A stretch of 64,000 nucleotides of DNA from Levilactobacillus lanxiensis. Lineage in GTDB: Bacteria; Bacillota; Bacilli; Lactobacillales; Lactobacillaceae. Location: the NCBI RefSeq assembly GCF_016861655.1, contig NZ_BOLN01000003.1:248001-312000 (forward strand), given 5' to 3'. The position numbers and the translations under genes are program-made. Every line of letters starts with the position of its first letter. Positions within the stretch are counted from its first letter, which is position 1. Below the pieces are notes generated by a model. The model did not search any database. It saw only the letters and a list, made by a program, of their open reading frames with translations, and was not told the origin of the DNA. Shown here in pieces: positions 1-64,000 of the stretch.

Positions 1-390
1 GTTCCCTTGGCTGTCTATGAGGAGTTGACGTTAGGTGGGGATGACCTTTCTAAATGGACTCAGGGAAATTTGCAAGGTATCACTTATGACTCAGATACGA
101 TTGAAGTTTGGGCTAAATTTGGTGAGATTATTAATTACGTTCATAACTCCGGTTGTTATTATGGTGCAGGGAAAATCAATTGGGATCAGATTGGAAAAGC
201 AGACCCGCTTTTAATTGCGATTGCGGCAGTTAAGGGTTGGCAGATTGTCACGTTTGAGCAGTCTTCAGGCAATGTTAGTCCGAAAAATCCGACTAAGAAG
301 GAACCTAAGATACCGGATGTTGCACGGCAGTTTGGCGTGAGGTGTGTCAATCTGTATGAGGTTGAAACGGCATTTGCGTTGCGTGTTTGA
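1..390 (+). CDS. DUF4411 (PIN-like) family protein, 5' truncated by window edge
   Basis: The reading frame is already open at base 1, so the true start lies upstream. The visible part carries the DUF4411 pattern: VYEEL then a G-D-D-LSKW segment near the start, an ADPLLIAIAA block around residue 65, IVTFE, and a C-terminal KIPDVARQFGVRCVNLYE block. DUF4411 proteins have a PIN-like nuclease fold and are usually encoded next to an XRE/ImmA-IrrE protein, so a toxin or RNase role is a family-level expectation, not shown here. The C-terminus (VETAFALRV) is shorter than the usual FEML-type end and may be truncated. A terminator-like hairpin lies about 110 bases downstream. Confidence 0.8.
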   Translation, partial: VPLAVYEELTLGGDDLSKWTQGNLQGITYDSDTIEVWAKFGEIINYVHNSGCYYGAGKINWDQIGKADPLLIAIAAVKGWQIVTFEQSSGNVSPKNPTKKEPKIPDVARQFGVRCVNLYEVETAFALRV

Positions 391-526
391 GTGGGAGAAA
401 CTTGCGGCGTGTTTGGGGATTGATGTGAGGACAATCACCATGTACGAAGCTGGGGCCTTCCCAAGTAAAAAGGATAATGATAGTTTAAAATCGTTGATGG
501 CAAAGAAGCCCGGACACTCATTGTAA
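383..526 (+). pseudogene. possible helix-turn-helix gene fragment
   Basis: A short frame overlapping the end of the DUF4411 gene reads LAACLGIDVRTITMYEAG followed by PSKKD. This matches the recognition-helix half of an XRE-type domain (LA-x-x-LG-x-x-x-RTI-x-x-YE-x-G). There is no upstream half, no convincing ribosome binding site, and the frame runs into the terminator hairpin. XRE proteins are the usual partners of DUF4411 proteins, so a decayed partner or a recombination scar is plausible. It could also be chance. Confidence 0.3.
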
Positions 527-547
527 GGTGAGTGCTCGGGCTTCTTT
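502..547. terminator. strong bidirectional hairpin terminator
   Basis: A 19-bp near-perfect stem (502-520 with 529-547, loop 521-528) is rich in GC in the middle and ends in A/T runs on both sides. It can serve the forward DUF4411 unit and the reverse phosphatase gene, which ends at 570. Confidence 0.8.
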
Positions 548-569
548 GGATTTTAGGGTTAATTAATGT

Positions 570-1886
570 CTAGGATTTATGGCCAACAACCTTGACTACA
601 TAGGATTTCAAAATCCAGCCCTTGTGACCAGCGTGGTCCTTAACCTGGTAGTAAGTGCGGGTCTTGCCGTTGATTTTGATGCGTTCAGACTTCACTAATT
701 TCCAAGTAGTGCGCTTGTGTTTCGCGGTGTGACCCAGTGAGTTTTGAAGGTGGGCGTCCTTGAACCATTTTTTGTGGGCCTTGAGATGGTAAATGTACTT
801 GGTGTGCAGCTTCTTGGTAGAAATAATCTTGCCTTTAGGCTTCTTCGTGACAATCTGATCAGCCATTCCGAACTCTGCGGGAACTGCAACGTCCAGTGCC
901 TGTTTACCAGTAGCTGGGGTGTCAGTGTCTTTAGTGGTGGCTGGTTTAGTTGGTGTCGAAGCTGGTTGAGGATGACTGGGTTGTGGGGCTGGTGTTGGTG
1001 CAGGTGCTTGTGGTGCTGGGTATGGCGTATTTTTGCCATCAGTCGAGACTAGGAGCATTGAACGAAGCTTTTCCTGTTGCGGACGGGAGAAGCCGAGAAC
1101 GTTGGTGATGTATTGGTCCAAAGTTTTGTAGCGACTGGTGATTTCCCAGTAATACTCATTCAGCCAGCTTTCCTTTACGGTACGGTTGGTTTGGGCAGAT
1201 TGCATGAAGTCGTTCATAATCGTTTGTTTGTCCATCCCCAGGATAGTCATGATTAAAACGGTAGCGATACCCGTCCGATCTTTCCCGGAAGAACAATGGT
1301 AAAGTGTGGCCTGGTTATTTAACAGTAAGAGATTTAGAAAGCGGCTGTAGCCGTCGATGGCTGATTTTGTAAATTCTAGCTGTTCAACGTAAAATCCGCC
1401 GTCAGATTTGGCGAAATCAGCGTTCAAGGCAGAGTCATCAGTGTAGGCCTTCTCCCCAAGGATTGAGAGGCTGATGTTAGTTGTGCCAGCGATATATTGG
1501 TCTGGAAGTTTGTTAATCTGGCCATCGGTCCGGAAATCAACGATGCTGGTGACGTGGTGGTCATTAGTTAGAATTGTCTTGTCAGCGTCGGTGATTCCGT
1601 TTAAATTATCCGAGCGGAGCAAACGATTGGGTCGAATCTGCCATTTGTGGTCTGCGGTCTGGTATCCGCCAAGGTCACGGGTGTTTTGGGTACCGGTTAG
1701 CTTGACGAGCTTGTCGTTGACATCCCCATACAGTCTAATTTGGTTAGTATAATCTGGCTTGGTTGCTGCTTTGGCAGTGGCTTGAACCGAATTAGTTGCA
1801 GCGTAAGCACTAGGCGTCCCCGCGCCGAGCAAAGATAGGATAACACCTGCGATACTCAATGATTTAATGATTGATAATCGTTGCAT
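570..1886 (-). CDS. secreted tyrosine-protein phosphatase-like protein with C-terminal SH3-like wall domain
   Basis: A 438-residue protein with a signal peptide (MQRLSIIKSL... ending SAYA-A) is followed by the lactobacillal tyrosine/serine phosphatase domain. NTRDLGGY and RSDNL occur near residues 65-95, and the P-loop HCSSGKDRTG (Cys nucleophile, Arg) is near residue 195. A Pro/Ala-rich linker (about 290-325) leads to a basic SH3/SLAP-like tail (KKLHTKYIYHLKAHKKWF... WILKSYVV) that probably holds it at the cell wall. The family dephosphorylates tyrosine or lipid substrates; the substrate here is unknown. The start at 1886 was chosen because AGGAGG lies just upstream; a longer frame to 1925 exists. 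It is a single gene, convergent with the DUF4411 gene. Confidence 0.8.
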   Translation of the reverse strand: MQRLSIIKSLSIAGVILSLLGAGTPSAYAATNSVQATAKAATKPDYTNQIRLYGDVNDKLVKLTGTQNTRDLGGYQTADHKWQIRPNRLLRSDNLNGITDADKTILTNDHHVTSIVDFRTDGQINKLPDQYIAGTTNISLSILGEKAYTDDSALNADFAKSDGGFYVEQLEFTKSAIDGYSRFLNLLLLNNQATLYHCSSGKDRTGIATVLIMTILGMDKQTIMNDFMQSAQTNRTVKESWLNEYYWEITSRYKTLDQYITNVLGFSRPQQEKLRSMLLVSTDGKNTPYPAPQAPAPTPAPQPSHPQPASTPTKPATTKDTDTPATGKQALDVAVPAEFGMADQIVTKKPKGKIISTKKLHTKYIYHLKAHKKWFKDAHLQNSLGHTAKHKRTTWKLVKSERIKINGKTRTYYQVKDHAGHKGWILKSYVVKVVGHKS

Positions 1887-2035
1887 GTAACTCCTCCTGA
1901 TGGTGCCATAATTTGATGCAAGCATTAGTGTATCAGGGGAATGTTTTAGGGGCGTTTCGATTTTGTATTTATTTGGTAAAGACGATGCTTTTATAGTTTA
2001 GTCATTGGGTACAGTAGACAAACATCCAAAGGAAA

Positions 2036-3217
2036 CTAGTTGGTATCGCCTAAAAGGTTGAGCACAGTCGCAATGTACAATAAAAACTTATCGTTAGTGT
2101 TCTGATAGTCAAGTCCAGTTTGCTTTTTAATTGACTGCAAGCGATAACGAATTGTGTTGGGATGAGTGAAAAGCTGTTCACTGGTTTCCTTTAGTGATTC
2201 ATTTTCTAAAAAGTAAGTCAGTAGTGTTTGTTGAAGCTCTTTCTTTTGAAGGAGCAAATCAAGCTTATGAGGATAGAATGATTTCTCATGGTGTTTATGC
2301 AGCTCGCTAATAAGTCTCCAGATAGAAATCTCGTGATAGTAGGTGAGATTGTCTTCTCGTTTTAAGATACGTGCCATTTTTAGACTGAATTGGGATTCTT
2401 CATAGGCCTGATTCAGATCTTTTGCGCTATGTAGATTTGAGATACCAATATGAAATGCCTTATTTAAACTTGGCAAAGCAGAATTAAATACGTGAAAGTC
2501 GACGTTATGCTGTATAGACGGGGTAGATAACGTGGATTGTGAAAAAACAACAATGGTGGCGCCTTGTGCTGTCTCAAGTAAAAAGTATGTCAAAATACGT
2601 TGTTGCTGTTCCCATGTAGTTAAAATTGCTTTGAGTTGGCTAATTAAATGAAATAAGGATTTGAAGCGGCTGGGTAGTTGCGTAGGGTGAGAAAAGCTGA
2701 GTTGAATTACTCGGGCCGATTCTTTGTAGAGGTCGAGATCTTTAGTGCTAGAAATGAAATCAAAATCTGTATCAGCGACCAGGTTGCTTTTTAAAATATA
2801 GTTTAAATCTAGCTCAACCATGTGCTCAATTTGACGATCATAAAACAAAAGTTCATTAACATCATTCATGATTTGTAAATAGTTTGTTGCAGGACTGATG
2901 CTAAAGATGGGAAAGTTAAGATGTTTTGCTCTCTGAATAAGTGAATTTGAAACTTGGTAATCATCTGAATGAGGTTTAATAATGAGACAGCAAACATGTA
3001 GGCGCGACAATTTGTCGACTAGTAGAATTTGTTGTTCATCTTCTTGAGGGAGTGTTTCAGAGCTTGTAAGAAGAATTTCGCCACCTTGGACCCATTTTTC
3101 AAGACGAATGTCTTCAATGATTGTAATTGCGGAAACTAGTCTAGTTTCATCATTTATGGGAAGTAAAGGGAAAATAACATCAATGTTTTTCTTGAGAACT
3201 TTTGATAGTGTAAGCAA
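2036..3217 (-). CDS. PucR-type transcriptional regulator of nucleoside/purine use
   Basis: A 393-residue protein with an N-terminal PucR-like sensory domain (about 1-125: LEKWVQGGEILLTSSETLP) and a middle GGDEF-like/CdaR region. The C-terminal helix-turn-helix near residues 340-390 reads ETSEQLFTHPNTIRYRLQSIKKQTG. PucR/CdaR proteins are effector-responsive activators. It is divergent from the MFS/phosphorylase/deoB operon at 3346 and probably controls it through the shared 128-bp gap. The start is TTG at 3217, with AGGAG nine bases upstream on the minus strand. The family call is firm; the effector (nucleoside or base) is inferred from context. Confidence 0.82.
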   Translation of the reverse strand: MLTLSKVLKKNIDVIFPLLPINDETRLVSAITIIEDIRLEKWVQGGEILLTSSETLPQEDEQQILLVDKLSRLHVCCLIIKPHSDDYQVSNSLIQRAKHLNFPIFSISPATNYLQIMNDVNELLFYDRQIEHMVELDLNYILKSNLVADTDFDFISSTKDLDLYKESARVIQLSFSHPTQLPSRFKSLFHLISQLKAILTTWEQQQRILTYFLLETAQGATIVVFSQSTLSTPSIQHNVDFHVFNSALPSLNKAFHIGISNLHSAKDLNQAYEESQFSLKMARILKREDNLTYYHEISIWRLISELHKHHEKSFYPHKLDLLLQKKELQQTLLTYFLENESLKETSEQLFTHPNTIRYRLQSIKKQTGLDYQNTNDKFLLYIATVLNLLGDTN

Positions 3218-3345
3218 TAGGATCAGCTCCTTTGTCTATATGAACAGTAATTTATAGCATTTGCTGTAGAAATCCACTAATTTCATTTGTTGCTGTAATG
3301 GTACACTATGCTTGAAAATTTGGAAACTATATTGGAGGTATTATT
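3218..3345. promoter_or_regulatory. divergent control region with TTGCTGTA direct repeats
   Basis: The gap between the PucR-type gene and the nucleoside operon contains TTGCTGTA twice (3261-3268 and 3290-3297), 29 bp apart, which is close to three helical turns and so on the same DNA face. A -10-like TACACT lies at 3302-3307. The repeats are candidate operators for the adjacent regulator. No clear -35 is visible at ideal spacing, which would fit an activated promoter. Confidence 0.4.
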
Positions 3346-4554
3346 ATGGCTCAGAAGATGAGAAAAGAACAAAAAACGGCCTTAACAACTAGTGCCGCAG
3401 GATTGTTCTCTCAATCTACAAGCACTATGCTCTTATCATTTGTTTTAGCTTCTATGATTGCTAGTTTTCACATCAGTGGGGCAGCTGGTGGATTTATTTC
3501 TACGATTACCAATATTGGGATGTTAGTCGGGGGCCTGATCTTTGGACCAATGGCGGATCGGAATGGACGGGTAAAGATCTATGCAGTTACAACAATTATT
3601 TATGCATTAGCAACAGGATTGATGGCGTTGGCAACCAATATTTGGATGGTTTACGTCTTACGGTTCCTAGTCGGTGTTGGTGGTGGTGGGGTTTATGGTG
3701 TAATCATGTCCATGGTTGCCGATGTCTTCAGTAGCAAACAACGTGGGCGCATCAATTCATACGTTACGGTTTCAGGGCAACTAGGGAGTATTGTTGCTGC
3801 AATAGCTGCAGCAATTTTGATTCCAATGGCTGGTTGGCGTAGCCTATTTGTTTTTGGCGCACTTCCAATTTTCTTAGGAATTTTTGTCTATTTTAAGGTT
3901 CCAGAGTCAGAGGAATGGCGTAAGGCTAAAGACAATACTGAAGACCAGGATGAGAAAGTTACTTTATTAGATTTATTCAAGAATGGAAACGCCTCCAACA
4001 CCATCAAATTGACAATTATGGCAGTCGTTCAGGTGGCAGGATACTTTGGTTTGATGAACTGGTTGCCTTCCATTTTACAACAAAAGTCAGGATTGTCAGT
4101 CTCTGGTTCATCAATTTGGATGATCTCAACGATTGTTGGGATGTCCTTAGGGATGCTTGTTTTTGGCCAGATTATGGATAAAATTGGCAGCAAGGTTGCC
4201 TATTCAATTTTCCTACTAGCATCTGCAATTTCTGTGTTTCTCTACGCATTTGCGCAAACAAATGTGAGTTTATTAATTGGTGGTGCAATCGTTGGGTTCT
4301 TTGCTAATGGGATGAACGCGGGGTATGGTGCTATTGTAGGGAACCTCTATGAAACCAAAATTAGAGCGTCAGCGAATAACTTGATTTTTAATATTGGTCG
4401 TGCTGTTGGTGGATTCTCAGCCGTTGTGATTGGATTTTTACTAGATCATTCCACAATGGTTGTGACGATGGGATTCTTGTCGGTGCTGTATATTATTTCG
4501 TTCTTCACGGTATTGACTTTAAAGGACAATAAAAAGGTGGTTAATCATGAGTAG
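3346..4554 (+). CDS. MFS transporter, probable nucleoside permease (copy 1)
   Basis: A 402-residue, roughly 12-helix major facilitator. The MFS signature between helices 2 and 3 is visible (GPMADRNGRVKIY, residues about 66-78), as is an equivalent in the second half (MDKIGSK). The ribosome binding site is TTGGAGG, eight bases before ATG. It is the first gene of an operon with a nucleoside phosphorylase (8-base overlap), a second MFS and phosphopentomutase, so nucleoside uptake is the likely job. Substrate assignment is from context only. It is clearly paralogous to the gene at 5311, sharing runs such as SVSGSSIWMIST and GFFANGMNAGYGA. Confidence 0.8.
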   Translation: MAQKMRKEQKTALTTSAAGLFSQSTSTMLLSFVLASMIASFHISGAAGGFISTITNIGMLVGGLIFGPMADRNGRVKIYAVTTIIYALATGLMALATNIWMVYVLRFLVGVGGGGVYGVIMSMVADVFSSKQRGRINSYVTVSGQLGSIVAAIAAAILIPMAGWRSLFVFGALPIFLGIFVYFKVPESEEWRKAKDNTEDQDEKVTLLDLFKNGNASNTIKLTIMAVVQVAGYFGLMNWLPSILQQKSGLSVSGSSIWMISTIVGMSLGMLVFGQIMDKIGSKVAYSIFLLASAISVFLYAFAQTNVSLLIGGAIVGFFANGMNAGYGAIVGNLYETKIRASANNLIFNIGRAVGGFSAVVIGFLLDHSTMVVTMGFLSVLYIISFFTVLTLKDNKKVVNHE

Positions 4555-5290
4555 CGAACACTTAACACACATCAAGAAAGGCGATTTGGGTGAAGTTACT
4601 TTGGTTGTTGGTGATCCTGGTCGAGTTGACCTGATTTCTGGTGATTGGAACAATCGAAAAAAATTAGAAGATAGTCGCGAATTTGTGTTAGTAGTTGGCG
4701 AATTTAACGGACATCATGTATCTATTTGCTCGACAGGTATGGGTGTTGGCTCGACTGAAATATGTATTATTGAGTTATTAGAAAACGATGCAAAAATGAT
4801 TATTCGCTGTGGTGGTTGTGGTTCTTGGGATGAAAATATCCATCCAGGAGATATCATTGTTAATCGGGCAATGGTTAGAACGAAAGGACTTTTAGGTGAA
4901 TACGTGCCGGATGAATATCCAGCAGTTGCAGATCCGTTGTTAGTTAATAAGATTTATCAAGGAGCAGTTAAGGCTAATTTTAAAGCATATACGGGCATTG
5001 GTCTAACGACAGAAACCTATTTCTTTGGCCAGTATCGACAACCCAAGATTGAAGGGTCTAGTTTACAGGTGGATTCGTCTAGAATGACATATTGGCAGGA
5101 GCGAGGCATAATTAATGCGGAAATGGAATCAGCAGTTCTCTTTCTATTAGGTTCAATTTATCGTGTGCCAGTAGCAAATTGTTTGGTCGTTCACTTAAGC
5201 CGGGCTACGTATACTTGGGAAGAGCCAGCTGACTATAATCGAATTCATAAATTATCGGCAGAAACGGTCTTAAGGTCTGTTTTGGAATAG
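4547..5290 (+). CDS. nucleoside phosphorylase (uridine/purine phosphorylase family)
   Basis: A 247-residue PNP_UDP-type enzyme. The N-terminal VVGDPGRVD (phosphate-binding Arg), the CSTGMGVGSTEICIIELL segment and C-terminal NAEMESAVLF (ribose-binding Glu-Met-Glu) are all visible. Such enzymes cleave nucleosides with phosphate to base plus (deoxy)ribose-1-phosphate. The product would feed phosphopentomutase, encoded two genes downstream. It overlaps the MFS stop by 8 bases, which suggests translational coupling. Base preference cannot be read from the sequence. Confidence 0.85.
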   Translation: MSSEHLTHIKKGDLGEVTLVVGDPGRVDLISGDWNNRKKLEDSREFVLVVGEFNGHHVSICSTGMGVGSTEICIIELLENDAKMIIRCGGCGSWDENIHPGDIIVNRAMVRTKGLLGEYVPDEYPAVADPLLVNKIYQGAVKANFKAYTGIGLTTETYFFGQYRQPKIEGSSLQVDSSRMTYWQERGIINAEMESAVLFLLGSIYRVPVANCLVVHLSRATYTWEEPADYNRIHKLSAETVLRSVLE

Positions 5291-5310
5291 GGTTTGGAGG
5301 CATAGTGGGA

Positions 5311-6525
5311 ATGGAAGAACAAAAGTCATATCAAAAGAAAGTTCTGGCATCATCGATGTTGGGACTAGGGCTAGAAGGAATGGACGTATTACTACTGTCC
5401 TTTGCTCTGAGTTCCATTATCAGTGAGTTTCATATTTCCTCTGCGGCAGGCGGTATGTTGCCATCGATTACAAATATCGGGATGTTATTAGGTGGTGTTC
5501 TCTTTGGATATATGGCTGATAAGCATGGACGAATAAAGACTTTTACGTATACTATTTTCATATTTGCCATTGCAACACTGTTAATGGCTTTTGCTCACAG
5601 CATAACGGAAATATATGTTTTACGATTCATTGTTGGTTTAGGTGCCGGTGGTGAATATGGAATTGGAATGGCACTAGTTGCTGAGGTATTCCCCAAAAAT
5701 CGACGTGGACAAATGTCTTCCTGGATTACTGTTGGTGGACAAATGGGAACCTTGTTAGCAGCAATTATTGCGGCAACAATTATTCCTTTAGCAGGTTGGC
5801 GTGGAACCTTTATCTTTGGTATCTTACCAGTAATTTTGGCATATTTTGTCAGAAGGCATCTACCAGAAACTAAGGCTTGGCAGGTCACACATAAGCAAGA
5901 ATTAGAAAACCATCAACATCCGAGATTGAAGATTCTGGTTAAAGATCCTAAAACAACCGGAATTACGATTGGATTGATTATCATGTCAACGGTCCAAATT
6001 GCTGGTTATTATGGATTAATGAACTGGCTTCCTTCACTTTTGGAAAAGCAACAGGGGTTATCAGTATCAGGGTCGTCTATTTGGATGATTTCGACAATTA
6101 TTGGTATGTCAATTGGGATGCTTTGCTTTGGAAAATTATTGGATAGGTTTGGATCGAAGATTACTTACTCTGCATTCCTGATTATGGCTGCTGCGTCTAT
6201 TTCTCTTTATTCTCTAGTGCATAATTCAATCTTAATGCTTGTAGTTGGTATGATTGTTGGTTTCTTTGCTAATGGTATGAATGCAGGATATGGTGCGTTG
6301 ATTAGTAGTTTCTACCCGACGGAAATCAGAAGTTTTGCAAATAACGTTATTTTTAATACGGGTCGGGCAGTAGGAGGACTATCGCCAATTTTAATTGGTT
6401 ACTTGATTGATAGAAGTGGTTTCTCTGCTGCATTACTATTCTTAGGGTCCCTATATCTAATTTCATTAGTTGTCGTTAACTTAATTCCAAATCCCTTGGG
6501 AGGTAAACAGAGCATTAAAAACTAG
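5311..6525 (+). CDS. MFS transporter, probable nucleoside permease (copy 2)
   Basis: A major facilitator of about 404 residues and 12 helices, paralogous to the gene at 3346, with YMADKHGRIKTF after helix 2 and LDRFGSK in the second half. I prefer ATG at 5311 because GGAGG ends ten bases upstream; the in-frame GTG at 5305 would leave only four bases. It sits between nucleoside phosphorylase and deoB. Two near-identical permeases in one operon suggest different nucleoside specificities or a recent duplication. Confidence 0.8.
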   Translation: MEEQKSYQKKVLASSMLGLGLEGMDVLLLSFALSSIISEFHISSAAGGMLPSITNIGMLLGGVLFGYMADKHGRIKTFTYTIFIFAIATLLMAFAHSITEIYVLRFIVGLGAGGEYGIGMALVAEVFPKNRRGQMSSWITVGGQMGTLLAAIIAATIIPLAGWRGTFIFGILPVILAYFVRRHLPETKAWQVTHKQELENHQHPRLKILVKDPKTTGITIGLIIMSTVQIAGYYGLMNWLPSLLEKQQGLSVSGSSIWMISTIIGMSIGMLCFGKLLDRFGSKITYSAFLIMAAASISLYSLVHNSILMLVVGMIVGFFANGMNAGYGALISSFYPTEIRSFANNVIFNTGRAVGGLSPILIGYLIDRSGFSAALLFLGSLYLISLVVVNLIPNPLGGKQSIKN

Positions 6526-6551
6526 AATTTGGATGGAAGCTGATATGAGAT

Positions 6552-7745
6552 ATGAAAAGGTTTAGAAGAGTTATCGTATTGGTCCTAGATTCGGTAGGTA
6601 TTGGTGCGTCCCCAGATGCTTATAAATTTGGAGATGAAGGAGCTAATACTTTGGGTCATGTTAGTCAGTTTTTTCCAGGGGGCCTAGACTTGCCAACTAT
6701 GGCTAGTTTAGGTCTCGGAAATATCAAAACAGATGTGCCTCTAGTTGGTGTTCCTGTCCAATCATTACCGTTAGGATCATTTGGTAAGTTGCGAGAAGTT
6801 TCAGTTGGTAAAGATAGTATTAATGGTCATTGGGAATTGATGGGGGTACCAATCAATAAACCGCTCGATACTTTTCCAAATGGCTTTCCTCAGAAGTTAA
6901 TTCAGCAAATCGAGCATTTTTCTAAGCGAAAGGTCATTTTAAATCAGGTTTATTCGGGTTCTCAGGCAATTTTGGACTTTGGTGAAAAGCAGAAAGCTGA
7001 AGGTAGCCTAATTATATATACGTCGGGTGATTCAGTTTTACAAGTTGCTGCCCATGAAGATTCGGTACCGGTTGAGGAACTTTACAGAATTTGTAGATTT
7101 ATTCGTTCTGCGATTGATCATAGTAATTTGACTGTTGGCAGAATTATAGCACGTCCCTTTATTGGCACGCATAACAAAAGTTTTGTACGTAGTAATCATC
7201 GTAAGGACTTTGCGATGGTATCACCAGAAGAGACAGTGCTAGATTTACTTGCAGCAAATGGAATTCAGGTGACTGGTATTGGCAAAGTCAACGATATTTT
7301 CTCATCACGGGGGATTAAAAACAGCATTCATACCAGCAGTGACGCTGATGGTATGAATCAAGTGATTCGGTTGGTAAATTCACCGGGACAAGGCTTCATA
7401 TTTGCAAATTTAGTTGATTTTGATTCTAACTTTGGACATCGTCGGGATACGCAAGGATATGGTGAAGAACTCGCTAGAGTGGACAATAAATTAGATGAAT
7501 TGGTAAATCTGATGAGTGACGAAGATTTATTAATCATTACGGCTGATCATGGCAATGATCCTACATTTAAGGGAACTGATCACACTCGTGAGTTTGTGCC
7601 GGTGATTATTTACGCAAAGGGTATCAGTGGTAAAGATATTGGTATTCGTGAAACATATAGTGATGTAGGTGCAACGGTTCTCGAAAATTTTCAAATTGAA
7701 AATGATGGGTATGGTGAGAGCTTCCTAGGATTAATAACTGAGTAG
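6552..7745 (+). CDS. deoB: phosphopentomutase
   Basis: A 397-residue alkaline-phosphatase-superfamily enzyme that interconverts (deoxy)ribose-1-phosphate and -5-phosphate. The N-terminal metal site VLDSVGIGASPDA (Asp at residue 13) and DEGANTLGH are intact. The C-terminal TADHGNDPTFKGTDHTREFVPVI supplies the other metal ligands, and SYSDVGATVLENF-type residues close the fold. It is last in the nucleoside operon and links nucleoside cleavage to the pentose phosphate pathway. The ribosome binding site is weak (GGAAG about 12 bases upstream). A degenerate homologue lies at 33681. Confidence 0.93.
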   Translation: MKRFRRVIVLVLDSVGIGASPDAYKFGDEGANTLGHVSQFFPGGLDLPTMASLGLGNIKTDVPLVGVPVQSLPLGSFGKLREVSVGKDSINGHWELMGVPINKPLDTFPNGFPQKLIQQIEHFSKRKVILNQVYSGSQAILDFGEKQKAEGSLIIYTSGDSVLQVAAHEDSVPVEELYRICRFIRSAIDHSNLTVGRIIARPFIGTHNKSFVRSNHRKDFAMVSPEETVLDLLAANGIQVTGIGKVNDIFSSRGIKNSIHTSSDADGMNQVIRLVNSPGQGFIFANLVDFDSNFGHRRDTQGYGEELARVDNKLDELVNLMSDEDLLIITADHGNDPTFKGTDHTREFVPVIIYAKGISGKDIGIRETYSDVGATVLENFQIENDGYGESFLGLITE

Positions 7746-7770
7746 ATGATAAGCTATACGATGCCCGCAT

Positions 7771-7819
7771 GAACTCAAAAAGCGCGACTGGCATAATCCA
7801 GTCGTGCCTTTTGAGTTCA
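7771..7819. terminator. bidirectional terminator after deoB
   Basis: A long hairpin with arms GAACTCAAAA/TTTTGAGTTC and CGACTGG/CCAGTCG around a six-base loop. It separates the nucleoside operon from the convergent regulator gene ending at 7839. Confidence 0.8.
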
Positions 7820-7838
7820 GTACAAATTTTAAGTGGTT

Positions 7839-8732
7839 TTATGAACTATAGTACATGGTCAAATACATATCTTGATTGCTATTCCCAAAGCCCTTACCGA
7901 AAATAGTACAGCCGCCAACATGCTCAGCGTTAGCCTCAACTGAAATGCGCAGTTTCAGACGGCTGGGCAGGGGCATGAGGTCCGCAATGGTTGTGCTGCT
8001 GACCATTTTGCCGCCAATCCAGGTACCTTTGCTGGAGATGAGAACCGTCAACATGGTTCCGTACTGATTGAACTGTGAGGGGGTCCACAGTGGGGTATAT
8101 TTTCCCCGTGTATCTGCGAAGTCGCCGGGGCTGGTCCAAGTGCCCAGTCGATGGTCATTTAGTGTGAATGTGATATCAGAGGGCCAATCGCTATTGGACA
8201 AAGGAATTTCTGATCCCATTTCAGCTGAAAGCGTTATCATTTCAACGTGGTCACTAGGGCTCAGATAGTTCCCGATTTGGTACTCGACGAAGCCTTGGCT
8301 GAACCATAAAATCCTGGCGTTCATCCGTTGTGAGTCGAGAAAGTATTTAGGTTCATCTACGTGGCCAATAAAACTGTTTAAATCAGCGAGGCCACAGGTC
8401 GGTTTGACGTCAAAATCATTGAACAAGCCAACGGGGATGTCGATTCGCTGGGAATTCAAGGCGGAATTAACTTGACGAGGAACCTCCATTTTAACTTCGT
8501 CGACGCTGATGTGAGAGACCTTACTCTTGCCATCTTTGGTAAAGTTGATGAGGCCAGCTTTCTGGAGCTGATTGACGTGACGCAGTGTGAGCGGTTGGCT
8601 CAAACCTAATTGTTCCGCTAATTCTTTGACACTATATGGTCGTTCGCAAAGCAAGCGAATAATATGGAGTCGCACAGAGTTAGCTAAAGCTTTATAAACG
8701 GGTAGGGATTTATCAGTAACATCTACGAGCAT
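7839..8732 (-). CDS. ArsR-type transcriptional regulator, probable arabinoside regulator
   Basis: A 297-residue protein with an ArsR-like winged helix at the N-terminus (residues about 5-85: YKALANSVRLHIIRLLCERPYSVKELAEQLGLSQ...LRHVNQLQKAGLI). A roughly 200-residue beta-rich domain follows, likely the ligand sensor. The start at 8732 was chosen because GGAGG lies eight bases upstream on the minus strand; an in-frame ATG at 8747 lies inside that site. The gene is divergent from the arabinofuranosidase operon, so local control is the natural inference. The palindrome at 8936-8949 is a candidate operator. Confidence 0.75.
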   Translation of the reverse strand: MLVDVTDKSLPVYKALANSVRLHIIRLLCERPYSVKELAEQLGLSQPLTLRHVNQLQKAGLINFTKDGKSKVSHISVDEVKMEVPRQVNSALNSQRIDIPVGLFNDFDVKPTCGLADLNSFIGHVDEPKYFLDSQRMNARILWFSQGFVEYQIGNYLSPSDHVEMITLSAEMGSEIPLSNSDWPSDITFTLNDHRLGTWTSPGDFADTRGKYTPLWTPSQFNQYGTMLTVLISSKGTWIGGKMVSSTTIADLMPLPSRLKLRISVEANAEHVGGCTIFGKGFGNSNQDMYLTMYYSS

Positions 8733-8887
8733 CGTGAAATCCTCCATTCTTGATAAAATTATTTATATGTACAGGGTCAGATACCCTTGTCTATCTATTA
8801 ACAAGTATAAAAGGTTATCTGAAGAACTTCAATTACCACTTTTGTTAAGTGAAAAAGCATTTATCGAATTCAGTTGTCCATAAGTTA

Positions 8888-8949
8888 TTGTAACCGCTGT
8901 CATATTTGCTAAAATGTACCTGTAATCATGAAAGACAGATGTAAATCTG
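8888..8949 (+). promoter_or_regulatory. abf promoter with perfect cre box and downstream palindrome
   Basis: The -35 TTGTAA (8888-8893) and -10 TAAAAT (8910-8915) are 16 bp apart. TGTAACCGCTGTCA at 8889-8902 matches the CcpA cre consensus TGWAANCGNTNWCA at every position and overlaps the -35, so glucose repression is expected. Just downstream, CAGAT-gtaa-ATCTG (8936-8949) is a perfect inverted repeat and a candidate operator for the divergent ArsR-type regulator. Confidence 0.75.
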
Positions 8950-8980
8950 ATTGATTAATTTAGCGAAGGAGATATTTATA

Positions 8981-10522
8981 ATGAAGTCTACATACAGCTA
9001 CGATAAGCTATTTGAAATTGGCAAGGTTGATCCTAAGGTTTGGAGTTCCTTTACAGAACATCTAGGCCGTTCCATCTATGGTGGGATTTATGACCCAGAC
9101 AAAGATTTCTCTGATGAACATGGTTTCCGTAAAGATGTTAAGAAGGAAGTCAAGGACCTGAACCTGGGGGTTATCCGTTATCCTGGTGGGAACTTTGTTT
9201 CTAATTACAATTGGAAAGACGGTATCGGCCCTAAGAAAGACCGGAAGAAGACCATGGAATTTGCTTGGTCTAGTATTGAAACCAACCAATTTGGTATCGA
9301 TGACTTCTGCGAATGGGCTGAAGAAGTCGGTGTTGAACCCATGATTGCCGTTAACTTAGGGACTGGGAGTATTCGTTCCGCTGCTGAATTAGTTGAATAC
9401 TGTAACCATGATCATGGCACCTACTGGAGTGACCTGCGGATTAAGAACGGTCACCGTAAGCCTTACAACATCAAGTACTGGTGCTTAGGGAATGAAATGG
9501 AAGGCGACTGGCAAGCCGGGCATATGTCTGCTGAAGAATATGCGAAGAAGGCCCGGGAAGCTGCCAAGATGATGAAGTGGGTCGACAAGAGCATTAAGTT
9601 AGTTGCTTGCGGGAGCAGTTACGAAATGCTACCAACGTATCTGGAATGGGACCGGACCATCATGAAGGAACTTTACCCATACGTTGATTACATTTCTACT
9701 CATAATTACAACATGAATTCTGGTCAAGGGAACACCGATTTCTTAGCTTCTTGGAAGCAATTGGATACGCACATTAAGAACACGAAGAACTCTTTGAACT
9801 TTGTCCAATCCTTACAGACGAAGTACCGTGACAAGCAAATCAAAATCTGCCTGGACGAATGGAATGTTTGGAACTTCCAAGACATCAAGTTGGATAACCT
9901 GGACGACCTGAACGGGATGACGACGTTTGAATTGACTAGTGCTAAGAAGTGGGAAGAACATCCAGCCATCTTACAAGAAAAGTATTCACTGTTAGATGCC
10001 TTGACCGTTGGTGGTTTAGGGATTGATATTCTGAACAACACGGATGCTGTTGAAATTGCTTGCTTGGCCCAATTACTCAACGTTATCGCGCCTATTACGA
10101 CTGACGAAAAGGGCAATCTGTTAAAGCAAACAATCTACTACCCATTTGCCCTGTTAAGCAAGTATGGTCGTGGCACTGTGCTTCAACCACAAGTCTCCGG
10201 TGATACGCAAAAGACTTCTTACGGTGTTATCCCCGTGATTGAAAGTGCCACGGTTTACGATGAAGCTAAGCATCAATTGCACGTCTTCGCTTTGAACTCT
10301 GATACTGAGAATGACGCAACGTTGTCCTTGAACTTCACCCGTTTAGGCAAGACTAGTTTGACCCAACACATTCAATTTACTGGAAATGATTTGGAAGCCC
10401 GCAACACGTTTGAAGATCCAGAAAAGGTGGTTCCTACCGAAGCAACGGTGAAGGATGCTAACGCAACCGATATCGTTTTGGCCAAGGGCTCATGGAACGT
10501 TTTGAACTTTGACGTTGAATAA
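8981..10522 (+). CDS. abfA: alpha-L-arabinofuranosidase, GH51
   Basis: A 513-residue glycoside hydrolase of family 51 that removes terminal arabinofuranose from arabino-oligosaccharides. The start at 8981 follows GAAGGAGAT; an upstream TTG at 8951 extends the frame but lacks a site. Visible features are RYPGGNFVSNYNW near residue 70, the acid/base Glu in WCLGNEMEG (about 175), THNYN, and the nucleophile Glu in CLDEWNVW (about 300). The C-terminal beta-domain is intact. There is no signal peptide, so it acts in the cytoplasm on imported substrate, consistent with the transporter immediately downstream. Confidence 0.93.
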   Translation: MKSTYSYDKLFEIGKVDPKVWSSFTEHLGRSIYGGIYDPDKDFSDEHGFRKDVKKEVKDLNLGVIRYPGGNFVSNYNWKDGIGPKKDRKKTMEFAWSSIETNQFGIDDFCEWAEEVGVEPMIAVNLGTGSIRSAAELVEYCNHDHGTYWSDLRIKNGHRKPYNIKYWCLGNEMEGDWQAGHMSAEEYAKKAREAAKMMKWVDKSIKLVACGSSYEMLPTYLEWDRTIMKELYPYVDYISTHNYNMNSGQGNTDFLASWKQLDTHIKNTKNSLNFVQSLQTKYRDKQIKICLDEWNVWNFQDIKLDNLDDLNGMTTFELTSAKKWEEHPAILQEKYSLLDALTVGGLGIDILNNTDAVEIACLAQLLNVIAPITTDEKGNLLKQTIYYPFALLSKYGRGTVLQPQVSGDTQKTSYGVIPVIESATVYDEAKHQLHVFALNSDTENDATLSLNFTRLGKTSLTQHIQFTGNDLEARNTFEDPEKVVPTEATVKDANATDIVLAKGSWNVLNFDVE

Positions 10523-10536
10523 TCAGGGGTGAAAAT

Positions 10537-11910
10537 ATGGAAAGTGCAGAGAAACAAGAGTCCGTATCTTCCTCACTTAAAGAAAACCTGGGCTTTAAGG
10601 ATTACCTTGGCTTTGGTTTCGGGGATATGGCGGTTAACTTTACCTTTGCTTCACTAGGAATGTTCGTAGTCTACTTCTATACTGATGTGATTGGTATCTC
10701 GGCCGGAATTATTGGGACGTTGATGCTGTTCTCACGGTCATTTGATGGAATCATTGATGTTGTCGTTGGTGGCTTAGTTGATAAGACCCATAGTCGTTGG
10801 GGGAAGACGCGGCCATGGTTGTTATACGGGGCTGTGCCGTTTGCTGCACTGACGATTTTACTATTCGCGGTGCCAACGAGTTGGTCCGAGGTTGCTAAAG
10901 TTGTTTACATCTTTGTTTCGTATAACATTTTGATGGTATCGTTCTCAACGATTGCGATTCCTTATGGGACCCTGAACTCATTGGTTACCCGGGATCAACA
11001 TCAACGGGAAATCTTCAACTTGTTCCGGATGTTCATGGCACAAATTGGGGTATTGATTGTTACCAACGCGACGATGCCATTGGTTAACTTCTTTGGAAAC
11101 AAACAGGTTAGCTGGGTTATCACGTACGCAATCTTATCCGCAATTTCAGTTGTTCTGCTGATGATTGTGTTCAAGTCACAACGTGAACGGGTTCAGGAAG
11201 CACCAAAGGAACAGATTCCACTGAAGACCAGTTTAAAGGCCGTTTGGCACAACAAGTACTGGTGGATTGCAACAATCTTCTTCATTATCTACAGTATCGG
11301 TTACGCGCTGAACCAAGGGAGTACGATTTACTACGCTAAGTACATTTTGCATAACGATTCTTTAGTTGGGGTCTTAACGATTGGTTACTTAGCACCCGTT
11401 CTGATTGGATTCTTAGTTATTGCTGGATTGTTTAAAAAATATGGTAAGACGAAAGTCATGGTTTATGGTTCTTTGATCAGTATCGTTGGTTACTTGGTCA
11501 CGTTGGTTGATGCCAAGAGCTTTGGCATGGTCATGACGGCCCAAATCATCAAAGGCATCGGGCAAGCACCACTGCTTGGTGGTGTTTGGGCAATGTTCCC
11601 TGACACGATTGAATATGGGGAATGGAAGACCCACGTCCGGATTGAAGGATTGCTCTACAGTGGCGGTAGTTTAGGCCAAAAGATTGGTGTTGGTCTTGGG
11701 ACTGCGCTGACTGGCTGGGTATTAGCTTGGGGCCACTATGATGGGACTCTGGCAACTCAATCTGGTAGTGCGATTCAAGCGATTTATCAATTGTTTATCT
11801 ACATTCCAGTTGTCATTTACATTCTGCAAATTGTTATGTTGTGGATGTACGACCTGGATAAGAAGTACCCGAAGATTATGGCCGATTTGGCTGAACGTAA
11901 AGCTGAATAG
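10537..11910 (+). CDS. GPH-family pentoside/hexuronide symporter
   Basis: A 457-residue, roughly 12-helix sodium or proton:sugar symporter of the glycoside-pentoside-hexuronide family (MelB/XylP/GusB-like). DGIIDVVVGGLVDKTHSRWGKTRPWLL near residues 70-95 is the family hallmark, and MFPDTIEYGEWKTHVRIEGL near 355 is the second conserved block. It lies 14 bases after abfA and is presumably co-transcribed. Import of arabinosides or arabino-oligosaccharides is inferred from that pairing. A terminator follows. Confidence 0.85.
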   Translation: MESAEKQESVSSSLKENLGFKDYLGFGFGDMAVNFTFASLGMFVVYFYTDVIGISAGIIGTLMLFSRSFDGIIDVVVGGLVDKTHSRWGKTRPWLLYGAVPFAALTILLFAVPTSWSEVAKVVYIFVSYNILMVSFSTIAIPYGTLNSLVTRDQHQREIFNLFRMFMAQIGVLIVTNATMPLVNFFGNKQVSWVITYAILSAISVVLLMIVFKSQRERVQEAPKEQIPLKTSLKAVWHNKYWWIATIFFIIYSIGYALNQGSTIYYAKYILHNDSLVGVLTIGYLAPVLIGFLVIAGLFKKYGKTKVMVYGSLISIVGYLVTLVDAKSFGMVMTAQIIKGIGQAPLLGGVWAMFPDTIEYGEWKTHVRIEGLLYSGGSLGQKIGVGLGTALTGWVLAWGHYDGTLATQSGSAIQAIYQLFIYIPVVIYILQIVMLWMYDLDKKYPKIMADLAERKAE

Positions 11911-11918
11911 GTGTATTG

Positions 11919-11967
11919 GAAAAGCCATGCTTGACCGCTGTTTGTTGGCGGTTAGCATGGCTTTTTT
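11919..11967 (+). terminator. terminator of the abf operon
   Basis: Arms AAAGCCATGCT and AGCATGGCTTT plus an inner GACCGC/GCGGT stem, followed by a run of T. It begins about eight bases after the transporter stop. Confidence 0.85.
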
Positions 11968-12146
11968 GCTAAAAATCAAGTCGTTAGAGTAATTGGAGAT
12001 AGTGCTGAGAATATTTTTGGTGACAGATAATGGTAGACACTAAATGTCGGAAACTATGAATTGCCACAAAGTAGAGGGATGTCTATAGTATTTAGCTGGT
12101 TTCGGGATTATTATAAAAGTAATTTACAAGCCAGGAGATGTTGATA

Positions 12147-13010
12147 GTGAAATATGAAGGGATTAGTGATGCTACTAAGCGTTATCTTAGGCTAGGAGTA
12201 GCTATTGTTTTAGGCTTGATAATTGTCGCACTTGTTTTAAATTTAGGCTTTCATATGGAACTTGGCAGTGTCTCCGACCTAGTTAGCGGTCTCGGTGCTA
12301 TCATCGCTATCTTGGGAATTGGCTGGCAAACAACCATTCAGAAAGATCAAAGTGAGGCCCAACGTCGATTAGAGTGCCGTCCTTTTAGTGTGACCATGCG
12401 TTACTGGACAGAACCGATTTCAGCAGATACGGTAAAGCTTTATGATTCAATGGATGCTAATGCTGAACTGGATGGGGATGGTGAAAACACACGGGCCGGT
12501 AACAAAATTAAAGCGCTCTTACAACAGTACATAGGTATAAGAATGGGTGCTATTCGAGTTCAGATGGAGGGAGACACTCCAATCTATAACGTCGTTTTGC
12601 GTCTACAGGAGGCAGAAAGTGCTAGTGACAAAGATGTGGATAATGAAGGTAAAAAGGAAAGCGAAAGTATCCATATCCCAGTGCTACGGCCCAACGTCAA
12701 GTATATTTGTTTGACCACCAACGTCTTGGAGAAAATTCATCAAAGCTTGGATGTAGACATCAAAGAATTGGAAAAAATCGGTAAGGCAAAGTCACGGCTG
12801 TATCCAGATGAACTGAATAAAACTAATCATGCGCAGCTGAAATTTTCTACAGCCTGTCATGAGGATGTTCTAATCTCTTTGAGTACTAAGGTGGGGGACT
12901 TTCATTTGGATAAGGAAGCAATCACGTATGGTAAGGAAATCAAAGAGGACTTTGAGGCCTACGATGAAGGTGAGGGGTATTCTACTCGGCGGGTTCGGAT
13001 TGGGGAATGA
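12147..13010 (+). CDS. membrane protein of unknown function, upstream of Gabija
   Basis: A 287-residue protein with two predicted membrane helices near the N-terminus (about 14-36 and 40-62) and a roughly 220-residue acidic cytoplasmic region without a motif I recognise. GTG at 12147 is preferred: AGGAG ends nine bases upstream, while the ATG at 12138 overlaps it. The gene ends 80 bases before gajA, on the same strand, and may be transcribed with it. It is not a standard Gabija component; it could be an accessory, an inhibitor of self-activation, or an unrelated passenger. Confidence 0.6.
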   Translation: MKYEGISDATKRYLRLGVAIVLGLIIVALVLNLGFHMELGSVSDLVSGLGAIIAILGIGWQTTIQKDQSEAQRRLECRPFSVTMRYWTEPISADTVKLYDSMDANAELDGDGENTRAGNKIKALLQQYIGIRMGAIRVQMEGDTPIYNVVLRLQEAESASDKDVDNEGKKESESIHIPVLRPNVKYICLTTNVLEKIHQSLDVDIKELEKIGKAKSRLYPDELNKTNHAQLKFSTACHEDVLISLSTKVGDFHLDKEAITYGKEIKEDFEAYDEGEGYSTRRVRIGE

Positions 13011-13090
13011 ATTTAAAATTATTACATGAGTATTTGTAGTCGGAATTGTCGATGGAACAATCCTTTTTTAAATTGATTGGAGTGGTAAAT

Positions 13091-14827
13091 GTGTATTTAA
13101 AAAGAGTAAAAATCACAAATTACAGAATGTTATCAGACGTTGATATGACATTTGATTTGAATGTAAATTACTTGGTAGGACGCAATAATATTGGTAAGAC
13201 AAGTACTTTGGATATGATTGAAACCATTTTAGAAGGCAAAAATTTTCAAAGTAGTGATTTTTCAAATCCGGAAAGTCCGATTGTCGTTGATATGACATTT
13301 CTCTTATCAGACGATGAGTTGGGTGTTTTTGGGGATAATTTTTCTCCAGAAAATAAAAATGAGGTAGTTTTGACATGTACACAATTATTTCCGGACGATC
13401 GAATTGAATTCATCCATAAGGATACAGAATCGGATATATCCGTTGTGCAAATTAAACGAGCAAATTATGTAGGGTATTCTTCAAATGTTAAGCCAGTTAA
13501 AGAAAATGATTTAACTGCTAATTACGGTAAATACAAATTAATACCACTTTTAGTGAATTCATACATTAGTTCGTCTAATGAGAAAGATAATAAAATTACA
13601 GAATCCCCACATGAAAAAGAATTGATTGATTTTATCAATAAGAACTTGCATAGAATCAAACCCTTTGAGGAAAACGAAGTGTCAGTAGGAGTCGGATCTG
13701 ATTACTCTGAGTACATTACTAGGGCGCTAACGGTAACAGACAATGAAGGCATAGGATTTTCAAATTTAGGATATGGTACTCAATTTAGTAGTTTAATTTC
13801 GTTAAGAATTATTGATCAGATATTTAATTGGAGTCGATATGGGAAATTAGATACACACATTGTTGAGAATACAAGTGGACAACATATTTTGAATGTTATT
13901 TTATGTTTGGATGAGCCCGATGTACATTTACATCCCAACTTACAAGTAAAGCTGATGAAGCAGGTACAAAAAATGCTAAAAGGAGAGGATAACGGATTTA
14001 ATGAGTTGTTGAAAACATTATTTAATATCGATGTAATCTCAGGTCAATTATTTGTTGTGACTCACTCGCCTAACGTAGTGGCAGGAGACTTTACTAAAAT
14101 TTGTCGTTTCACTCGGCGACTTGGTGATGTTGAGGTGGCATCTGGTTCGTTAATTAATTTGAACCCTAAGGAGTTAAAAATGGTACAACAACAAATGGCA
14201 AACATTAAGGATGCCTTGTTTGCTGATGCTGTAATCATTGTAGAAGGGTATACGGAGGTTGGTGCGATTCCAGTGCTAGCCGACAATATTGGTAAATCAT
14301 TAATAGACTTTAACGTTGATGTAATTGGAGCGGGAAGTGTTACAGCAGTGCCTGCGCTAACTAAAGTATTGTCGTACTTAAAAATAAAAAGCGTTTCTAT
14401 TATTGATAGTGACGGTAAAGACAGACAAATGAAGGTAGAAAATCTATTTATTACAGATAAATCTGATTTTGAAGATGAATGCTGGAGTAGTATTACGTTG
14501 GATGAACTAAATAATTATTTTGGCGATTTTGAGTTGTATATCAAGGGAAATGAGTACACAGGAAGTTATTGGGATAGAACATTTGGAGACGACTACAAGC
14601 AGCAGCGTCTTATTCCCGAAACAAATATTTCTGAATTGGTTGAAAAATTTCTACGGAATCTTTCTAGTGATGAGCGGGCAAAGATTAAAGAAAATATTAG
14701 AGAAGATGTTATTAAAAAGTACTTTAAAGATAAATCAACTTTGAATGGACGTTTGATTGCAGAAAACATTTCTTTGACTCCAGACGTATATCAAAGGGCA
14801 ATTGAGGTGGCCATCAAAGATGAATAA
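13091..14827 (+). CDS. gajA: Gabija protein GajA, OLD-like ATPase with TOPRIM nuclease
   Basis: From GTG at 13091 (GGAG eight bases upstream) the product is 578 residues, the length expected for GajA. The N-terminal ABC-type ATPase shows Walker A GRNNIGKT (residues about 30-37) and a Walker B/D-loop at CLDEPDVHLHP (about 275), then a switch His in VVTHSPN. The C-terminal TOPRIM domain carries the Glu in AVIIVEGYTE and the acidic pair in SIIDSDGKD. GajA is a sequence-specific DNA nickase held off by nucleotides and works with GajB against phage. The gene is AT-rich compared with its neighbours, which fits horizontal acquisition. It overlaps gajB by eight bases. Confidence 0.88.
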   Translation: MYLKRVKITNYRMLSDVDMTFDLNVNYLVGRNNIGKTSTLDMIETILEGKNFQSSDFSNPESPIVVDMTFLLSDDELGVFGDNFSPENKNEVVLTCTQLFPDDRIEFIHKDTESDISVVQIKRANYVGYSSNVKPVKENDLTANYGKYKLIPLLVNSYISSSNEKDNKITESPHEKELIDFINKNLHRIKPFEENEVSVGVGSDYSEYITRALTVTDNEGIGFSNLGYGTQFSSLISLRIIDQIFNWSRYGKLDTHIVENTSGQHILNVILCLDEPDVHLHPNLQVKLMKQVQKMLKGEDNGFNELLKTLFNIDVISGQLFVVTHSPNVVAGDFTKICRFTRRLGDVEVASGSLINLNPKELKMVQQQMANIKDALFADAVIIVEGYTEVGAIPVLADNIGKSLIDFNVDVIGAGSVTAVPALTKVLSYLKIKSVSIIDSDGKDRQMKVENLFITDKSDFEDECWSSITLDELNNYFGDFELYIKGNEYTGSYWDRTFGDDYKQQRLIPETNISELVEKFLRNLSSDERAKIKENIREDVIKKYFKDKSTLNGRLIAENISLTPDVYQRAIEVAIKDE

Positions 14828-16559
14828 TGAAAAATTAGCTCAGAAGATAATTTCGGAAAATTTAGATGATCCGACTCAGCTATCAGTGATTCAAGCCCAA
14901 GAAAAAAATGTTATCGTTGAAGCCCCTGCCGGGTATGGAAAAACATATACAATGGTAAGCATGATTCAATATTGGATGGCAAAAGATTACATTAAAAACT
15001 ATAAAAAAGTTTTATGCTTATCATTTAGTGTGAGTGCTGCACGTCGTATGAAGGAAAGTGTGGGGCTGGCATTTGAGGGGAAAAGTCCAGAGCTGGCTGA
15101 TAAAGTATTTGCAACCAATTTCCATGGGCTGTGTCGGGGTATTCTTCGGAAGTATGGATATCTGGTTGGACTCAGAGATATCGATAAGTATACGAATTTG
15201 GGCACAACTCAGGCAACAGCTTATAAGAGCTTGGATTCAGAATCACTGGCTATTGTGAATACTTTTGAGAGCGGAATTAGCAACGCAAATGTGTCCGAGA
15301 AAATGTTGGACTCCATGATTTTTAACTACAATAAAGTAATTAGAAATGGATTTTTATGCAGGTCGGAATTACCTTATAATTCGATAATAACGTTTGTATT
15401 GGAACTGTTCTATAAGTTCAATGATGTGTTAAGTTTCTATAGGGACTATTTCGTTGCAATTTGTGTCGATGAATTTCAAGATACTAATATGTTAGGGCTG
15501 TCATTGATACATAAATTGGTTGGTAAAGAGAATAAATTCATCGCATTTGGCGACTCTATGCAAGAGGTTTATGGATTTTTGGGTGCAATGCCTGATCTGA
15601 TTAGCCAGGAAACCCTGAATACAGAATCAAAGTACGTGCGACTGAAAATTAATCATAGGTTCCATACCAATCGTCTAATGAGAACGTTAGATGCAAATTT
15701 TCGTAGCTTCCGAGAAAATCCGCAAAGTCAGTACAGTCTCCCAGTAACGGGAATTCAGGCTCTTCATGGCACTACAATTCCAGAAGAGGCAGATAAAATT
15801 TCGTCATTAATTAATAGGATGTTGGAAAGAAATTCAGATAATAGGATAGCTGTTTTGGTTTATCAGAAGGGGAGAAATACTGACGCACTGATAAATAAAT
15901 TGAGTTTTAACCTGGATGAACAAAACATTAAACTTTTTGATGCTACTTTTGATGAAAATAGTAGTATTGTAGTTGATTTTCAAGAAAGAGTAGCTTTGAT
16001 GTATCAGGAAAAATTTGCTAGTAGGCCGATTATGAAATTAGAAATAGATGAGTTTATAGATGAAATCTCACATGAGCTGTCAAACACAAGATATCTTGAT
16101 TCACTTGTCAATCTATTAAGGGCTTTCTTAAGTGGAGCAGCAATGAAAGTTCGTAGTCGACATCGTTCTGAATTCATTATTGATACACTATTGTCAAATT
16201 CACTTAGACAAAGTATAGGTGATGTTAAGTTGCCAGTTACTGTTAGCAAAATTCATGGTTCTAAGGGACTAGAATGGGACTATGTCATTATTGCAAACTT
16301 TGAACAAGGAGAGTTTCCAAATTACTATGACTCCAGAGCCATTGGGTTTCAGCAGGGGGAAAATCAGTTAATTGTTACCAAAGATAACATTGCAGCTGTA
16401 CGGGAGTTTGTAAATAAATTTTATGTGGGGTTCACAAGGGCTAAACATGGTGTGTTTGTTGCGTTCAGTGATACCAGATATGCAGGTAGTCAACTTCAAA
16501 GAACACAAGTATGCTGTCTAGCCACGCTACATTTTATAGAGTTGAGGGAGTTGTCTTAG
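14820..16559 (+). CDS. gajB: Gabija protein GajB, UvrD-like helicase
   Basis: A superfamily 1 helicase of about 579 residues. Visible motifs are Walker A APAGYGKTYTM (motif I), CVDEFQDTN (II), FGDSMQEVYGFLGA (III), INHRF (IV), HGSKGLEWDYVIIANFEQGEFP (V) and FYVGFTRAKHGVFVAFS (VI). GAGGTGG sits nine bases before the ATG at 14820. In Gabija, GajB binds the GajA tetramer and senses or unwinds DNA termini. The last ~25 residues after motif VI (SQLQRTQVCCLATLHFIELREL) look unlike a normal helicase end and may reflect a small frameshift, but the catalytic core is complete. Confidence 0.87.
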   Translation: MNNEKLAQKIISENLDDPTQLSVIQAQEKNVIVEAPAGYGKTYTMVSMIQYWMAKDYIKNYKKVLCLSFSVSAARRMKESVGLAFEGKSPELADKVFATNFHGLCRGILRKYGYLVGLRDIDKYTNLGTTQATAYKSLDSESLAIVNTFESGISNANVSEKMLDSMIFNYNKVIRNGFLCRSELPYNSIITFVLELFYKFNDVLSFYRDYFVAICVDEFQDTNMLGLSLIHKLVGKENKFIAFGDSMQEVYGFLGAMPDLISQETLNTESKYVRLKINHRFHTNRLMRTLDANFRSFRENPQSQYSLPVTGIQALHGTTIPEEADKISSLINRMLERNSDNRIAVLVYQKGRNTDALINKLSFNLDEQNIKLFDATFDENSSIVVDFQERVALMYQEKFASRPIMKLEIDEFIDEISHELSNTRYLDSLVNLLRAFLSGAAMKVRSRHRSEFIIDTLLSNSLRQSIGDVKLPVTVSKIHGSKGLEWDYVIIANFEQGEFPNYYDSRAIGFQQGENQLIVTKDNIAAVREFVNKFYVGFTRAKHGVFVAFSDTRYAGSQLQRTQVCCLATLHFIELRELS

Positions 16560-16866
16560 AACTACTCTAGGAGAGTATCAGGATGTCTTCTAAAGAGTAT
16601 TACACTGCTAGCAAAAGCAATTTGCCATTAAATGAATCGGTATTTTAGTATTTAAGTGGCGATTCATTTGAGTAAGTACGGTCATCGAGTCAATTGGCAC
16701 ACCAACTTCTGACTGAGAGAGCTTGATATATATATTATTTTGTTTACTCGGACAATCAAACGTAAATTGCCATTACCGGCTGATTGTGCCAGAAAACAAT
16801 TAGTTTATTAGGTTGAACATGGTTCATATAGAAATGTATGTCATAGCTAGAAAGCATTTGAAATAT
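16560..16866. other. AT-rich intergenic stretch, no gene seen
   Basis: About 300 bases between gajB and the degenerate surface-protein fragment. I see no frame with a ribosome binding site, no strong hairpin and no repeat shared with other parts of the window. Confidence 0.5.
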
Positions 16867-16906
16867 AAAAACGGACTACCTCAGAAAAGTGAGTGTGGCC
16901 CGTTTT
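16867..16906 (-). terminator. hairpin downstream of the surface-protein remnant
   Basis: AAAACGG/CCGTTTT outer arms with a less regular inner stem. It lies about ten bases beyond the ancestral stop codon of the reverse-strand remnant at 16918 and so was probably its terminator. Confidence 0.5.
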
Positions 16907-16917
16907 AACGTGTACAG

Positions 16918-17385
16918 TTATTTGGCCACAGCCATGACTAAAATCTTATTACCAGGGATGTACTGGCCGGTAGCCAATTGCAGGCGAGTCGTCCGTCGAT
17001 AGTACCTTCATGATCTTGCCACGGGCAACGTGCATGACTCTCTGCGTTAGATTTTGGTTGTGGTAAGTGTTGATACCTTTAGCATTGATTACTTTCACTT
17101 GGCCGACAGCCTTCTGATAGTAGACTGTTATCACAAAGTTGGTTTTCGCCGTGATGTAGCCGGTCTTGCAGTAGGCGGCGCTATCATGATTCACGTCACG
17201 AACTGCGTAGCGCAGGCGGTCAGCACTGGAATAAGCCTGACCCGTGACCACGAAGATGGGACGCTGGATCCATTTAACTTTGGGATACTTGGCGATACGC
17301 TGGGACTTCTTAAATGTTGGCTTGCTGTAGAGGTAGAGTGTCTTTAAGCCATAAACGGCATCTGAATAGGTAGAAAAAAGCCGAC
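16918..17385 (-). pseudogene. 3' remnant of a DUF5776-type surface protein, frameshifted
   Basis: The reverse frame contains a DUF5776-like wall repeat: AVYGLKTLYLYSKPTF, then RPIFVVTGQAYSSADRLRYAVRDVNHDSAAYCKTGYITA. An SH3-like module (VINAKGINTYHNQNLTQRVMHVARGKIMKV) follows. At about 17000 the frame is lost. The continuation of the module, TTRLQLATGQYIPGNKILVMAVAK-stop, is found in another frame and ends at 16918, consistent with a single-base loss. No signal peptide or repeat array lies upstream, so this is the tail of a formerly larger secreted protein. Confidence 0.75.
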
Positions 17386-17423
17386 CATCTCCCATCGGAA
17401 AACAGCCGGCAAAAATAACTAAA

Positions 17424-17708
17424 TTAAGCTTCCAGCGCAACCACGCTAGATGTTTGGATAAGTTGCTTGAAGTCGGGACCCACGGCGAACCAGTCGGCGT
17501 GACTGAGGAAGCCTTGCAGGGCCACCATCAGGTCAGAAGCGGTCAGTTCCGTGTCGGCCAGCAGGGTGCCGTCGAGGATGGATTCGGCGTAGAATTCGCG
17601 TTTGCCGGTTTCCTCGTTCTTATCGTGCGTGCCCTTCCAGGCCTTGAGTGGCGTGTCTTGGTCGATGGTCAGGACTTGGTTATTGGCGAGCGTAAGTTTG
17701 ATGGACAT
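17424..17708 (-). CDS. small conserved lactobacillal protein of unknown function
   Basis: A 94-residue soluble acidic protein starting MSIKLTLANNQVLTIDQDTPLKAW. GAGGTG precedes the ATG at 17708, whereas the longer frame to 17774 has no site. It has no signal peptide, helix or motif I recognise. It is probably monocistronic. Confidence 0.6.
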   Translation of the reverse strand: MSIKLTLANNQVLTIDQDTPLKAWKGTHDKNEETGKREFYAESILDGTLLADTELTASDLMVALQGFLSHADWFAVGPDFKQLIQTSSVVALEA

Positions 17709-17863
17709 GTTGCACCTCATAGTTTTAGATTTGATTGGTCTATTGTAACGTAGATTGTGAGTGGGGGAAACCAATCCGACTAAAAATGGCGTGGGGTGTA
17801 TACTGAAATTATCTCGTTAGTGTCAAGATTAGCGGGCAGATTGGGTTTCTGGGAGGAGAAAAT

Positions 17864-18346
17864 ATGCAACAATCAATTCGTTTAGGGTTAACCATTCTCG
17901 CGGTGAGCGGGGGATTATTGGCTGGCTCCACGACCACGCACGCTGCAGTGGTCACGCATCGCGGCACACCTAAGATTGCACGCGGCTGGTGGCGGACACC
18001 GAAGCACAAAGTTTATTATCAATCACAGGGCCAGCGGAAGTATCACTGGGACTATGCCACCCTACATATCACGCGCCATGCCATTCAGGAAACGACCGGC
18101 ACCTGGGGTGAAAAAATTGGGATGAACGAGCTGATCAATTTCAAAACGACCGTTGACCACCGCAAGACCTACACGGTGACGGGCAATTACGTTCAGGCCA
18201 GTGACCGGACGTATACGAAATCGTTCGCGCGGTCCGGCAAACGGCTACTTACATTTGATGCTGAACAGGGGACGGCATTACGGATGCAAGTCTGGACGCC
18301 TTTCAGTGGGCGACATTCACGGGCGACGGATTATCCATATAAATAG
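17864..18346 (+). CDS. small secreted protein with HRGTPK motif (copy 1)
   Basis: A 160-residue protein with a clear signal peptide (MQQSIRLGLTILAVSGGLLAG...THAA) followed by HRGTPKIARGWW, then a basic, aromatic-rich domain. GGGAGGAG precedes the ATG. The motif matches a family of short lactobacillal exported proteins of unknown role, and the gene at 20395 has the same opening (WHRGTPKALRGVW). No enzyme motif is visible. Confidence 0.7.
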   Translation: MQQSIRLGLTILAVSGGLLAGSTTTHAAVVTHRGTPKIARGWWRTPKHKVYYQSQGQRKYHWDYATLHITRHAIQETTGTWGEKIGMNELINFKTTVDHRKTYTVTGNYVQASDRTYTKSFARSGKRLLTFDAEQGTALRMQVWTPFSGRHSRATDYPYK

Positions 18347-18520
18347 GCTAGAAAATGATCACTGATTAGAGATTAAAGGATTCGCCAATAGTTAGGCAGT
18401 CGGGCAACTGATTGGGTGAAACGAAAACAGTAGGACTGATGGTTGTCCCGTGGTAAGATTGGTGACAGCTAAGAAAGTCGGCAATGGGCGTTGCACTTAA
18501 CGAATATGGAGGTGGCTGCT

Positions 18521-19099
18521 ATGGATAGTTCTACCCGTCAGACAATTGATGAACTCGCAGAACTTTTGCATAAAGAGATTTTTGCAGAACATAGTGACTA
18601 TCGAAATGTTGATAGTTACTTGGAGGCCGAAGGTATTGACGTTAAATACATTTTAACTGAGGAATTCGACGGCTATTTACGGTGGGATGGGCAAAGTAAT
18701 CGGCCAGTGATTGCAGTGAGTGCTTTGAACGTTCCGGTTCGGCAGAATTTCACTAAAGCCCACGAGCTGGGGCATTTGATTTTACATTGGAAATGGTTAC
18801 CTGACATGACACAAGTGGAGCTAGCTGATTTTAAGCAGGACCAAGTTCTTGAAGTGTCCTATCGCGGTAAGGCTGACTACACGGTACAGGAACAGATTCG
18901 GGAAACGCAGGCCAATGAATTTGCCGCGGCGTTTTTGATTCCAAATTATAAGCTGACAGAGACCGTAGAATTAGCCGCTCAGGCGCATGATACCTTACCA
19001 CAATTGGTCAAACGAATTGCGAAGACCTACTTTGTGGCCGAAATGACTGCTAAGATCCGATTACAAAACTATCGGAGGCTACTGCTGGATGGCAAATGA
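18521..19099 (+). CDS. ImmA/IrrE-type metallopeptidase
   Basis: A 192-residue protein with the zinc motif HELGH (in KAHELGHLILHW, residues about 88-99) and downstream ANEFAAAFLIP carrying the third ligand. Such peptidases cleave XRE-type repressors in mobile-element or stress control. GGAGGTG precedes ATG at 18521. It overlaps the next gene, a membrane protein, by 11 bases. No XRE gene is adjacent, so its target is elsewhere or is the partner protein. AT-rich and accessory in character. Confidence 0.85.
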   Translation: MDSSTRQTIDELAELLHKEIFAEHSDYRNVDSYLEAEGIDVKYILTEEFDGYLRWDGQSNRPVIAVSALNVPVRQNFTKAHELGHLILHWKWLPDMTQVELADFKQDQVLEVSYRGKADYTVQEQIRETQANEFAAAFLIPNYKLTETVELAAQAHDTLPQLVKRIAKTYFVAEMTAKIRLQNYRRLLLDGK

Positions 19100-19625
19100 T
19101 GATTTGCGGCGTTATCTCGAGCAAGTGCAGCAACAAGATTCAAAATGGCAAGAGAGCACTGAATCGTCAGCGTTAGCGCATGCTCGTGAGTTGTTGACGA
19201 AATCTCACGATGAATTTCCTTCAAATGGAACGGATGTTAAACGAAAAAATGCTTTAGTTGGTAAGCGGCGTCTAACAGAGTTTGAAACGCAATCAAGTGC
19301 TGAGATGCAACGAGAAATGATGAAAAACTTAAATCATGTTATTTTTAAGGAAAATCGAGATAAGAACCAAATGAAGCATTCGTTACTGCAGTACTTCATG
19401 TGGTTCTTTTCAATTGTCACGGGTTTGATTTTCTTTGTGGTAATTGACCCAATGCAATTAGGCTATTCGGATTCGCTAAAAATTGCCTTGATAAGTGGAT
19501 TCTTCACTAATTTGATTGCATTGTTCATCATCATTTTTAAATATGTTTTTTCACCATCCAAAGAAGCATGGGAATTCTGGAAATCTGTTCGCGATGGTGT
19601 TAACAAGAATGAGTCTGTAGAATAA
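19089..19625 (+). CDS. membrane protein paired with ImmA/IrrE peptidase
   Basis: A 178-residue protein with a polar, Glu/Gln-rich N-terminal half (residues 1-100) and two membrane helices (about 103-123 and 133-155), ending in a charged tail. Overlap with the peptidase gene implies co-translation. The arrangement suggests a peptidase substrate or membrane anchor. No family recognised. Confidence 0.6.
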   Translation: MANDDLRRYLEQVQQQDSKWQESTESSALAHARELLTKSHDEFPSNGTDVKRKNALVGKRRLTEFETQSSAEMQREMMKNLNHVIFKENRDKNQMKHSLLQYFMWFFSIVTGLIFFVVIDPMQLGYSDSLKIALISGFFTNLIALFIIIFKYVFSPSKEAWEFWKSVRDGVNKNESVE

Positions 19626-20087
19626 TCAGTAATTTAAAAGCACAAGTGACGCCCCCAAAGAGACTGGGATGGCGGTTACTTGTGCTTTTTTGCTTGCCAA
19701 TCGTTTACGTTTCTGCCGGGCCCGGTCTCGGCGAATGCGTTCGGCCTGCCTTTCATCCTCGGCGGTCCACAGGCCACAGCCGTGTTCTGTAAATAGGTTG
19801 CGCTCACAAGTGCCGCGGGCCTGGGCAAACGTGTAGCGGGCAGTGTCGAACAGCAGGGTGATCACGCCCTGGTGGTAGGCGTCGTCCCAGATGCTGCGGA
19901 CCAGCACCACCATGCCCTTCTGCTTGAGATAGTCGTGCAAGGGAGCCAGCGCCGCGCCGGTGGGGTCAACTAGGCCGAGTGCGCGATAATTCAGATTGGT
20001 GATGATGCCCCAGCGCAACAGGTGGGCATGGACCGCGGCCAGTGATTGGGGTTGCGCGTGAAAATGGGCGTTAGGGGTTGAACGCAT
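19626..20087 (-). CDS. hypothetical conserved protein
   Basis: A 153-residue soluble protein with a basic Arg/Lys-rich segment near residues 112-132 (AERIRRDRARQKRKRLASKK). AGGGAG lies eight bases before the ATG at 20087. The middle (GLVDPTGAALAPLHDYLKQKGMVVLVRSIWDDAYHQGVITLLFD) looks like a compact alpha/beta domain, but I cannot name it. The last 20 or so residues are encoded by the terminator hairpin of the convergent operon. Confidence 0.6.
   Translation of the reverse strand: MRSTPNAHFHAQPQSLAAVHAHLLRWGIITNLNYRALGLVDPTGAALAPLHDYLKQKGMVVLVRSIWDDAYHQGVITLLFDTARYTFAQARGTCERNLFTEHGCGLWTAEDERQAERIRRDRARQKRKRLASKKAQVTAIPVSLGASLVLLNY
19637..19692. terminator. convergent terminator overlapping a reverse gene end
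   Basis: Arms AAAGCACAAGT/ACTTGTGCTTT with an inner G-C stem and a T run. It ends the ImmA operon. The reverse gene (stop at 19626) is translated through this hairpin, which is unusual. Confidence 0.7.
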
Positions 20088-20394
20088 GAGCTAGTCTCCC
20101 TTCTATTTCGCACCAAAAAGCCGGGTAGCCGCCGTGAGCAACTACCCGACTGAATGGCCGAGCTTAATCATGGGGGTCGCCAACTGACAAACGCCTGAGC
20201 ATTACGTCAGTCGCAAGGTGGCAACGGCCACCAGATAGGCGGTTTAGCTGTTGCCATCTTGAAGTTTAGCATAGGTTGGTGGAATCGGCGGCCCAACGGC
20301 ATTCCCGGTCGCACGTTGGGAAAGGTTGGGGGCGCAACCGTGTGAGCGGGCGTATACTGAGGAGGTAGCGATAATGTTTGGGGAGGATTTTTTG
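20088..20394. other. intergenic region with three small hairpins
   Basis: Contains CGGGTAG/CTACCCG (20122-20148), an ACTGAC/GTCAGT stem around 20183-20212, and GGTGGC-aacg-GCCACC (20217-20232). No protein gene is seen. It may be the 5' leader of the reverse gene together with upstream control of the secreted protein at 20395. Confidence 0.35.
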
Positions 20395-20832
20395 ATGAAA
20401 AAATGGCTTATGGCAATTGTCGTTGGTTTGAGTATTGGTTTGGTGGGTGAGACGCAGGGGCAGGCGGCTACCTGGCATCGAGGGACACCGAAAGCTCTGC
20501 GGGGCGTTTGGACGGGAAAGAAGACGTTCATGTTGGGTTCGTACATTCACCCAACGATTTCGTTTCGCCAAAACTTCTTTGATGCTGGCTCGGAAGGTGA
20601 TCCGGCGCAGTATAAGCGGATGAGCTACCGGCATAAGCGTGGCAGCCACAGCTACGACTTGAAGGGACACGAGTGGTTTTACTCGCACTATAAGACGGTG
20701 GGGTATTTCCACGTGCAGGTGCGCTCGGCTGGGCATGGGAAACGGAAAGTGCATTTTAATGTGTATAAGATGATGGATCATGGTCGGAATATTGGCGGGA
20801 GCCGCGCTTATGGGGCTTGGTTTTATAAGTGA
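20395..20832 (+). CDS. small secreted protein with HRGTPK motif (copy 2)
   Basis: A 145-residue exported protein with a signal peptide (MKKWLMAIVVGLSIGLVGETQGQAA) then TWHRGTPKALRGVWTGKK. The remainder is rich in His, Lys and aromatics. The start at 20395 follows GGGAGG; an upstream frame opening is discarded. It is distantly paralogous to the gene at 17864. Function unknown. Confidence 0.7.
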   Translation: MKKWLMAIVVGLSIGLVGETQGQAATWHRGTPKALRGVWTGKKTFMLGSYIHPTISFRQNFFDAGSEGDPAQYKRMSYRHKRGSHSYDLKGHEWFYSHYKTVGYFHVQVRSAGHGKRKVHFNVYKMMDHGRNIGGSRAYGAWFYK

Positions 20833-20962
20833 TCGCTAAGTTCACCAGTCATGGGGTGAAACGGGAGGTCTGACCGCTATGTTATTCTGACGAAAGCTGG
20901 TTAGAGAACGGCCTTGACGTGATATACTAGTTGAAACTAAGCCGGAAGTAAGGGGAGTTCAT

Positions 20963-22327
20963 ATGAGAATTCGGAATTTAGGCCCCATTTCAGATGCAAC
21001 GATTCACTTGAATAATTTAACCCTGTTTATTGGGGATAATGGTACTGGAAAAACGTTGGCGGCATATAGCGTTTTTGCCTTTCGTAATTGGTTGGAAAGA
21101 TTTGTGCCCGATTTGCTTTCTGAACAGGATTTTGACGAGTTGAGGACGAATGGTACTTTTGAAATTAATATCAAAAAGCTAAGAGAACCGCTGATTCAAC
21201 AGCTGATTGAGACGTTTAATGCTTTGAATGAAGATGGACAATATTTTGAGGAATTCTTCAAGGATAAGACGACGTATGAGAAGAATATTTCTAAAATTAC
21301 GATTGATAAGTTTGATGTGGAGTCTTTCGAATTTGTTAATGATGCTACTCTGCGTAAAATCGTGTTTTCCTACTCGGATACTACCTCTAAGAGAGCTACC
21401 TTTGAGGGGGAAAAACGACAAGATTATAGTCTCACGTTTAAAATTGATGGAGATCTTTTGCAAATTTTACAAGAAGAGACATCGCTTAATGGCGAGGGCT
21501 TTTCACCGAAACAAGCACTGGTTCAAATTAATAGATTAATTGAAGGGTTTCTTGCCGATAATATTTCTCTTAGTACTTACTTGCCTGCGGAAAGAATTGG
21601 CATCAATGTTTTTCGAACGCGGTTAAATAACCAGGTGATTGAAGAAAGTTTTGCCAATCCGCTAGCTGCCAATACTTCTATTGAGCGCTACCCTTATCCA
21701 ATTGAGGCATATATCAAGTATTTGAATAGTTCGTTGGACCTTTTGGATAAGCCATATACAAGAGCATCCCCAGAAGAGAGTCGTCTATTAAAAAAATTAG
21801 TGCCTGGAACATTTTCGTTTGATGAGACAGCAAATCGTATCAAATATCAAACTTCAGATTCTAATTCTAAACAGATTGATTTTAGCTTGGTCTCTTCTTC
21901 TCTCAAGTCGTTGTTAGGTATTGATCTGTTCCTTAAGAGCACAAACCCCTATAACTGGTTGATTGTTGATGAGCCAGAGATGAACTTACATCCAACGCGA
22001 CAAAAACTAGTAATGGATTTACTTTATCACTTGGCAGAATCTGATGAACACGTTGTGATTTCTACGCACAGTGATTACTTGGTCAAGGAGCTTATTAATC
22101 TGATGCTGGAATCTAAAATAGCTAATAAAAAGCAACATGTGGGGATGTCTAAGAGCGTTTCCGTGTATGAATTTTCTGATTCAGGTGTTAGAGATTTGGG
22201 CGATATTTCTAGTCCAAATCAAGCTGGTCTGGCTAACTTTGACCACACAACAGACGAAATCAATAATCATTATTATGATCTATTAGAGCAAATTGACGGG
22301 GAAGACGGGGATTCTGCAGGTGAATGA
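20963..22327 (+). CDS. OLD/ABC-like ATPase of a two-gene defence-type module
   Basis: A 454-residue ATPase. Walker A GDNGTGKT (residues about 24-31), an interrupted coiled middle region, and Walker B IVDEPEMNLHP (about 335-345) with the following STHSDYLV are typical of overcoming-lysogenization-defect and RecF-like ATPases. It has no TOPRIM domain, so it differs from GajA. It overlaps the next gene, a small PD-(D/E)XK-like protein, by eight bases (GTGAATGA). The pair is AT-rich and lies in the accessory segment with Gabija. An ATPase sensor plus nuclease effector is the natural reading, but it is inferred. Confidence 0.78.
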   Translation: MRIRNLGPISDATIHLNNLTLFIGDNGTGKTLAAYSVFAFRNWLERFVPDLLSEQDFDELRTNGTFEINIKKLREPLIQQLIETFNALNEDGQYFEEFFKDKTTYEKNISKITIDKFDVESFEFVNDATLRKIVFSYSDTTSKRATFEGEKRQDYSLTFKIDGDLLQILQEETSLNGEGFSPKQALVQINRLIEGFLADNISLSTYLPAERIGINVFRTRLNNQVIEESFANPLAANTSIERYPYPIEAYIKYLNSSLDLLDKPYTRASPEESRLLKKLVPGTFSFDETANRIKYQTSDSNSKQIDFSLVSSSLKSLLGIDLFLKSTNPYNWLIVDEPEMNLHPTRQKLVMDLLYHLAESDEHVVISTHSDYLVKELINLMLESKIANKKQHVGMSKSVSVYEFSDSGVRDLGDISSPNQAGLANFDHTTDEINNHYYDLLEQIDGEDGDSAGE

Positions 22328-22892
22328 TGCGTACGCCAAAGCGTTCAAACAGGCAATTGATCCCGATGTTTTTCGTTCAGAGACGCGAGGAAAGAAAGTA
22401 AAACAACGAATTGACGAGGAGAACTATGCATTTGATTTAGTATTTCACGTGAAGAGTGATCATGCAGTAAGTTTCCGAATTGAAGACTTTAAAAACCAAG
22501 CGGGCTATCTACGATCGGGCAAACGTGGTGCAGGTAAAGACAACGATTGCACAATTATTGATGATGCTATTTTTCAGATTGAGGTTAAACGAGCCAAGAA
22601 GATGGGGCACACGCATGCACATGAACAGCTTGAGGCAGGGAAACGGTGGCTACATCACGTTTTATGGCTTGTTGTTGGTGACGATGAAGAACTGATAAAT
22701 GCTGCGAAAATGCCCTTGTTTAACGTGATTATTCAACTGAATAATCGGCACTCGTTATCGCGGTCATACCCCGTAAAGAAAGATGGGGAGGTCTATCGCA
22801 TCATCGTGTGGGAAGGTCAGAAAATAATTGATTTGAGTCGTGCTAAATCAGTGCTTATGCAGAAGCGATTAGGTGACGACTTTAGTGTTTAG
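22320..22892 (+). CDS. putative PD-(D/E)XK nuclease, partner of the ATPase
   Basis: A protein of about 190 residues. GTG at 22320 is preferred (GGGG nine bases upstream, coupled to the upstream stop); a TTG at 22293 extends the frame. Residues about 75-95 read DCTIIDDAIFQIEVKRAKK, the Asp...Glu-x-Lys pattern of PD-(D/E)XK nucleases. A helix with Gln (HAHEQLEAGKRWLHHV) follows at the expected distance. No signal or membrane segment. It would be the effector of the module. It does not look like the AriB/DUF4435, HNH or reverse-transcriptase partners of known ATPase systems. Confidence 0.6.
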   Translation: MNDAYAKAFKQAIDPDVFRSETRGKKVKQRIDEENYAFDLVFHVKSDHAVSFRIEDFKNQAGYLRSGKRGAGKDNDCTIIDDAIFQIEVKRAKKMGHTHAHEQLEAGKRWLHHVLWLVVGDDEELINAAKMPLFNVIIQLNNRHSLSRSYPVKKDGEVYRIIVWEGQKIIDLSRAKSVLMQKRLGDDFSV

Positions 22893-22949
22893 CAGAGATT
22901 GAATTCTGAGGGATTCTCTCATTATTAATAAAAAATTTTGCGGAAATTT

Positions 22950-22995
22950 GGACGTTGAGGTCACCTGATAGAGGTAGCGTCAACGTCCTTTTTAT
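22950..22995 (+). terminator. terminator of the ATPase-nuclease operon
   Basis: GGACGTTGA/TCAACGTCC arms around a 21-base loop, followed by a T-rich run. Confidence 0.75.
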
Positions 22996-23069
22996 TTATC
23001 TAGTTATACCAAATATAATTATTTACATAGGGTATTTTACATACGCTATATCATTTTGCTGGGGCTTCT

Positions 23070-23078
23070 TGGTATACT
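23070..23078 (+). promoter_or_regulatory. extended -10 promoter of S-layer gene 1
   Basis: TGG-TATACT is an extended -10 element. The second S-layer gene has the same TTGGTATACT string at 24719-24728, and neither has a good -35. Confidence 0.5.
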
Positions 23079-23118
23079 ACCCGAGAACAACTAAATCTAT
23101 TTTCTAGGGGAGAAAATT

Positions 23119-24552
23119 ATGCAAGCACAATTAGCAAAATCGTTGTATTTAGGTTTAGCAGCGCTGAGTTTAGGGGCTGTGGCAACGGTCACGACGACTG
23201 CCACGACCGCAGACGCCGCTTCTAAGGCCAAAGTTGTGTCCAAGTCTTCACTGGGCAAGGACAGCAAGAACGTTGAGTTGACTGGCACAAACGCCATCTA
23301 CTCAAAGCCAGGGACGGTGAAGGGCGCCAAGACGGTTGCTTCTAAGAAGACCGTGAAGAAGTTGGCTAGCTCAACGCACTCCAAGGACTACTTCCGGGCC
23401 TACTACATGGCCGTTACGAACCGGGGAACGGTTTACTACAAGGTCGTTTCAATGAACGGTAAGTACCGTGGCTACATCTACGGCGGTAAGGTCAAGGGGA
23501 CGATTGGTGCCGGTATCAAGGAAGCTCAAACGACCAAGGAAGCTACGATGCCAACACGGACGGCTGGTTTCCACATCAAGGACGTGAAGAAGAACACGTT
23601 ATGGACCGCACCACAACACACGACTTACAAGGCCCACAAGGTGAACATGTATGGGACGACTAAGGAAGATACCTTTACTGTGTCTAAGGCAGAAACTAAG
23701 ACTAAGGAAGGCTCACTATACTACTACGTGACCTCTGACAAGAACTCTGATGTTTCTGGTTGGATCTTTGCTGGTAAGGGTTACAACGCTAGCGCAACCA
23801 CCCAAGAACTCGGCGGTTTGTCCATGACGATGGCTGAAGCAACGCCAACTGAAAACAACAGTGTGACGGTTAACTACTTGGCTTCTAACGGTAACTCTGT
23901 GGGTAAGTCAACGTTTATTACGACTTTGACTAATACCAAGAAAGACCAACATGTTGTTTCAACCGTTGTTGGCGCTCCTGAGTCAACAAACGTTAACGGT
24001 CAAACCTTAGCAAAATTTGCTGAGGATTCAAAGAACGCGCCTGCAGGGTACATGGTGTCACCAACAAATACTATTGCTACGGATGTAATTGCTGCAGTTT
24101 ATGGTGGGACAATGAGTGTCAAGGTGTACGCTGCAGCTACTTCTAAGGTTTCATTCTTCTTAGCTTCTACGAATGGCGTTGACGCCGGAATCGAAATTAA
24201 GGATACTGAGTTTGCGAATGGACGCCCTGCAATCGAAAAGACGGACGCAGAACGTTTAACTGGTGATGCGACTAAAGTTATCGCTACTTCTACTGGAATT
24301 GCAACGGATTTCTTTACCAATAAGAAAATGTATTCTAAATTAATGGAAGCAGACAAGGATTATACAACGACGGTTACCAAGGGGAAAACGTACTACGTTG
24401 AGTATACGTACAATCCATCAGCAACGTTAACTGTAAACAAATTAGTGAAATATGGCGAAACTATTCGGGTTGTTCTTGATAAAAAGTTAGTTCAAGCTCC
24501 TAAACTTCCAGATGAAGCAGGGGTAAACAACAGTACAACTATCGATTACTAA
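23119..24552 (+). CDS. S-layer protein precursor (paralogue 1)
   Basis: A 477-residue secreted protein. The signal peptide MQAQLAKSLYLGLAALSLGAV...DAAS is of the L. brevis S-layer type. The N-terminal wall-binding half (residues about 40-235) has [57 protein letters not shown] and SGWIFAGKGYN. The C-terminal half, which forms the lattice in this family, diverges fully from its neighbour. GGGGAGA precedes the ATG. The C-terminal codons are less biased than the N-terminal ones, hinting at a different history or a lower expression level. Confidence 0.87.
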   Translation: MQAQLAKSLYLGLAALSLGAVATVTTTATTADAASKAKVVSKSSLGKDSKNVELTGTNAIYSKPGTVKGAKTVASKKTVKKLASSTHSKDYFRAYYMAVTNRGTVYYKVVSMNGKYRGYIYGGKVKGTIGAGIKEAQTTKEATMPTRTAGFHIKDVKKNTLWTAPQHTTYKAHKVNMYGTTKEDTFTVSKAETKTKEGSLYYYVTSDKNSDVSGWIFAGKGYNASATTQELGGLSMTMAEATPTENNSVTVNYLASNGNSVGKSTFITTLTNTKKDQHVVSTVVGAPESTNVNGQTLAKFAEDSKNAPAGYMVSPTNTIATDVIAAVYGGTMSVKVYAAATSKVSFFLASTNGVDAGIEIKDTEFANGRPAIEKTDAERLTGDATKVIATSTGIATDFFTNKKMYSKLMEADKDYTTTVTKGKTYYVEYTYNPSATLTVNKLVKYGETIRVVLDKKLVQAPKLPDEAGVNNSTTIDY

Positions 24553-24611
24553 AGTTTAACAGTAGACGGTTGGCTTATTCAAAGAAAGTTTGATCGAACT
24601 AGTTCTACAAT

Positions 24612-24655
24612 AAAAGCCGCTACCCACAAGAAAGTCCGTGGTTAGCGGCTTTTTA
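24612..24655 (+). terminator. terminator after S-layer gene 1
   Basis: AAAAGCCGCTA/TAGCGGCTTTT arms with CCAC/GTGG inside, then T's. The two S-layer genes are therefore separate transcripts. Confidence 0.85.
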
Positions 24656-24775
24656 AGCATTTCCAACCGTCTTAAGGTAGTTTAAAAATGTCTAAATATG
24701 CGTAATTTGTGAAGATTTTTGGTATACTGTATTCCGTTAACAAATAAACTTATATTTCAGAGGAGAAATTACAAT

Positions 24776-26059
24776 ATGCAATCAAGTTTAGCAAAATCGC
24801 TTTACATTGGTTTAGCTGCGTTGAGTTTTGGTGCCGTTGCTACGGTCTCAACTACTGCCAACGCTGCTAGCAAGGCCAAGGTTACTTCAAGCCAAACCTT
24901 GAAGACCGCTGCTGACACTCGTAACGTTGAAGTAACTGGGACTAACGCCCTTTACTCCAAGCCAGGGACTGTTAAGGGTGCCAAGGTAGTTGCTTCTAAG
25001 AACACGATGAAGAGTTTAGCTGCTTCTAAGAAGTCTGCAGCCTACTTCCGTGCTTACTACCAAAAGACCACTAACAAGGGCTCCGTTTACTACAAGATCG
25101 TTTCCATGGACGGGAAGTACCGTGGTTACATCTACGGTGGTAAGACTGCCGGCACTTTTGCTGGTGGGATTGCTTCTGCTAACACGACCACTAAGGCTAC
25201 GATGCCAGCTAACACGACTGTCTACTTCACTAAGCCAGGCAAGACCAACGTTACGTGGGATGCACCTAAGTACACCCAATACAAGGCTTCTAAGCAAATC
25301 AAGGACACCACGGCTTACGCCAGTGATCCTTTGACTGTTACCGACGCCGTTACTAAGACGCGTGAAGGCTCAACTTACTACTACGTTACCGATGCTAAGA
25401 ACCCAGCTATCAATGGTTGGATCTTTGCTGGTGCCGTTACCGCTGGTAAGAGTGACGCTGCTAAGGCTGAAAATGGGATTACCTTCAACTACATCAACAA
25501 AGCTACTGGTGCCAAGGTTTCCTCAGCTATCTATGAATTCCCAGCTGGTGCTGCAACTATCACTAATACTGAAGCTCAAAAGCAAGCTGGCGTTGCTGGC
25601 GTCTTGCCTGCCGGCTACTCATTAGCCACTCAAGGTGTTCTGGGCAGCAGTGATGCAACCTTTGCTAAGAACTCTTCAGTATCTGTTTACGTTGTCGCTA
25701 ACCCTGCAGCTGCATTGACGGTTAACCCAGTCGCTTACAACAACGACACGAACTTCACTGGCAATATTACTTTCCCAGCTGATGTTCAAACGAAGCTTGC
25801 TGCTGATACGTTCTTCAACCAACCTAAGGGTGTAGTTGCCAGTTCTGCTGACATCCAAGCACACTTGACTTCTGCTGGTGCTGACAAGTTTGTCGTTGCC
25901 ACTAACGCTGGTAACCAAGCTACTGGGACTCAAAACGCTTACCAATTCACTCTGAAGAGTGTTCAAAGTGGTACTTTTGGTTCAAGTGTTAACGCATTCT
26001 ACGAAATTACGCCAGGGACTGTGTCTAACTCAACTAGCACTTTCACCCCATCTAAGTAA
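24776..26059 (+). CDS. S-layer protein precursor (paralogue 2)
   Basis: A 427-residue secreted protein with signal peptide [21 protein letters not shown]...NAAS. Its N-terminal domain closely matches paralogue 1 ([69 protein letters not shown]). The C-terminal domain is unrelated to paralogue 1. Codon use is strongly biased (few rare codons), as expected for the dominant S-layer gene. AGAGGAGA precedes ATG at 24776. An extended -10 TATACT lies about 50 bases upstream. Confidence 0.9.
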
Positions 26060-26079
26060 TTTTTAACCAAGCAACACAA

Positions 26080-26110
26080 AAAAGCATCGTCCGCCAGGGC
26101 GATGCTTTTC
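26080..26110. terminator. terminator after S-layer gene 2
   Basis: AAAAGCATCG/CGATGCTTTT hairpin. It also suits the convergent XRE gene that ends at 26123. Confidence 0.8.
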
Positions 26111-26122
26111 TAATACATAAAA

Positions 26123-26779
26123 TTAATAATTCCCAGGCATCTTCACCGGTTCCAACGAGTACTTACAAATGTCCAGTTGCCCGCACAGTGCACTAAACAG
26201 GTCGTCCACGTAAAAGAACCGACTCAAGTCCTCAACCTCCAGCCGGTAGCACAGCAGGCGTTCGACCTCATCCGTGATGGCGAGCTGGGCGGCCTCCATT
26301 TGCCAATAGGCCATGGGCGACAGCCGGTAGTACACGCTGGCGGCCATGACCGGATCGTGGTCGATCTGGATCCGCAGGCAACGTAAAATGTCGGCGTAGT
26401 TATGGTTGGCCGCGGGATCGGTCTGGTTCAGACTACCCGGTTGGTTGGCAGCCCACGCGCTGTCTGGCCAGTCTAGTCGTTGCTGGCGGAGAAAGGTGGC
26501 CGTTGCCTGGTCACGTTGTCTCGCCAATTCAGTCAAATCGGTGGTGAGTTGGGGCGACTGGCGCAGGTCAGCCACGTCGGCAGGCGCTAGTTCGTAAGCT
26601 TGACAAATCAACGTCAGCAAATCTTCATTTGGCCGCGTGATATGGTCGTGTTCTAACTCTGCTAGGTACCAAGCCGGTACATCCACGTCGCGCAAGACTT
26701 CTGCGGGGGTCGCACCGTTCATCAAAATTTCCCGGGCGCTGGTCAAAACCGTGCCCAAACTTTGCTGTCTCATTGTCAT
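26123..26779 (-). CDS. XRE-family regulator with C-terminal sensory region
   Basis: A 218-residue protein. An N-terminal XRE-like helix-turn-helix spans residues about 5-70 (LTSAREILMNGATPAEVLRDVDVPAWYLAELEHDHITRPNEDLLTLICQAYEL). A helical, Leu/Tyr-rich C-terminal region may bind a partner or ligand. The start at 26779 follows GGAGGAG on the minus strand. No adjacent operon points to a target; the S-layer genes are convergent with it. Confidence 0.65.
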   Translation of the reverse strand: MTMRQQSLGTVLTSAREILMNGATPAEVLRDVDVPAWYLAELEHDHITRPNEDLLTLICQAYELAPADVADLRQSPQLTTDLTELARQRDQATATFLRQQRLDWPDSAWAANQPGSLNQTDPAANHNYADILRCLRIQIDHDPVMAASVYYRLSPMAYWQMEAAQLAITDEVERLLCYRLEVEDLSRFFYVDDLFSALCGQLDICKYSLEPVKMPGNY

Positions 26780-27082
26780 CGAACTCCTCCTCACTAATTA
26801 TATCCGCATTATACCAGCCGTTTCTGGCATCCTTGTGAAATTTTAATGAGAATATCCGAATGAATATGATATTAAAATATTTATAGTTCGTCAACACTAC
26901 CGGCAACCATTTCCCCTAAACACCATTGATACTACAATTTATAACGAATTATTTGATGATTTTATCTTTTAAAAATGAAGCGTCTTTCTTGCTATTATTC
27001 GTGTTTTGTGAGAATCTATAGCCGGGTAACGGAGAGATGTTTAATCGATTACCCACGTAGTTTTCGGAGGGGATGCGACATC

Positions 27083-27868
27083 TTGAATAAAGCCTGTTTG
27101 AATGGCTTATCAAGTGTGTATCGTAATCAGATCAATGCCCAGGGCGTCGTCAACTTTGATGAGTTGCGGCCTGAGGACGTGATCCGGCAAGTCCCCACCG
27201 AACAACTGGACCTTGATTGGTCGGCGGTGATCTACATCAAGAACTTTCAAGGTAGCCAGGCTGGCGGCACCGTCATCTGGAGCAACGATGAGGGCTTTTT
27301 CCGAACGACCTATTCGTCGAAGGCGGTCATGGATATGCTCACGGCGACGCAGGTGCTGACCTGGTTCGACATGAACACCATGGTGGAATTTCTACAGTTG
27401 AGTAGTCCGGTTCCCTTTGTCCTGGGGCCCATCGTCCTCGTTTCAACGGACCGACCATCTGGATCAGGCTATACCAGTTGGTTGGGGTGTCAGTTTGAAA
27501 CGCACATCAACGGGACCATGCAGGAACGACAGGTGCGGGTCTTGCTCAGCAATGGGCTGGCACTGATTGCCCACGACACGGCACCACGACTTCGCAAGAA
27601 AATTGATGAAGCGCGACAAGTTTTGTTGCTTCAGCAGCGAATTCAACAAGAAGTTGTGCAACGACACGGAACGGTGCCAATGGCGGGAGAATTTCGCGCC
27701 GTGATGGACGTGGCAAGGCAGTTTCAAGAGAAACGGGATTGTCGGTTGATTGGTGAGATTTTTAGCAAAGCGGGGCTCGACCCCGACCCCAAACTTTTGG
27801 AGAAGGCATTGCGCGGTTTGTACCAGGGCGAAGGGCGTTCTTACGATCTCATCAATGAGCGGAGCTGA
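27083..27868 (+). CDS. ComK-like competence regulator (tentative)
   Basis: A protein of about 261 residues. I chose TTG at 27083 because GGAGGGG lies ten bases upstream; the frame extends further but without a site. The central region (PVPFVLGPIVLVSTDRPSGSGYTSWLGCQFE...QVRVLLSNGLALIAH) follows the ComK pattern, P-I-x-x-x-P then F-P-T-x-S/RP then W-I/L...V-x-F/L-SNG, with a helical tail after it. ComK activates DNA-uptake genes. This protein is longer at both ends than Bacillus ComK (about 190 residues), so a divergent homologue is the most I would claim. Confidence 0.5.
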   Translation: MNKACLNGLSSVYRNQINAQGVVNFDELRPEDVIRQVPTEQLDLDWSAVIYIKNFQGSQAGGTVIWSNDEGFFRTTYSSKAVMDMLTATQVLTWFDMNTMVEFLQLSSPVPFVLGPIVLVSTDRPSGSGYTSWLGCQFETHINGTMQERQVRVLLSNGLALIAHDTAPRLRKKIDEARQVLLLQQRIQQEVVQRHGTVPMAGEFRAVMDVARQFQEKRDCRLIGEIFSKAGLDPDPKLLEKALRGLYQGEGRSYDLINERS

Positions 27869-28121
27869 TTCCTAGAGTGACGGGGAGTGAGAGGGGTAAG
27901 TGACAACTTAATATGAGTGAATTTATAACAAATTTCGGCTGAGATGTGATTTGTTTATAATATAGTCGGTCATTTATGCTAGTATATTAAGAGTGATGCG
28001 TTAGGGGTCAACCTTTTTGCCCACTAACGAATTATTTTGAATGCGGACTATGTTTAGACTTACCGGCGGAAGTAAAATTATCGGCATAAGGCCGTCGGGG
28101 GTCATGAGGAGGAAGAGAATC

Positions 28122-28502
28122 ATGATCGACACGCAAAAGCTTGCTGGCGATGTCCAGCGAATCCACCAGTTGAATTCACTTTTACGGCCATTCATCAAAC
28201 GTCCAAGTAGCGGAGATGCCCTGACGTTTGAACAATACCGGATCCTACACGAACTGGTTGCGGAAAAAATTAGCACCAGCGAGTTGTCTCGGCGCTTGAA
28301 CGTTGGCCAATCAATGGTTTCCATTCAAATTAGCCGCCTGTTAAACGGGGGATATATTCAGGATGAGACGCTACCAACGGACCGGCGCTACCACGTTTTC
28401 CAGGTAACGGCTCGTGGTCGTAAGATTGAGGAACACGTAAATGAAACGCTGTCAGCGGAGTTACCAGTCTTGATGAAACAACTGACAGAGATTTTAAAGT
28501 GA
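28122..28502 (+). CDS. MarR-family transcriptional regulator
   Basis: A 126-residue winged-helix protein: LTFEQYRILHELVAEKISTSELSRRLNVGQSMVSIQISRLLNGGYI, then the wing TLPTDRRYHVFQVTARGRKI. The DRR in the wing is typical of MarR. AGGAGGAAG precedes ATG at 28122; the frame opens 81 bases earlier without a site. No adjacent forward gene, so its regulon is unknown. Confidence 0.85.
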   Translation: MIDTQKLAGDVQRIHQLNSLLRPFIKRPSSGDALTFEQYRILHELVAEKISTSELSRRLNVGQSMVSIQISRLLNGGYIQDETLPTDRRYHVFQVTARGRKIEEHVNETLSAELPVLMKQLTEILK

Positions 28503-28512
28503 GTCTTGGCAA

Positions 28513-28544
28513 GGAGTGGGGGCCAGTTGGTCGCCACTCCTTTT
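28513..28544 (+). terminator. terminator after marR-type gene
   Basis: GGAGTGG/CCACTCC arms, 14-base loop, TTTT. Confidence 0.7.
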
Positions 28545-28609
28545 GTTTGGGTCTTAGCAAACGGGGCAACAAAAAAGGCCCGGCAAATAGCCCAGGCCCT
28601 TAACTAATG

Positions 28610-28867
28610 TTATTCAGCTGCTTCCAGTTCTTCTTCAGGTTCAGCGATAGCCTTACCCTCAGCGTCGACCAATTGCAACTCAGAGTGGCGGATAACCACC
28701 AGGTCGCCGAAGGAATCAATCTTATCCGTTTCCTTCTTGGAGAGTTGGTCGGGTTCAACCTTTACGATTGCAGAGTGTTCGTACATTTTCGTGATGGTGC
28801 CGTAGAAAGGATCGGAGAAGAGCTCCGTCTTTTCACAAAACACCCGATTATTTTCGTGTAGTGCCAT
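28610..28867 (-). CDS. small DUF2187-like protein
   Basis: An 85-residue acidic protein. GTITKMYEHSAIVKVEP and LVVIRHSELQLVD resemble the small beta-barrel of DUF2187 proteins found across Firmicutes, of unknown role. GGGGGAC lies eight bases before ATG at 28867. It is convergent with the MarR-type gene, with a GGCC-rich hairpin at about 28573-28600 between them. Confidence 0.6.
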   Translation of the reverse strand: MALHENNRVFCEKTELFSDPFYGTITKMYEHSAIVKVEPDQLSKKETDKIDSFGDLVVIRHSELQLVDAEGKAIAEPEEELEAAE

Positions 28868-29039
28868 TGGCGTTCGTCCCCCATAAAAGTAATTTATAAC
28901 AGAGTAATGGTTGAATGACTAAAAGTCAAGAACTTTCCGACGAAATGGTCGAAATCTGTTAAAATATTTGCGAATTCAGTCTTTTATGGGGTAATTCGTT
29001 AAGTGACAGTATAAACAGGCGAATAATGGGCTTGTGAAA

Positions 29040-29642
29040 TTAGCCCCGCCGAAGTTGGTCGATTTTGGATTGGATGGCAAAGTTTTGTAACAGTTCGCTC
29101 TGTTTGGCGACCTGGGCGGCAAAGTCCGTCAGGAAGCTTAATTCAAGGTCGGTCAGGGGGCGTTGGGACTGGGCAGCGGTCAGGAGGTCGTCAATGGCCT
29201 GGCTGAGGTGCTGGTTGGTGTTGACGACCTGCGCGAAGGCTGGGGTGCCGGCAAGGCCCTTAACGGCGGAGAGCGCCAATGGGGCCGTTACCGAGGCGGC
29301 GGAAGAGGCGACACCAGCCCCACTCGTGGCAGCGCTGGCCGCGGCCGCTTGGACCTTGGCGGGTGCCGGCGTGTTCACATCGAAGTAGTAATAAACTTCG
29401 CGCGGCTTGACCGCAGCCTTCTTGATCCGCGGGTCGGTCGAAGGCGCAGCGGAGACGGCCCCCATGACGACGGACGCCTTGTACCCCAGGTCACCCAGCA
29501 TTTGCCGCAGGTTCACGGCCCGAATGCCGCGGATACCGGGGAACTTCGCTTCGGAGACGACCTGCGTCTGTTGGTCATCTTGAAGCCAGGTGATAATTTG
29601 TTGCCGAATCTTTGCTGCTTGACTGTTTTTCGTGTTTGCCAT
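29040..29642 (-). CDS. conserved hypothetical protein with Ala-rich linker
   Basis: A 200-residue protein. The N-terminal domain (residues 1-90, IRQQIITWLQDDQQTQVVSEAKFPGIRGIRAVNLRQMLGDLGYKASVVMG) looks helix-turn-helix-like. An Ala/Pro-rich linker (about 92-125) leads to a C-terminal helical segment with LTDLELSFLTDFAAQVAKQSELLQNF. GGAGG precedes the ATG. No family recognised. The first intergenic class A element begins 41 bases upstream of its start. Confidence 0.6.
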   Translation of the reverse strand: MANTKNSQAAKIRQQIITWLQDDQQTQVVSEAKFPGIRGIRAVNLRQMLGDLGYKASVVMGAVSAAPSTDPRIKKAAVKPREVYYYFDVNTPAPAKVQAAAASAATSGAGVASSAASVTAPLALSAVKGLAGTPAFAQVVNTNQHLSQAIDDLLTAAQSQRPLTDLELSFLTDFAAQVAKQSELLQNFAIQSKIDQLRRG

Positions 29643-29682
29643 GATTCATCCTCCATTGCTCTTCAAGCCCGCACGTTTGGCT

Positions 29683-29969
29683 GGGCTAAACAGGTGTCTC
29701 CAGCGCCTCCGGGTCGGTGAAAATGCCCGCTGACTGTCCGTTCCCGGCGGTGGGCTCAAGTCGACCTGCTATGGGGTCGGTTTCAGCCTGAGAAGCGGGC
29801 TTCCACCTCGACTTTGAGCCAAAGAGCGGTCTCAAAGGTCGTCCCGTGGGCTAGGCTGAGTGGAAAACCTCAGCCAAGACCACCGACACAGCTGGCCAAC
29901 TTGGCCCACCTCTGGTCACTAACATCCACCATGCCTTCACCGCCCCTGCGGCTGACACACGTTTAACCC
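29683..29969 (+). repeat. structured intergenic element, class A, copy 1
   Basis: Inverted ends begin GGGCTAAAC and end GTTTAACCC. Inner stems CAAGT/ACTTG and GGCTGAG/CTCAGCC and the conserved CCGACACAGCTGG box are present. Lies between divergently arranged genes. Confidence 0.85.
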
Positions 29970-30516
29970 GCTAACCAACTGTCATGAGCTGTTTGCTTAT
30001 CTTCGTTATGTTGTGTTGAGTTGGTGTTTATTTGTTGGGTATTGATTAACCTTGCGTAATTTTGGCTGGCTTAGTATTAAGCGACTAATTAATAATTGCC
30101 GTCAGTTGCCCTAAACCAGCTATTATTAATTATTGAAACATTTCTAACCCATGGCTGGCAAGGGGCTGGGGTGAATTGACTGGTCTTTTTGTTAATTATT
30201 AGGATTTTAATTGGGATAATTGATAATTACTTGGCATCCGGGGAAGCTAATCTTTTACAGGCAAGTATGGTACAATCAAAGTACATAGAGGAATTATCTG
30301 GTGATACCAAACTGGACGTGGTTTGGCCAGGCTAACATCACTGTGCGCATGGAGGTTAATCATTGGTTTTTTAGCCGTGATTGTCGAAATAGTCGCGGCG
30401 GTTCTAAAAATCTTTGATTGAGCGAATGACGATATCGAGGAGGAGCCGTGGTGGCGGCTTTTCCTTTTTCTTTTCCACATCGTGCGGCATCTAATCAATA
30501 TAGGAGTGAACAAATT
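29970..30516. other. AT-rich intergenic leader region
   Basis: No protein gene seen. AATTAATAAT/ATTATTAATT form an inverted repeat around 30088-30135, a -10-like TACAAT is at 30271-30276, and a GGAGCCG/CGGC hairpin with T-rich tail is near 30442-30470, just upstream of the small gene at 30517. This may be a long 5' leader. Confidence 0.4.
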
Positions 30517-30783
30517 TTGCATATCTTTAGAGATGAAAACGGAATTCGGTTGGTCGTTTCGCACCAACTCGGCACTTATGCCGTCCGTTTCGCTGACTAC
30601 GCCCCTGAACAAGAATTCGTGAACTATGAATTAAAGCGTGATCGGCATGGCCGTTATCATCTGACCATTCAAAAAACTAACCTAACCGAATTGAGTCAAC
30701 CCGTCTTCAAAAAAGAATTAGTCTTTGGCGATCTCGGCGACAGTTTGACGCCAGTCGAAGGCGTTACGTTAATGTTGATTTAA
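30517..30783 (+). CDS. small conserved protein of unknown function
   Basis: An 88-residue soluble protein starting from TTG (LHIFRDENGIRLVVSHQLGTYAVRF), with AGGAG ten bases upstream. The longer frame upstream runs through a hairpin and lacks a site. Pattern suggests a small beta-rich domain; I do not recognise it. A terminator follows directly. Confidence 0.6.
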   Translation: MHIFRDENGIRLVVSHQLGTYAVRFADYAPEQEFVNYELKRDRHGRYHLTIQKTNLTELSQPVFKKELVFGDLGDSLTPVEGVTLMLI

Positions 30784-30789
30784 TTTTCG

Positions 30790-30822
30790 AGCTTCGCAGT
30801 CGTTGGACTGTGGGGCTTTTTT
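30790..30822 (+). terminator. terminator
   Basis: GCAGTC/GACTG(T) hairpin with outer AGC/GCT and a run of six T. Confidence 0.7.
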
Positions 30823-30906
30823 ATTTGCCGTGAACCCTTTGACTTGCTAAATGTAACTATGAGTATTACAGTATAATCGTAGACAAAAACGAAAAGGGGT
30901 ATTCAT

Positions 30907-31545
30907 ATGACGAATGTATTAGTTTTAGGTGCGAACGGTAAGATTGCAAAATTAGCGACGGCCCAATTGCTGGCAAATCCAGACAACCACTTAACGTTGT
31001 TCTTGCGTAACAGCAAGCGGTTAGCCAACGCAGCCAGTGACCGCGTTAAGGTCGTTGAGGGTGACGCGGCGAGCGAAGCTGACCTGAAGGCAGTCATGGC
31101 CGACGCTGATATCGTGTACGCCAACTTGGCCGGTAGCATTGAGGCTGAAGCCAAGGCTGTCGTGGCCGCAATGGACGCCAGTGGTCTGAAGCGCCTGATC
31201 TGGATTTCCACGCTGGGCATTTACGATGAGGTCCCTGGGAACTTTGGCAAATGGAATCACCAGATGCTGGACGGCGGCTACTTGGAAACCTACGGCGCCG
31301 CAGCCAAGACCATCGAGGACTCCGACCTGGACTACACGATCATTCGGCCAGCTTGGCTCTCCAACAACGACGAAGTGGCCTACGAGACCACACAGAAGGG
31401 TGAGGCCTTCAAGGGCACCGAAGTTTCTCGCAAGAGTATCGCGGCACTGGTTGCCAAGTTGGTCGCCGACCCGAGCCAAGCCATCCACGAGTCACTCGGT
31501 GTCAACAAGCCCAACACGGACGGCGACAAGCCAGCCTGGTATTAA
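30907..31545 (+). CDS. NAD(P)-binding oxidoreductase of the atypical SDR/NmrA-like type
   Basis: A 212-residue Rossmann protein. NVLVLGANGKIAK (glycine-rich nucleotide site, residues 3-15), LRNSKR (2'-phosphate contact, so NADP likely), VVEGDAASEADL, DIVYANLAG and TIIRPAWLSN are typical of NAD(P)H-binding YhfK/YwnB-like proteins. Its substrate is unknown. AAGGGG precedes ATG. Monocistronic, followed by about 2.1 kb without a protein gene. Confidence 0.8.
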   Translation: MTNVLVLGANGKIAKLATAQLLANPDNHLTLFLRNSKRLANAASDRVKVVEGDAASEADLKAVMADADIVYANLAGSIEAEAKAVVAAMDASGLKRLIWISTLGIYDEVPGNFGKWNHQMLDGGYLETYGAAAKTIEDSDLDYTIIRPAWLSNNDEVAYETTQKGEAFKGTEVSRKSIAALVAKLVADPSQAIHESLGVNKPNTDGDKPAWY

Positions 31546-31641
31546 AAAAGTTTTCTACTATAAATGCCCAAGCGTTAGTATTTAGTCCAGTAACCGCAAA
31601 ATTTGCGATTCAAAAAGTGTGCAATGGTCACGGTTTCGCGG

Positions 31642-31822
31642 TATAACTATGGTGTGCGTTGAGAATGTCTCCGCACGACTTGCGGTTCATTTATTTAGAT
31701 TGGAATCAATTTACTAAGCTCATTCTGTGAAACTTTTCCTCCAAACAAGAACCCATGGATTTGCCGGGAATTGATTCATACGTTGCGGAATACCGTTGGT
31801 TAAGCGCCAACGGTATTTTTTT
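31642..31822 (+). ncRNA. candidate small RNA with anti-Shine-Dalgarno loop
   Basis: A -10-like TATAAC (31642-31647) precedes a structured stretch: GTGCG/CGCAC hairpin (31653-31675) and GGAATCAATT paired with AATTGATTC across about 60 bases. It ends in a strong terminator (AATACCGTTGG/CCAACGGTATT plus seven T, 31789-31822). The loop between the long arms contains CTTTTCCTCC (31733-31742), complementary to ribosome binding sites. No frame with a start site is present. The transcript is inferred from sequence alone. Confidence 0.45.
31789..31822 (+). terminator. intrinsic terminator of the candidate small RNA
   Basis: Perfect 11-bp stem (31789-31799 with 31807-31817) and poly-T. Confidence 0.85.
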
Positions 31823-31888
31823 GCGCTCAAAATTGTGTGGGTGCCACTGCGGCCACCAGGTGCTCCCTGCCTGTGGGAAACTGGTTTG

Positions 31889-32126
31889 GTGAGCGAAAAC
31901 GGTGGTGGACGGGCCGTTCCCGGCGGTGGCTTCAAGCTGACCTGCTGTGGGGCCCGGCTCCAGCCTGAGAAGCGGTCTTCCGCCTCGCCTGAAAGCCTGG
32001 AAACCCGCCAGTCTCCCAGGTCGGCCCATGCTCTAAACTGAGAAAAGCACTCAGTTAAGACCATCGACACAGCTGCCCAGCTTGATCCACCTCTGGTCAC
32101 TGACACGGGCCATCGTTTCACACGCT
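31889..32126 (+). repeat. structured intergenic element, class A, copy 2
   Basis: Core stems CAAGCTG/CAGCTTG and AACTGAG/CTCAGTT. It is nested in a larger inverted repeat: GGCCACCAGGTG at about 31852 versus CACCTGGTGGCC at about 32155, extending outwards to the terminator-like AATACCGT on both sides (31789 and about 32194). Confidence 0.85.
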
Positions 32127-32360
32127 AGGTGATGGCCACAGGGGTTCCACACCTGGTGGCCGGCGCTCTGGCGACAGGAGGAGAGAAAAAATACCGTCGG
32201 CGGTTACCAGCTTCATTGAACTTGCCTTTGACATGGATCTTAGACGGGAAGCGAGTGCAGTAAGCACAGACGCCCAATTAACTCGACCGCCATCTCCAAA
32301 CCAGTATCGACGGGGAGCTCACAGTAAAAACCAAAACCAGAAAAGTGGATTGGTGCGTGG

Positions 32361-32659
32361 GGTTACGCCAGTGTTAGCCGCAGGGATGGTGAAAATGGGC
32401 CAGTCGTGGTAGTGACCAGAGACGAGCCAAGGTGCCCGGCTGTGTCGATGTTCTTAGCTGAGTGATTTTCTCAGCTTAGAACATGGGACAACCTTTGAGA
32501 CCGCTTCTCAGGCTCAAAGTTGAGGTGGAAGCCCGCTTCTCAGGCTGGAACCGACCCCACAGCAGGGCACCTTGAGCTCGTCGCCGGGAACGAACGCGAC
32601 CAGGCCCATTTTCACCATCCCGGAGGCGATGGCACTGTCACAACCGCCGTACCTAACCC
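32361..32659 (-). repeat. structured intergenic element, class A, copy 3
   Basis: Reverse orientation. Ends carry GTGTTAGCCGCAGGGATGG and its complement; outer stem GGTGAAAATGGGCC/GGCCCATTTTCACC; long stem CAAGGTGCCC/GGGCACCTTG. Confidence 0.87.
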
Positions 32660-32697
32660 ACTTGTTCAAAAAAATACAAGAAGTTTGGGTGTTTCTG

Positions 32698-32726
32698 TTG
32701 CAAACGCTTACAGCCTATGATACTAT
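32698..32726 (+). promoter_or_regulatory. promoter of the candidate large RNA
   Basis: -35 TTGCAA (32698-32703), exactly 17 bp, -10 TACTAT (32721-32726). The predicted start is about 32733. Confidence 0.65.
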
Positions 32727-32732
32727 TATGGT

Positions 32733-33316
32733 GCGGAAAGGAATTAAGAGTTGTGACGTTCCACAGCATCAAATTGCATCAATGTTTTAAAACCGATTTC
32801 CGCTTCAACGTGAGTCAGGTTTTAAAGTAGCTCCGAGATACTGAAAGATAGAGACAACTCCGATAAACCTTCTAACGAACTCTAGCAGTTCCAGGCAATG
32901 GTTTCACAGATTCGGCTCCACAGAATCAGGTACCATCAAAACTGAATAGATTTTAGACTTAGTGCTTGTAAGTAAGCGTCAAATGTTTAAAGACTAGTAA
33001 ACAGTTCCAGGTAGTAGCTAGAGCTCGGATGTTACGGTTGCAAGGATCATGCGAGGATTTTAAGTAGAATCGTTAGTAGCGTGTCTTGTGTCAGTAATGA
33101 AGGAATTAAGTTCCACTGGTAACAAGCTGAAACGGCAGCCAGAAACTAATTAAAACGATTTGTTGGCTGCGGCCGCTCGGCGAAACATTCTAGTTATGAG
33201 GCGATTAAGAATTACAATGATTACGAAACGGGAATTTAGTAGTAATCACAACCTCCTTTCCGAGAGTTAGCGGACTTCAAGTGATTTCCTAACACTAAAC
33301 TTGAAGCCCGTTTTTT
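32733..33316 (+). ncRNA. candidate ~584-nt structured noncoding RNA
   Basis: This stretch has its own promoter and a terminator (33271-33316) but no usable reading frame. Its 5' end CGGAAAGGA (32734-32742) is perfectly complementary to TCCTTTCCG (33254-33262), closing a roughly 500-nt loop. Inside are a CGGCAGCCA/TGGCTGC hairpin (33133-33170) and AGTTCCAGG twice. GCGGAAA can alternatively pair with TTTCCGC at 32797-32803. Length and paired ends resemble the very large ornate RNAs (ROOL, GOLLD) known from Lactobacillales, but I cannot confirm membership by eye. Confidence 0.5.
33271..33316 (+). terminator. terminator of the candidate large RNA
   Basis: CTTCAAG/CTTGAAG arms with outer CGG/CCG, followed by six T. 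Confidence 0.8.
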
Positions 33317-33585
33317 ATGTTCTCAGGAAGGGTACGTTCGGGTACCTCAGACTTTACAGTTTTAGTTATAGCGGTATTAATTAATGTAAACGGCCTCATC
33401 TTACCGTGTTGGTAAGCGGTCGCGCTTCCTTTTGCTCTTTGAAAACTAGGGAAAATGTTAAAGGTAAATCCTTTTAGCAAAAACTATGGGTCGTTCGGTT
33501 AGCCTCCGGACGGACCGGTTCCCGCAACTGATTCAGGGTAGTAATGTTCGGAAATTGGTGATATGAACTTTTCTGCAATCGACCA

Positions 33586-33614
33586 TTTACAGGGCGCTTA
33601 AGAAAAGGTATATT
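33586..33614 (+). promoter_or_regulatory. promoter of the phosphopentomutase-like gene
   Basis: -35 TTTACA (33586-33591), 17 bp, -10 TATATT (33609-33614). The preceding 270 bases (33317-33585) hold small hairpins but no gene I can identify. Confidence 0.6.
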
Positions 33615-33680
33615 GTTACTAGACCGAAAAAGTTTTTGGTAGAAAGTCTTACCAAAGACTGACCTAAGGAGTGAGAAATA

Positions 33681-34505
33681 GTGGCCTTTCATCGCATCTT
33701 TGTGATTGATTTTGCTGGATTAGGTTTGGGGGAAGCCCCAGATGCTAACCGCTTTCAATCGGTGGGCGCTGACACGTTGGGTCATGTGGCGGTTAGTTGC
33801 ACGGATAAACTAAATCTTCCAACATTACAACGGTTAGGGCTCGGTAATATTCGGGTTGACCACCCACTACCGGGGGTCGAACCGGTTGATCATCCGGCTG
33901 GCTTCTTTGGTCGCCTGCATGTGCAGGCCCAAGGCAACCGCCGGGCAACGGGTCTCCGTGAGATGTGGGATTATCCGGGAACCAACCGCACGGAAACGGT
34001 ATTTGCCACCTTACCCGCAGCGGGCTACGCTGTAACGCTGGCGGGACCGTTTCTCAGCTACCTGCAGACGCAGAGCGCCGCACAACGCTTTCAACTTGGC
34101 AGTAACCAAGATGCGTTTCGGATTCTCTACGATCAATTGAACCAGAATGCGTCTGGACTGACCTACGTCATGTTGCCAGACTTCCGGTTCGCTGGGGAGC
34201 ATCGAGACGCTGAAGCATTTGCGAGTGCCCTGATGAGTGCTGACAATTACTTGGCCCAAGTTCAACACGACTTGAACGCCAACGACCTGTTACTCATCAC
34301 GGCGACTCACGCCGATGACCCGGCTAGTGAAACGACCCCGACCCGCGAGTATTTACCATTAATAGCGTACTCGCCATCGCGGCCGAGTGTTCACGCACTG
34401 GGAATTCGCCGGACGCTCGCTGATGTGGGTGCCACTGTCTTAGAGAATTTCGGCCTGGCTGGTCATGCAGCCAGACATAGCTTTTTAAATGAGATTACGC
34501 AATAA
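33681..34505 (+). CDS. degenerate phosphopentomutase-like protein
   Basis: A 274-residue protein (GTG start, AGGAG nine bases upstream) that follows DeoB from end to end (GADTLGHVA, LNLPTLQRLGLGNI, ADVGATVLENFGLAG). It is about 120 residues shorter than DeoB at 6552. The metal/catalytic signature DSVGIG has become DFAGLG, and TADHGNDPT has become TATHADDPA. The cap domain is reduced. The frame is intact and has a good promoter, so it is probably expressed but not a normal mutase. A regulatory or different phosphatase-fold function is possible. It heads the NupC/NCS2/hydrolase salvage region. Confidence 0.75.
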   Translation: MAFHRIFVIDFAGLGLGEAPDANRFQSVGADTLGHVAVSCTDKLNLPTLQRLGLGNIRVDHPLPGVEPVDHPAGFFGRLHVQAQGNRRATGLREMWDYPGTNRTETVFATLPAAGYAVTLAGPFLSYLQTQSAAQRFQLGSNQDAFRILYDQLNQNASGLTYVMLPDFRFAGEHRDAEAFASALMSADNYLAQVQHDLNANDLLLITATHADDPASETTPTREYLPLIAYSPSRPSVHALGIRRTLADVGATVLENFGLAGHAARHSFLNEITQ

Positions 34506-34519
34506 AAATTAATTTTGTC

Positions 34520-34600
34520 GAACGGACCTTGAAGGGGGGTGAGAAGGTACCAAAGCCGGAACGCAACGTTGGGTTGCAAAGGTCAGTAAGTCATCAGAAA
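34520..34600 (+). promoter_or_regulatory. structured leader before the nucleoside transporter, possible riboswitch
   Basis: GACCTT (34525-34530) pairs with AAGGTC (34579-34584). Between them lie GAAGGGGGGTGAGAA, a CCGG-containing segment and a GCAAC/GTTGC hairpin. GACCTT...GAAG-GGGG-GTGA and GGTTGCAAAG recur in the leader of the NCS2 permease at 36194-36253. I do not recognise it as a named riboswitch. Confidence 0.4.
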
Positions 34601-34799
34601 GTATTCAGATATTATTCACCGTTTAATTTCACCATTTAACTGATGGTTTACTGAAATCCAACTGTTATGAACTGGTTATCGTTCGTTCGTAACAGAAGTT
34701 ATGCTTTACATAATTTCTGCAGCAACACATCGCGTCAACTTTTGTGTGGCAATCGTGCCATGCATCAAAGAATAATATCGGAAAGAGGTATTTTGACCA

Positions 34800-36059
34800 A
34801 TGCTAGTCGCAGTCAATATTTTAGGGGTAATTGTTTACCTCGCAATCGCTTTCTTGTTCTCCAAGAACAAGAAAAAAATCAACTGGAAGTCAACGGCCAT
34901 TGTCTTAGTTCTTAACTTAGTTTTGGCTTGGTTCTTCACTAGTTTCTCACTCGGGCAAGACATCGTTAAGGGTGCCGCCGATGGTTTCAACTGGTTAGTC
35001 CAAGTGGCTTACCAAGGGATCGTCTTCGCCTTACCTAACTGGGTTACACCACAGTTCGGTGGGACTGCCAAGTCAATGAACTTCATCACCAGTTCATTGC
35101 TGCCAATCTTATTAGTTGTTCCAATGTTTGATATCTTGACTTACATCGGGATTCTTCCTTGGATCATCAAGTGGGTTGGTCGTGGCCTTTCCTTCATTAC
35201 TGGTCAACCTAAGTTTGAATCATTCTTCTCTGTTGAAATGATGTTCTTAGGGAACACTGAAGCCTTAGCCGTTTCACAATTACAATTAAAGAGCATGCGT
35301 AAGGAACGTAACTTGACCCTTGCCATGATGTCCATGTCATGTATCACTGCCTCCATTCTGGGTGCATATACCCAAATGGTTCCTGGTCAATTTGTTTTGA
35401 CGGCCGTTCCAATTAACATCTTGAACGCCATCATCGTGACCAACATGTTGAACCCTGTTGAAGTTGCCCCAGAAGAAGACACCATTGCTCGTATCGGTGG
35501 TTCTAACTCTGCTGCAGCTGAAGACGGTGAAGTTGAAGACGACGGCAAGAAGGAACCATTCTTCTCATTCTTGGGTGACTCTATCCTTGGTGCCGGCCGT
35601 CTGATCTTAATCATCGCTGCTAACGTTATCGCTTTCGTTGCCTTAGCTGCTTTGATTGACCGTCTGCTTGGTTTATTCAACCCATGGCTGTCATTGGAAC
35701 ACATCTTAGGAATCATCATGTTCCCATTTGCTTGGTTAATGGGTCTGAACGTGCACGATGCCTTCGGCTTTGCCCAATACATGGGGACTAAGTTAGTAAC
35801 GAACGAATTCGTTGTTATGGGTAAGATTTCTTCAACCATCAACACGGGTGCTTTCTCTAATCACTACCGGGCCATCTTGACTGTCTTCTTGACTTCATTC
35901 GCTAACTTCTCAACTACTGGGATGATTATCGGTTGTTTCAAGGGGATCGTTGACCGTGAAAACAACGAACTTATTTCTAAGAACGTTGGTTACATGTTAC
36001 TTTCCGGGATCCTGGTTTCCTTGCTATCAGCCGGAATTGTAGGTCTCTTCGTTTGGTAA
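34800..36059 (+). CDS. nupC: concentrative nucleoside transporter, NupC family
   Basis: A 419-residue CNT-type symporter with 8-10 membrane helices. GAADGFNWLV..., TKPKFESFFSVEMMFLGNTEALAVSQLQLK (nucleoside-binding region, about 140-165), GLNVHDAFGFAQYMGTKLVTNEFVV (about 315-340) and TGAFSNHYRAILTVFLTSFANFSTTGMIIGC are family hallmarks. An acidic loop (EDGEVEDDGKKE) near residue 240 is unusual. A weak AGAGG precedes the ATG. It imports nucleosides for the hydrolase encoded at 37699. Codon bias suggests good expression. Confidence 0.9.
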   Translation: MLVAVNILGVIVYLAIAFLFSKNKKKINWKSTAIVLVLNLVLAWFFTSFSLGQDIVKGAADGFNWLVQVAYQGIVFALPNWVTPQFGGTAKSMNFITSSLLPILLVVPMFDILTYIGILPWIIKWVGRGLSFITGQPKFESFFSVEMMFLGNTEALAVSQLQLKSMRKERNLTLAMMSMSCITASILGAYTQMVPGQFVLTAVPINILNAIIVTNMLNPVEVAPEEDTIARIGGSNSAAAEDGEVEDDGKKEPFFSFLGDSILGAGRLILIIAANVIAFVALAALIDRLLGLFNPWLSLEHILGIIMFPFAWLMGLNVHDAFGFAQYMGTKLVTNEFVVMGKISSTINTGAFSNHYRAILTVFLTSFANFSTTGMIIGCFKGIVDRENNELISKNVGYMLLSGILVSLLSAGIVGLFVW

Positions 36060-36093
36060 AAAAATAAAACCTCATTTTACTTGGGGTTGACTT

Positions 36094-36126
36094 GATAGCC
36101 CAGGGGCCCTTCGTTCCTGGGCTATC
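36094..36126 (+). terminator. hairpin after nupC
   Basis: Perfect GATAGCCCAGG/CCTGGGCTATC stem with an 11-base loop, but without a long T-run, so termination may be partial. Confidence 0.55.
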
Positions 36127-36139
36127 TGTGTCACTATGG

Positions 36140-36300
36140 CGAAAGAAAGCCATTGCGGCTGACGGGGTGACCCGGTCAGTCCGTACGGGTGCCGACCTTC
36201 CTGAAGAGGGGAGTGAAACCCAGCCGGATGGGTGAAAGCATTCGGTTGCAAAGCCCGTGAAGTCTGTGCGCCGGTCGCTGGCGTACCGAAAGATAGGGAT
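36140..36300 (+). promoter_or_regulatory. structured leader before NCS2 permease, possible riboswitch
   Basis: A series of small stems: GGC-gaaagaaa-GCC, CTGAC/GTCAG, CCCA-gccgga-TGGG. GACCTTCCTGAAGAGGGG (36194-36211) and GGTTGCAAAG (36244-36253) parallel the nupC leader. No reading frame with a site is present. Confidence 0.4.
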
Positions 36301-36304
36301 TTTT

Positions 36305-37618
36305 ATGGATAAGCAACAATCGCAGGTAGACTTAGCCAATCACATGACGCTAAGAGAAGCCCTGCGGCATAAGGATATCGTCCGCAACGAACTGATTGCC
36401 GGAGTGACTGGTTTCTTTGCCATCTCGTACATCATCATTGTGAACCCGTTGATTTTAAAGGATGCGGGGATTCCCACTGACCTCAGCGTGTTCGCCACCA
36501 TCTTCTCGTCCGTCATCGGCTGTCTGATCATGGCCTTCTGGTCTAATGCACCAGTCATCTTGACGCCAGGGATGGGGGTCAACGCCTTCTTCACGTACAC
36601 CATTGTCGTGAACATGGGGCTGAGTTGGCGTGAAGCCTTAGGGATTGCGGCAGTCGCCAGTTTCATTTATATGTTGATTGCCTTCACTAAGGTGTCCACG
36701 ATTCTCTCGGAAGCGATTCCGGAGTCACTGAAGAGTGGGATTACCGCGGGGATTGGGCTCTTCCTGGTCGAAATTGGCCTGGAAAAAGCGGGCCTGATCG
36801 TTGCCGGTAAGTCTTCCCTGATCGTCCTGGGCGACCTGACCCAACCGACGCCACTGCTGGCGCTGTTTGGACTGGTTCTCAGTTTGATTCTGTACATTCG
36901 CAAGATCAAAGGGAATTTCTTCATTGCCATCATCGCCACGAGCCTGTTGGCGTTCTTCCTGGGCGTGAAGGATAGTGACACGCCAACCGTTGATTTAGCA
37001 CGGTTGGGCCAGTACCACAAGATTGTCTTCCAAAACGACTTCTCCCACATTTTCAGCACGCCATTTATTCTGGCAGCCTTCTCGATGACCATGATTTTGG
37101 TCTTCGAATCCATGGGGCTGCTACAGGGCCTGCTGCCAAATCAGAAGAAGTTTAAGAAGACTTTTGAGGGTAGTTCCGTAACGACGTTCATTTCCAGTTT
37201 TCTGGGAACGAGTCCCACCGTTGCCGCTGCCGAAAGTGCTTCTGGGATTGAAAGTGGGGGCCGGACCGGGATCATGGCGTTGACCGCCGCAGTCCTGTTC
37301 GCCTTATCACTCATCTTCGTGCCACTGTTGGCCTACGTGCCGTCCGCAGCCATTGCGCCCGTGATTATTATCACCGGGGCCTTGATGATGGCTGCCATCG
37401 GCAATATCAAGATGGCCGACTTCTCCGAATGGTTCCCAGCCTTTTTAATTATTGTGCTGATTCCATTTACCAATAGTATTTCCACCGGGTTGGCATTCGG
37501 TTTCGTGTGCTACCCCGTTATGAAAGTGGCTTTAGGGAAGGGTAAAGACCTGACCTGGCCAGTTTACTTGTTAGGCGTTTTGTTCCTGCTCGACTTGGTC
37601 TTCAGTGCCATGCTCTAG
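36305..37618 (+). CDS. NCS2-family purine permease (AzgA/PbuG-like)
   Basis: A 437-residue permease with about 12-13 helices. The start is ATG at 36305 with AGGG upstream; a frame opening at 36257 lies within the leader. The family blocks ELIAGVTGFFAISYIIIVNPLIL, NAPVILTPGMGVNAFFTY (about 85-100), TAGIGLFLVEIGLEKAG and SFLGTSPTVAAAESASGIESGGRTG (about 290-315) are clear. AzgA/PbuG proteins carry adenine, guanine or hypoxanthine. It lies between nupC and the nucleoside hydrolase, giving the region both nucleoside and base uptake. Confidence 0.9.
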   Translation: MDKQQSQVDLANHMTLREALRHKDIVRNELIAGVTGFFAISYIIIVNPLILKDAGIPTDLSVFATIFSSVIGCLIMAFWSNAPVILTPGMGVNAFFTYTIVVNMGLSWREALGIAAVASFIYMLIAFTKVSTILSEAIPESLKSGITAGIGLFLVEIGLEKAGLIVAGKSSLIVLGDLTQPTPLLALFGLVLSLILYIRKIKGNFFIAIIATSLLAFFLGVKDSDTPTVDLARLGQYHKIVFQNDFSHIFSTPFILAAFSMTMILVFESMGLLQGLLPNQKKFKKTFEGSSVTTFISSFLGTSPTVAAAESASGIESGGRTGIMALTAAVLFALSLIFVPLLAYVPSAAIAPVIIITGALMMAAIGNIKMADFSEWFPAFLIIVLIPFTNSISTGLAFGFVCYPVMKVALGKGKDLTWPVYLLGVLFLLDLVFSAML

Positions 37619-37645
37619 CGCGAACTTTTCGCTAGGTTTAAACGT

Positions 37646-37659
37646 AAGCGGTTCCGCTT
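37646..37659 (+). promoter_or_regulatory. palindrome upstream of the nucleoside hydrolase
   Basis: AAGCGG-TT-CCGCTT, a perfect 14-base palindrome, 40 bases before the start. Candidate operator, or part of a weak terminator of the permease. Confidence 0.35.
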
Positions 37660-37698
37660 TACAAAAAACATAACTTTTCATTGGGAGGAAATTTTATT

Positions 37699-38613
37699 AT
37701 GACTATTAAAGTTCTTATGGATACTGACCCCGGGATTGACGATGCTGCTGCCTTAACCATGGCGATCAACGACCCAAAGATCGATTTGAAATTAATCACG
37801 ACCGTTGCTGGTAACGTCACGGTTGACAAGACCACCATCAACGCCTTGAAGATCGTTCGGTTCTTCAACCAAAACATTCCAGTCGCAGCCGGTGCTGAAC
37901 AACCATTGTTCAAGGACTTCGAAGACGCTGCCCGGATTCACGGCGCCTCAGGGATGCCTGGTTACGAATTCCCAACCGACTTACCTAAGCCAATTAACAA
38001 GACGGCCGTTGAAGCTTTGCATGACGAAATTATGGCCAGCGCTGACCCAATTACTTTGGTGCCAACCGGTTCATACACGAACATTGCCTTGCTCTTCTCC
38101 GAATACCCAGAAGTTAAGAGCCACATCGACCGCATCGTTGCCATGGGTGGTGCTCTGGGCAAAGGGAACATGACCAGTGCCGCTGAATTTAACGTCTTCA
38201 CCGACCCAGACGCAGCCGCCATCGTTTACAAGTCTGGTGTGCCAATCGTCATGGTTGGTTTGGACATCACCATGAAGGCTTTGCTGACTCACGAAAGCAT
38301 CGAAGAATTACCAAAGATCAGCGAAACTGGGAAGATGTTGCACGACATCATCATCAATGATGGTGACAACAATGAAAATGGAATCGCCATGCACGATGTC
38401 AACACCATCTTCTACCTGCTTCACCCAGAAGCCATCAAGACCCAAGACATGTGGATCGACGTTCAAACTGATGGCCCAGCCATTGGTGAAACGGTCGGTG
38501 ACATCCGTGGGGCCTACCACGATGGCAAGACCAACGCCAAGGTATCTGTTGATATCGACGCTGAAGCCTTCAACAAGTGGTTCCTCGAAGAAGTTCGCGC
38601 CATTAAGAACTAA
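37699..38613 (+). CDS. ribonucleoside hydrolase (IUNH family)
   Basis: A 304-residue inosine/uridine-preferring nucleoside hydrolase. The calcium-binding DTDPGIDDA (residues about 8-16) is intact, NVTVDKTTINALKI, VPTGSYTNIAL (about 115) and EFNVFTDPDAAAIVYKSG (about 155-172) are present, and the C-terminal catalytic-site His is seen in AMHDVNTIFYLLHPE. It cleaves nucleosides to base and ribose in the cytoplasm. GGGAGGAA precedes ATG at 37699. Highly biased codons suggest strong expression. Confidence 0.9.
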   Translation: MTIKVLMDTDPGIDDAAALTMAINDPKIDLKLITTVAGNVTVDKTTINALKIVRFFNQNIPVAAGAEQPLFKDFEDAARIHGASGMPGYEFPTDLPKPINKTAVEALHDEIMASADPITLVPTGSYTNIALLFSEYPEVKSHIDRIVAMGGALGKGNMTSAAEFNVFTDPDAAAIVYKSGVPIVMVGLDITMKALLTHESIEELPKISETGKMLHDIIINDGDNNENGIAMHDVNTIFYLLHPEAIKTQDMWIDVQTDGPAIGETVGDIRGAYHDGKTNAKVSVDIDAEAFNKWFLEEVRAIKN

Positions 38614-38645
38614 TTCAACCGAAAAATTAGATACAGCACGCAAAG

Positions 38646-38673
38646 AAGCTTGGGAGCAATCCCAGGCTTTTTT
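38646..38673 (+). terminator. terminator after nucleoside hydrolase
   Basis: AAGCTTGGG/CCCAGGCTT stem with six T. Confidence 0.85.
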
Positions 38674-38770
38674 GTTTGAAAAACTTTACACGAATGGGTG
38701 GGTAATTCATACGAAATCGTTACACGAGCTTGGTAGACTAAAGGAAAATCAAGGGAAAGAGGATGATCAC

Positions 38771-38860
38771 ATGTCTGCCATGAATTTTGACACGCTCGTG
38801 CTGCTGGTCGTCACTTGGTTACCGATGTTATTCTTCGTGAAGAAGCCGAAACGGCCGTGA
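38771..38860 (+). CDS. 29-residue hydrophobic microprotein
   Basis: ATG at 38771 with AAAGAGGA seven bases upstream encodes 29 residues: a short acidic start, one membrane helix (LVLLVVTWLPMLFFV) and a basic tail (KKPKRP). A strong terminator begins 14 bases after the stop, so it is a compact transcription unit. This resembles small membrane toxins of type I systems or other single-pass microproteins. No antisense RNA signal could be confirmed by eye. Confidence 0.5.
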   Translation: MSAMNFDTLVLLVVTWLPMLFFVKKPKRP

Positions 38861-38873
38861 GAAAAGTAAAATT

Positions 38874-38910
38874 AAAATCCATCACCGTGAGAGGCGTGAT
38901 GGATTTTTTA
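38874..38910 (+). terminator. terminator after microprotein
   Basis: AAAATCCATCAC/GTGATGGATTTT perfect 12-bp stem with T-tail. Confidence 0.85.
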
Positions 38911-39078
38911 TTGCGAGGACTTTGCTCAGCGTTGGCAAAAATTTTACAAGATGTTGACGGGGACAACATCAAATCTTTACATCGCTTCGGTATGCTGGAC
39001 CTAACTTAGTAATAGTCGGGGACTGTTGCCGGGTGGTGCCCCGGTAATGGCGACTTATTTGATGGGGGCCACGGGGGT

Positions 39079-39960
39079 ATGAATAAATTCACAATTGTTC
39101 ACTTATCAGATCCACAGTTATCGGCGGCCAATGGGCCACAGTACAACCAACAGCTCCCGCCGGCAGCCAAATTACAACGTATCTTTGATGACATCATCGC
39201 GCACGACCTACAGCCGGACCTCATCGTTATTAGTGGGGACCTACTGACGGCCGGCACAAGCCGCGATTATGCCAAGCTACGCGACTACTTAGCTACGCAG
39301 TCCGACCGACTGCAGGCGCCCATTCAGGTCATCTTGGGTGATCAGGACGACCGTGAGGCGTTTAACCTTGGGTATTTGGGTGAGCCGCATCAGCCGTACT
39401 ATGCCTACAAGCAGGTTTACCAGAATATGGATTTCTATTTTCTGGATTCCAAATGGGAGCCGAACAAAGAGGCCGGGTGGCTGGACCGTGAGCAATTGGA
39501 TTGGCTCAATAAAAATCTCCATCTAGCGCCACGCCGACGTGCCTTTTTGTTTCTCCATCATCCACTGGATGCGCCAGCGCTTCGGGGAATGCGGTACGCG
39601 CTCTTGCAAAATAATCGAGAGCTGTTGGCCATCCTACATGGCCACAACATCGGTGGCATCTTCGCCGGCCACCTACATTTCGGGGCCAACTATTTGGTGG
39701 ATACGACCATTCCGGTTACCACGGTAGCCTCGGCCTCGACTTACATCGATTGCCAGGATCCCCACCACCACGAGGTTCACGACGCCACCAGTTACAACGT
39801 CATCACGATTCAACGGGGGATGGCCAGCATCACCAACCATCCGCTCTACCTGGGCCAGTCCGTGATCGACACGATTGACATCACCAATACGGGCTTCGCC
39901 AAGCACCGGCCGCGGCTGACTAATCCGCGCCGGGCGGGCAATGGCCTGCCACTAATTTAA
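39079..39960 (+). CDS. metallophosphoesterase (CpdA-like)
   Basis: A 293-residue calcineurin-like phosphoesterase. The metal blocks are in order: HLSDPQL (D-x-H variant, residues 8-14), ISGDLL (about 54), LGDQDDR (the usual GNHD reads GDQD), LHHPL (about 158) and AGHLHFG (about 197). Family members hydrolyse cyclic nucleotides or other phosphodiesters in the cytoplasm. Replacement of GNHD by GDQD removes the conserved His that aids catalysis, so activity may be altered. A G-rich site precedes the ATG. Confidence 0.8.
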   Translation: MNKFTIVHLSDPQLSAANGPQYNQQLPPAAKLQRIFDDIIAHDLQPDLIVISGDLLTAGTSRDYAKLRDYLATQSDRLQAPIQVILGDQDDREAFNLGYLGEPHQPYYAYKQVYQNMDFYFLDSKWEPNKEAGWLDREQLDWLNKNLHLAPRRRAFLFLHHPLDAPALRGMRYALLQNNRELLAILHGHNIGGIFAGHLHFGANYLVDTTIPVTTVASASTYIDCQDPHHHEVHDATSYNVITIQRGMASITNHPLYLGQSVIDTIDITNTGFAKHRPRLTNPRRAGNGLPLI

Positions 39961-39970
39961 GCCACCAACC

Positions 39971-40012
39971 TAGCGCCACAAAACCAGCACCAACGGTTTT
40001 GTGGCGCTATTT
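39971..40012 (+). terminator. terminator after phosphoesterase
   Basis: TAGCGCCACAAAACC/GGTTTTGTGGCGCTA perfect 15-bp stem; short T-run only. Confidence 0.75.
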
Positions 40013-40016
40013 CACG

Positions 40017-40306
40017 TGCTAAACGAGTCGTTGTCATCGCCTCCGGGCTGGTGAAAACTGGGCCTGGCCGTGTCCGTTCCCGGCGGCGCGCTCAAGGCGC
40101 CCTGCTGTGGGGTCGGTTCCAGACTGAGGAGCGGTCTTCCACCTCAACTTTGAGCCAAAAGGCGGTCTCAAAGGTTGTCCCATGCTCTAAGCTGAGAAAA
40201 TCGCTCAGCTAAGACCATCGACACAGCCGGGCACCTTGGCGCGCCTCTGGTCACTCCCGCGACTGGCCCAGTTTTCCCAGTCCTGCGGCTAACACTGGTT
40301 TAGCCC
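40017..40306 (+). repeat. structured intergenic element, class A, copy 4
   Basis: Begins about 57 bases after the phosphoesterase stop. Stems CAAGG-GCCC/GGGC-CCTTG (one mismatch), AGCTGAG/CTCAGCT, small hairpin AGAC/GTCT; ends GCTAAAC/GTTTAGC. Confidence 0.87.
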
Positions 40307-40380
40307 GTGACTAGCGCCGATAACGTTGGGTGGTGTATTTTGTTTTGTCCTATCAAGTAGTGAGCAAGATATGCGTAGGC

Positions 40381-40480
40381 TGGAAGAAAACTGGGTCTGA
40401 ACGCGGGGCTGGTCGTTCCCTGCGGCTGACACTGGTTTAACCCGTGACTAGCGCCAATATCGTTGGATGATTATTTGGCT
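40381..40480 (+). repeat. remnant of a class A element end plus flank
   Basis: CTGCGGCTGACACTGG, TTTAACCC and the flank GTGACTAGCGCC repeat the right end and flank of copy 4 (40282-40320), so this is a local duplication or an abortive copy. Confidence 0.7.
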
Positions 40481-40681
40481 TGTCAGTAGTCGTGCTAAAA
40501 CGTAGAGGTTATAGAAACTTCTCGAGCCGGTGTAGTTTCCGATTCCTTTCAACAGTAAACGTCAATCACAGAAACCGCTTAACATGAAACCACCAATCGG
40601 TTCTTTAGGTTTTCGCTCGTCTAGCCTCACCGGACGAGCCACTGACGCGTCCCAGGAAATTTAACGTTGGTGATCAACCTT

Positions 40682-40880
40682 AGCCGGAGGCAGCCGGGGA
40701 TGGAGACGGCTGTGTCGGTGGTGTTGGGCCGGTGGGCTGCCGGCCTTACAGCACGGGACGACTTTGGAAACTCGCGGGCCGCAGTGAGGTTTCAAAGCGA
40801 GGTGGAGGACCGCTCCTCAGGCCGGAACCGTGCCCCACAGCAGGCGGAATCCCTGGAGGCCGCAGGCGACCACGTTTCGC
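40682..40880 (-). repeat. structured intergenic element, class A variant, copy 5
   Basis: Reverse orientation. CCGGGGAT/ATCCCTGG long stem (one G-T pair), GGCCGG/CCGGCC hairpin and CTTTGGAAA/TTTCAAAG internal stem replace the class A arms with different but still paired bases. Confidence 0.85.
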
Positions 40881-40962
40881 CAGCGAGATATCGGTGGTCA
40901 GTGTCAGTCAGTGACTTATCCAGTGAGGCAGACCAGCAAAACCCAAAAGTAACCGATAGGCG

Positions 40963-40991
40963 TTTCATGTGGCGGGGATTTTCGGTATAAT
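40963..40991 (+). promoter_or_regulatory. promoter upstream of rsmG-noc-parAB
   Basis: -35 TTTCAT (40963-40968), 17 bp, -10 TATAAT (40986-40991). Confidence 0.6.
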
Positions 40992-41066
40992 AGGTAACGA
41001 CGCTATGGCGAAGCCCAACCGGTTCGGTTGCGTTTCGACTGTAAGTAAGGTAAAGTATAATCAAAC

Positions 41067-41086
41067 GTGAAACAATTGTGTTTCAC
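41067..41086 (+). promoter_or_regulatory. inverted repeat of parS half-sites
   Basis: GTGAAACA-attg-TGTTTCAC. The arms are exactly the two half-sites of the parS consensus TGTTTCAC-GTGAAACA but in swapped order. It lies in the leader of the operon that encodes ParB and Noc. Confidence 0.5.
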
Positions 41087-41111
41087 AGAGAACTGAGCAG
41101 GGAGATATTGC

Positions 41112-41840
41112 ATGAATCCTGAAGAATTTCGTGCCGCGCTGTCGGCGCAAGGCATCGAATTAAACGCAACACAGCAACAACAATTTGCTGACTATTATCA
41201 GTTCTTGGTAGCGACGAACGAACACGTCAATTTGACGACCATTACTGCGGAGCCCGAAGTCTACTTGAAACATTTTTACGACTCGTTGACCCCCGCTTTT
41301 TACGTGCCCGCAATCCGGACCGAACCGCTCACGCTCTGTGATGTCGGCGCCGGGGCCGGGTTCCCGTCACTGCCACTGAAAATCGTCTTTCCACAGCTCC
41401 AGGTGACCATCGTGGATTCCTTAAACAAGCGAATCACGTTCTTAAATGATCTGGCCGCCAAGCTGAACCTGACCGGCGTGGCCTTTCATCACGCCCGGGC
41501 CGAGGAATTCGGTGGCAAACGGGCGCCATACCGCGAGGGCTTTGACCTGGTCACTGCCCGCGCCGTGGCCCGCATGTCTGTCCTGAGTGAACTGTGTTTA
41601 CCCCTGACCAAGGTCGGTGGGCAGTTCGTGGCCTTAAAAGCCGCTCAGACCGAAAACGAATTGGCCGTTAGCCAGACTGGGATTACCACGTTAGGTGGCC
41701 AGGTGGCTGGAGATTTTGCGTTCAATTTGCCAGAATCCAACGACCCCCGGCACATCGTGGTCGTGGACAAGGTCAAGCACACACCCAAGCGCTACCCGCG
41801 TAAAGCTGGCACGCCCAACCGGGAGCCGTTAGAAGATTAA
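41112..41840 (+). CDS. rsmG: 16S rRNA m7G527 methyltransferase RsmG
   Basis: A 242-residue SAM-dependent methyltransferase that modifies G527 of 16S rRNA. The glycine-rich SAM site [20 protein letters not shown] (about 77-96) and [15 protein letters not shown] are clear, as are [12 protein letters not shown] and the LNLTTI N-terminal motif (EHVNLTTI). AGGGAG precedes the ATG. It stands in its usual place upstream of noc and parAB, near the replication origin. Confidence 0.95.
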
Positions 41841-41859
41841 TGGGATGGGGGTAAGATAA

Positions 41860-42693
41860 TTGCCATTTTCATTATTTGGAAATAATCGGGAGAAGGCCAC
41901 GCATCCGGCCCATCCCGTGAAACAAAATGTGGTGATGATTCCAGTCGCCCAGATCATTCCCAACCGGTTTCAACCCCGGCAACGGTTTGACCAAACGGCA
42001 ATCGCCGAACTGGCCCAAACGATTCAAGAACATGGCCTCCTCCAACCCATTGTCTTACGGGAATACGAGGACGACCACTACGAGATCATCGCTGGTGAAC
42101 GGCGTTTTCGGGCCGTTTCGAGTCTGAAATGGGACACGGTCCCAGCCATTTTAGAAAAAATGGATGATGACGAAACGGCTTCCATGGCCCTGATCGAAAA
42201 CCTCCAGCGGGAGGAATTGACCGCCGTGGAAGAGGCCCACGCCTACCAGAAACTGATGGAACTCAACCACATGACCCAGTCGCAACTGGCTGAGGGCATC
42301 GGCAAGAGTCAGGGATTCGTGGCCAACAAGCTGCGGCTCCTGAAGCTGGCCGAACCTGTGCGCGAGGCCATCTTGAACCGCGACATTTCCGAGCGGCATG
42401 GCCGGGCCTTATTGGCCTTAGACGAAGCCGCGCAGGTCGCCGTGCTTCAGACGGTCATCGCTGACAAGCTGACCGTCAAGGAGACCGAAGCGCTCATCGC
42501 CAAGGAACAGCATCCTAAGAAACGCCGCCGTAAAGTCACTAAACACGGCGTTTCTGGCGATACCCGCGTGGCCGTCAACACCATTCGCAAGTCGGTGAAG
42601 ATGGTCAGCGATGCGGGCATGACGCTCACCACCAAAGAAGAAGAAACCGCGGACGGTTACCGCATTATTATTGACATTCCCAAAGAAAGCTAG
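41860..42693 (+). CDS. noc: nucleoid occlusion protein Noc (ParB-like)
   Basis: A 277-residue ParB-family protein starting from TTG (GGGGT upstream). The N-terminal MPFSLFGN amphipathic segment is the membrane-targeting helix of Noc. IPVAQIIPNRFQPRQRFD, then GERRFRA (CTP-binding), ENLQREELTAVEEA and the helix-turn-helix SQLAEGIGKSQGFVANKLRLLKL follow in order, then the C-terminal dimer domain. Noc binds DNA sites and blocks division over the nucleoid. Its position directly before parA supports Noc over a second Spo0J. Confidence 0.9.
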   Translation: MPFSLFGNNREKATHPAHPVKQNVVMIPVAQIIPNRFQPRQRFDQTAIAELAQTIQEHGLLQPIVLREYEDDHYEIIAGERRFRAVSSLKWDTVPAILEKMDDDETASMALIENLQREELTAVEEAHAYQKLMELNHMTQSQLAEGIGKSQGFVANKLRLLKLAEPVREAILNRDISERHGRALLALDEAAQVAVLQTVIADKLTVKETEALIAKEQHPKKRRRKVTKHGVSGDTRVAVNTIRKSVKMVSDAGMTLTTKEEETADGYRIIIDIPKES

Positions 42694-42707
42694 AGGTGAA
42701 ACGACAT

Positions 42708-43475
42708 ATGGGCTACATCATTGCATTAGCCAATCAAAAGGGTGGCGTGGGTAAAACCACGACCGGCGTGAACTTAGGGGCCGCTTTGGCCACCGATGGC
42801 AAGCAAGTCTTACTTGTGGACACCGATGCCCAGGGTAACGCTACCAGCGGGGTCGGCGTTCAGAAGGCCACCATTGAACAAGAAATTTACGATGTGCTGG
42901 TCAACGAGACGCCGATTCAAGACGCCATTATTCACACGGAACACCCCGGGTTAGACATCGTTCCGGCGACCATCCAGCTTTCTGGGGCCGAAATTGAGTT
43001 GACCCCGATGATGGCCAGAGAAACCCGGCTGAAGGCCGCCCTCGACGAAGTTCGGGACCAGTACGATTACATTTTGATCGACTGTCCCCCTTCGCTAGGC
43101 CTGTTGACCATCAACGCGTTCACGGCCGCTGATTCCATCCTGATTCCCGTGCAGAGTGAATACTATGCGCTGGAAGGGTTGACCCAGCTGTTGAACACCG
43201 TCAAATTGGTGCAAAAACACTTTAACCGCGACCTGAAGATCGAAGGCGTGCTCCTGACGTTGTATGACGCCCGGACCAACCTGGGGAAACAGGTCAATGA
43301 AGAAGTTAAAAAGTATTTCCAAAACAAGGTTTATGCCACAATTATTCCGCGTAACGTGCAGTTAGCGGAGGCACCAAGTCACGGGATGCCAATCATTGAT
43401 TACGCGCCAAAGTCTAAGGGTGCGGAAGTTTACTCTGAACTCGCAAAGGAAGTGCTAGCTGCCCATGGCAAGTAA
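42708..43475 (+). CDS. parA: chromosome partitioning ATPase ParA/Soj
   Basis: A 255-residue deviant-Walker ATPase: KGGVGKTTT (residues about 10-18), DTDAQGNATSG (about 40) and DYILIDCPPSLGLLT (about 120). It is the DNA-binding motor that segregates the origin with ParB. GAGGTG lies nine bases before ATG at 42708. The stop overlaps parB by 11 bases. Confidence 0.95.
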   Translation: MGYIIALANQKGGVGKTTTGVNLGAALATDGKQVLLVDTDAQGNATSGVGVQKATIEQEIYDVLVNETPIQDAIIHTEHPGLDIVPATIQLSGAEIELTPMMARETRLKAALDEVRDQYDYILIDCPPSLGLLTINAFTAADSILIPVQSEYYALEGLTQLLNTVKLVQKHFNRDLKIEGVLLTLYDARTNLGKQVNEEVKKYFQNKVYATIIPRNVQLAEAPSHGMPIIDYAPKSKGAEVYSELAKEVLAAHGK

Positions 43476-44349
43476 GAAAGAGAAAAGTTTAGGACGGGGA
43501 ATTGACGCGCTGTTTGCGGAAAATGGCGTGGATACCGCTGAAGAAACCGTTGTTGACCTGACGCTAGCCGACATCCGGCCCAACCCGTATCAGCCACGGC
43601 AGAAATTTGATAAGAAGGGGCTGGACGATCTGGCTGCTTCGATTGAAAAGACCGGGGTGTTCCAACCCATCATCGTCCGGCAACCGGACAAGACGTTGGA
43701 ACGCTACGAGATCTTAGCTGGTGAACGGCGCTTCCGGGCGTCCAAACTCGCGGGTAAGACCACGATTCCGGGCATCATCCGTGACATTACTGAGGAACAG
43801 ATGATGGAGATTGCCGTGCTGGAAAACCTCCAACGCGAAGACCTCACGCCGCTGGAAGAAGCCGAAGCCTACGATACCCTGATGACCAAGCTCACCTTGA
43901 CGCAGGCCCAGGTGTCCGAACGGCTGGGCAAGAGTCGGCCATACATCGCCAACTACCTGCGTTTGCTGGGGCTGCCCAAGGCGGTCAAAGATATGCTGCA
44001 ACACAACGAGCTGTCGATGGGCCAGGCCCGGACGCTGCTGTCCTTAAAGGACAAGACCAAGTTGGTGGCATTGGCCAAGAAGGCCGTGGCCGAGGGGATG
44101 ACCGTTCGCGCGGTCGAAGCCGAAGTCAACAAGCTGAACGGCGCCGCTAAGAAATTAGCCAAGAAGCCCGCGAAGAAGAAGTCCCCGTTCCTCCGGTCGA
44201 CCGAAAACCAATTACAAGAACGGTTCGGGACCCAGGTCTCCATCAACGAGGCCCTGAACAAGGACCATCAAGGACACATTGAAATCGAATACCTGTCCAA
44301 TGATGATCTGAACCGCATCCTAGATTTGCTGGACATCCACTTAGATTAG
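43465..44349 (+). CDS. parB: chromosome partitioning protein ParB/Spo0J
   Basis: A 294-residue CTP-dependent clamp that loads at parS. The N-terminal basic GRGIDALF binds ParA. IRPNPYQPRQKFD, GERRFRASKLAG (CTP site), ENLQREDLTPLEEA, the helix-turn-helix LTQAQVSERLGKSRPYIANYLRLL and a C-terminal dimerisation domain (IEIEYLSNDDLNRILDLL) follow. It is translationally coupled to parA. Confidence 0.95.
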   Translation: MASKKEKSLGRGIDALFAENGVDTAEETVVDLTLADIRPNPYQPRQKFDKKGLDDLAASIEKTGVFQPIIVRQPDKTLERYEILAGERRFRASKLAGKTTIPGIIRDITEEQMMEIAVLENLQREDLTPLEEAEAYDTLMTKLTLTQAQVSERLGKSRPYIANYLRLLGLPKAVKDMLQHNELSMGQARTLLSLKDKTKLVALAKKAVAEGMTVRAVEAEVNKLNGAAKKLAKKPAKKKSPFLRSTENQLQERFGTQVSINEALNKDHQGHIEIEYLSNDDLNRILDLLDIHLD

Positions 44350-44369
44350 CGAGCATTGGAGGGAACGCC

Positions 44370-44573
44370 ATGTACGATTTAGGTGATTTGGTAGAAATGA
44401 AGAAGGCCCACCCCTGCGGCACCAACCGCTGGGAAATTACCCGGATGGGCGCGGATATTAAGATCAAGTGTACCAACTGCGGCCACGTTGTCATGTTGTC
44501 GCGCCGTGAGTTTGAGAAGAAATTGAAAAAGGTGCTGGTCAAGGCCGACGCCAATAATGGAAAGAGTGAATAA
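44370..44573 (+). CDS. DUF951 family protein
   Basis: A 67-residue protein with MYDLGDLVEMKKAHPCGTNRWEITRMGADIKIKCTNCGHVVMLSRREFEKKLKK, the whole DUF951 pattern, including Cys-17 and a CxxC that may bind zinc. GGAGGG precedes the ATG. It sits in its common place between parB and ychF. Function unknown. Confidence 0.9.
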   Translation: MYDLGDLVEMKKAHPCGTNRWEITRMGADIKIKCTNCGHVVMLSRREFEKKLKKVLVKADANNGKSE

Positions 44574-44578
44574 TTGTT

Positions 44579-45679
44579 ATGTCATTAACTGCAGGGATCG
44601 TTGGGCTACCAAACGTTGGGAAGTCCACGTTATTTAACGCGATTACAAAGGCTGGGGCCGAAATGGCTAACTATCCTTTCGCCACGATCGACCCAAACGT
44701 CGGCATGGTGGAAGTCCCAGATAGCCGGTTAGACCGTATTCAAGAACTAATTCCAGCGAAAAAAGTTGTGCCTACCACGTTTGAGTTTACCGACATTGCC
44801 GGGATCGTTAAGGGTGCCAGCAAGGGTGAAGGTCTCGGGAACCAGTTCCTGGAAAACATTCGCCAGGTCGACGCCATCGTCCACGTTGTGCGGGCCTTTG
44901 ACGACGACAACATCACCCACGTTTCCGGGAAGATCGACCCAATTGATGATATTGAAACCATCAACCTGGAACTCGGTCTGTCCGACTTAGCCGCCGTTGA
45001 CAAGCGGTTGTCTAAGGTTGAACGCGCTGCCAAGGGGAGCGACAAGGAAGCCAAGGCTGAATTGAACGTCTTGCAAAAGATCAAGCCCGTCCTCGAAGCC
45101 GGTGGGGCCGTCCGCACGATTGCCTTTGATGAAGACGAATTACCTATCGTGAAGGGTCTGTTCCTCTTGACCTCCAAGCCCGTCCTGTACGTGGCCAACA
45201 TTGCCGAAGACGACATGGCTGACCCCGAAGACTCCAAGTACTTTGGCGTCATCAAGGACTACGCTGCCAAGGAAGGCGCCGAAGCCATTGCCGTGGCTGC
45301 CGAAGCCGAAGAAGAAATCGCCCAATTGGACGATGACGAGAAGCAAGACTTCTTGGAAGCCGAAGGCGTTGAAGAACCTGGCTTGAACCGTCTGATTCGG
45401 GCCTCATACCACCTCTTAGGCCTGCAAACGTTCTTTACGGCTGGTGGTAAGGAAACCCGTGCCTGGACGTTTAAGACCGGCACCAAGGCCCCTCAAGCGG
45501 CTGGTATCATCCACTCCGACTTTGAGCGTGGGTTTATCCGGGCCGAAGTCATGGCCTTTGATGCTTTAGACGAATTCGGTTCCGAAGCTGCCGTGAAGGA
45601 AGCCGGTAAGCTGCGGGTCGAAGGGAAAGACTACGTGATGGCTGACGGCGATATCGTCGAATTCCGGTTCAACGTTTAG
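44579..45679 (+). CDS. ychF: redox-regulated ATPase YchF
   Basis: A 366-residue Obg-like P-loop protein that prefers ATP. GLPNVGKSTLFNAIT (residues 8-22), DIAGIVKGASKGEGLGNQFL (G2/G3, about 75) and the YchF-specific NIAED in place of NKxD (about 205) are seen. The C-terminal TGS-like domain ends with DYVMADGDIVEFRFNV. It binds ribosomes and modulates stress responses. Highly biased codons fit strong expression. Confidence 0.95.
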   Translation: MSLTAGIVGLPNVGKSTLFNAITKAGAEMANYPFATIDPNVGMVEVPDSRLDRIQELIPAKKVVPTTFEFTDIAGIVKGASKGEGLGNQFLENIRQVDAIVHVVRAFDDDNITHVSGKIDPIDDIETINLELGLSDLAAVDKRLSKVERAAKGSDKEAKAELNVLQKIKPVLEAGGAVRTIAFDEDELPIVKGLFLLTSKPVLYVANIAEDDMADPEDSKYFGVIKDYAAKEGAEAIAVAAEAEEEIAQLDDDEKQDFLEAEGVEEPGLNRLIRASYHLLGLQTFFTAGGKETRAWTFKTGTKAPQAAGIIHSDFERGFIRAEVMAFDALDEFGSEAAVKEAGKLRVEGKDYVMADGDIVEFRFNV

Positions 45680-45696
45680 AAGGGAAACAACTATAA

Positions 45697-46422
45697 ATGA
45701 GTGATAACAAGCAAACGCCGCGTAACGCCGGTGTTCGTCAGGACCGCAATAGCGTGGCCGTGAACGAACGGGCGGCCTTCGACAACGTCGGGCTGACCAA
45801 GCGTAACGCGGACTACATGTTCCGGTTCAACAAGGCCTTAGACAAGACCAAGCTGAGCCCAGAAAAGAAGGCTAGCGCCGTTCAAGACATGGTCAATGAA
45901 CTGGTTGAAGGCCAAAAGTCGGGGAAGACCGCCAAGAACATTTACGGCGACGTCGATGCTCGCGTGAAGGCGGTCGTTGACGGCCCCGTAACGGCCACGG
46001 CCGTTATCGGTGGCCCCAACTACTGGCCCAACATGATCTACAACGCGTTGACGTTCTTCATGATCTTTAACTTGATGTTCGGGATCATGTACCTCTTCAG
46101 TCCCAAATTGATGACCAGTAGCCAACCCGTTGGGATTACGGCGATCACAGTGAGTGCCGTTGTGGCTGGGTTTATCTTGCCCATCATGCCACGGCTGTTT
46201 GATCCTAAGATTAAGCACAAGTACAATGGCTGGATTCGTGCCTTGTTCGTGCTGTTAGGGTTCATCGTCTGGATGGTTCTGTTCTACGCTGCCCAACTGT
46301 TACCTGGCGTCATCAACCCTGTGCTGATGCCTTGGCCAAGTATCATTCTGGGGGTTGTGTCTATTGCCCTCATGTACTGGCTCCGCCGCACCTACAAGAT
46401 TCGTGGCGGGTTCTTCGGGTAA
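45697..46422 (+). CDS. DUF1129 family membrane protein
   Basis: A 241-residue protein with a basic soluble N-terminus (residues 1-105), including TKRNADYMFRFNKALD, then four membrane helices (about 112-133, 145-165, 180-205, 210-230). This is the DUF1129 family, commonly encoded just after ychF in lactobacilli. The role is not established. A class B repeat element starts about 27 bases after the stop. Confidence 0.88.
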   Translation: MSDNKQTPRNAGVRQDRNSVAVNERAAFDNVGLTKRNADYMFRFNKALDKTKLSPEKKASAVQDMVNELVEGQKSGKTAKNIYGDVDARVKAVVDGPVTATAVIGGPNYWPNMIYNALTFFMIFNLMFGIMYLFSPKLMTSSQPVGITAITVSAVVAGFILPIMPRLFDPKIKHKYNGWIRALFVLLGFIVWMVLFYAAQLLPGVINPVLMPWPSIILGVVSIALMYWLRRTYKIRGGFFG

Positions 46423-46448
46423 AACCTAGTTTGGTTTAGTGATTAGGA

Positions 46449-46660
46449 CGTGCGGGAGCTGGTCGCTCCCTGCGGCGGTCCTGGGGCTGGAACGCTGGGG
46501 GGAGGACGCCCGGAGCCGAAGAGCGGTCTCCGGACTTGCTTTGAGCCGCTGAGAAGCGCGTCTCAAAGTCACCATTTACGCTGCTGCGCACCGTAAATCC
46601 CCCGGCTGAGCCCCGGCCGCCTCCGGTCGCTGATGTTGCGGTTCTTTGACAACGTTGGTT
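46449..46660 (+). repeat. structured intergenic element, class B, copy 1
   Basis: Directly downstream of the DUF1129 gene. Hairpins CGGAG/CTCCG, CTTTGAG/CTCAAAG and ATTTACG/CGTAAAT; outer stem GGGGCTGG paired with the CCCCGGCC region. Confidence 0.82.
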
Positions 46661-46790
46661 TGGCCCGAACCCGCCACGAATTTTGTGGTGGGAGATGGTT
46701 GGTGCGTGTTTGCGCTCGCCGACTAGGGTGGCTGGACTTGCTAACTAAATAAATGATGGTTGAGACGGACTTAATCGTCTTAAATCAGTT

Positions 46791-46836
46791 AAACGAGTGA
46801 GGGATTCCAGATTGGGATTGCTTGCTCGTTTTTGTT
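46791..46836 (+). terminator. terminator-like hairpin
   Basis: AAACGAG/CTCGTTT arms with T-rich tail, beyond the repeat; likely the real end of the parAB-DUF1129 transcript. Confidence 0.6.
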
Positions 46837-46847
46837 TTGTTCTGCGC

Positions 46848-46955
46848 CGATCTCAAAGGTCGTCTCATGGCCTGAGCTGAGAAAATCGTTCAGCTAATGC
46901 CATCGGCACAATTGGCGACCTTGGACTATCTTCGGTCACGCTTGCGACTGCGCTT
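46848..46955 (+). repeat. 3' half of a class A element (truncated copy)
   Basis: Contains CTCAAAGGTCGTC, AGCTGAG/TTCAGCT hairpin and the CATCGGCACA box but lacks the 5' half. Confidence 0.75.
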
Positions 46956-47040
46956 TTTTGTTCTTACGGTGGCCACCAATCGGAGCTCAGAAAGCGTGTA
47001 TAACTGAGTGTCACATACTGTGCCAGAGAAAACCGACATA

Positions 47041-47245
47041 GGGCCAAAACTGTACTAGCCGCAGGGATGGTGAAAATGGGTTCAGCCGTGGGACTTCCCT
47101 TAGTGGTGGGCTTGGCCGCTTAGGGAAGTGCTATCTTTGAGACGCGGTCCTGGCGGCTCAAAGTAAGTTCGGAGACCATACTGTGGCTCCGGACATGTGC
47201 CCACCGTGTCCCAATCCATTTTCACTATCCCGGAGGCAAGTTGTT
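47041..47245 (-). repeat. structured intergenic element, class B, copy 2
   Basis: Reverse orientation. Outer stem GGTGAAAATGG/CCATTTTCAC; ACTTCCCT/AGGGAAGT hairpin in place of the ATTTACG arms; CTTTGAG/CTCAAAG kept. Confidence 0.82.
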
Positions 47246-47298
47246 TGTGCAACACATGTTGGGGTCACTCACTATGTCAGGCGAACGATCCACCAAGA

Positions 47299-47496
47299 GC
47301 CGGAGGAGGCCGGGTGCGGAGCCAGCTGTGTCGGTGGTGTTAGACCGGGTGGGCTTGCCCGGCCTTACAGCACGGGACGACTTTGGAAACTTGCGGGCTG
47401 GGCGAGGTTTCAAAGCGAGGTGGAAGCCCGTCCCTCAGGCTGGAACCGTTCCCCACAGCCGGTGGAGCACCCGGCAGCCGCAGGCAGCAATTTAGC
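47299..47496 (-). repeat. structured intergenic element, class A variant, copy 6
   Basis: Reverse orientation. Long stem CCGGGTGC/GCACCCGG; CTTTGGAAA/TTTCAAAG; conserved CCGACACAGC and CTGTGGGG boxes. Confidence 0.85.
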
Positions 47497-47834
47497 GCAA
47501 ATCAGTCCCAGCCGCAACTAGGCAAAAGACAACCCAGGGCGCTTGTTTAGTAAGCCAGCAGACCTAAGTGAAAAAAGATTTTTGCGACAGGTTTTAAACG
47601 ACGTCGCGCGTGAGTGTCTTACCCCCTTAGACAAAATCCACGGGGCACTAAGGATGCCGCAAACGCCTGATACTTAAGGCCTGACGCCATTTACAGTCGC
47701 ACTTTCATTTTCCTAGTGAAACGTGAAAGACGGATGCTTGACCCTTTCTTTCGATGGCACTATGATGCTCACAAGTAATCGAGCTAGAGAGTAGTTCGAC
47801 GAAAAATATGTCATCATCTCGGGGAGGATTTCTT
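47497..47834. other. intergenic stretch before the surface cluster
   Basis: About 340 bases with no gene or repeat recognised. It precedes the first secreted Lys-rich protein and should hold its promoter; I see no clear -35/-10 pair. Confidence 0.4.
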
Positions 47835-48434
47835 ATGAAGAAAATCTTTGGGTATGTTTTAGGTTTGGTTGCGGCGCTGACTTTTGCCGGGGCGATTGCC
47901 ACGACCGCGAACGCTGACGGGAGTAGTGCGGATGCGGCGAGTGGGAGTTCAGGTAGCGATGCCGCGGCTAGCGGATTGGTCGTGCCACGGGGCGGCACAG
48001 ATACCGGCGCCGGTGCGGGCTCAAGCAGCGCAATCATTGCGTCCGACAGCTCCAGTGCGGTTGCCAGCAGCGAATCCGCCGCTAGCAGTTCAGCCGCCAG
48101 CAGCTCTTCCGCAATTTCAGAATCGCAGAAGCCATTGCAAAAACCAGCTAAGGCCAAAGTTTTAGCGAAGTCCAAGCGCGTTAAGCTCCGCAAGCACTAC
48201 CGCAAGGATGCCCGGATTCTCTACCTGGAAAAGGGTCGCAAGGGTGAAAAGATTGAATTGCTGACTCGCAAGGGCAAATTAGTTAAGAAGTGCACGGTCA
48301 AGAAGAATGGCAAATTCGACATTCGCTTGACCAAGAAGGAAGCTAAGAAGTTAGCCAAGGGTGAAAAGAGCTTTTTGATCAAGGTTAAGGCCAAGGGTTA
48401 CAAAGCTTTCGAAGTCGTGGTTAAGATTTACTAG
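47835..48434 (+). CDS. secreted Ser-rich, Lys-rich surface protein (A)
   Basis: A 199-residue protein with signal peptide MKKIFGYVLGLVAALTFAGAIATTANA, a Ser/Ala-rich low-complexity region (about 28-100), then a basic C-terminal domain (KRVKLRKHYRKDARILYLEKGRKGEKIELLTRKGKLVKK...KGYKAFEVVVKIY). The same three-part plan is found at 50790 and 52156. The basic domain probably binds wall polymers. GGGGAGGAT precedes ATG. A terminator separates it from the membrane protein that follows. Confidence 0.75.
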   Translation: MKKIFGYVLGLVAALTFAGAIATTANADGSSADAASGSSGSDAAASGLVVPRGGTDTGAGAGSSSAIIASDSSSAVASSESAASSSAASSSSAISESQKPLQKPAKAKVLAKSKRVKLRKHYRKDARILYLEKGRKGEKIELLTRKGKLVKKCTVKKNGKFDIRLTKKEAKKLAKGEKSFLIKVKAKGYKAFEVVVKIY

Positions 48435-48448
48435 CTTGCTAGTGAAAA

Positions 48449-48472
48449 GGCGCGGGTGACCGCGTCTTTTCT
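48449..48472 (+). terminator. terminator after surface protein A
   Basis: CGCGG-gtga-CCGCG stem with T-rich tail. Confidence 0.7.
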
Positions 48473-48522
48473 TATGGCGTCAGATCGATTGTTAAGCGAA
48501 CTAATGGGGAGGGGCAACCATT

Positions 48523-50157
48523 ATGGAACGCATTAGATTAGTGCTGCATAAGCGCAGCGCCCAAGTATTTGGCTTGTTTACCATTGTCGGGGCTTTCATC
48601 ATGACCTTCTGTTCGTACACCTCCCCGGCTTACTACTTCGACGTGTCGCCGGACAACAACGCCTTCTTCACGGTCGGCAAGGCCATGATGCACGGCATCG
48701 TGCCCTACAAGGACATTTTTGAGCAAAAGGGCCCGTACGTCTATTTCCTGCACGGGCTAGCCTACCTGGTGAGTCATCGCAGTTTCACACTGATTTTCGT
48801 GTATGAAATTGCGACGCTGGTGGCCGCGATGTACCTGGTCTACCGCATTGCCAAGTTGCTGGACGCCCATGAGTTACCGGCGCTGCTGACGGCCTTGTTG
48901 TCGCCGGTCCTGTTCCTGTACCACCCGTACTACGATTACGGCGATACCGTGGAATTTTTCACGCTGCCATTTCTGCTCTCATTGATTTATCTGATTCTGT
49001 TGCTGGACCGCCACGACCTGACCGTTAGCCATTGGTGGTACTTCGCGCAGGGCGCGCTGGTCGGCGTGGTTTTCCTGTCCAAGTACACGCTGCTGGGCGC
49101 CTGGATTGTTTTTTACCTGGTGATGCTGGTCACCCGGCTGGTCAAACGCCAATGGCGGGCGCTGGGCCAACTGATTGGCTGGAGTGCGGCGGGGTTCCTG
49201 CTGACGACGGTGCCATGGCTAGTCTACTTCCTGGCGACCAAGAGCCTGGGCGCCTTCATCAACGTCTACATTCTGTTCAACACCAAGGTGTACCTGACCT
49301 CGTCGGTGGCCTTCTTCGCCAACCTGATTCAGTCGATGGCGTTGGTGTCCCAATTTTACCTGAGCAACGTGCTGTTCTTCCTGCTGGGCGTAGTGGGGAC
49401 GCTGGTGGTGACCTTTGAACGCGGCGTCTTCCACAGTAACTTTACCCGGGGACTTTACCTGGTGGCGACGCTGGGCAGCGACCTGTTCGCCCTGTACGGC
49501 TATCAGGCTGGGGCGGTATACCAGTATTATGAATTGATTTATTTCGCGAGCTTCGTGCTGCCGTTCGCGGTCTTCTGCCAGCTGCTGTTCCGCCACCTGA
49601 GCTTGCCAAATGGGGATGACAGTTTTGCCATCCTGGCGACGCTGGTGATTGGCTGGTTCCTGGTGCTCGGCGTCAACAACAACGTGACCAACTCGAAGGT
49701 CTTTCCCAACAACGCGTCGGTCACTGAGGAGACGACCAGCGTGCCGCAACAGCCGGCCCAGGTGGACTTCGGCAATTACATGCGGCAGAGTGGCTTGCCC
49801 CTGACGCTGCTGAATTACGGGTCGATCGACATGGGCTTCTACACGGCCTCCGGGGCGGTGCCATCGACGTATTACTTCCAGAACTACAACATTGCTCAGA
49901 GTGCGGCACCCCAGATTCTGCGCTCACAGGTCGATCAGATTCGCCAGCACAAGGTCGAATGGGTCGTCCTCAACACGCCAGCCGGCAAGACGGTTCGCGA
50001 GTGGCAGGGTGGTGGCGGCCGCATTACCAGCGGCAACCTGAACCCGGGCACTAGCAAATTAGCCAAGACACTGTACCGCAATTACCTGCCGGTCGGGAAG
50101 CATACGCAGGTGTTTGAAGGGGTGAGCGTGACGTATTGGTTGTTTGAACGAAAATAA
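48523..50157 (+). CDS. GT-C-like polytopic membrane glycosyltransferase (A)
   Basis: A 544-residue membrane protein with about 11-12 helices. After the first helix, SPDNNAFFTVGKAMMHGIVPYKDIFEQKGPYVYFLHGLAYL is the PMT/ArnT-like first extracellular loop with the catalytic-type acidic residue (SPD). A C-terminal soluble domain (about 400-544: LLNYGSIDMGFYTASG...WVVLNTP) faces outside. Such enzymes transfer sugars from lipid carriers to proteins or wall polymers. It is strongly similar to the protein at 52697 and follows a secreted Lys/Ser-rich protein. The acceptor is inferred, not shown. Confidence 0.75.
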   Translation: MERIRLVLHKRSAQVFGLFTIVGAFIMTFCSYTSPAYYFDVSPDNNAFFTVGKAMMHGIVPYKDIFEQKGPYVYFLHGLAYLVSHRSFTLIFVYEIATLVAAMYLVYRIAKLLDAHELPALLTALLSPVLFLYHPYYDYGDTVEFFTLPFLLSLIYLILLLDRHDLTVSHWWYFAQGALVGVVFLSKYTLLGAWIVFYLVMLVTRLVKRQWRALGQLIGWSAAGFLLTTVPWLVYFLATKSLGAFINVYILFNTKVYLTSSVAFFANLIQSMALVSQFYLSNVLFFLLGVVGTLVVTFERGVFHSNFTRGLYLVATLGSDLFALYGYQAGAVYQYYELIYFASFVLPFAVFCQLLFRHLSLPNGDDSFAILATLVIGWFLVLGVNNNVTNSKVFPNNASVTEETTSVPQQPAQVDFGNYMRQSGLPLTLLNYGSIDMGFYTASGAVPSTYYFQNYNIAQSAAPQILRSQVDQIRQHKVEWVVLNTPAGKTVREWQGGGGRITSGNLNPGTSKLAKTLYRNYLPVGKHTQVFEGVSVTYWLFERK

Positions 50158-50167
50158 GAGTGTGAGT

Positions 50168-50265
50168 CAAGGCGGTTAGCTGGTGAGTATTAACGTCACT
50201 AAGTGAATGACCCCGAACTTGGGTCGTTTGCTTAGTGGGGTTAAGCGGAACCAGCTGCCTTGGGG
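50168..50265. repeat. long imperfect inverted structure after GT gene
   Basis: Outer CAAGGC/GCCTTG and AGCTGGT/ACCAGCT, inner CACTAAG/CTTAGTG and GACCC/GGGTC stems form one nested hairpin. It may act as a terminator; its arms differ from the class A and B elements. Confidence 0.6.
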
Positions 50266-50295
50266 AACACGTTTCAGAAAGTAAGGTTGGCTAAA

Positions 50296-50492
50296 TTTTT
50301 CCGTTCCCGGCGGCGGGCTCAAGGTTCCCTGCTGTGGGGTCGGTTTCAGCCTGAGGGGCGGGCTTTCACCTCAACTTTGAGCCTTAGAAGCGGTCTCAAA
50401 GGTTGCCCCATGCTCTAAGCTGAGAAAAATCGCTCAGCTAAGACCATCGACACAGCTGGGAACCTTGACCCGCCTCTGGTCACTCAGATTTG
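50296..50492 (+). repeat. structured intergenic element, class A, copy 7
   Basis: Long stem AAGGTTCCC/GGGAACCTT (both arms changed together relative to copy 3); AGCTGAG/CTCAGCT; AGCC/GGCT; the outer inverted ends are not clear. Confidence 0.85.
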
Positions 50493-50611
50493 CGCGCTTA
50501 CTTTCGGTAGTTTGGTGGGGTGGCAAGTAGTTCACTGATTCATACGCTTTTTTTGAAATTCTTGCTTACTTTAAGTAACTAGAAATATCCACTTTATGAA
50601 TATATTTGTTA

Positions 50612-50649
50612 GGGGAAACATTCTGATATCACGAATGCTTCTCCTTTTT
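50612..50649 (+). terminator. terminator-like hairpin
   Basis: GGGGAA-CATTC/GAATG-TTCTCC arms, then five T. No gene lies immediately upstream. Confidence 0.5.
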
Positions 50650-50789
50650 CATGTATAAACTTGTTTTTAGTTAGGGGTCAAATCTTGAAAAATGGCGCCT
50701 TGATGTTTCTATAAATCGGGACTAGGGTGGAGGCGTAATCAACACCACAACTGGCTTGATTGAAATTTACATATTTTAGGAGGAATTTG

Positions 50790-51953
50790 ATGAAGAAAGT
50801 TTATGGATATGCTTTAGCTTTGGTTGCCACCTTAACTTTTGGTGGGGCATTGGCAACGTCTGCAAATGCTGCGGATGATGGTTCTGCAACTGGCACGCCT
50901 GCTGTGACAAACAGCGCAACTTCTGATAAACCGGCAACGGCTACTCCTGGGGAAACAACTACTGACACTACGGGAGCCGATAAGACTGGTACGGACGGTG
51001 ATAGCGATGTAGCTGCTGGCGCTGATGGTGGTGACACAGTAGTTGACCCTAACAAGGACGCTGATACTACAACTGGCACTGGCACTGGCGATGGTACTGG
51101 CACTACCACACCAACTAAACCTAGCGATGGCGCTGGTACTACAACCGGCACTGGCGATGGTACTGACACTACCACACCAACTAAACCTAGCGATGGCGCT
51201 GGTACTACAACCGGCACTGGCGATGGTACTGACACTACTACACCAACTAAACCTAGCGATGGCGCTGGTACTACAACTGGTACTGGCGATGGTACTGGCA
51301 CTACCACACCAACTAAACCTAGCGCTGGCGCTGGTACTACAACCGGCACTGGCGATGGTACTGACACTACCACACCAACTAAACCTAGCGATGGCGCTGG
51401 TACTACAACTGGTACTGGCGATGGTACTGGCACTACCACACCAACTAAACCTAGCGATGGTACTGGTACCACAACCGGAACTACTACAACTAACCCTGGT
51501 ACCACTACTACAACCCCAGCAACCACTAACAACACCGCAACAACCCCAAGCTCCAGCAGTGTGGCTTCCTCAAGTTCCAGCCAAGTAGCTGCCACCAGCA
51601 GTTCCAAGCCGGCTACTAAGACGACCAAGACGGTCAAGAAGACTACTAAGAAATCAGCCAAGAAGACGGTTGCCAAGGCGAAGAAGATTCGTGCGCAGAA
51701 GACCTACACCAAGAATTCACGCCGCGTTCAGTTCAAGAAGGCCGTTAAGGGTAGCAAGGTCGTTTTGAAGAACAGCAAGGGCCAAGTCGTTAAGACCCTT
51801 AAGGTGACGAAGTCTGGGAAGCTCAGCATCAAGTTGAGTAAGAAGCAAGCCAAGAAGTTGAACCGCACCAAGAAGAACAAGCACTACTTCACGGTCACGG
51901 TGACGCAGAAGGGCTACAAGCCTTACACCATCAAGTACACGATCAAGGCTTAA
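50790..51953 (+). CDS. secreted repeat protein with Lys-rich C-terminal domain (B)
   Basis: A 387-residue protein with signal peptide MKKVYGYALALVATLTFGGALATSANA. A Thr/Gly/Asp-rich region includes six 22-residue repeats (residues about 98-229, core DTTTPTKPSDGAGTTT), then a Thr/Ser/Pro linker. The basic C-terminal domain (about 300-387: RAQKTYTKNSRRVQFKKAVKGSKVVLKNSKGQVVKTLKVTKSGK...KGYKPYTIKYTIK) is shared with proteins A and C. There is no LPxTG. The repeats look like a glycosylatable stalk. AGGAGGAAT precedes ATG at 50790. Confidence 0.8.
   Translation: MKKVYGYALALVATLTFGGALATSANAADDGSATGTPAVTNSATSDKPATATPGETTTDTTGADKTGTDGDSDVAAGADGGDTVVDPNKDADTTTGTGTGDGTGTTTPTKPSDGAGTTTGTGDGTDTTTPTKPSDGAGTTTGTGDGTDTTTPTKPSDGAGTTTGTGDGTGTTTPTKPSAGAGTTTGTGDGTDTTTPTKPSDGAGTTTGTGDGTGTTTPTKPSDGTGTTTGTTTTNPGTTTTTPATTNNTATTPSSSSVASSSSSQVAATSSSKPATKTTKTVKKTTKKSAKKTVAKAKKIRAQKTYTKNSRRVQFKKAVKGSKVVLKNSKGQVVKTLKVTKSGKLSIKLSKKQAKKLNRTKKNKHYFTVTVTQKGYKPYTIKYTIKA
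51081..51476 (+). repeat. six tandem 66-bp coding repeats
   Basis: Six in-frame units of 66 bp (22 residues) with only a few substitutions (Asp/Gly and Asp/Ala exchanges). The DNA is almost identical between units, indicating recent expansion or homogenisation and a likely length polymorphism. Confidence 0.9.
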
Positions 51954-51975
51954 TTTCCTAAATAAATACGTAACC

Positions 51976-52014
51976 AATGGGTAGCTGTCTTCAACGGGCA
52001 GTTACCCATTTTTA
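51976..52014 (+). terminator. terminator after surface protein B
   Basis: AATGGGTA/TACCCATT with inner CTG/CAG, T-tail. Confidence 0.85.
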
Positions 52015-52155
52015 GACTTAATTATCTAGGCTTACATTAATTGCCAAGATAATTGAAAATGCCCCTTGACGGAATCATTTGAAAGAACTACGATTATTTA
52101 GTGATAAAACCGGTTTATGATTTTATTAGAATTACATATCTGGGAGGAATTTTTC

Positions 52156-52614
52156 ATGAAGAAAGTATTTGGTTACGTTCTTAGTTTGTTAGCCGCATTA
52201 ACGTTTGCTGGTGTCATTGCTACGACTGCTAACGCTGCCGGCAACAATGCCGCAGCTACTAGTGGTAGCGGTAGTGGTGTTTCTAGTGTCGTTGCTTCAA
52301 GCAGTTCCAAGAAGGTTGCTAAGAAAGCAACTAAGAAGACTGTCAAGAAGTCAAAGCGCGTTCAACTGAGCAAGAAGTACAAGAAGAATGCTCGTAAAGT
52401 TTACATCAAGAAGGCTACCAAGGGTTCAAGCATTGCTTTGAAGAACAGCAAGAAGCAATCCGTTAAGAAGTTCTCCGTTAAGAAGAGCGGCAAGAAGACC
52501 TTGAAGTTGACCAAGAAGCAAGCTAAGAAGCTTAACAAGGGTAAGAAGTTCACCATGACTGTTACCAAGAAGGGCTACAAAGCTTACACTGTTAAGGTTA
52601 CCATCAAGAAGTAA
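52156..52614 (+). CDS. secreted Lys-rich surface protein (C)
   Basis: A 152-residue protein with signal peptide MKKVFGYVLSLLAALTFAGVIATTANA, a short Ser/Gly linker, then the basic domain (RVQLSKKYKKNARKVYIKKATKGSSIALKNSKKQSVKKF...KGYKAYTVKVTIKK). It is the minimal form of the A/B/C family. Strong codon bias suggests high expression. GGGAGGAAT precedes ATG at 52156. A terminator lies between it and the GT-C protein. Confidence 0.75.
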   Translation: MKKVFGYVLSLLAALTFAGVIATTANAAGNNAAATSGSGSGVSSVVASSSSKKVAKKATKKTVKKSKRVQLSKKYKKNARKVYIKKATKGSSIALKNSKKQSVKKFSVKKSGKKTLKLTKKQAKKLNKGKKFTMTVTKKGYKAYTVKVTIKK

Positions 52615-52638
52615 AGCTTTTTAAAACAAGCATTGAGG

Positions 52639-52668
52639 AGACGTGGCAGAACCACGTCTTTTCTTTTC
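52639..52668 (+). terminator. terminator after surface protein C
   Basis: AGACGTGG-cagaa-CCACGTCT stem followed by TTTCTTTTC. It is the same position and style as the terminator after protein A. Confidence 0.75.
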
Positions 52669-52696
52669 TCATTTTTTAGGAAAAGGAGTCGGGTCC

Positions 52697-54346
52697 GTGT
52701 ACTTACGAATCAAGGAAAAAATGCAGCGCCACGAAACTCAGTATTTCATGTTACTCGCGTTCATTGGGATTTTTATGATGGCGTTTTGTTCCTACACCTC
52801 ACCAGCGTATTACTTCGACACCTCGCCGGATAACAACGCCTTCTTCACGGTCGGCAAGGCCATGATGCACGGGATTACGCCGTACAAGGACATCTTTGAA
52901 CAGAAGGGGCCCTACGTGTACTTCTTACATGGGTTGGCCTACCTGGTCAGTCACCGCAGCTTCATCCTGATTTTCGTGGTGGAAATCGCGGTGCTGGTGG
53001 CGGCCATGATCTTAACGTTTAAGATTGCCCGGGTCATGAAATTAGCCGAGCTACCGGCCTTTCTGGTGGCGATGCTCTCGCCCATGCTGTTTCTCTACCA
53101 TCCCTACTACAATTACGGGGACACGGTGGAGTTCTTTACGCTACCGTTATTGCTGTCGCTGATCTACCTGATTTTTCTGCTCGACCAGCACCAGCTAACG
53201 GTCAGTCCGTGGTGGTTCTTCGCGCAGGGGTTATTTGTCGGGATCGTTTTCCTGGCCAAATACACCCTGCTGGGGGCGTGGATCGCCTTTTACCTGGCCT
53301 ATGGCGGCTATTTGTTGGTCAAAAAGCAGTGGCGGTTACTGGGCCAGCTTGTCCTCTGGAGTGGGGCGGGTTTCCTGCTGGCGACGGTGCCGTGGTTGAT
53401 CTACTTCCTGGCGACCGGGTCGTTGGGTTCCTTTATTAATGTCTATATTTTATTTAATACCAAAGTTTATATGACCTCATCCGTGTCATTCTTTTCCAAC
53501 TTGATTCAATCGACTATCTTGGTGGCCAATTTCTACCTGAGTGACGTCTTTTTCTTCCTGTTGGGGGTCGGTGGCACGCTGCTGATTCTGTTCCAACGGA
53601 CGATTCTGAAACGCCGCCTGACGCGGGTGCTATACCTGTTGGTCTTTCTGGGGACCGACCTGCTGGCGCTTTACGGCTACCAGACGGGCTCACTTTACCA
53701 GTACTATCAGTTGGTCTACTTCGCCTTCTTCGTGGTGCCATTTATTTATTTCCTAAACCTATTCTTCAGCTGGGTTCGGCTCCCAGCCGTGGACGATCCG
53801 TTTATCATTTTAAGCACCCTGGTACTCAGCTTTTTCCTGGTGCTCGGGGTGAATGACAACGTGACGGTCTCCCGGCTATTTCCGAACAATGCGGCGATTA
53901 CCAAACGCAGCACGCGCAAGCCGCAACAGCCCGCGCAGGTGGAGTTCGGGAACATCATGCGCCAGCAGTCCGCACACCCAACGCTGTTAAATTATGGGTC
54001 AATCGACATGGGCTTCTACACGGCGGCCGATGCCGTGCCGACCACCTATTATTTCCAAAATTATAATATCCCAGAGAAGGCGGCCCCCCAGATTCTGCGG
54101 TCCCAACGACGCGTGATTCAGCGGCACCAGGTCCAATGGGTCGTCTTGAACACGCCGACCAAGCAATCCGTGCGCGAATGGGAAGGGAACAAAGAAATTC
54201 CCGGCCGCATTTCCAGCGGGAACCTGAACCCCGGCACGTCCAAGCTGGCGAAGTCGCTCTACCGGCATTACCGGCTGGTCAAGGTGCATCGCCAGGTCTT
54301 TGAACAGGTCGATGTGAAGTACTGGCTGTTTGAACGAAAGGGGTAA
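52697..54346 (+). CDS. GT-C-like polytopic membrane glycosyltransferase (B)
   Basis: A 549-residue paralogue of the protein at 48523, matching in helices, the SPDNNAFFTVGKAMMHG loop and the C-terminal LLNYGSIDMGFYTAAD domain. GTG at 52697 is chosen (AAAAGGAG eight bases upstream); the frame opens earlier within the terminator. It lies seven bases before the next membrane protein, so the two probably form one operon. The likely task is extracytoplasmic sugar transfer; donor and acceptor are unknown. Confidence 0.75.
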   Translation: MYLRIKEKMQRHETQYFMLLAFIGIFMMAFCSYTSPAYYFDTSPDNNAFFTVGKAMMHGITPYKDIFEQKGPYVYFLHGLAYLVSHRSFILIFVVEIAVLVAAMILTFKIARVMKLAELPAFLVAMLSPMLFLYHPYYNYGDTVEFFTLPLLLSLIYLIFLLDQHQLTVSPWWFFAQGLFVGIVFLAKYTLLGAWIAFYLAYGGYLLVKKQWRLLGQLVLWSGAGFLLATVPWLIYFLATGSLGSFINVYILFNTKVYMTSSVSFFSNLIQSTILVANFYLSDVFFFLLGVGGTLLILFQRTILKRRLTRVLYLLVFLGTDLLALYGYQTGSLYQYYQLVYFAFFVVPFIYFLNLFFSWVRLPAVDDPFIILSTLVLSFFLVLGVNDNVTVSRLFPNNAAITKRSTRKPQQPAQVEFGNIMRQQSAHPTLLNYGSIDMGFYTAADAVPTTYYFQNYNIPEKAAPQILRSQRRVIQRHQVQWVVLNTPTKQSVREWEGNKEIPGRISSGNLNPGTSKLAKSLYRHYRLVKVHRQVFEQVDVKYWLFERKG

Positions 54347-54352
54347 GCAAAC

Positions 54353-56044
54353 ATGGCAACAAGTGACACGGCAAATGGGTCGTCCCAGTCTGATTGGCTG
54401 CGACGGTACCGCTGGCTGTTAGAGTTGGGCCTGTTTAGCTGCCTGAGTCTCTTCTGGCTCTTTTTGTGGGCGGCGCAGGGGAAGATTTATCTCGGGGATG
54501 ACCTGGGCTTTCACCTAAACCGCGTCCAGGGCCTTTACCAGCAAGTAATTTCGGGTCACTGGGGCTTGGGGCACATTGCCACGACCACCTTTCAGGGATG
54601 GGGCTACCCAATCAATCTGTTTTACCCGGCGTACACGTTGCTGCCCATGGCCATTCTGCAGGTCTGGTTCGGCGGGGTGCACGCGTACGCGATTTTTCTA
54701 TTTCTGATTACGCTACTCACCCTGTACACGACCCGCTTCGTGGGGCAACGGGTACTGGGTAGCTACTACCAGGGCCTACTGCTGGCGGTGCTCTACAGCT
54801 TCTCGCAGTACCGGGTGCTGGACTTCTTCGTCCGGGGCGCCTTGGCCGAGGGTATCGTCTTTGCGTTTCTCCCGCTGGTCTTTTACGGGGCCTATAGCAT
54901 TGCCATCGGTGACGTGCATCAGTGGTACTGGCTGACGCTGGGGATGGCACTGATTGGCCTGACGCACGTGGTCTCCCTGATTTTGGCGTCCGTCTTGGTC
55001 CTGTTGACGCTGGGACTCTTTTTCCTGAAACGAACGGGGCTCAAGCAACGACTGGGCGCCCTGTTCCTAGCGGTGGTCACGACCGGCCTACTGGATCTGA
55101 CCTTTCTGGCACCACTGATGGAACAACTCCATCACATGAAGGGCCTCGGCGTCATGCAATTTCAACTGGCCAGCAGCGCGGTGCAGCCGTGGCCGTTTCT
55201 GGTCAACTCAGCCGTGAATCAAATGGGGTCGGGGCAGATCAATCTGGGTTGGCTGATGTTGATGCTCTTACTCCTGACGCTCGGCGTCTGCTGGAAATTT
55301 AACGGCGTGGAGCGCTACCTAGTTGGGTTAGCAGTCGTCTTTGTGTGGCTCGCAACGACCTGGTTCCCGTGGTCGCTATTTCAGGGTGTGCTGGGAACGA
55401 TTCAATTTCCCTGGCGCTTCCTGGCGATTGCCAGCTTCCTGATTGCCTTAGTGGGGACCCGGGCGCTAGTACTGGTCTTGCCACGAAATACCCGCCACGT
55501 TCGGGGAATTTTACTGGCGGCCATGGTTGTCCTGGGCATCATTCTAAATGCGGCTGGGTTCGTAAGCTTTTTCCAGAATCCCTATAGCAATGCGATCACA
55601 CCCGAGAGCTATCACACGGTGGCAACGGACGTGGCTAGCACGGATTACGTCCAACCGGTCTCATTGCCCGCGATGCCGGCGCTAAAAACCCATTCTATCG
55701 TGGTGATGAACCCAACGAAGGGGAAGACCACGCTACGACAGCTTAGTCGCCAGGTGGGAGCGGATTCATTTACCTACCGTCTCTGGAGTCGTCGCGCCCG
55801 GCGCCTGAAGCTGCCACATCTGGCCTATCCGGGCTACCAGGTGACCGTCAATGGCCACCGGCAACCGTTGCGTCAGAACCGAATGGCCATTCTGCTGGCC
55901 AACGTCAAGCAGGGGACCAACATCATTCGGGTGGCCTACGTGGCGACGACGATACAACGCGTGTCGGCGTGGCTCTCTGCGCTGACATGGGTGGTGTTGC
56001 TGGGCTGGTTCGGCTGGAAAGCTTGGCGACGTCTGCGTCAGTGA
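54353..56044 (+). CDS. YfhO/GT-C-like integral membrane protein
   Basis: A 563-residue protein with about 12 helices. After helix 1, YLGDDLGFHLNRVQGLYQQVISGHW is the acidic first loop of a GT-C-type enzyme (DD). FPWSLFQGVLGTIQFPWRF, with its WRF, is typical of the 6-pyruvoyl-tetrahydropterin-synthase-related membrane family. The C-terminal ~100 residues are extracellular and basic. It follows GT-C protein B directly. A role in glycosylating wall or surface proteins is inferred from the neighbourhood. Confidence 0.65.
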   Translation: MATSDTANGSSQSDWLRRYRWLLELGLFSCLSLFWLFLWAAQGKIYLGDDLGFHLNRVQGLYQQVISGHWGLGHIATTTFQGWGYPINLFYPAYTLLPMAILQVWFGGVHAYAIFLFLITLLTLYTTRFVGQRVLGSYYQGLLLAVLYSFSQYRVLDFFVRGALAEGIVFAFLPLVFYGAYSIAIGDVHQWYWLTLGMALIGLTHVVSLILASVLVLLTLGLFFLKRTGLKQRLGALFLAVVTTGLLDLTFLAPLMEQLHHMKGLGVMQFQLASSAVQPWPFLVNSAVNQMGSGQINLGWLMLMLLLLTLGVCWKFNGVERYLVGLAVVFVWLATTWFPWSLFQGVLGTIQFPWRFLAIASFLIALVGTRALVLVLPRNTRHVRGILLAAMVVLGIILNAAGFVSFFQNPYSNAITPESYHTVATDVASTDYVQPVSLPAMPALKTHSIVVMNPTKGKTTLRQLSRQVGADSFTYRLWSRRARRLKLPHLAYPGYQVTVNGHRQPLRQNRMAILLANVKQGTNIIRVAYVATTIQRVSAWLSALTWVVLLGWFGWKAWRRLRQ

Positions 56045-56146
56045 ATGGGCAATTTGGCGGCTCGATAAATGCGATTTAAAGTAGTTCGTCACCTGACCCA
56101 TTTAATCACTGCCGTTAATTACTCCATGATAGTTCAATGAGAAGCC

Positions 56147-56175
56147 TTGACCTGAATGGCCTAGACTGGTAAATT
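56147..56175 (+). promoter_or_regulatory. guaB promoter
   Basis: -35 TTGACC (56147-56152), 17 bp, -10 TAAATT (56170-56175). Confidence 0.65.
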
Positions 56176-56203
56176 AAGAAACAATATCTCCCAGGATTCC
56201 TAA

Positions 56204-57382
<1,179 letters not shown>

Positions 57383-57393
57383 AACCGTTCGGA

Positions 57394-57608
57394 GCGGGTC
57401 AAACTGAGCTTGGCAGCGCCTACCGGGCGATTTAAAATGGACCGGAACGCGGTGGGCAGGACGCCTCGAGCCGAAAGGCGGTCTCGGGACTTGTTTTGAG
57501 CCGAAGAACGCGTCTCAAAATCACCATTTATCACGCACACGCGCGTGATAAATCCCACGGCTGAGTCCATTTTAAACCGCCCTCACGGCTCCAACTGGTT
57601 TGACCCGC
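57394..57608 (+). repeat. structured intergenic element, class B, copy 3
   Basis: Ends GCGGGTCAAAC/GTTTGACCCGC (perfect 11 bp), outer stem TTTAAAATGGAC/GTCCATTTTAAA (12 bp), hairpins TTTTGAG/CTCAAAA and ATTTATCACG/CGTGATAAAT. It starts about 11 bases after guaB. Confidence 0.9.
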
Positions 57609-57776
57609 AACGATTTTGTTTGTGGGTTGTCGCAGCCAGGCGATTTGGCTGTGTGGTTGTATAAATTTAAATTAGACAGAAGGCTAACCGGAAATTTCTG
57701 GTTAGCCTTTTTTGAGCACCAAATCTGGGATTGACAGAGGTGTGGCGTATACTTCAGAACAAGTGAGGTGAGTGGG

Positions 57777-58019
57777 ATGGCAACAATTTCTATTCGGGTG
57801 AGCGCCGCCGAAAAGGTGTGGTTGCAGCGGATGGCTGAATTTTATGGATTATCGCTGTCAACATTGATTATGACGTATTCCTTTGAACAACTTGAAGACA
57901 CCTATGATGCCTTGATAGCTGAGTCCGTGTACAAGTATTACCATGCTAAGGACCAGTCGACCGTTTCGATGGCACAGGTGTTGGCTGAATTTGGTGGTGG
58001 GGATGGGCATAAATTATAG
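57777..58019 (+). CDS. RelB/DinJ-like ribbon-helix-helix antitoxin, no toxin adjacent
   Basis: An 80-residue protein: MATISIRVSAAEKVWLQRMAEFYGLSLSTLIMTYSFEQLEDTYDALIAE is the MetJ/Arc-like DNA-binding fold of DUF6290/RelB antitoxins, followed by a short toxin-binding tail (VYKYYHAKDQSTVSMAQVLAEF). GAGGTG lies six bases before ATG at 57777. The next gene is a response regulator, and a class B element follows directly, so the toxin gene is missing or was displaced. Confidence 0.75.
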   Translation: MATISIRVSAAEKVWLQRMAEFYGLSLSTLIMTYSFEQLEDTYDALIAESVYKYYHAKDQSTVSMAQVLAEFGGGDGHKL

Positions 58020-58065
58020 GTTCGTTGAGTGCAGCGCACCCCGCCACCTCGGCAAGCCCAATTAC

Positions 58066-58275
58066 GGGCTAAACCCGTGTGAGCCGCAGGGATGGTGAAA
58101 ATGAGGCCAGCCGTGGGAGTTGCCTTAGCGGTTTACCGCTTAGTCAACTGCTAGCTTTGAGACGCGTTCTTCGGCTCAAAGTAAGTCTGGAGACCGGTCC
58201 CCAGGCTCCAGACGGGCGCCCACCGCGAACCGCTCTCATTTTCACCATCCTGGAGGCGCCGGAACGAAGATTAGG
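58066..58275 (-). repeat. structured intergenic element, class B, copy 4
   Basis: Reverse orientation. GGGCTAAACCCGTG start; outer stem GGATGGTGAAAATGAG/CTCATTTTCACCATCC (16 bp); AGTTG/CAACT with GCGG-ttta-CCGC; CTTTGAG/CTCAAAG. Confidence 0.9.
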
Positions 58276-58473
58276 ACTTAATTGGAGCTTAACACCGGGT
58301 TGGCGAGTCGCCCGCAAATAGTGTAAGATTAAGGAATGGTAAAGTGCCTTACGCCCGACTAAAGGTTCGGGTTTTCCGGTCACGCCACGCGGTTTATTTG
58401 CTAGAATAGACGTAAACCTACGGGGAAGACCGCTAGTGTTATTACCTAGCTGTTAAAGGAGATTAGCCCAATT

Positions 58474-59163
58474 ATGAAAATTTTAGTTGTCGATGATGAT
58501 AAAGAAATTGCACAATTACTCGAAATTTATATTAAAAACGAAGGTTACGAACCCCTGACCGCCTACAACGGTAAGGAAGCGCTGACCAAATTACACACCA
58601 CGCCGGACATTGCCCTGATGATTTTGGACATCATGATGCCTGAAATGAGCGGGATCGAAGTCATGAAGGAAGTTCGGAAAGACTCTCAAATTCCCATCCT
58701 GATCCTGTCAGCCAAGACTGGTGACATGGACAAGATTCAGGGATTAATTTCCGGTGCCGATGATTATGTCACCAAGCCATTTAACCCACTAGAAGTTATG
58801 GCACGGGTCAAATCATTGTTGCGGCGGAGCCAAGACCAAGTGACCGACGATGCACCAGACGTTCTGGACATTGGCACACTGACCATCAACAAGGATTCTC
58901 ACGAAGTTAAAACGATTGCCGGCAAGACGATTTCCCTGACGGCCTTAGAGTTCGGGATTCTCTACCTGTTAGCGAGCCACCCCAACCGGGTCTTCTCCGC
59001 TGACGAAATTTTCGAACGCGTTTGGCGTCAGGAAAGCATTGTCTCCGCTAAGACCGTCATGGTTCACGTGAGCCATTTGCGCGATAAGATTGAAGACGCG
59101 ACTAACGGGGAAAAGGTCATCCAGACCGTCTGGGGCGTCGGCTACAAGATTGAATCACACTAA
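58474..59163 (+). CDS. OmpR-family response regulator
   Basis: A 229-residue regulator. The receiver domain (1-120) has the acidic pocket VVDDDKE, the phospho-acceptor Asp-52 (LMILDIMMPEMSG), Ser/Lys in LILSAKTGD and YVTKPF. The C-terminal winged helix ends YKIESH. It most likely partners the kinase at 59913, from which it is separated by about 750 bases holding two structured repeats. Together with the DD-carboxypeptidase further down, a cell-envelope response similar to VanRS-type systems is likely. Confidence 0.9.
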   Translation: MKILVVDDDKEIAQLLEIYIKNEGYEPLTAYNGKEALTKLHTTPDIALMILDIMMPEMSGIEVMKEVRKDSQIPILILSAKTGDMDKIQGLISGADDYVTKPFNPLEVMARVKSLLRRSQDQVTDDAPDVLDIGTLTINKDSHEVKTIAGKTISLTALEFGILYLLASHPNRVFSADEIFERVWRQESIVSAKTVMVHVSHLRDKIEDATNGEKVIQTVWGVGYKIESH

Positions 59164-59199
59164 TATTGGTTTAAAGATGGTTTAGTTGGTGCTGGTGCC

Positions 59200-59370
59200 T
59201 TACCGGACACGCAAATATGGCCGGAACGCTATGGGGAGGACGCCCCGAGCCGAAGGGCGGTCTCGGGACTTGCTTTGAGCCGCTGAGAAGCGCATCTCAA
59301 AGTCACCATTTATGGACGCGCCTGCGCGTCATAAATCCCATGGCTGAGCCATATTTGCGTGTCCTCTCGG
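59200..59370 (+). repeat. structured intergenic element, class B, copy 5
   Basis: Outer stem GACACGCAAATATGGC/GCCATATTTGCGTGTC (59206-59221 with 59348-59363, perfect 16 bp), hairpins CTTTGAG/CTCAAAG and ATTTATG/CATAAAT. Confidence 0.9.
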
Positions 59371-59577
59371 CGTATACTGGTTTTTAATGGCCGCGAAAGT
59401 CGTGTGAGTCAAGCTGGTGGCTACTTGGTGTGTGCTTGCCGTTTTTGGCGGCAGCGTTCACTCGCGGACTCATCCTGTGTGGTTGGCGTGGGTCACTTTC
59501 TACGTGGCCGTTCAAGTGGTGTCGCTCAGCCGCGGCTACCCGCCACCAAGCCAATGGGTGACACGCCCGCAACCAGT

Positions 59578-59589
59578 TTCACGTGAACG
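59578..59589 (+). promoter_or_regulatory. parS-like site
   Basis: GTTTCACGTGAA matches the central 12 of 16 positions of the ParB site consensus. It lies about 15 kb from parB. The outer bases do not match. Confidence 0.35.
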
Positions 59590-59597
59590 CACCATCT

Positions 59598-59800
59598 GAG
59601 CCGGAGGAAGCCAGGTACGGAGACGGCTGTGTCGGTGGTGTTAGACCGAGTGTTCTTCTCGGCCTTACAGCACGGGACGACCTTTGAGACCTGCGTGAAC
59701 TTCGCAGGGCTTAAAGTCGAGGTGGGAGCCTGCTTCTCAGGCGGGAACCGGCCCCACAGCAGGCGTAGTACCTGGAAGCCGCAGGCGGCCAGCCGACGCA
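59598..59800 (-). repeat. structured intergenic element, class A variant, copy 8
   Basis: Reverse orientation. Long stem CCAGGTAC/GTACCTGG; CCGAG/CTCGG hairpin; CCGACACAGC and CTGTGGGG boxes conserved. Confidence 0.87.
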
Positions 59801-59862
59801 CATCCATCCGCACCGAAACAAATTTAAAACAGAAGTTTCACCAATTGGAGAAGGAGTAAGTT

Positions 59863-59916
59863 ATGGGCAAATGGGAACAAGTCCAATTGAATCGTCCGCG
59901 GGGGGCCGCAGCATGA
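59863..59916 (+). CDS. 17-residue leader ORF before the histidine kinase
   Basis: ATG at 59863 has the best ribosome binding site in the region (AAGGAG, seven bases upstream) and encodes 17 residues (MGKWEQVQLNRPRGAAA). Its stop overlaps the kinase start (ATGA). It could couple kinase translation or be a relic. Not conserved evidence, only position and site quality. Confidence 0.4.
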   Translation: MGKWEQVQLNRPRGAAA

Positions 59917-61088
59917 AGCTAACCACTCGCGAGAAAAGCGCGCTGTTCATGGAAGGCGTCGTCACGGTCATCCTGCTGTTGATGCTGAACCTGGCGCTGC
60001 TGGTGCTGATCAGCCAAGCCATTCAGAGCAACCCCGGACTGCGGGACGGGATTTTTATCATCAAACGGTCCGTGGTCTTTGGCCCGAATCACTTTCAGCT
60101 GTGGAGCTGGGAAAATGTCTTCATTGGCTTCATGATCATCGCGGATGCCTTGGTCGTCTGGTGGCGGCTGATTCGGCGCTACCGGCAAATGCAGCTGCAT
60201 CATATCATTGAGGAGCTGCATTACATTGCCAACGGCCATTTTGACCACCGGATTCCGTTCCGGGTCAGCGGCGACGTGCAGCGGGTCGTGGATTCCGTCA
60301 ATGCCCTGGTCGATTCTGTCATTCACTCGATGGATGAGGAGCGGGCGATTGAGAAGTCCAAGGACGAGCTGATCACCAACGTCAGCCATGATATCCGGAC
60401 GCCATTGACGTCGATCATCGGCTACCTGGGTTTGATCGAAGACCAGCAGTATCACAGTCAAGAAGACGTTTTGAAATACACGCACACGGCCTTTTTGAAA
60501 TCGAAACAGATGAAGTCTCTGGTAGACGACCTGTTCGAGTACACCAAGGTCCGCCAGACGGACACGCCGCTGAGCCTGACGACCATCGACCTGGCCGCCA
60601 TGCTAGAACAGCTGGGCGCCAGCTTCGAGTTGGAGGCCCAGAAGAAGGGCATGACGATTGGCGCGGCCAGCGAGCCGGCTAGTTTAATGATGGAAGCCGA
60701 TCCTGAGAAGTTGGTCCGGGTGTTTAACAACCTGGTCTCGAATGCGCTGAAGTACGGCGATGGCGGGAAAGAAATCAACCTGCTTGCCAAGCGCGTTAGC
60801 GACAACGAGTTGGAGGTCCGCGTGACCAACGATGGTCCCAAGATTCCCAAGGAGTCGCTGGCTCTCATTTTCGAACGGTTCTACCGCGTGGAAGAATCCC
60901 GTTCCAAGGAAACTGGCGGGACCGGGCTGGGGCTAGCGATTGCCCAAAGCATCGTGGCCCTACACGGCGGGTACATCTACGTCGAATCCGACGACGACCT
61001 GACCAGTTTCGTGATTCATTTACCCGTTAAACATGATCAACCCTTGGCCATTCCGCAGCGGTTAAAAACGGCGGGAGCGGTCAACTAA
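59913..61088 (+). CDS. sensor histidine kinase
   Basis: A 391-residue membrane kinase with two helices (about 15-40 and 65-85), a HAMP-like linker (HHIIEELHYIANGHFDHRI), the H-box NVSHDIRTPLTSIIGYL (His about 155), the N-box FNNLVSNALKYG and G-boxes GTGLGLAIAQSIVALHGG. The short external loop suggests it senses within or at the membrane. I use ATG at 59913 (six G's upstream and coupled to the small ORF); a frame opening at 59871 has no site. Partner of the response regulator at 58474. Confidence 0.9.
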   Translation: MKLTTREKSALFMEGVVTVILLLMLNLALLVLISQAIQSNPGLRDGIFIIKRSVVFGPNHFQLWSWENVFIGFMIIADALVVWWRLIRRYRQMQLHHIIEELHYIANGHFDHRIPFRVSGDVQRVVDSVNALVDSVIHSMDEERAIEKSKDELITNVSHDIRTPLTSIIGYLGLIEDQQYHSQEDVLKYTHTAFLKSKQMKSLVDDLFEYTKVRQTDTPLSLTTIDLAAMLEQLGASFELEAQKKGMTIGAASEPASLMMEADPEKLVRVFNNLVSNALKYGDGGKEINLLAKRVSDNELEVRVTNDGPKIPKESLALIFERFYRVEESRSKETGGTGLGLAIAQSIVALHGGYIYVESDDDLTSFVIHLPVKHDQPLAIPQRLKTAGAVN

Positions 61089-61137
61089 AGCTGCCGGACT
61101 TTTCCGGTAACTACATAAGATAGAGGTGTTTTAATTG

Positions 61138-62460
61138 ATGAAACGTTTAAAACAAGTTGTTATGGGCTTGGTAACGGCGATGACGCTGTTTGCCGGGAGC
61201 CTCAGTACCCTTAGCGCGCCGGTCACGGCCCAAGCGGCCACGACCAGTACCAGCACCACGGTCAACCTGAAGGCCAAGGCCGGCATCGCTGTCGACGCCA
61301 AGACCGGGCAGATTCTCTACGATAAAAATAGTGATCAAGCCCTGCCAGTCGCCTCGATGACCAAGCTGTTGTCCATCTACCTGGTGCTCGATGCGGTCCA
61401 CAACGGTCAGCTGAAATGGGACCAAAAGATTACCGTGAACAAGGCTACGGCTAAGGTGGCGCAAAACACCAACCTGTCCAACGTGCCACTGCGTGCGGGT
61501 CACAAGTACACGGTCAAGGCACTGTATCAGGCTTCCTTGATTTACTCCGCCAACGGGGCCATCGAAGCCCTGGGGACGGCGGTTGCCGGGTCACCGCACG
61601 CCTTCGTAGATAAAATGCGGGCCCAAGCCAAGAAATTGGGCATGACGAATGTTAAAATTTACAACGCTTGTGGACTGACGAACAAACAAGTCGGTAAGCT
61701 GGGTTACGACAACGAGGCCGGTTCCGCCGAAAATGAATGGTCCGCTGCCGACCAAGCCAAATTGGCCGTCGCACTGTTAAACAAGTATCCAGAAGTCCTA
61801 CAAACCACCAGCGTTAAGAAGATGTGGTTTGAAAAGGGCACCAACGACGCTACCAAGATGGAAAACTGGAACTGGATGTTGAAGGGCTTGTCCGCCTCAT
61901 ACGCAAAACTTCACGTGGACGGCTTGAAGACCGGGACTTCCGACGCTGCCGGCGCCAACTTTACCGGGACCGCCAACAATAATGGCAACCGGATTGTGAC
62001 CGTCGTCTTGCACGCGGCGCACAAGTCTGAGACCGATCCGTCTCGTTTCAAGCAAACGCAGAAGATGATGTCTTACGTTTACAACAACTTCAAGACGGTT
62101 AACGTCAAGGCCGGTAGTCAGGTGACTGGCAGTAAGACGGTCAAGACCAACGATGCCAAGGAAAAGACGGCTAAGACCGTGTTGACCCAGAACCTGAAGC
62201 TGTGGATTCGTAACGACCAGGTCGCTAGCAATGTTCAATCCACCACGACGCTGAAGAGTAAGCTGACTAAGAACAAGGCTTTGGAAGCGCCCGTTGCCAA
62301 GAACACGGTTGTTGGGACCGCCAACATTTCCTTGAAGGGCGATCAACTCGGCTTCTTGGGGAATACCAAGACGACTAGCGTGCCGGTTAAGGTTACTGGG
62401 GCGGTGGAGAAGGCGAACGTCTTCGTCCGCCTCTGGCGCGCCATCGTCGCATTGTTCTAA
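61138..62460 (+). CDS. dacA: D-alanyl-D-alanine carboxypeptidase (PBP5-like)
   Basis: A 440-residue exported serine peptidase that trims the terminal D-Ala of peptidoglycan stems. The signal peptide ends near AQAA. The active-site motifs are SMTK (PVASMTKLL, about residue 75), SAN (YSANGAIE, about 138) and KTG (GLKTGTSDAAG, about 263). The C-terminal extension ends in a predicted helix (VFVRLWRAIVALF) for membrane anchoring. It follows the kinase gene by 50 bases, with GAGGTG nine bases before ATG at 61138. Confidence 0.93.
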   Translation: MKRLKQVVMGLVTAMTLFAGSLSTLSAPVTAQAATTSTSTTVNLKAKAGIAVDAKTGQILYDKNSDQALPVASMTKLLSIYLVLDAVHNGQLKWDQKITVNKATAKVAQNTNLSNVPLRAGHKYTVKALYQASLIYSANGAIEALGTAVAGSPHAFVDKMRAQAKKLGMTNVKIYNACGLTNKQVGKLGYDNEAGSAENEWSAADQAKLAVALLNKYPEVLQTTSVKKMWFEKGTNDATKMENWNWMLKGLSASYAKLHVDGLKTGTSDAAGANFTGTANNNGNRIVTVVLHAAHKSETDPSRFKQTQKMMSYVYNNFKTVNVKAGSQVTGSKTVKTNDAKEKTAKTVLTQNLKLWIRNDQVASNVQSTTTLKSKLTKNKALEAPVAKNTVVGTANISLKGDQLGFLGNTKTTSVPVKVTGAVEKANVFVRLWRAIVALF

Positions 62461-62473
62461 AAAGTGTTTTTGA

Positions 62474-62760
62474 CCGCGCCTCCGGGCTGATGAAAACTGG
62501 ACCGGGACGCTGTGGGCAGTTGCCGTTCCCGGCGGCGGATTCAAGGTGCCCTGCTGTGGGGCCGGTTCCAGCCGAAGGGCGGGCTTCCACCTCAACTTTG
62601 AGCCGAAGAACGGTCTCAAAGGTTGTCCCATGGAACTAGGCTGGGACAGAACCCCAGCCAAGTCCATCGACACAGCTGGTCGCCTTGATCCGCCTCTGGT
62701 CACTGAGACTGACCACGCTTGGTCCATTTTCACCAGCCCTGCGGCTAACACTGGTTTAGA
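62474..62760 (+). repeat. structured intergenic element, class A, copy 9
   Basis: Starts 14 bases after dacA. Long stem TCAAGGTG-CC/GG-CGCCTTGA, GGCTGGG/CCCAGCC hairpin, AGCC/GGCT, right end GCTAACACTGGTTTAG. Confidence 0.88.
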
Positions 62761-62810
62761 ACAAACTGACGGTTGTCGTTTGTGTGGTTTCATTTGAATG
62801 TGTAAGTTAG

Positions 62811-62850
62811 AATCCTCAATCAGGGTGGTTACTCTGGTTGGGGATTTTTT
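62811..62850 (+). terminator. terminator of the kinase-dacA transcript
   Basis: AATCC/GGATT outer and AATCAG/CTGGTT inner pairs followed by six T. It lies beyond the class A element, so the element is inside the 3' untranslated region. Confidence 0.65.
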
Positions 62851-63218
62851 AGTGGTCGATTGATTGAAGCATGACTAGTTGTCATTTCAAGTGGGGGTCG
62901 CTCGTAGCAGACGGGCCCCTGGAAACCGAAGACGGCGGCTGAATGCGCCTCGCTTGATTCAAATCAATGTACCTAGTTGACGCGTGGGATATAATATTTT
63001 ATGTAGTTAAGGGCAAACCTTAAATGTGTCTGAAATTTATTTTATTTTATAAAAAGTTGGCTAAACGTTGATTTTACACTGTTGGTGGCGATTACGTTAG
63101 ATTGTTGATGGCGTGTTGTTGTTTTGACAAGTCAAGTATTAATGTGCGAAGATACTCTTTAACATTAGCTGAGAACGCGCAATTTTAAGATTATTTTTAG
63201 GAAAAGGGAGTTGGCATT
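62851..63218. other. AT-rich intergenic region before the YhgE/Pip gene
   Basis: About 370 bases without a gene. A -10-like TATAAT is at 62990-62995 and a TTGACA at 63124-63129, but neither has a partner at normal spacing. Confidence 0.4.
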
Positions 63219-64000
63219 CGTGAACATGATTAAAGGCGAGTGGAATTACATTCGGCACAACCGGTTGATTTTGATCTCCGTGTTGGCCATTATGTTTATT
63301 CCATTCCTCTACAGTATCTTCTTTCTGAAATCGGTTTGGGACCCATACGGCGAAACCGGTGAACTGCCCGTTGCGGTGGTTAACCAGGATAAGCCAGTGA
63401 CTTACCAAGGGCAAAAATTAAACGTTGGGGATCAAACGATTACCAATTTGAAGAAGAATAAGCAGTTGGGATGGAAGTTCGTTTCCGCTAAGACGGCGGC
63501 TGACGGGCTGAAGCACCACAAATACTATACCGTTATTACGTTCCCTAAGAACTTTTCGGCAAACGCTGCGACGGCGCTGAACAAGCACCCGAAGAAGATG
63601 ACGTTTACCTACAAGACGAACGGTTCCGCCAACTACATCGCTCAGGTTATGAGTGAAGTGGGGTCCTCTAAGCTGGACAGCGAAATTCGTGCCAAGGTGA
63701 CGAAGGCCTACGCCCAAGCTACCTTTAAGCAAATCTTCGCCGTTGGTAAGGGGATGGACAAGGCTGCCAAGGGGTCCGCTCAGTTGAAGAACGGGACGGT
63801 TACCTTGACGGATGGTCTGAACACCTACACGACCGGGGTTCACACGTTGAACAACGGCCTGCAACAAATGAAGACGTCCGTGACGCCATTAGCTACCGGG
63901 ATTCAACAATTGTCGACCGGGGCGAAGACGTTACAGACCGGTTTGGGCACCTACACGGCTGGTGTGGGACAATTTGCTAGTGGGGTTAATACCTATACTA
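63219..64000 (+). CDS. YhgE/Pip-family membrane protein, 3' truncated by window edge
   Basis: The open frame runs off the window. GTG at 63219 has GGGAG nine bases upstream (ATG at 63225 is in frame but 15 away). The visible 260 residues show one N-terminal helix (LILISVLAIMFIPFLYSIFFL) after MIKGEWNYIRHNR, then WDPYGETGELPVAVVNQDKPV and YYTVITFPKNFS. A series of short LxxGLxxYTxGVxxL repeats follows, typical of the YhgE/Pip external domain (phage-receptor or type VII/ABC-2-like proteins). The C-terminal helices lie beyond the window. Confidence 0.85.

What the first reader, a model, noticed from the sequence alone, without database searches (positions are those of the whole stretch)
29683..62760. 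A family of at least 14 structured intergenic elements not explained by known features
Copies at 29683, 31889, 32361, 40017, 40682, 46449, 47041, 47299, 50296, 57394, 58066, 59200, 59598 and 62474 share inverted ends (GGG-YY-AAAC type), conserved unpaired boxes (CTGTGGGG and CGACACAGC in class A) and three or more nested stems over 170-300 bp. They carry no protein and fill most large gaps in this half of the window. I do not recognise the family. It behaves like a MITE with an unusually elaborate fold.
Basis: partly seen in the sequence, partly recalled or inferred. Interest (0 to 1): 0.88.

Follow-up and report, generated by a model that had tools for sequence, protein, structure and literature searches.

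The report
Polarised hairpin repeats between Levilactobacillus genes
Levilactobacillus bacteria carry many copies of an apparently undescribed, elaborately folded DNA repeat that lies between genes, nearly always points the same way relative to a close gene, and often carries a mirror copy of the DNA beside it, so it is a real repeat family although what it does is not yet shown.

Summary
In detail: all 14 listed copies match one of three profile classes (A, B, C), plus a partial copy and a core-less remnant. Rfam has no match. The 'unpaired boxes' pair with each other. The window's genome holds about 600-750 copies by extrapolation; 32 of 34 genus genomes and at least two other genera have the family. 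New here: (1) stems covary almost only by Watson-Crick changes. (2) Polarity: the core's 5' end faces the nearest gene, at either gene end, in 149 of 152 copies within 150 bp of a gene, and all 55 mixed-orientation gaps point inward. (3) In the window's genome outer stems are often locus-specific: the 3' arm is an inverted copy of the 5' flank, in 17 of 107 copies reaching coding sequence; L. brevis class C lacks this. (4) At conserved sites sister species hold different core classes. Best reading: REP/BIME-like DNA hairpins spread and homogenised by replication or recombination, with flank-templated arms. Mobility and function are not shown; Y1 (RAYT-type) transposase does not track copies.

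The parts
29683..29969 (+). class A element, upstream of the - strand gene 29040-29642; core 29738-29921
31847..32170 (+). class A core (31914-32102) seated inside outer arms that in G012 enclose a class C core
32360..32645 (-). class A element; core 32410-32593; forms an inward pair with the previous one
40017..40308 (+). class A element after gene 39079-39960; core 40074-40256
40382..40455 (+). core-less remnant with duplicated 3' arm, absent in G012 and G026; ends approximate
40682..40868 (-). class C element, upstream of gene 41112-41840
46449..46632 (+). class B element after gene 45697-46422
46846..46939 (+). partial class A copy
47041..47240 (-). class B element
47297..47487 (-). class C element
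50276..50513 (+). class A core (50301-50485) with a locus-specific outer stem; G026 holds another core subtype between similar arms
57394..57620 (+). class B element after the IMPDH-domain gene 56243-57382
58066..58266 (-). class B element before the response regulator gene 58474; G012 and G026 have class A here
59199..59390 (+). class B element between response regulator and histidine kinase genes
59598..59788 (-). class C element, inward partner of the previous one; the syntenic gap is only 30 bp in G003 and 56 bp in G030
62474..62758 (+). class A core (62523-62705) framed by class B outer sequence (62477-62518); outermost arm mirrors the end of gene 61135-62460; G012 has a class B and then a class A element here

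Best explanation
These are non-coding repeats that matter mainly as folded DNA rather than as a particular RNA. Shown: a three-hairpin core on a long imperfect stem; covariation almost only between Watson-Crick pairs; location between called genes in every copy examined; a strict polarity near genes (core 5' end toward the gene, at either gene end); different core classes at the same site in sister genomes; and, in class A/C copies of the window's genome, outer stems whose 3' arm is often an inverted copy of the flank on the 5' side, sometimes of the last codons and stop codon of a gene. Inferred: when the forward strand is single (replication, repair or R-loop) it folds, and its 3' side is extended or rewritten on the 5' flank (snap-back or template-switch synthesis). 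This would write both stem sides at once and build mirror arms. Cores then move between sites by recombination through shared arms. A mirror arm cannot be a gene, which would keep genes off the 3' side for its length; this explains the polarity at most in part. I think the family is mainly a self-propagating or neutral DNA element of the REP/BIME kind that does not depend on a Y1 transposase. Whether hosts use it at transcription-unit borders is open.
For: Covariation (class B). Pair types, class A: 2520 WC, 9 G-T, 28 A-C, 16 other on 56 of 58 pairs; class B: 1150, 12, 27, 27 on 51 of 51; nine tRNAs as control: 179 WC, 17 G-T. Polarity in three samples: 76/86, 60/68, 47/50; within 60 bp of a gene 78/78, within 150 bp 149/152, beyond 34/52; 0 of 237 copies in called genes; 55 of 55 mixed-orientation gaps inward. 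Mirror arms: of 72 copies with a unique 5' flank, own score >=12 in 23 (32%) against 0.76% of cross pairs; 17 of 107 copies run >=8 columns into coding sequence. At two genes compared across 28 orthologues, 5 of 11 with element motifs downstream score >=12 for a mirrored gene end, 0 of 17 without. Core class differs in the leading element in 4 of 8 slots between G000 and G012. No Y1 tracking.
Against: Two of the 58 class A pairs were left out of the pair count by a 70% filter; one of them (columns 10/189) holds 35 G-T and 11 A-T. With all pairs class A has 46 G-T against 28 A-C, so the strand argument against RNA rests on leaving that doubtful pair out. In L. brevis 0 of 13 class C copies tested have mirror arms, yet polarity holds there (47/50), so arm writing cannot be the whole cause of polarity. 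On 36 class A copies with a unique flank the own 3' flank ranks first in only 13. Six of 11 element-bearing orthologues show no mirror score >=12. The A/B difference after gene 61135-62460 could come from deletion within a tandem B-A pair, since G012 holds both. No insertion or template-switch event was dated. The tRNA control is small.
Confidence: 0.43

Rival explanations
1. Transcription-unit border element: a host-used polar insulator or topological site (terminator, RNA-decay, supercoil or gyrase site) that must meet anything leaving a gene from its 5' side. Copies are kept by selection at both ends of genes.
For: Polarity is the same at gene 3' ends (100 v 13) and 5' ends (83 v 8) over the three samples. 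Among copies within 150 bp that face the gene with their 5' end, cores start at a median of 24-26 nt after stop codons in the window's genome (95 in L. brevis) and 69-86 nt before start codons. Gaps with an element number 65, 57 and 40 against 169, 152 and 154 gaps over 150 bp.
Against: At gene 3' ends terminator-like sites were found more often in the 300 bp after the core than between stop and core (11 v 5 of 34; 9 v 0 of 30; 7 v 6 of 26; unequal lengths scanned), so it does not seem to replace the terminator. Several relatives lack copies at the same genes. Core classes differ at one site. Two of 34 genus genomes had no match.
Confidence: 0.25
2. Classical MITE: a non-autonomous transposon with terminal inverted repeats moved by a transposase encoded elsewhere; the fold is incidental.
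For: Terminal inverted repeats in full-length copies, such as the extra copy of G012 in slot 29643 (18 bp perfect); presence or absence between sister genomes.
Against: The conserved three-hairpin interior is not expected; no target duplication recognised by eye; Y1_Tnp and RVT_1 do not track copies; strict polarity. Other transposase families were not tested.
Confidence: 0.15
3. Structured regulatory RNA present in many copies, on the forward or the reverse strand.
For: Elaborate fold with covariation; cores just after stop codons are probably transcribed. One class A pair is mostly G-T on the forward strand (35 of 46); outside it A-C exceeds G-T (28 v 9 with two pairs left out; class B 27 v 12), which on the reverse strand reads as G-T above A-C.
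Against: 83 of 204 copies lie before a gene with the forward strand antisense to it; few G-T cells apart from one pair; no Rfam match; unique outer arms show no G-T excess (40 G-T, 37 A-C, 103 transversion-type).
Confidence: 0.12

Closest known systems
REP/BIME and REPIN elements with RAYT (Y1) transposases
   Same: Intergenic palindromic repeats in many copies near gene ends, inverted pairs, hairpins (recalled)
   Different: Core of about 190 nt with three hairpins, not a short hairpin; no Y1 tracking; strict polarity at both gene ends; flank-mirroring arms
Efa-1 (EFAR) of Enterococcus faecalis, ERIC, NEMIS, BOX, RUP
   Same: Intergenic, structured, multi-copy bacterial repeats; Efa-1 is given as 163 nt with a double hairpin (PMC2267715, passages)
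Quasi-palindrome / template-switch mutation
   Same: Copies sequence as reverse complement nearby, so both stem sides can change at once (PMC8794818, abstract and start of introduction)
   Different: A mutation mechanism, not a dispersed element family; no link to mirrored gene ends seen in what I read
Bacterial MITEs
   Same: Short, non-coding, inverted ends, many copies
   Different: Conserved internal fold; no target duplication recognised; different core classes at one site; no partner transposase identified among the two families searched
Integron attC sites and IS200/IS605 ends
   Same: Work as folded single strands (recalled)
   Different: No Y1 tracking; an integron integrase was not searched for

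Membership tests
REP/RAYT system | RAYT/Y1 transposase present in genomes with the repeats | tested here: not met
   PF01797 in 23 of 34; absent in G012, G002, G030, G032 (copy search saturated at 76), present in G021 and G031 (0 copies)
REP/BIME | intergenic palindromic DNA repeats, often in inverted pairs (recalled) | tested here: met
   0 of 237 copies in called genes; 55 of 72 multi-element gaps hold both orientations
REP/BIME | short hairpin with conserved foot tetranucleotide (recalled) | tested here: not met
   about 190-nt three-hairpin core
MITE | terminal inverted repeats | tested here: inconclusive
   GGGYTAAAC-type ends in some copies; locus-specific stems in others
MITE | target site duplication | tested here: inconclusive
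   none recognised by eye in slots aligned; no clean polarised insertion available
MITE | parent transposase with the same ends | not tested
   only Y1_Tnp and RVT_1 were searched; ISfinder not available
Rfam RNA families | score above gathering threshold | tested here: not met
   0 matches in the window, 0 at E<=5 in 29600-62900
Structured RNA in general | G-U pairs tolerated, more than A-C | tested here: inconclusive
   class A 9 G-T v 28 A-C on 56 pairs, 46 v 28 on all 58; class B 12 v 27
EFAR/ERIC/BOX | sequence match | not testable with these tools
   no repeat library; R1 matched 3 of 198 genomes of the order, all in the own family, under strict filters
Template-switch product | one arm is an inverted copy of the other flank and arose in one event | tested here: inconclusive
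   inverted copies shown, event not dated; 0 of 13 L. brevis class C copies

The most novel reading that the evidence does not exclude
A class of bacterial repeat whose folded forward strand primes or templates its own outer stem from whatever flanks its 5' side, so that a copy ends up clasping a mirror image of the neighbouring gene's end. Its spread, its nearly Watson-Crick-only covariation and part of its polarity would follow from this snap-back writing, without a transposase.
Probability: 0.3. Interest if true: 0.9.

Novelty: new variant of a known kind. Interest (0 to 1): 0.72.

Why it matters
Profile hits cover 4.4% and 3.9% of the two samples of the window's genome and 2.7% of the L. 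brevis sample, and my searches found no description. If the mirror arms are written by template switching, the family gives many natural records of that process and a testable case of DNA-level compensatory evolution that imitates RNA covariation, a caution for calling structured RNAs from covariation alone. The polarity rule is a sharp regularity that any account of intergenic repeats must explain.

Tried and rejected
RNA-family match: none in the window; in 280 kb more of the genome only Ref68 and a tRNA. RAYT/Y1 and reverse transcriptase as partner genes: no tracking. Native terminator hairpins as the usual source of the outer stems: terminator-like sites between stop and core were few (5/34, 0/30, 6/26), and none of 17 orthologues without element motifs scored >=12 for a mirrored gene end. 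Compact C-B pairs as the only cause of polarity: single copies obey it too (<60 bp 41/41, 60-150 bp 28/32, >150 bp 5/11). Mirror arms as the only cause of polarity: L. brevis class C copies lack them. Box-pattern hits outside lactobacilli (16 of the 80 listed loci): 9 of the 16 were aligned and look like chance; 7 were not looked at. Secundilactobacillus similis L205 was kept by eye. The first tRNA count failed to parse and was redone. Correction made on re-checking: the argument from A-C outnumbering G-T holds only without one class A pair; I lowered the main reading from 0.45 to 0.43 and raised the RNA rival from 0.10 to 0.12. Searches for a printed description: in an open-licence library only; none found.
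Full report
What is there. Repeat search, profile search and covariance models agree that the fourteen copies are real and related. A first scan shows direct and inverted families among them. Three classes can be separated: A (core about 185-190 nt), B and C. In the window the profile hits are A at 29739, 31915, 32411, 40075, 50302, 62524; B at 46480, 47057, 57417, 58082, 59199; C at 40682, 47298, 59599; plus a partial A at 46846 and a few short fragments. Rfam release 15 gives no match in the window at gathering thresholds and none at E<=5 in 29600-62900.

The fold. Eighteen A cores give a consensus of 58 pairs, 27 with compensatory changes. On 46 A copies from 444 kb, 97.7% of cells pair, 35 of 58 pairs have changes on both sides, the covariation score is 0.266 against 0.117 in shuffles, and sliding one side by one column drops pairing to 42-53%; the number of further pair types exceeds shuffles only slightly (32 of 500 as high). 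That alignment was fitted to the model. Class B: 35 of 51 predicted pairs with compensatory changes.

DNA rather than RNA. Where pairs vary they mostly switch between Watson-Crick pairs. Class A, 56 of 58 pairs: 2520 WC, 9 G-T, 28 A-C, 16 other; class B, 51 pairs: 1150, 12, 27, 27. The two class A pairs left out by a 70% filter are columns 10/189 (35 G-T, 11 A-T) and 123/157 (26 WC, 2 G-T, 18 other); with them G-T is 46, or about 1.7% of cells. Nine tRNAs (of ten found in the loci fetched by then; one dropped for mismatches) have 17 G-T among 196 pairs, 8.7%. So G-T is rare but the strand argument (A-C above G-T on the forward strand) depends on leaving out one doubtful pair; cells are not independent (10 of the 28 A-C come from one column), and the control is small. 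A reverse-strand RNA is not excluded.

How many and where. In the window's own genome (3.03 Mb, 24 contigs) all 150 candidates that the tool scored lie below E=1e-49 (the cap makes this a floor). Profile hits cover 4.4% of sample S1 (444 kb: the window and 19 stretches, six of them chosen because they held hits), 3.9% of S2 (399 kb of contig C1) and 2.7% of S3 (440 kb of L. brevis CD0817). S2 holds 80 hits of at least 120 nt and 98 in all, which extrapolates to about 600-750 per genome. By blastn 27 of 35 genus genomes (own included) and 0 of 23 others match; by the covariance model 32 of 34 genus genomes match, with none found in G021 and G031 (at most 76 candidates scored per genome). Under strict filters 3 of 198 genomes of the order, in 3 of 55 genera with the own one, match; the two other genera, one of which could be Secundilactobacillus, carry a three-hairpin fold in the eight loci fetched. 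G012 is probably L. wangkuiensis, G003 L. brevis CD0817 and G030 L. angrenensis, judged by equal contig lengths.

Polarity. With a simple codon-bias gene caller, 0 of 237 copies overlap a called gene by more than 60 bp (coding fraction 0.71-0.74). The 237 are model hits after removing overlaps, plus three window B copies that I added by hand. The 5' end of the core faces the nearest gene in 76 of 86 (S1), 60 of 68 (S2) and 47 of 50 (L. brevis); 33 copies without a called gene on both sides of the stretch were set aside. With the gene within 60 bp the count is 34/34, 35/35 and 9/9; within 150 bp 63/66, 51/51, 35/35; beyond 150 bp 13/20, 9/17, 12/15. Gene 3' ends give 100 v 13, 5' ends 83 v 8. 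Profile hits, partial ones included, confirm it: of 72 gaps with several elements 55 hold both orientations, and in all 55 every forward copy precedes every reverse one; single copies obey it at 41/41 (<60 bp), 28/32 (60-150) and 5/11 (>150). Among copies within 150 bp that face the gene with the 5' end, the core starts at a median of 24-26 nt after stop codons in the window's genome, 95 nt in L. brevis, and 69-86 nt before start codons.

Mirror arms. Outward of the core the stem often goes on in register and is unique to the locus. Among 107 copies of all three samples with model score >=85 and 60-nt flanks, 72 have a 5' flank unlike any other copy's. In these the own 5'/3' flanks match with score >=9 in 43 and >=12 in 23, against 6.9% and 0.76% of random cross pairings. 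In 17 of the 107 the match runs at least 8 columns into coding sequence, 16 of them at gene 3' ends. A stricter look at 66 class A copies: of 36 with a unique flank the own 3' flank ranks first of all in 13 and exceeds the 99th percentile of cross scores in 8. Example: at L278 the gene ends CACCCAGCTCGCCTAA and the 3' arm, reversed, reads CACCCCGCTCGTCTAA. Mismatches in unique arms are 40 G-T, 37 A-C, 103 transversion-type. Where the outward match is good (29 of 51 and 29 of 43 copies, family-shared stems included) it reaches a median of 66-67 nt. I followed two genes through 28 orthologues (15 of the 30 loci, 13 of the 30). By a simple motif flag 11 carry an element downstream and 17 do not (G033 at the first gene may hold an unflagged B element). 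The best inverted match of the gene end within 420 bp scores >=12 in 5 of 11 (G000, G012, G019; G000, G026) and in 0 of 17 (6-11). The G026 score of 13 at the second gene lies elsewhere, but its 3' flank also holds a shorter mirror of the gene end. The other six element-bearing orthologues score 8-11; one of them, G012 at the second gene, has a differently built copy that by eye mirrors the same gene end. L. brevis class C copies show no mirror arms (0 of 13).

Different cores at one site. In syntenic gaps of G000 and G012 the leading element differs in class in 4 of 8 slots (A/B, A/C, B/C, A/B) while side and orientation stay; at 57383 the trailing element is B in G000 and A in G012 and G026. 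In slot 62461 G012 holds B and then A, so deletion within a tandem pair could explain that one. At 50158 G000, G012 and G026 have similar arms but the G026 core is another subtype. At 31546 the A core of G000 sits inside arms that in G012 enclose a C core; at 62477-62518 class B sequence frames an A core. The gap at 59164 is 30, 56 and 111 bp in G003, G030 and G033 against 707 in the window.

Partners. Y1_Tnp is found in 23 of 34 genomes, absent from four with saturated copy searches and present in both genomes without copies. RVT_1 is found in 10 of 34, with no tracking. Other transposase families were not searched.

How it may work. Shown are the fold, the mostly Watson-Crick covariation, the polarity, the mirror arms and the class differences at one site. 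Inferred is that the forward strand, when single, folds and its 3' side is extended or rewritten on the 5' flank, as in template-switch mutation, which has been proposed to create and maintain hairpins (PMC8794818, abstract and start of introduction; quasi-palindrome template switching in E. coli, PMC7202029, search listing only), and that cores travel by recombination through shared arms. Mirror arms would keep genes off the 3' side for about their own length, which is of the order of the 150 bp at which polarity fades, but L. brevis shows polarity without such arms in class C, so host use at transcription-unit borders or an oriented insertion step must be considered. Cruciform-capable repeats of E. 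coli are also enriched just after stop codons (PMC6060812, abstract and passages).

Literature. The closest described repeats are REP/BIME (recalled) and Efa-1 and other families of PMC2267715 (passages), in whose passages the only lactobacillus is L. johnsonii, with a family Lac-1 said to lie in genes. PMC1590033 was seen in passages. The prokaryote MITE review PMC10969869 has no occurrence of 'lactobacill' or 'lactic acid' in its main text. No description of this family was found.

Noticed in passing
window 51012-51539 within ORF 50760-51953: A 66-nt tandem repeat (six overlapping 198-nt copies, 75-96% alike to the reference), that is a 22-residue repeat in a protein with no Pfam match.
   Followed up: no
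window 48523-50157 and 52643-54346: Two paralogous large ORFs (blocks 71-81% alike, offset about 4177); the first weakly matches PMT_2 glycosyltransferase.
   Followed up: no
window 32700-33680: About 1 kb without a called gene between the last element and gene 33681, nearly unchanged in G012 in the part viewed; possibly a long leader or small RNA.
   Followed up: no
L103 (G015) downstream of the orthologue of L072:9591-11156: A Cas9-like start of a reading frame, recognised by eye (recalled), where close relatives of the window have elements.
   Followed up: no
L332 (G003, L. brevis), just after the stop codon: Gene end GCAACTGGCTTAA is followed after 11 nt by its inverted copy with one mismatch, directly before a C-type core: a short mirror on the 5' side.
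   Followed up: partly
L314, L307, L312, L302, L315, L306, L266 (L. brevis): Seven compact inward C-B pairs with about 77-107 bp between the cores, as if C and B travel as one unit there.
   Followed up: partly
L376-L383 (two other genera of the family): Related hairpin families with the three-hairpin plan; in L376 and L378 the outer stem is a perfect run of up to about 26 bp.
   Followed up: partly
L075 9179-9309: Rfam Ref68 (Lacto-3) small RNA, 91 bits, in the window's genome.
   Followed up: no
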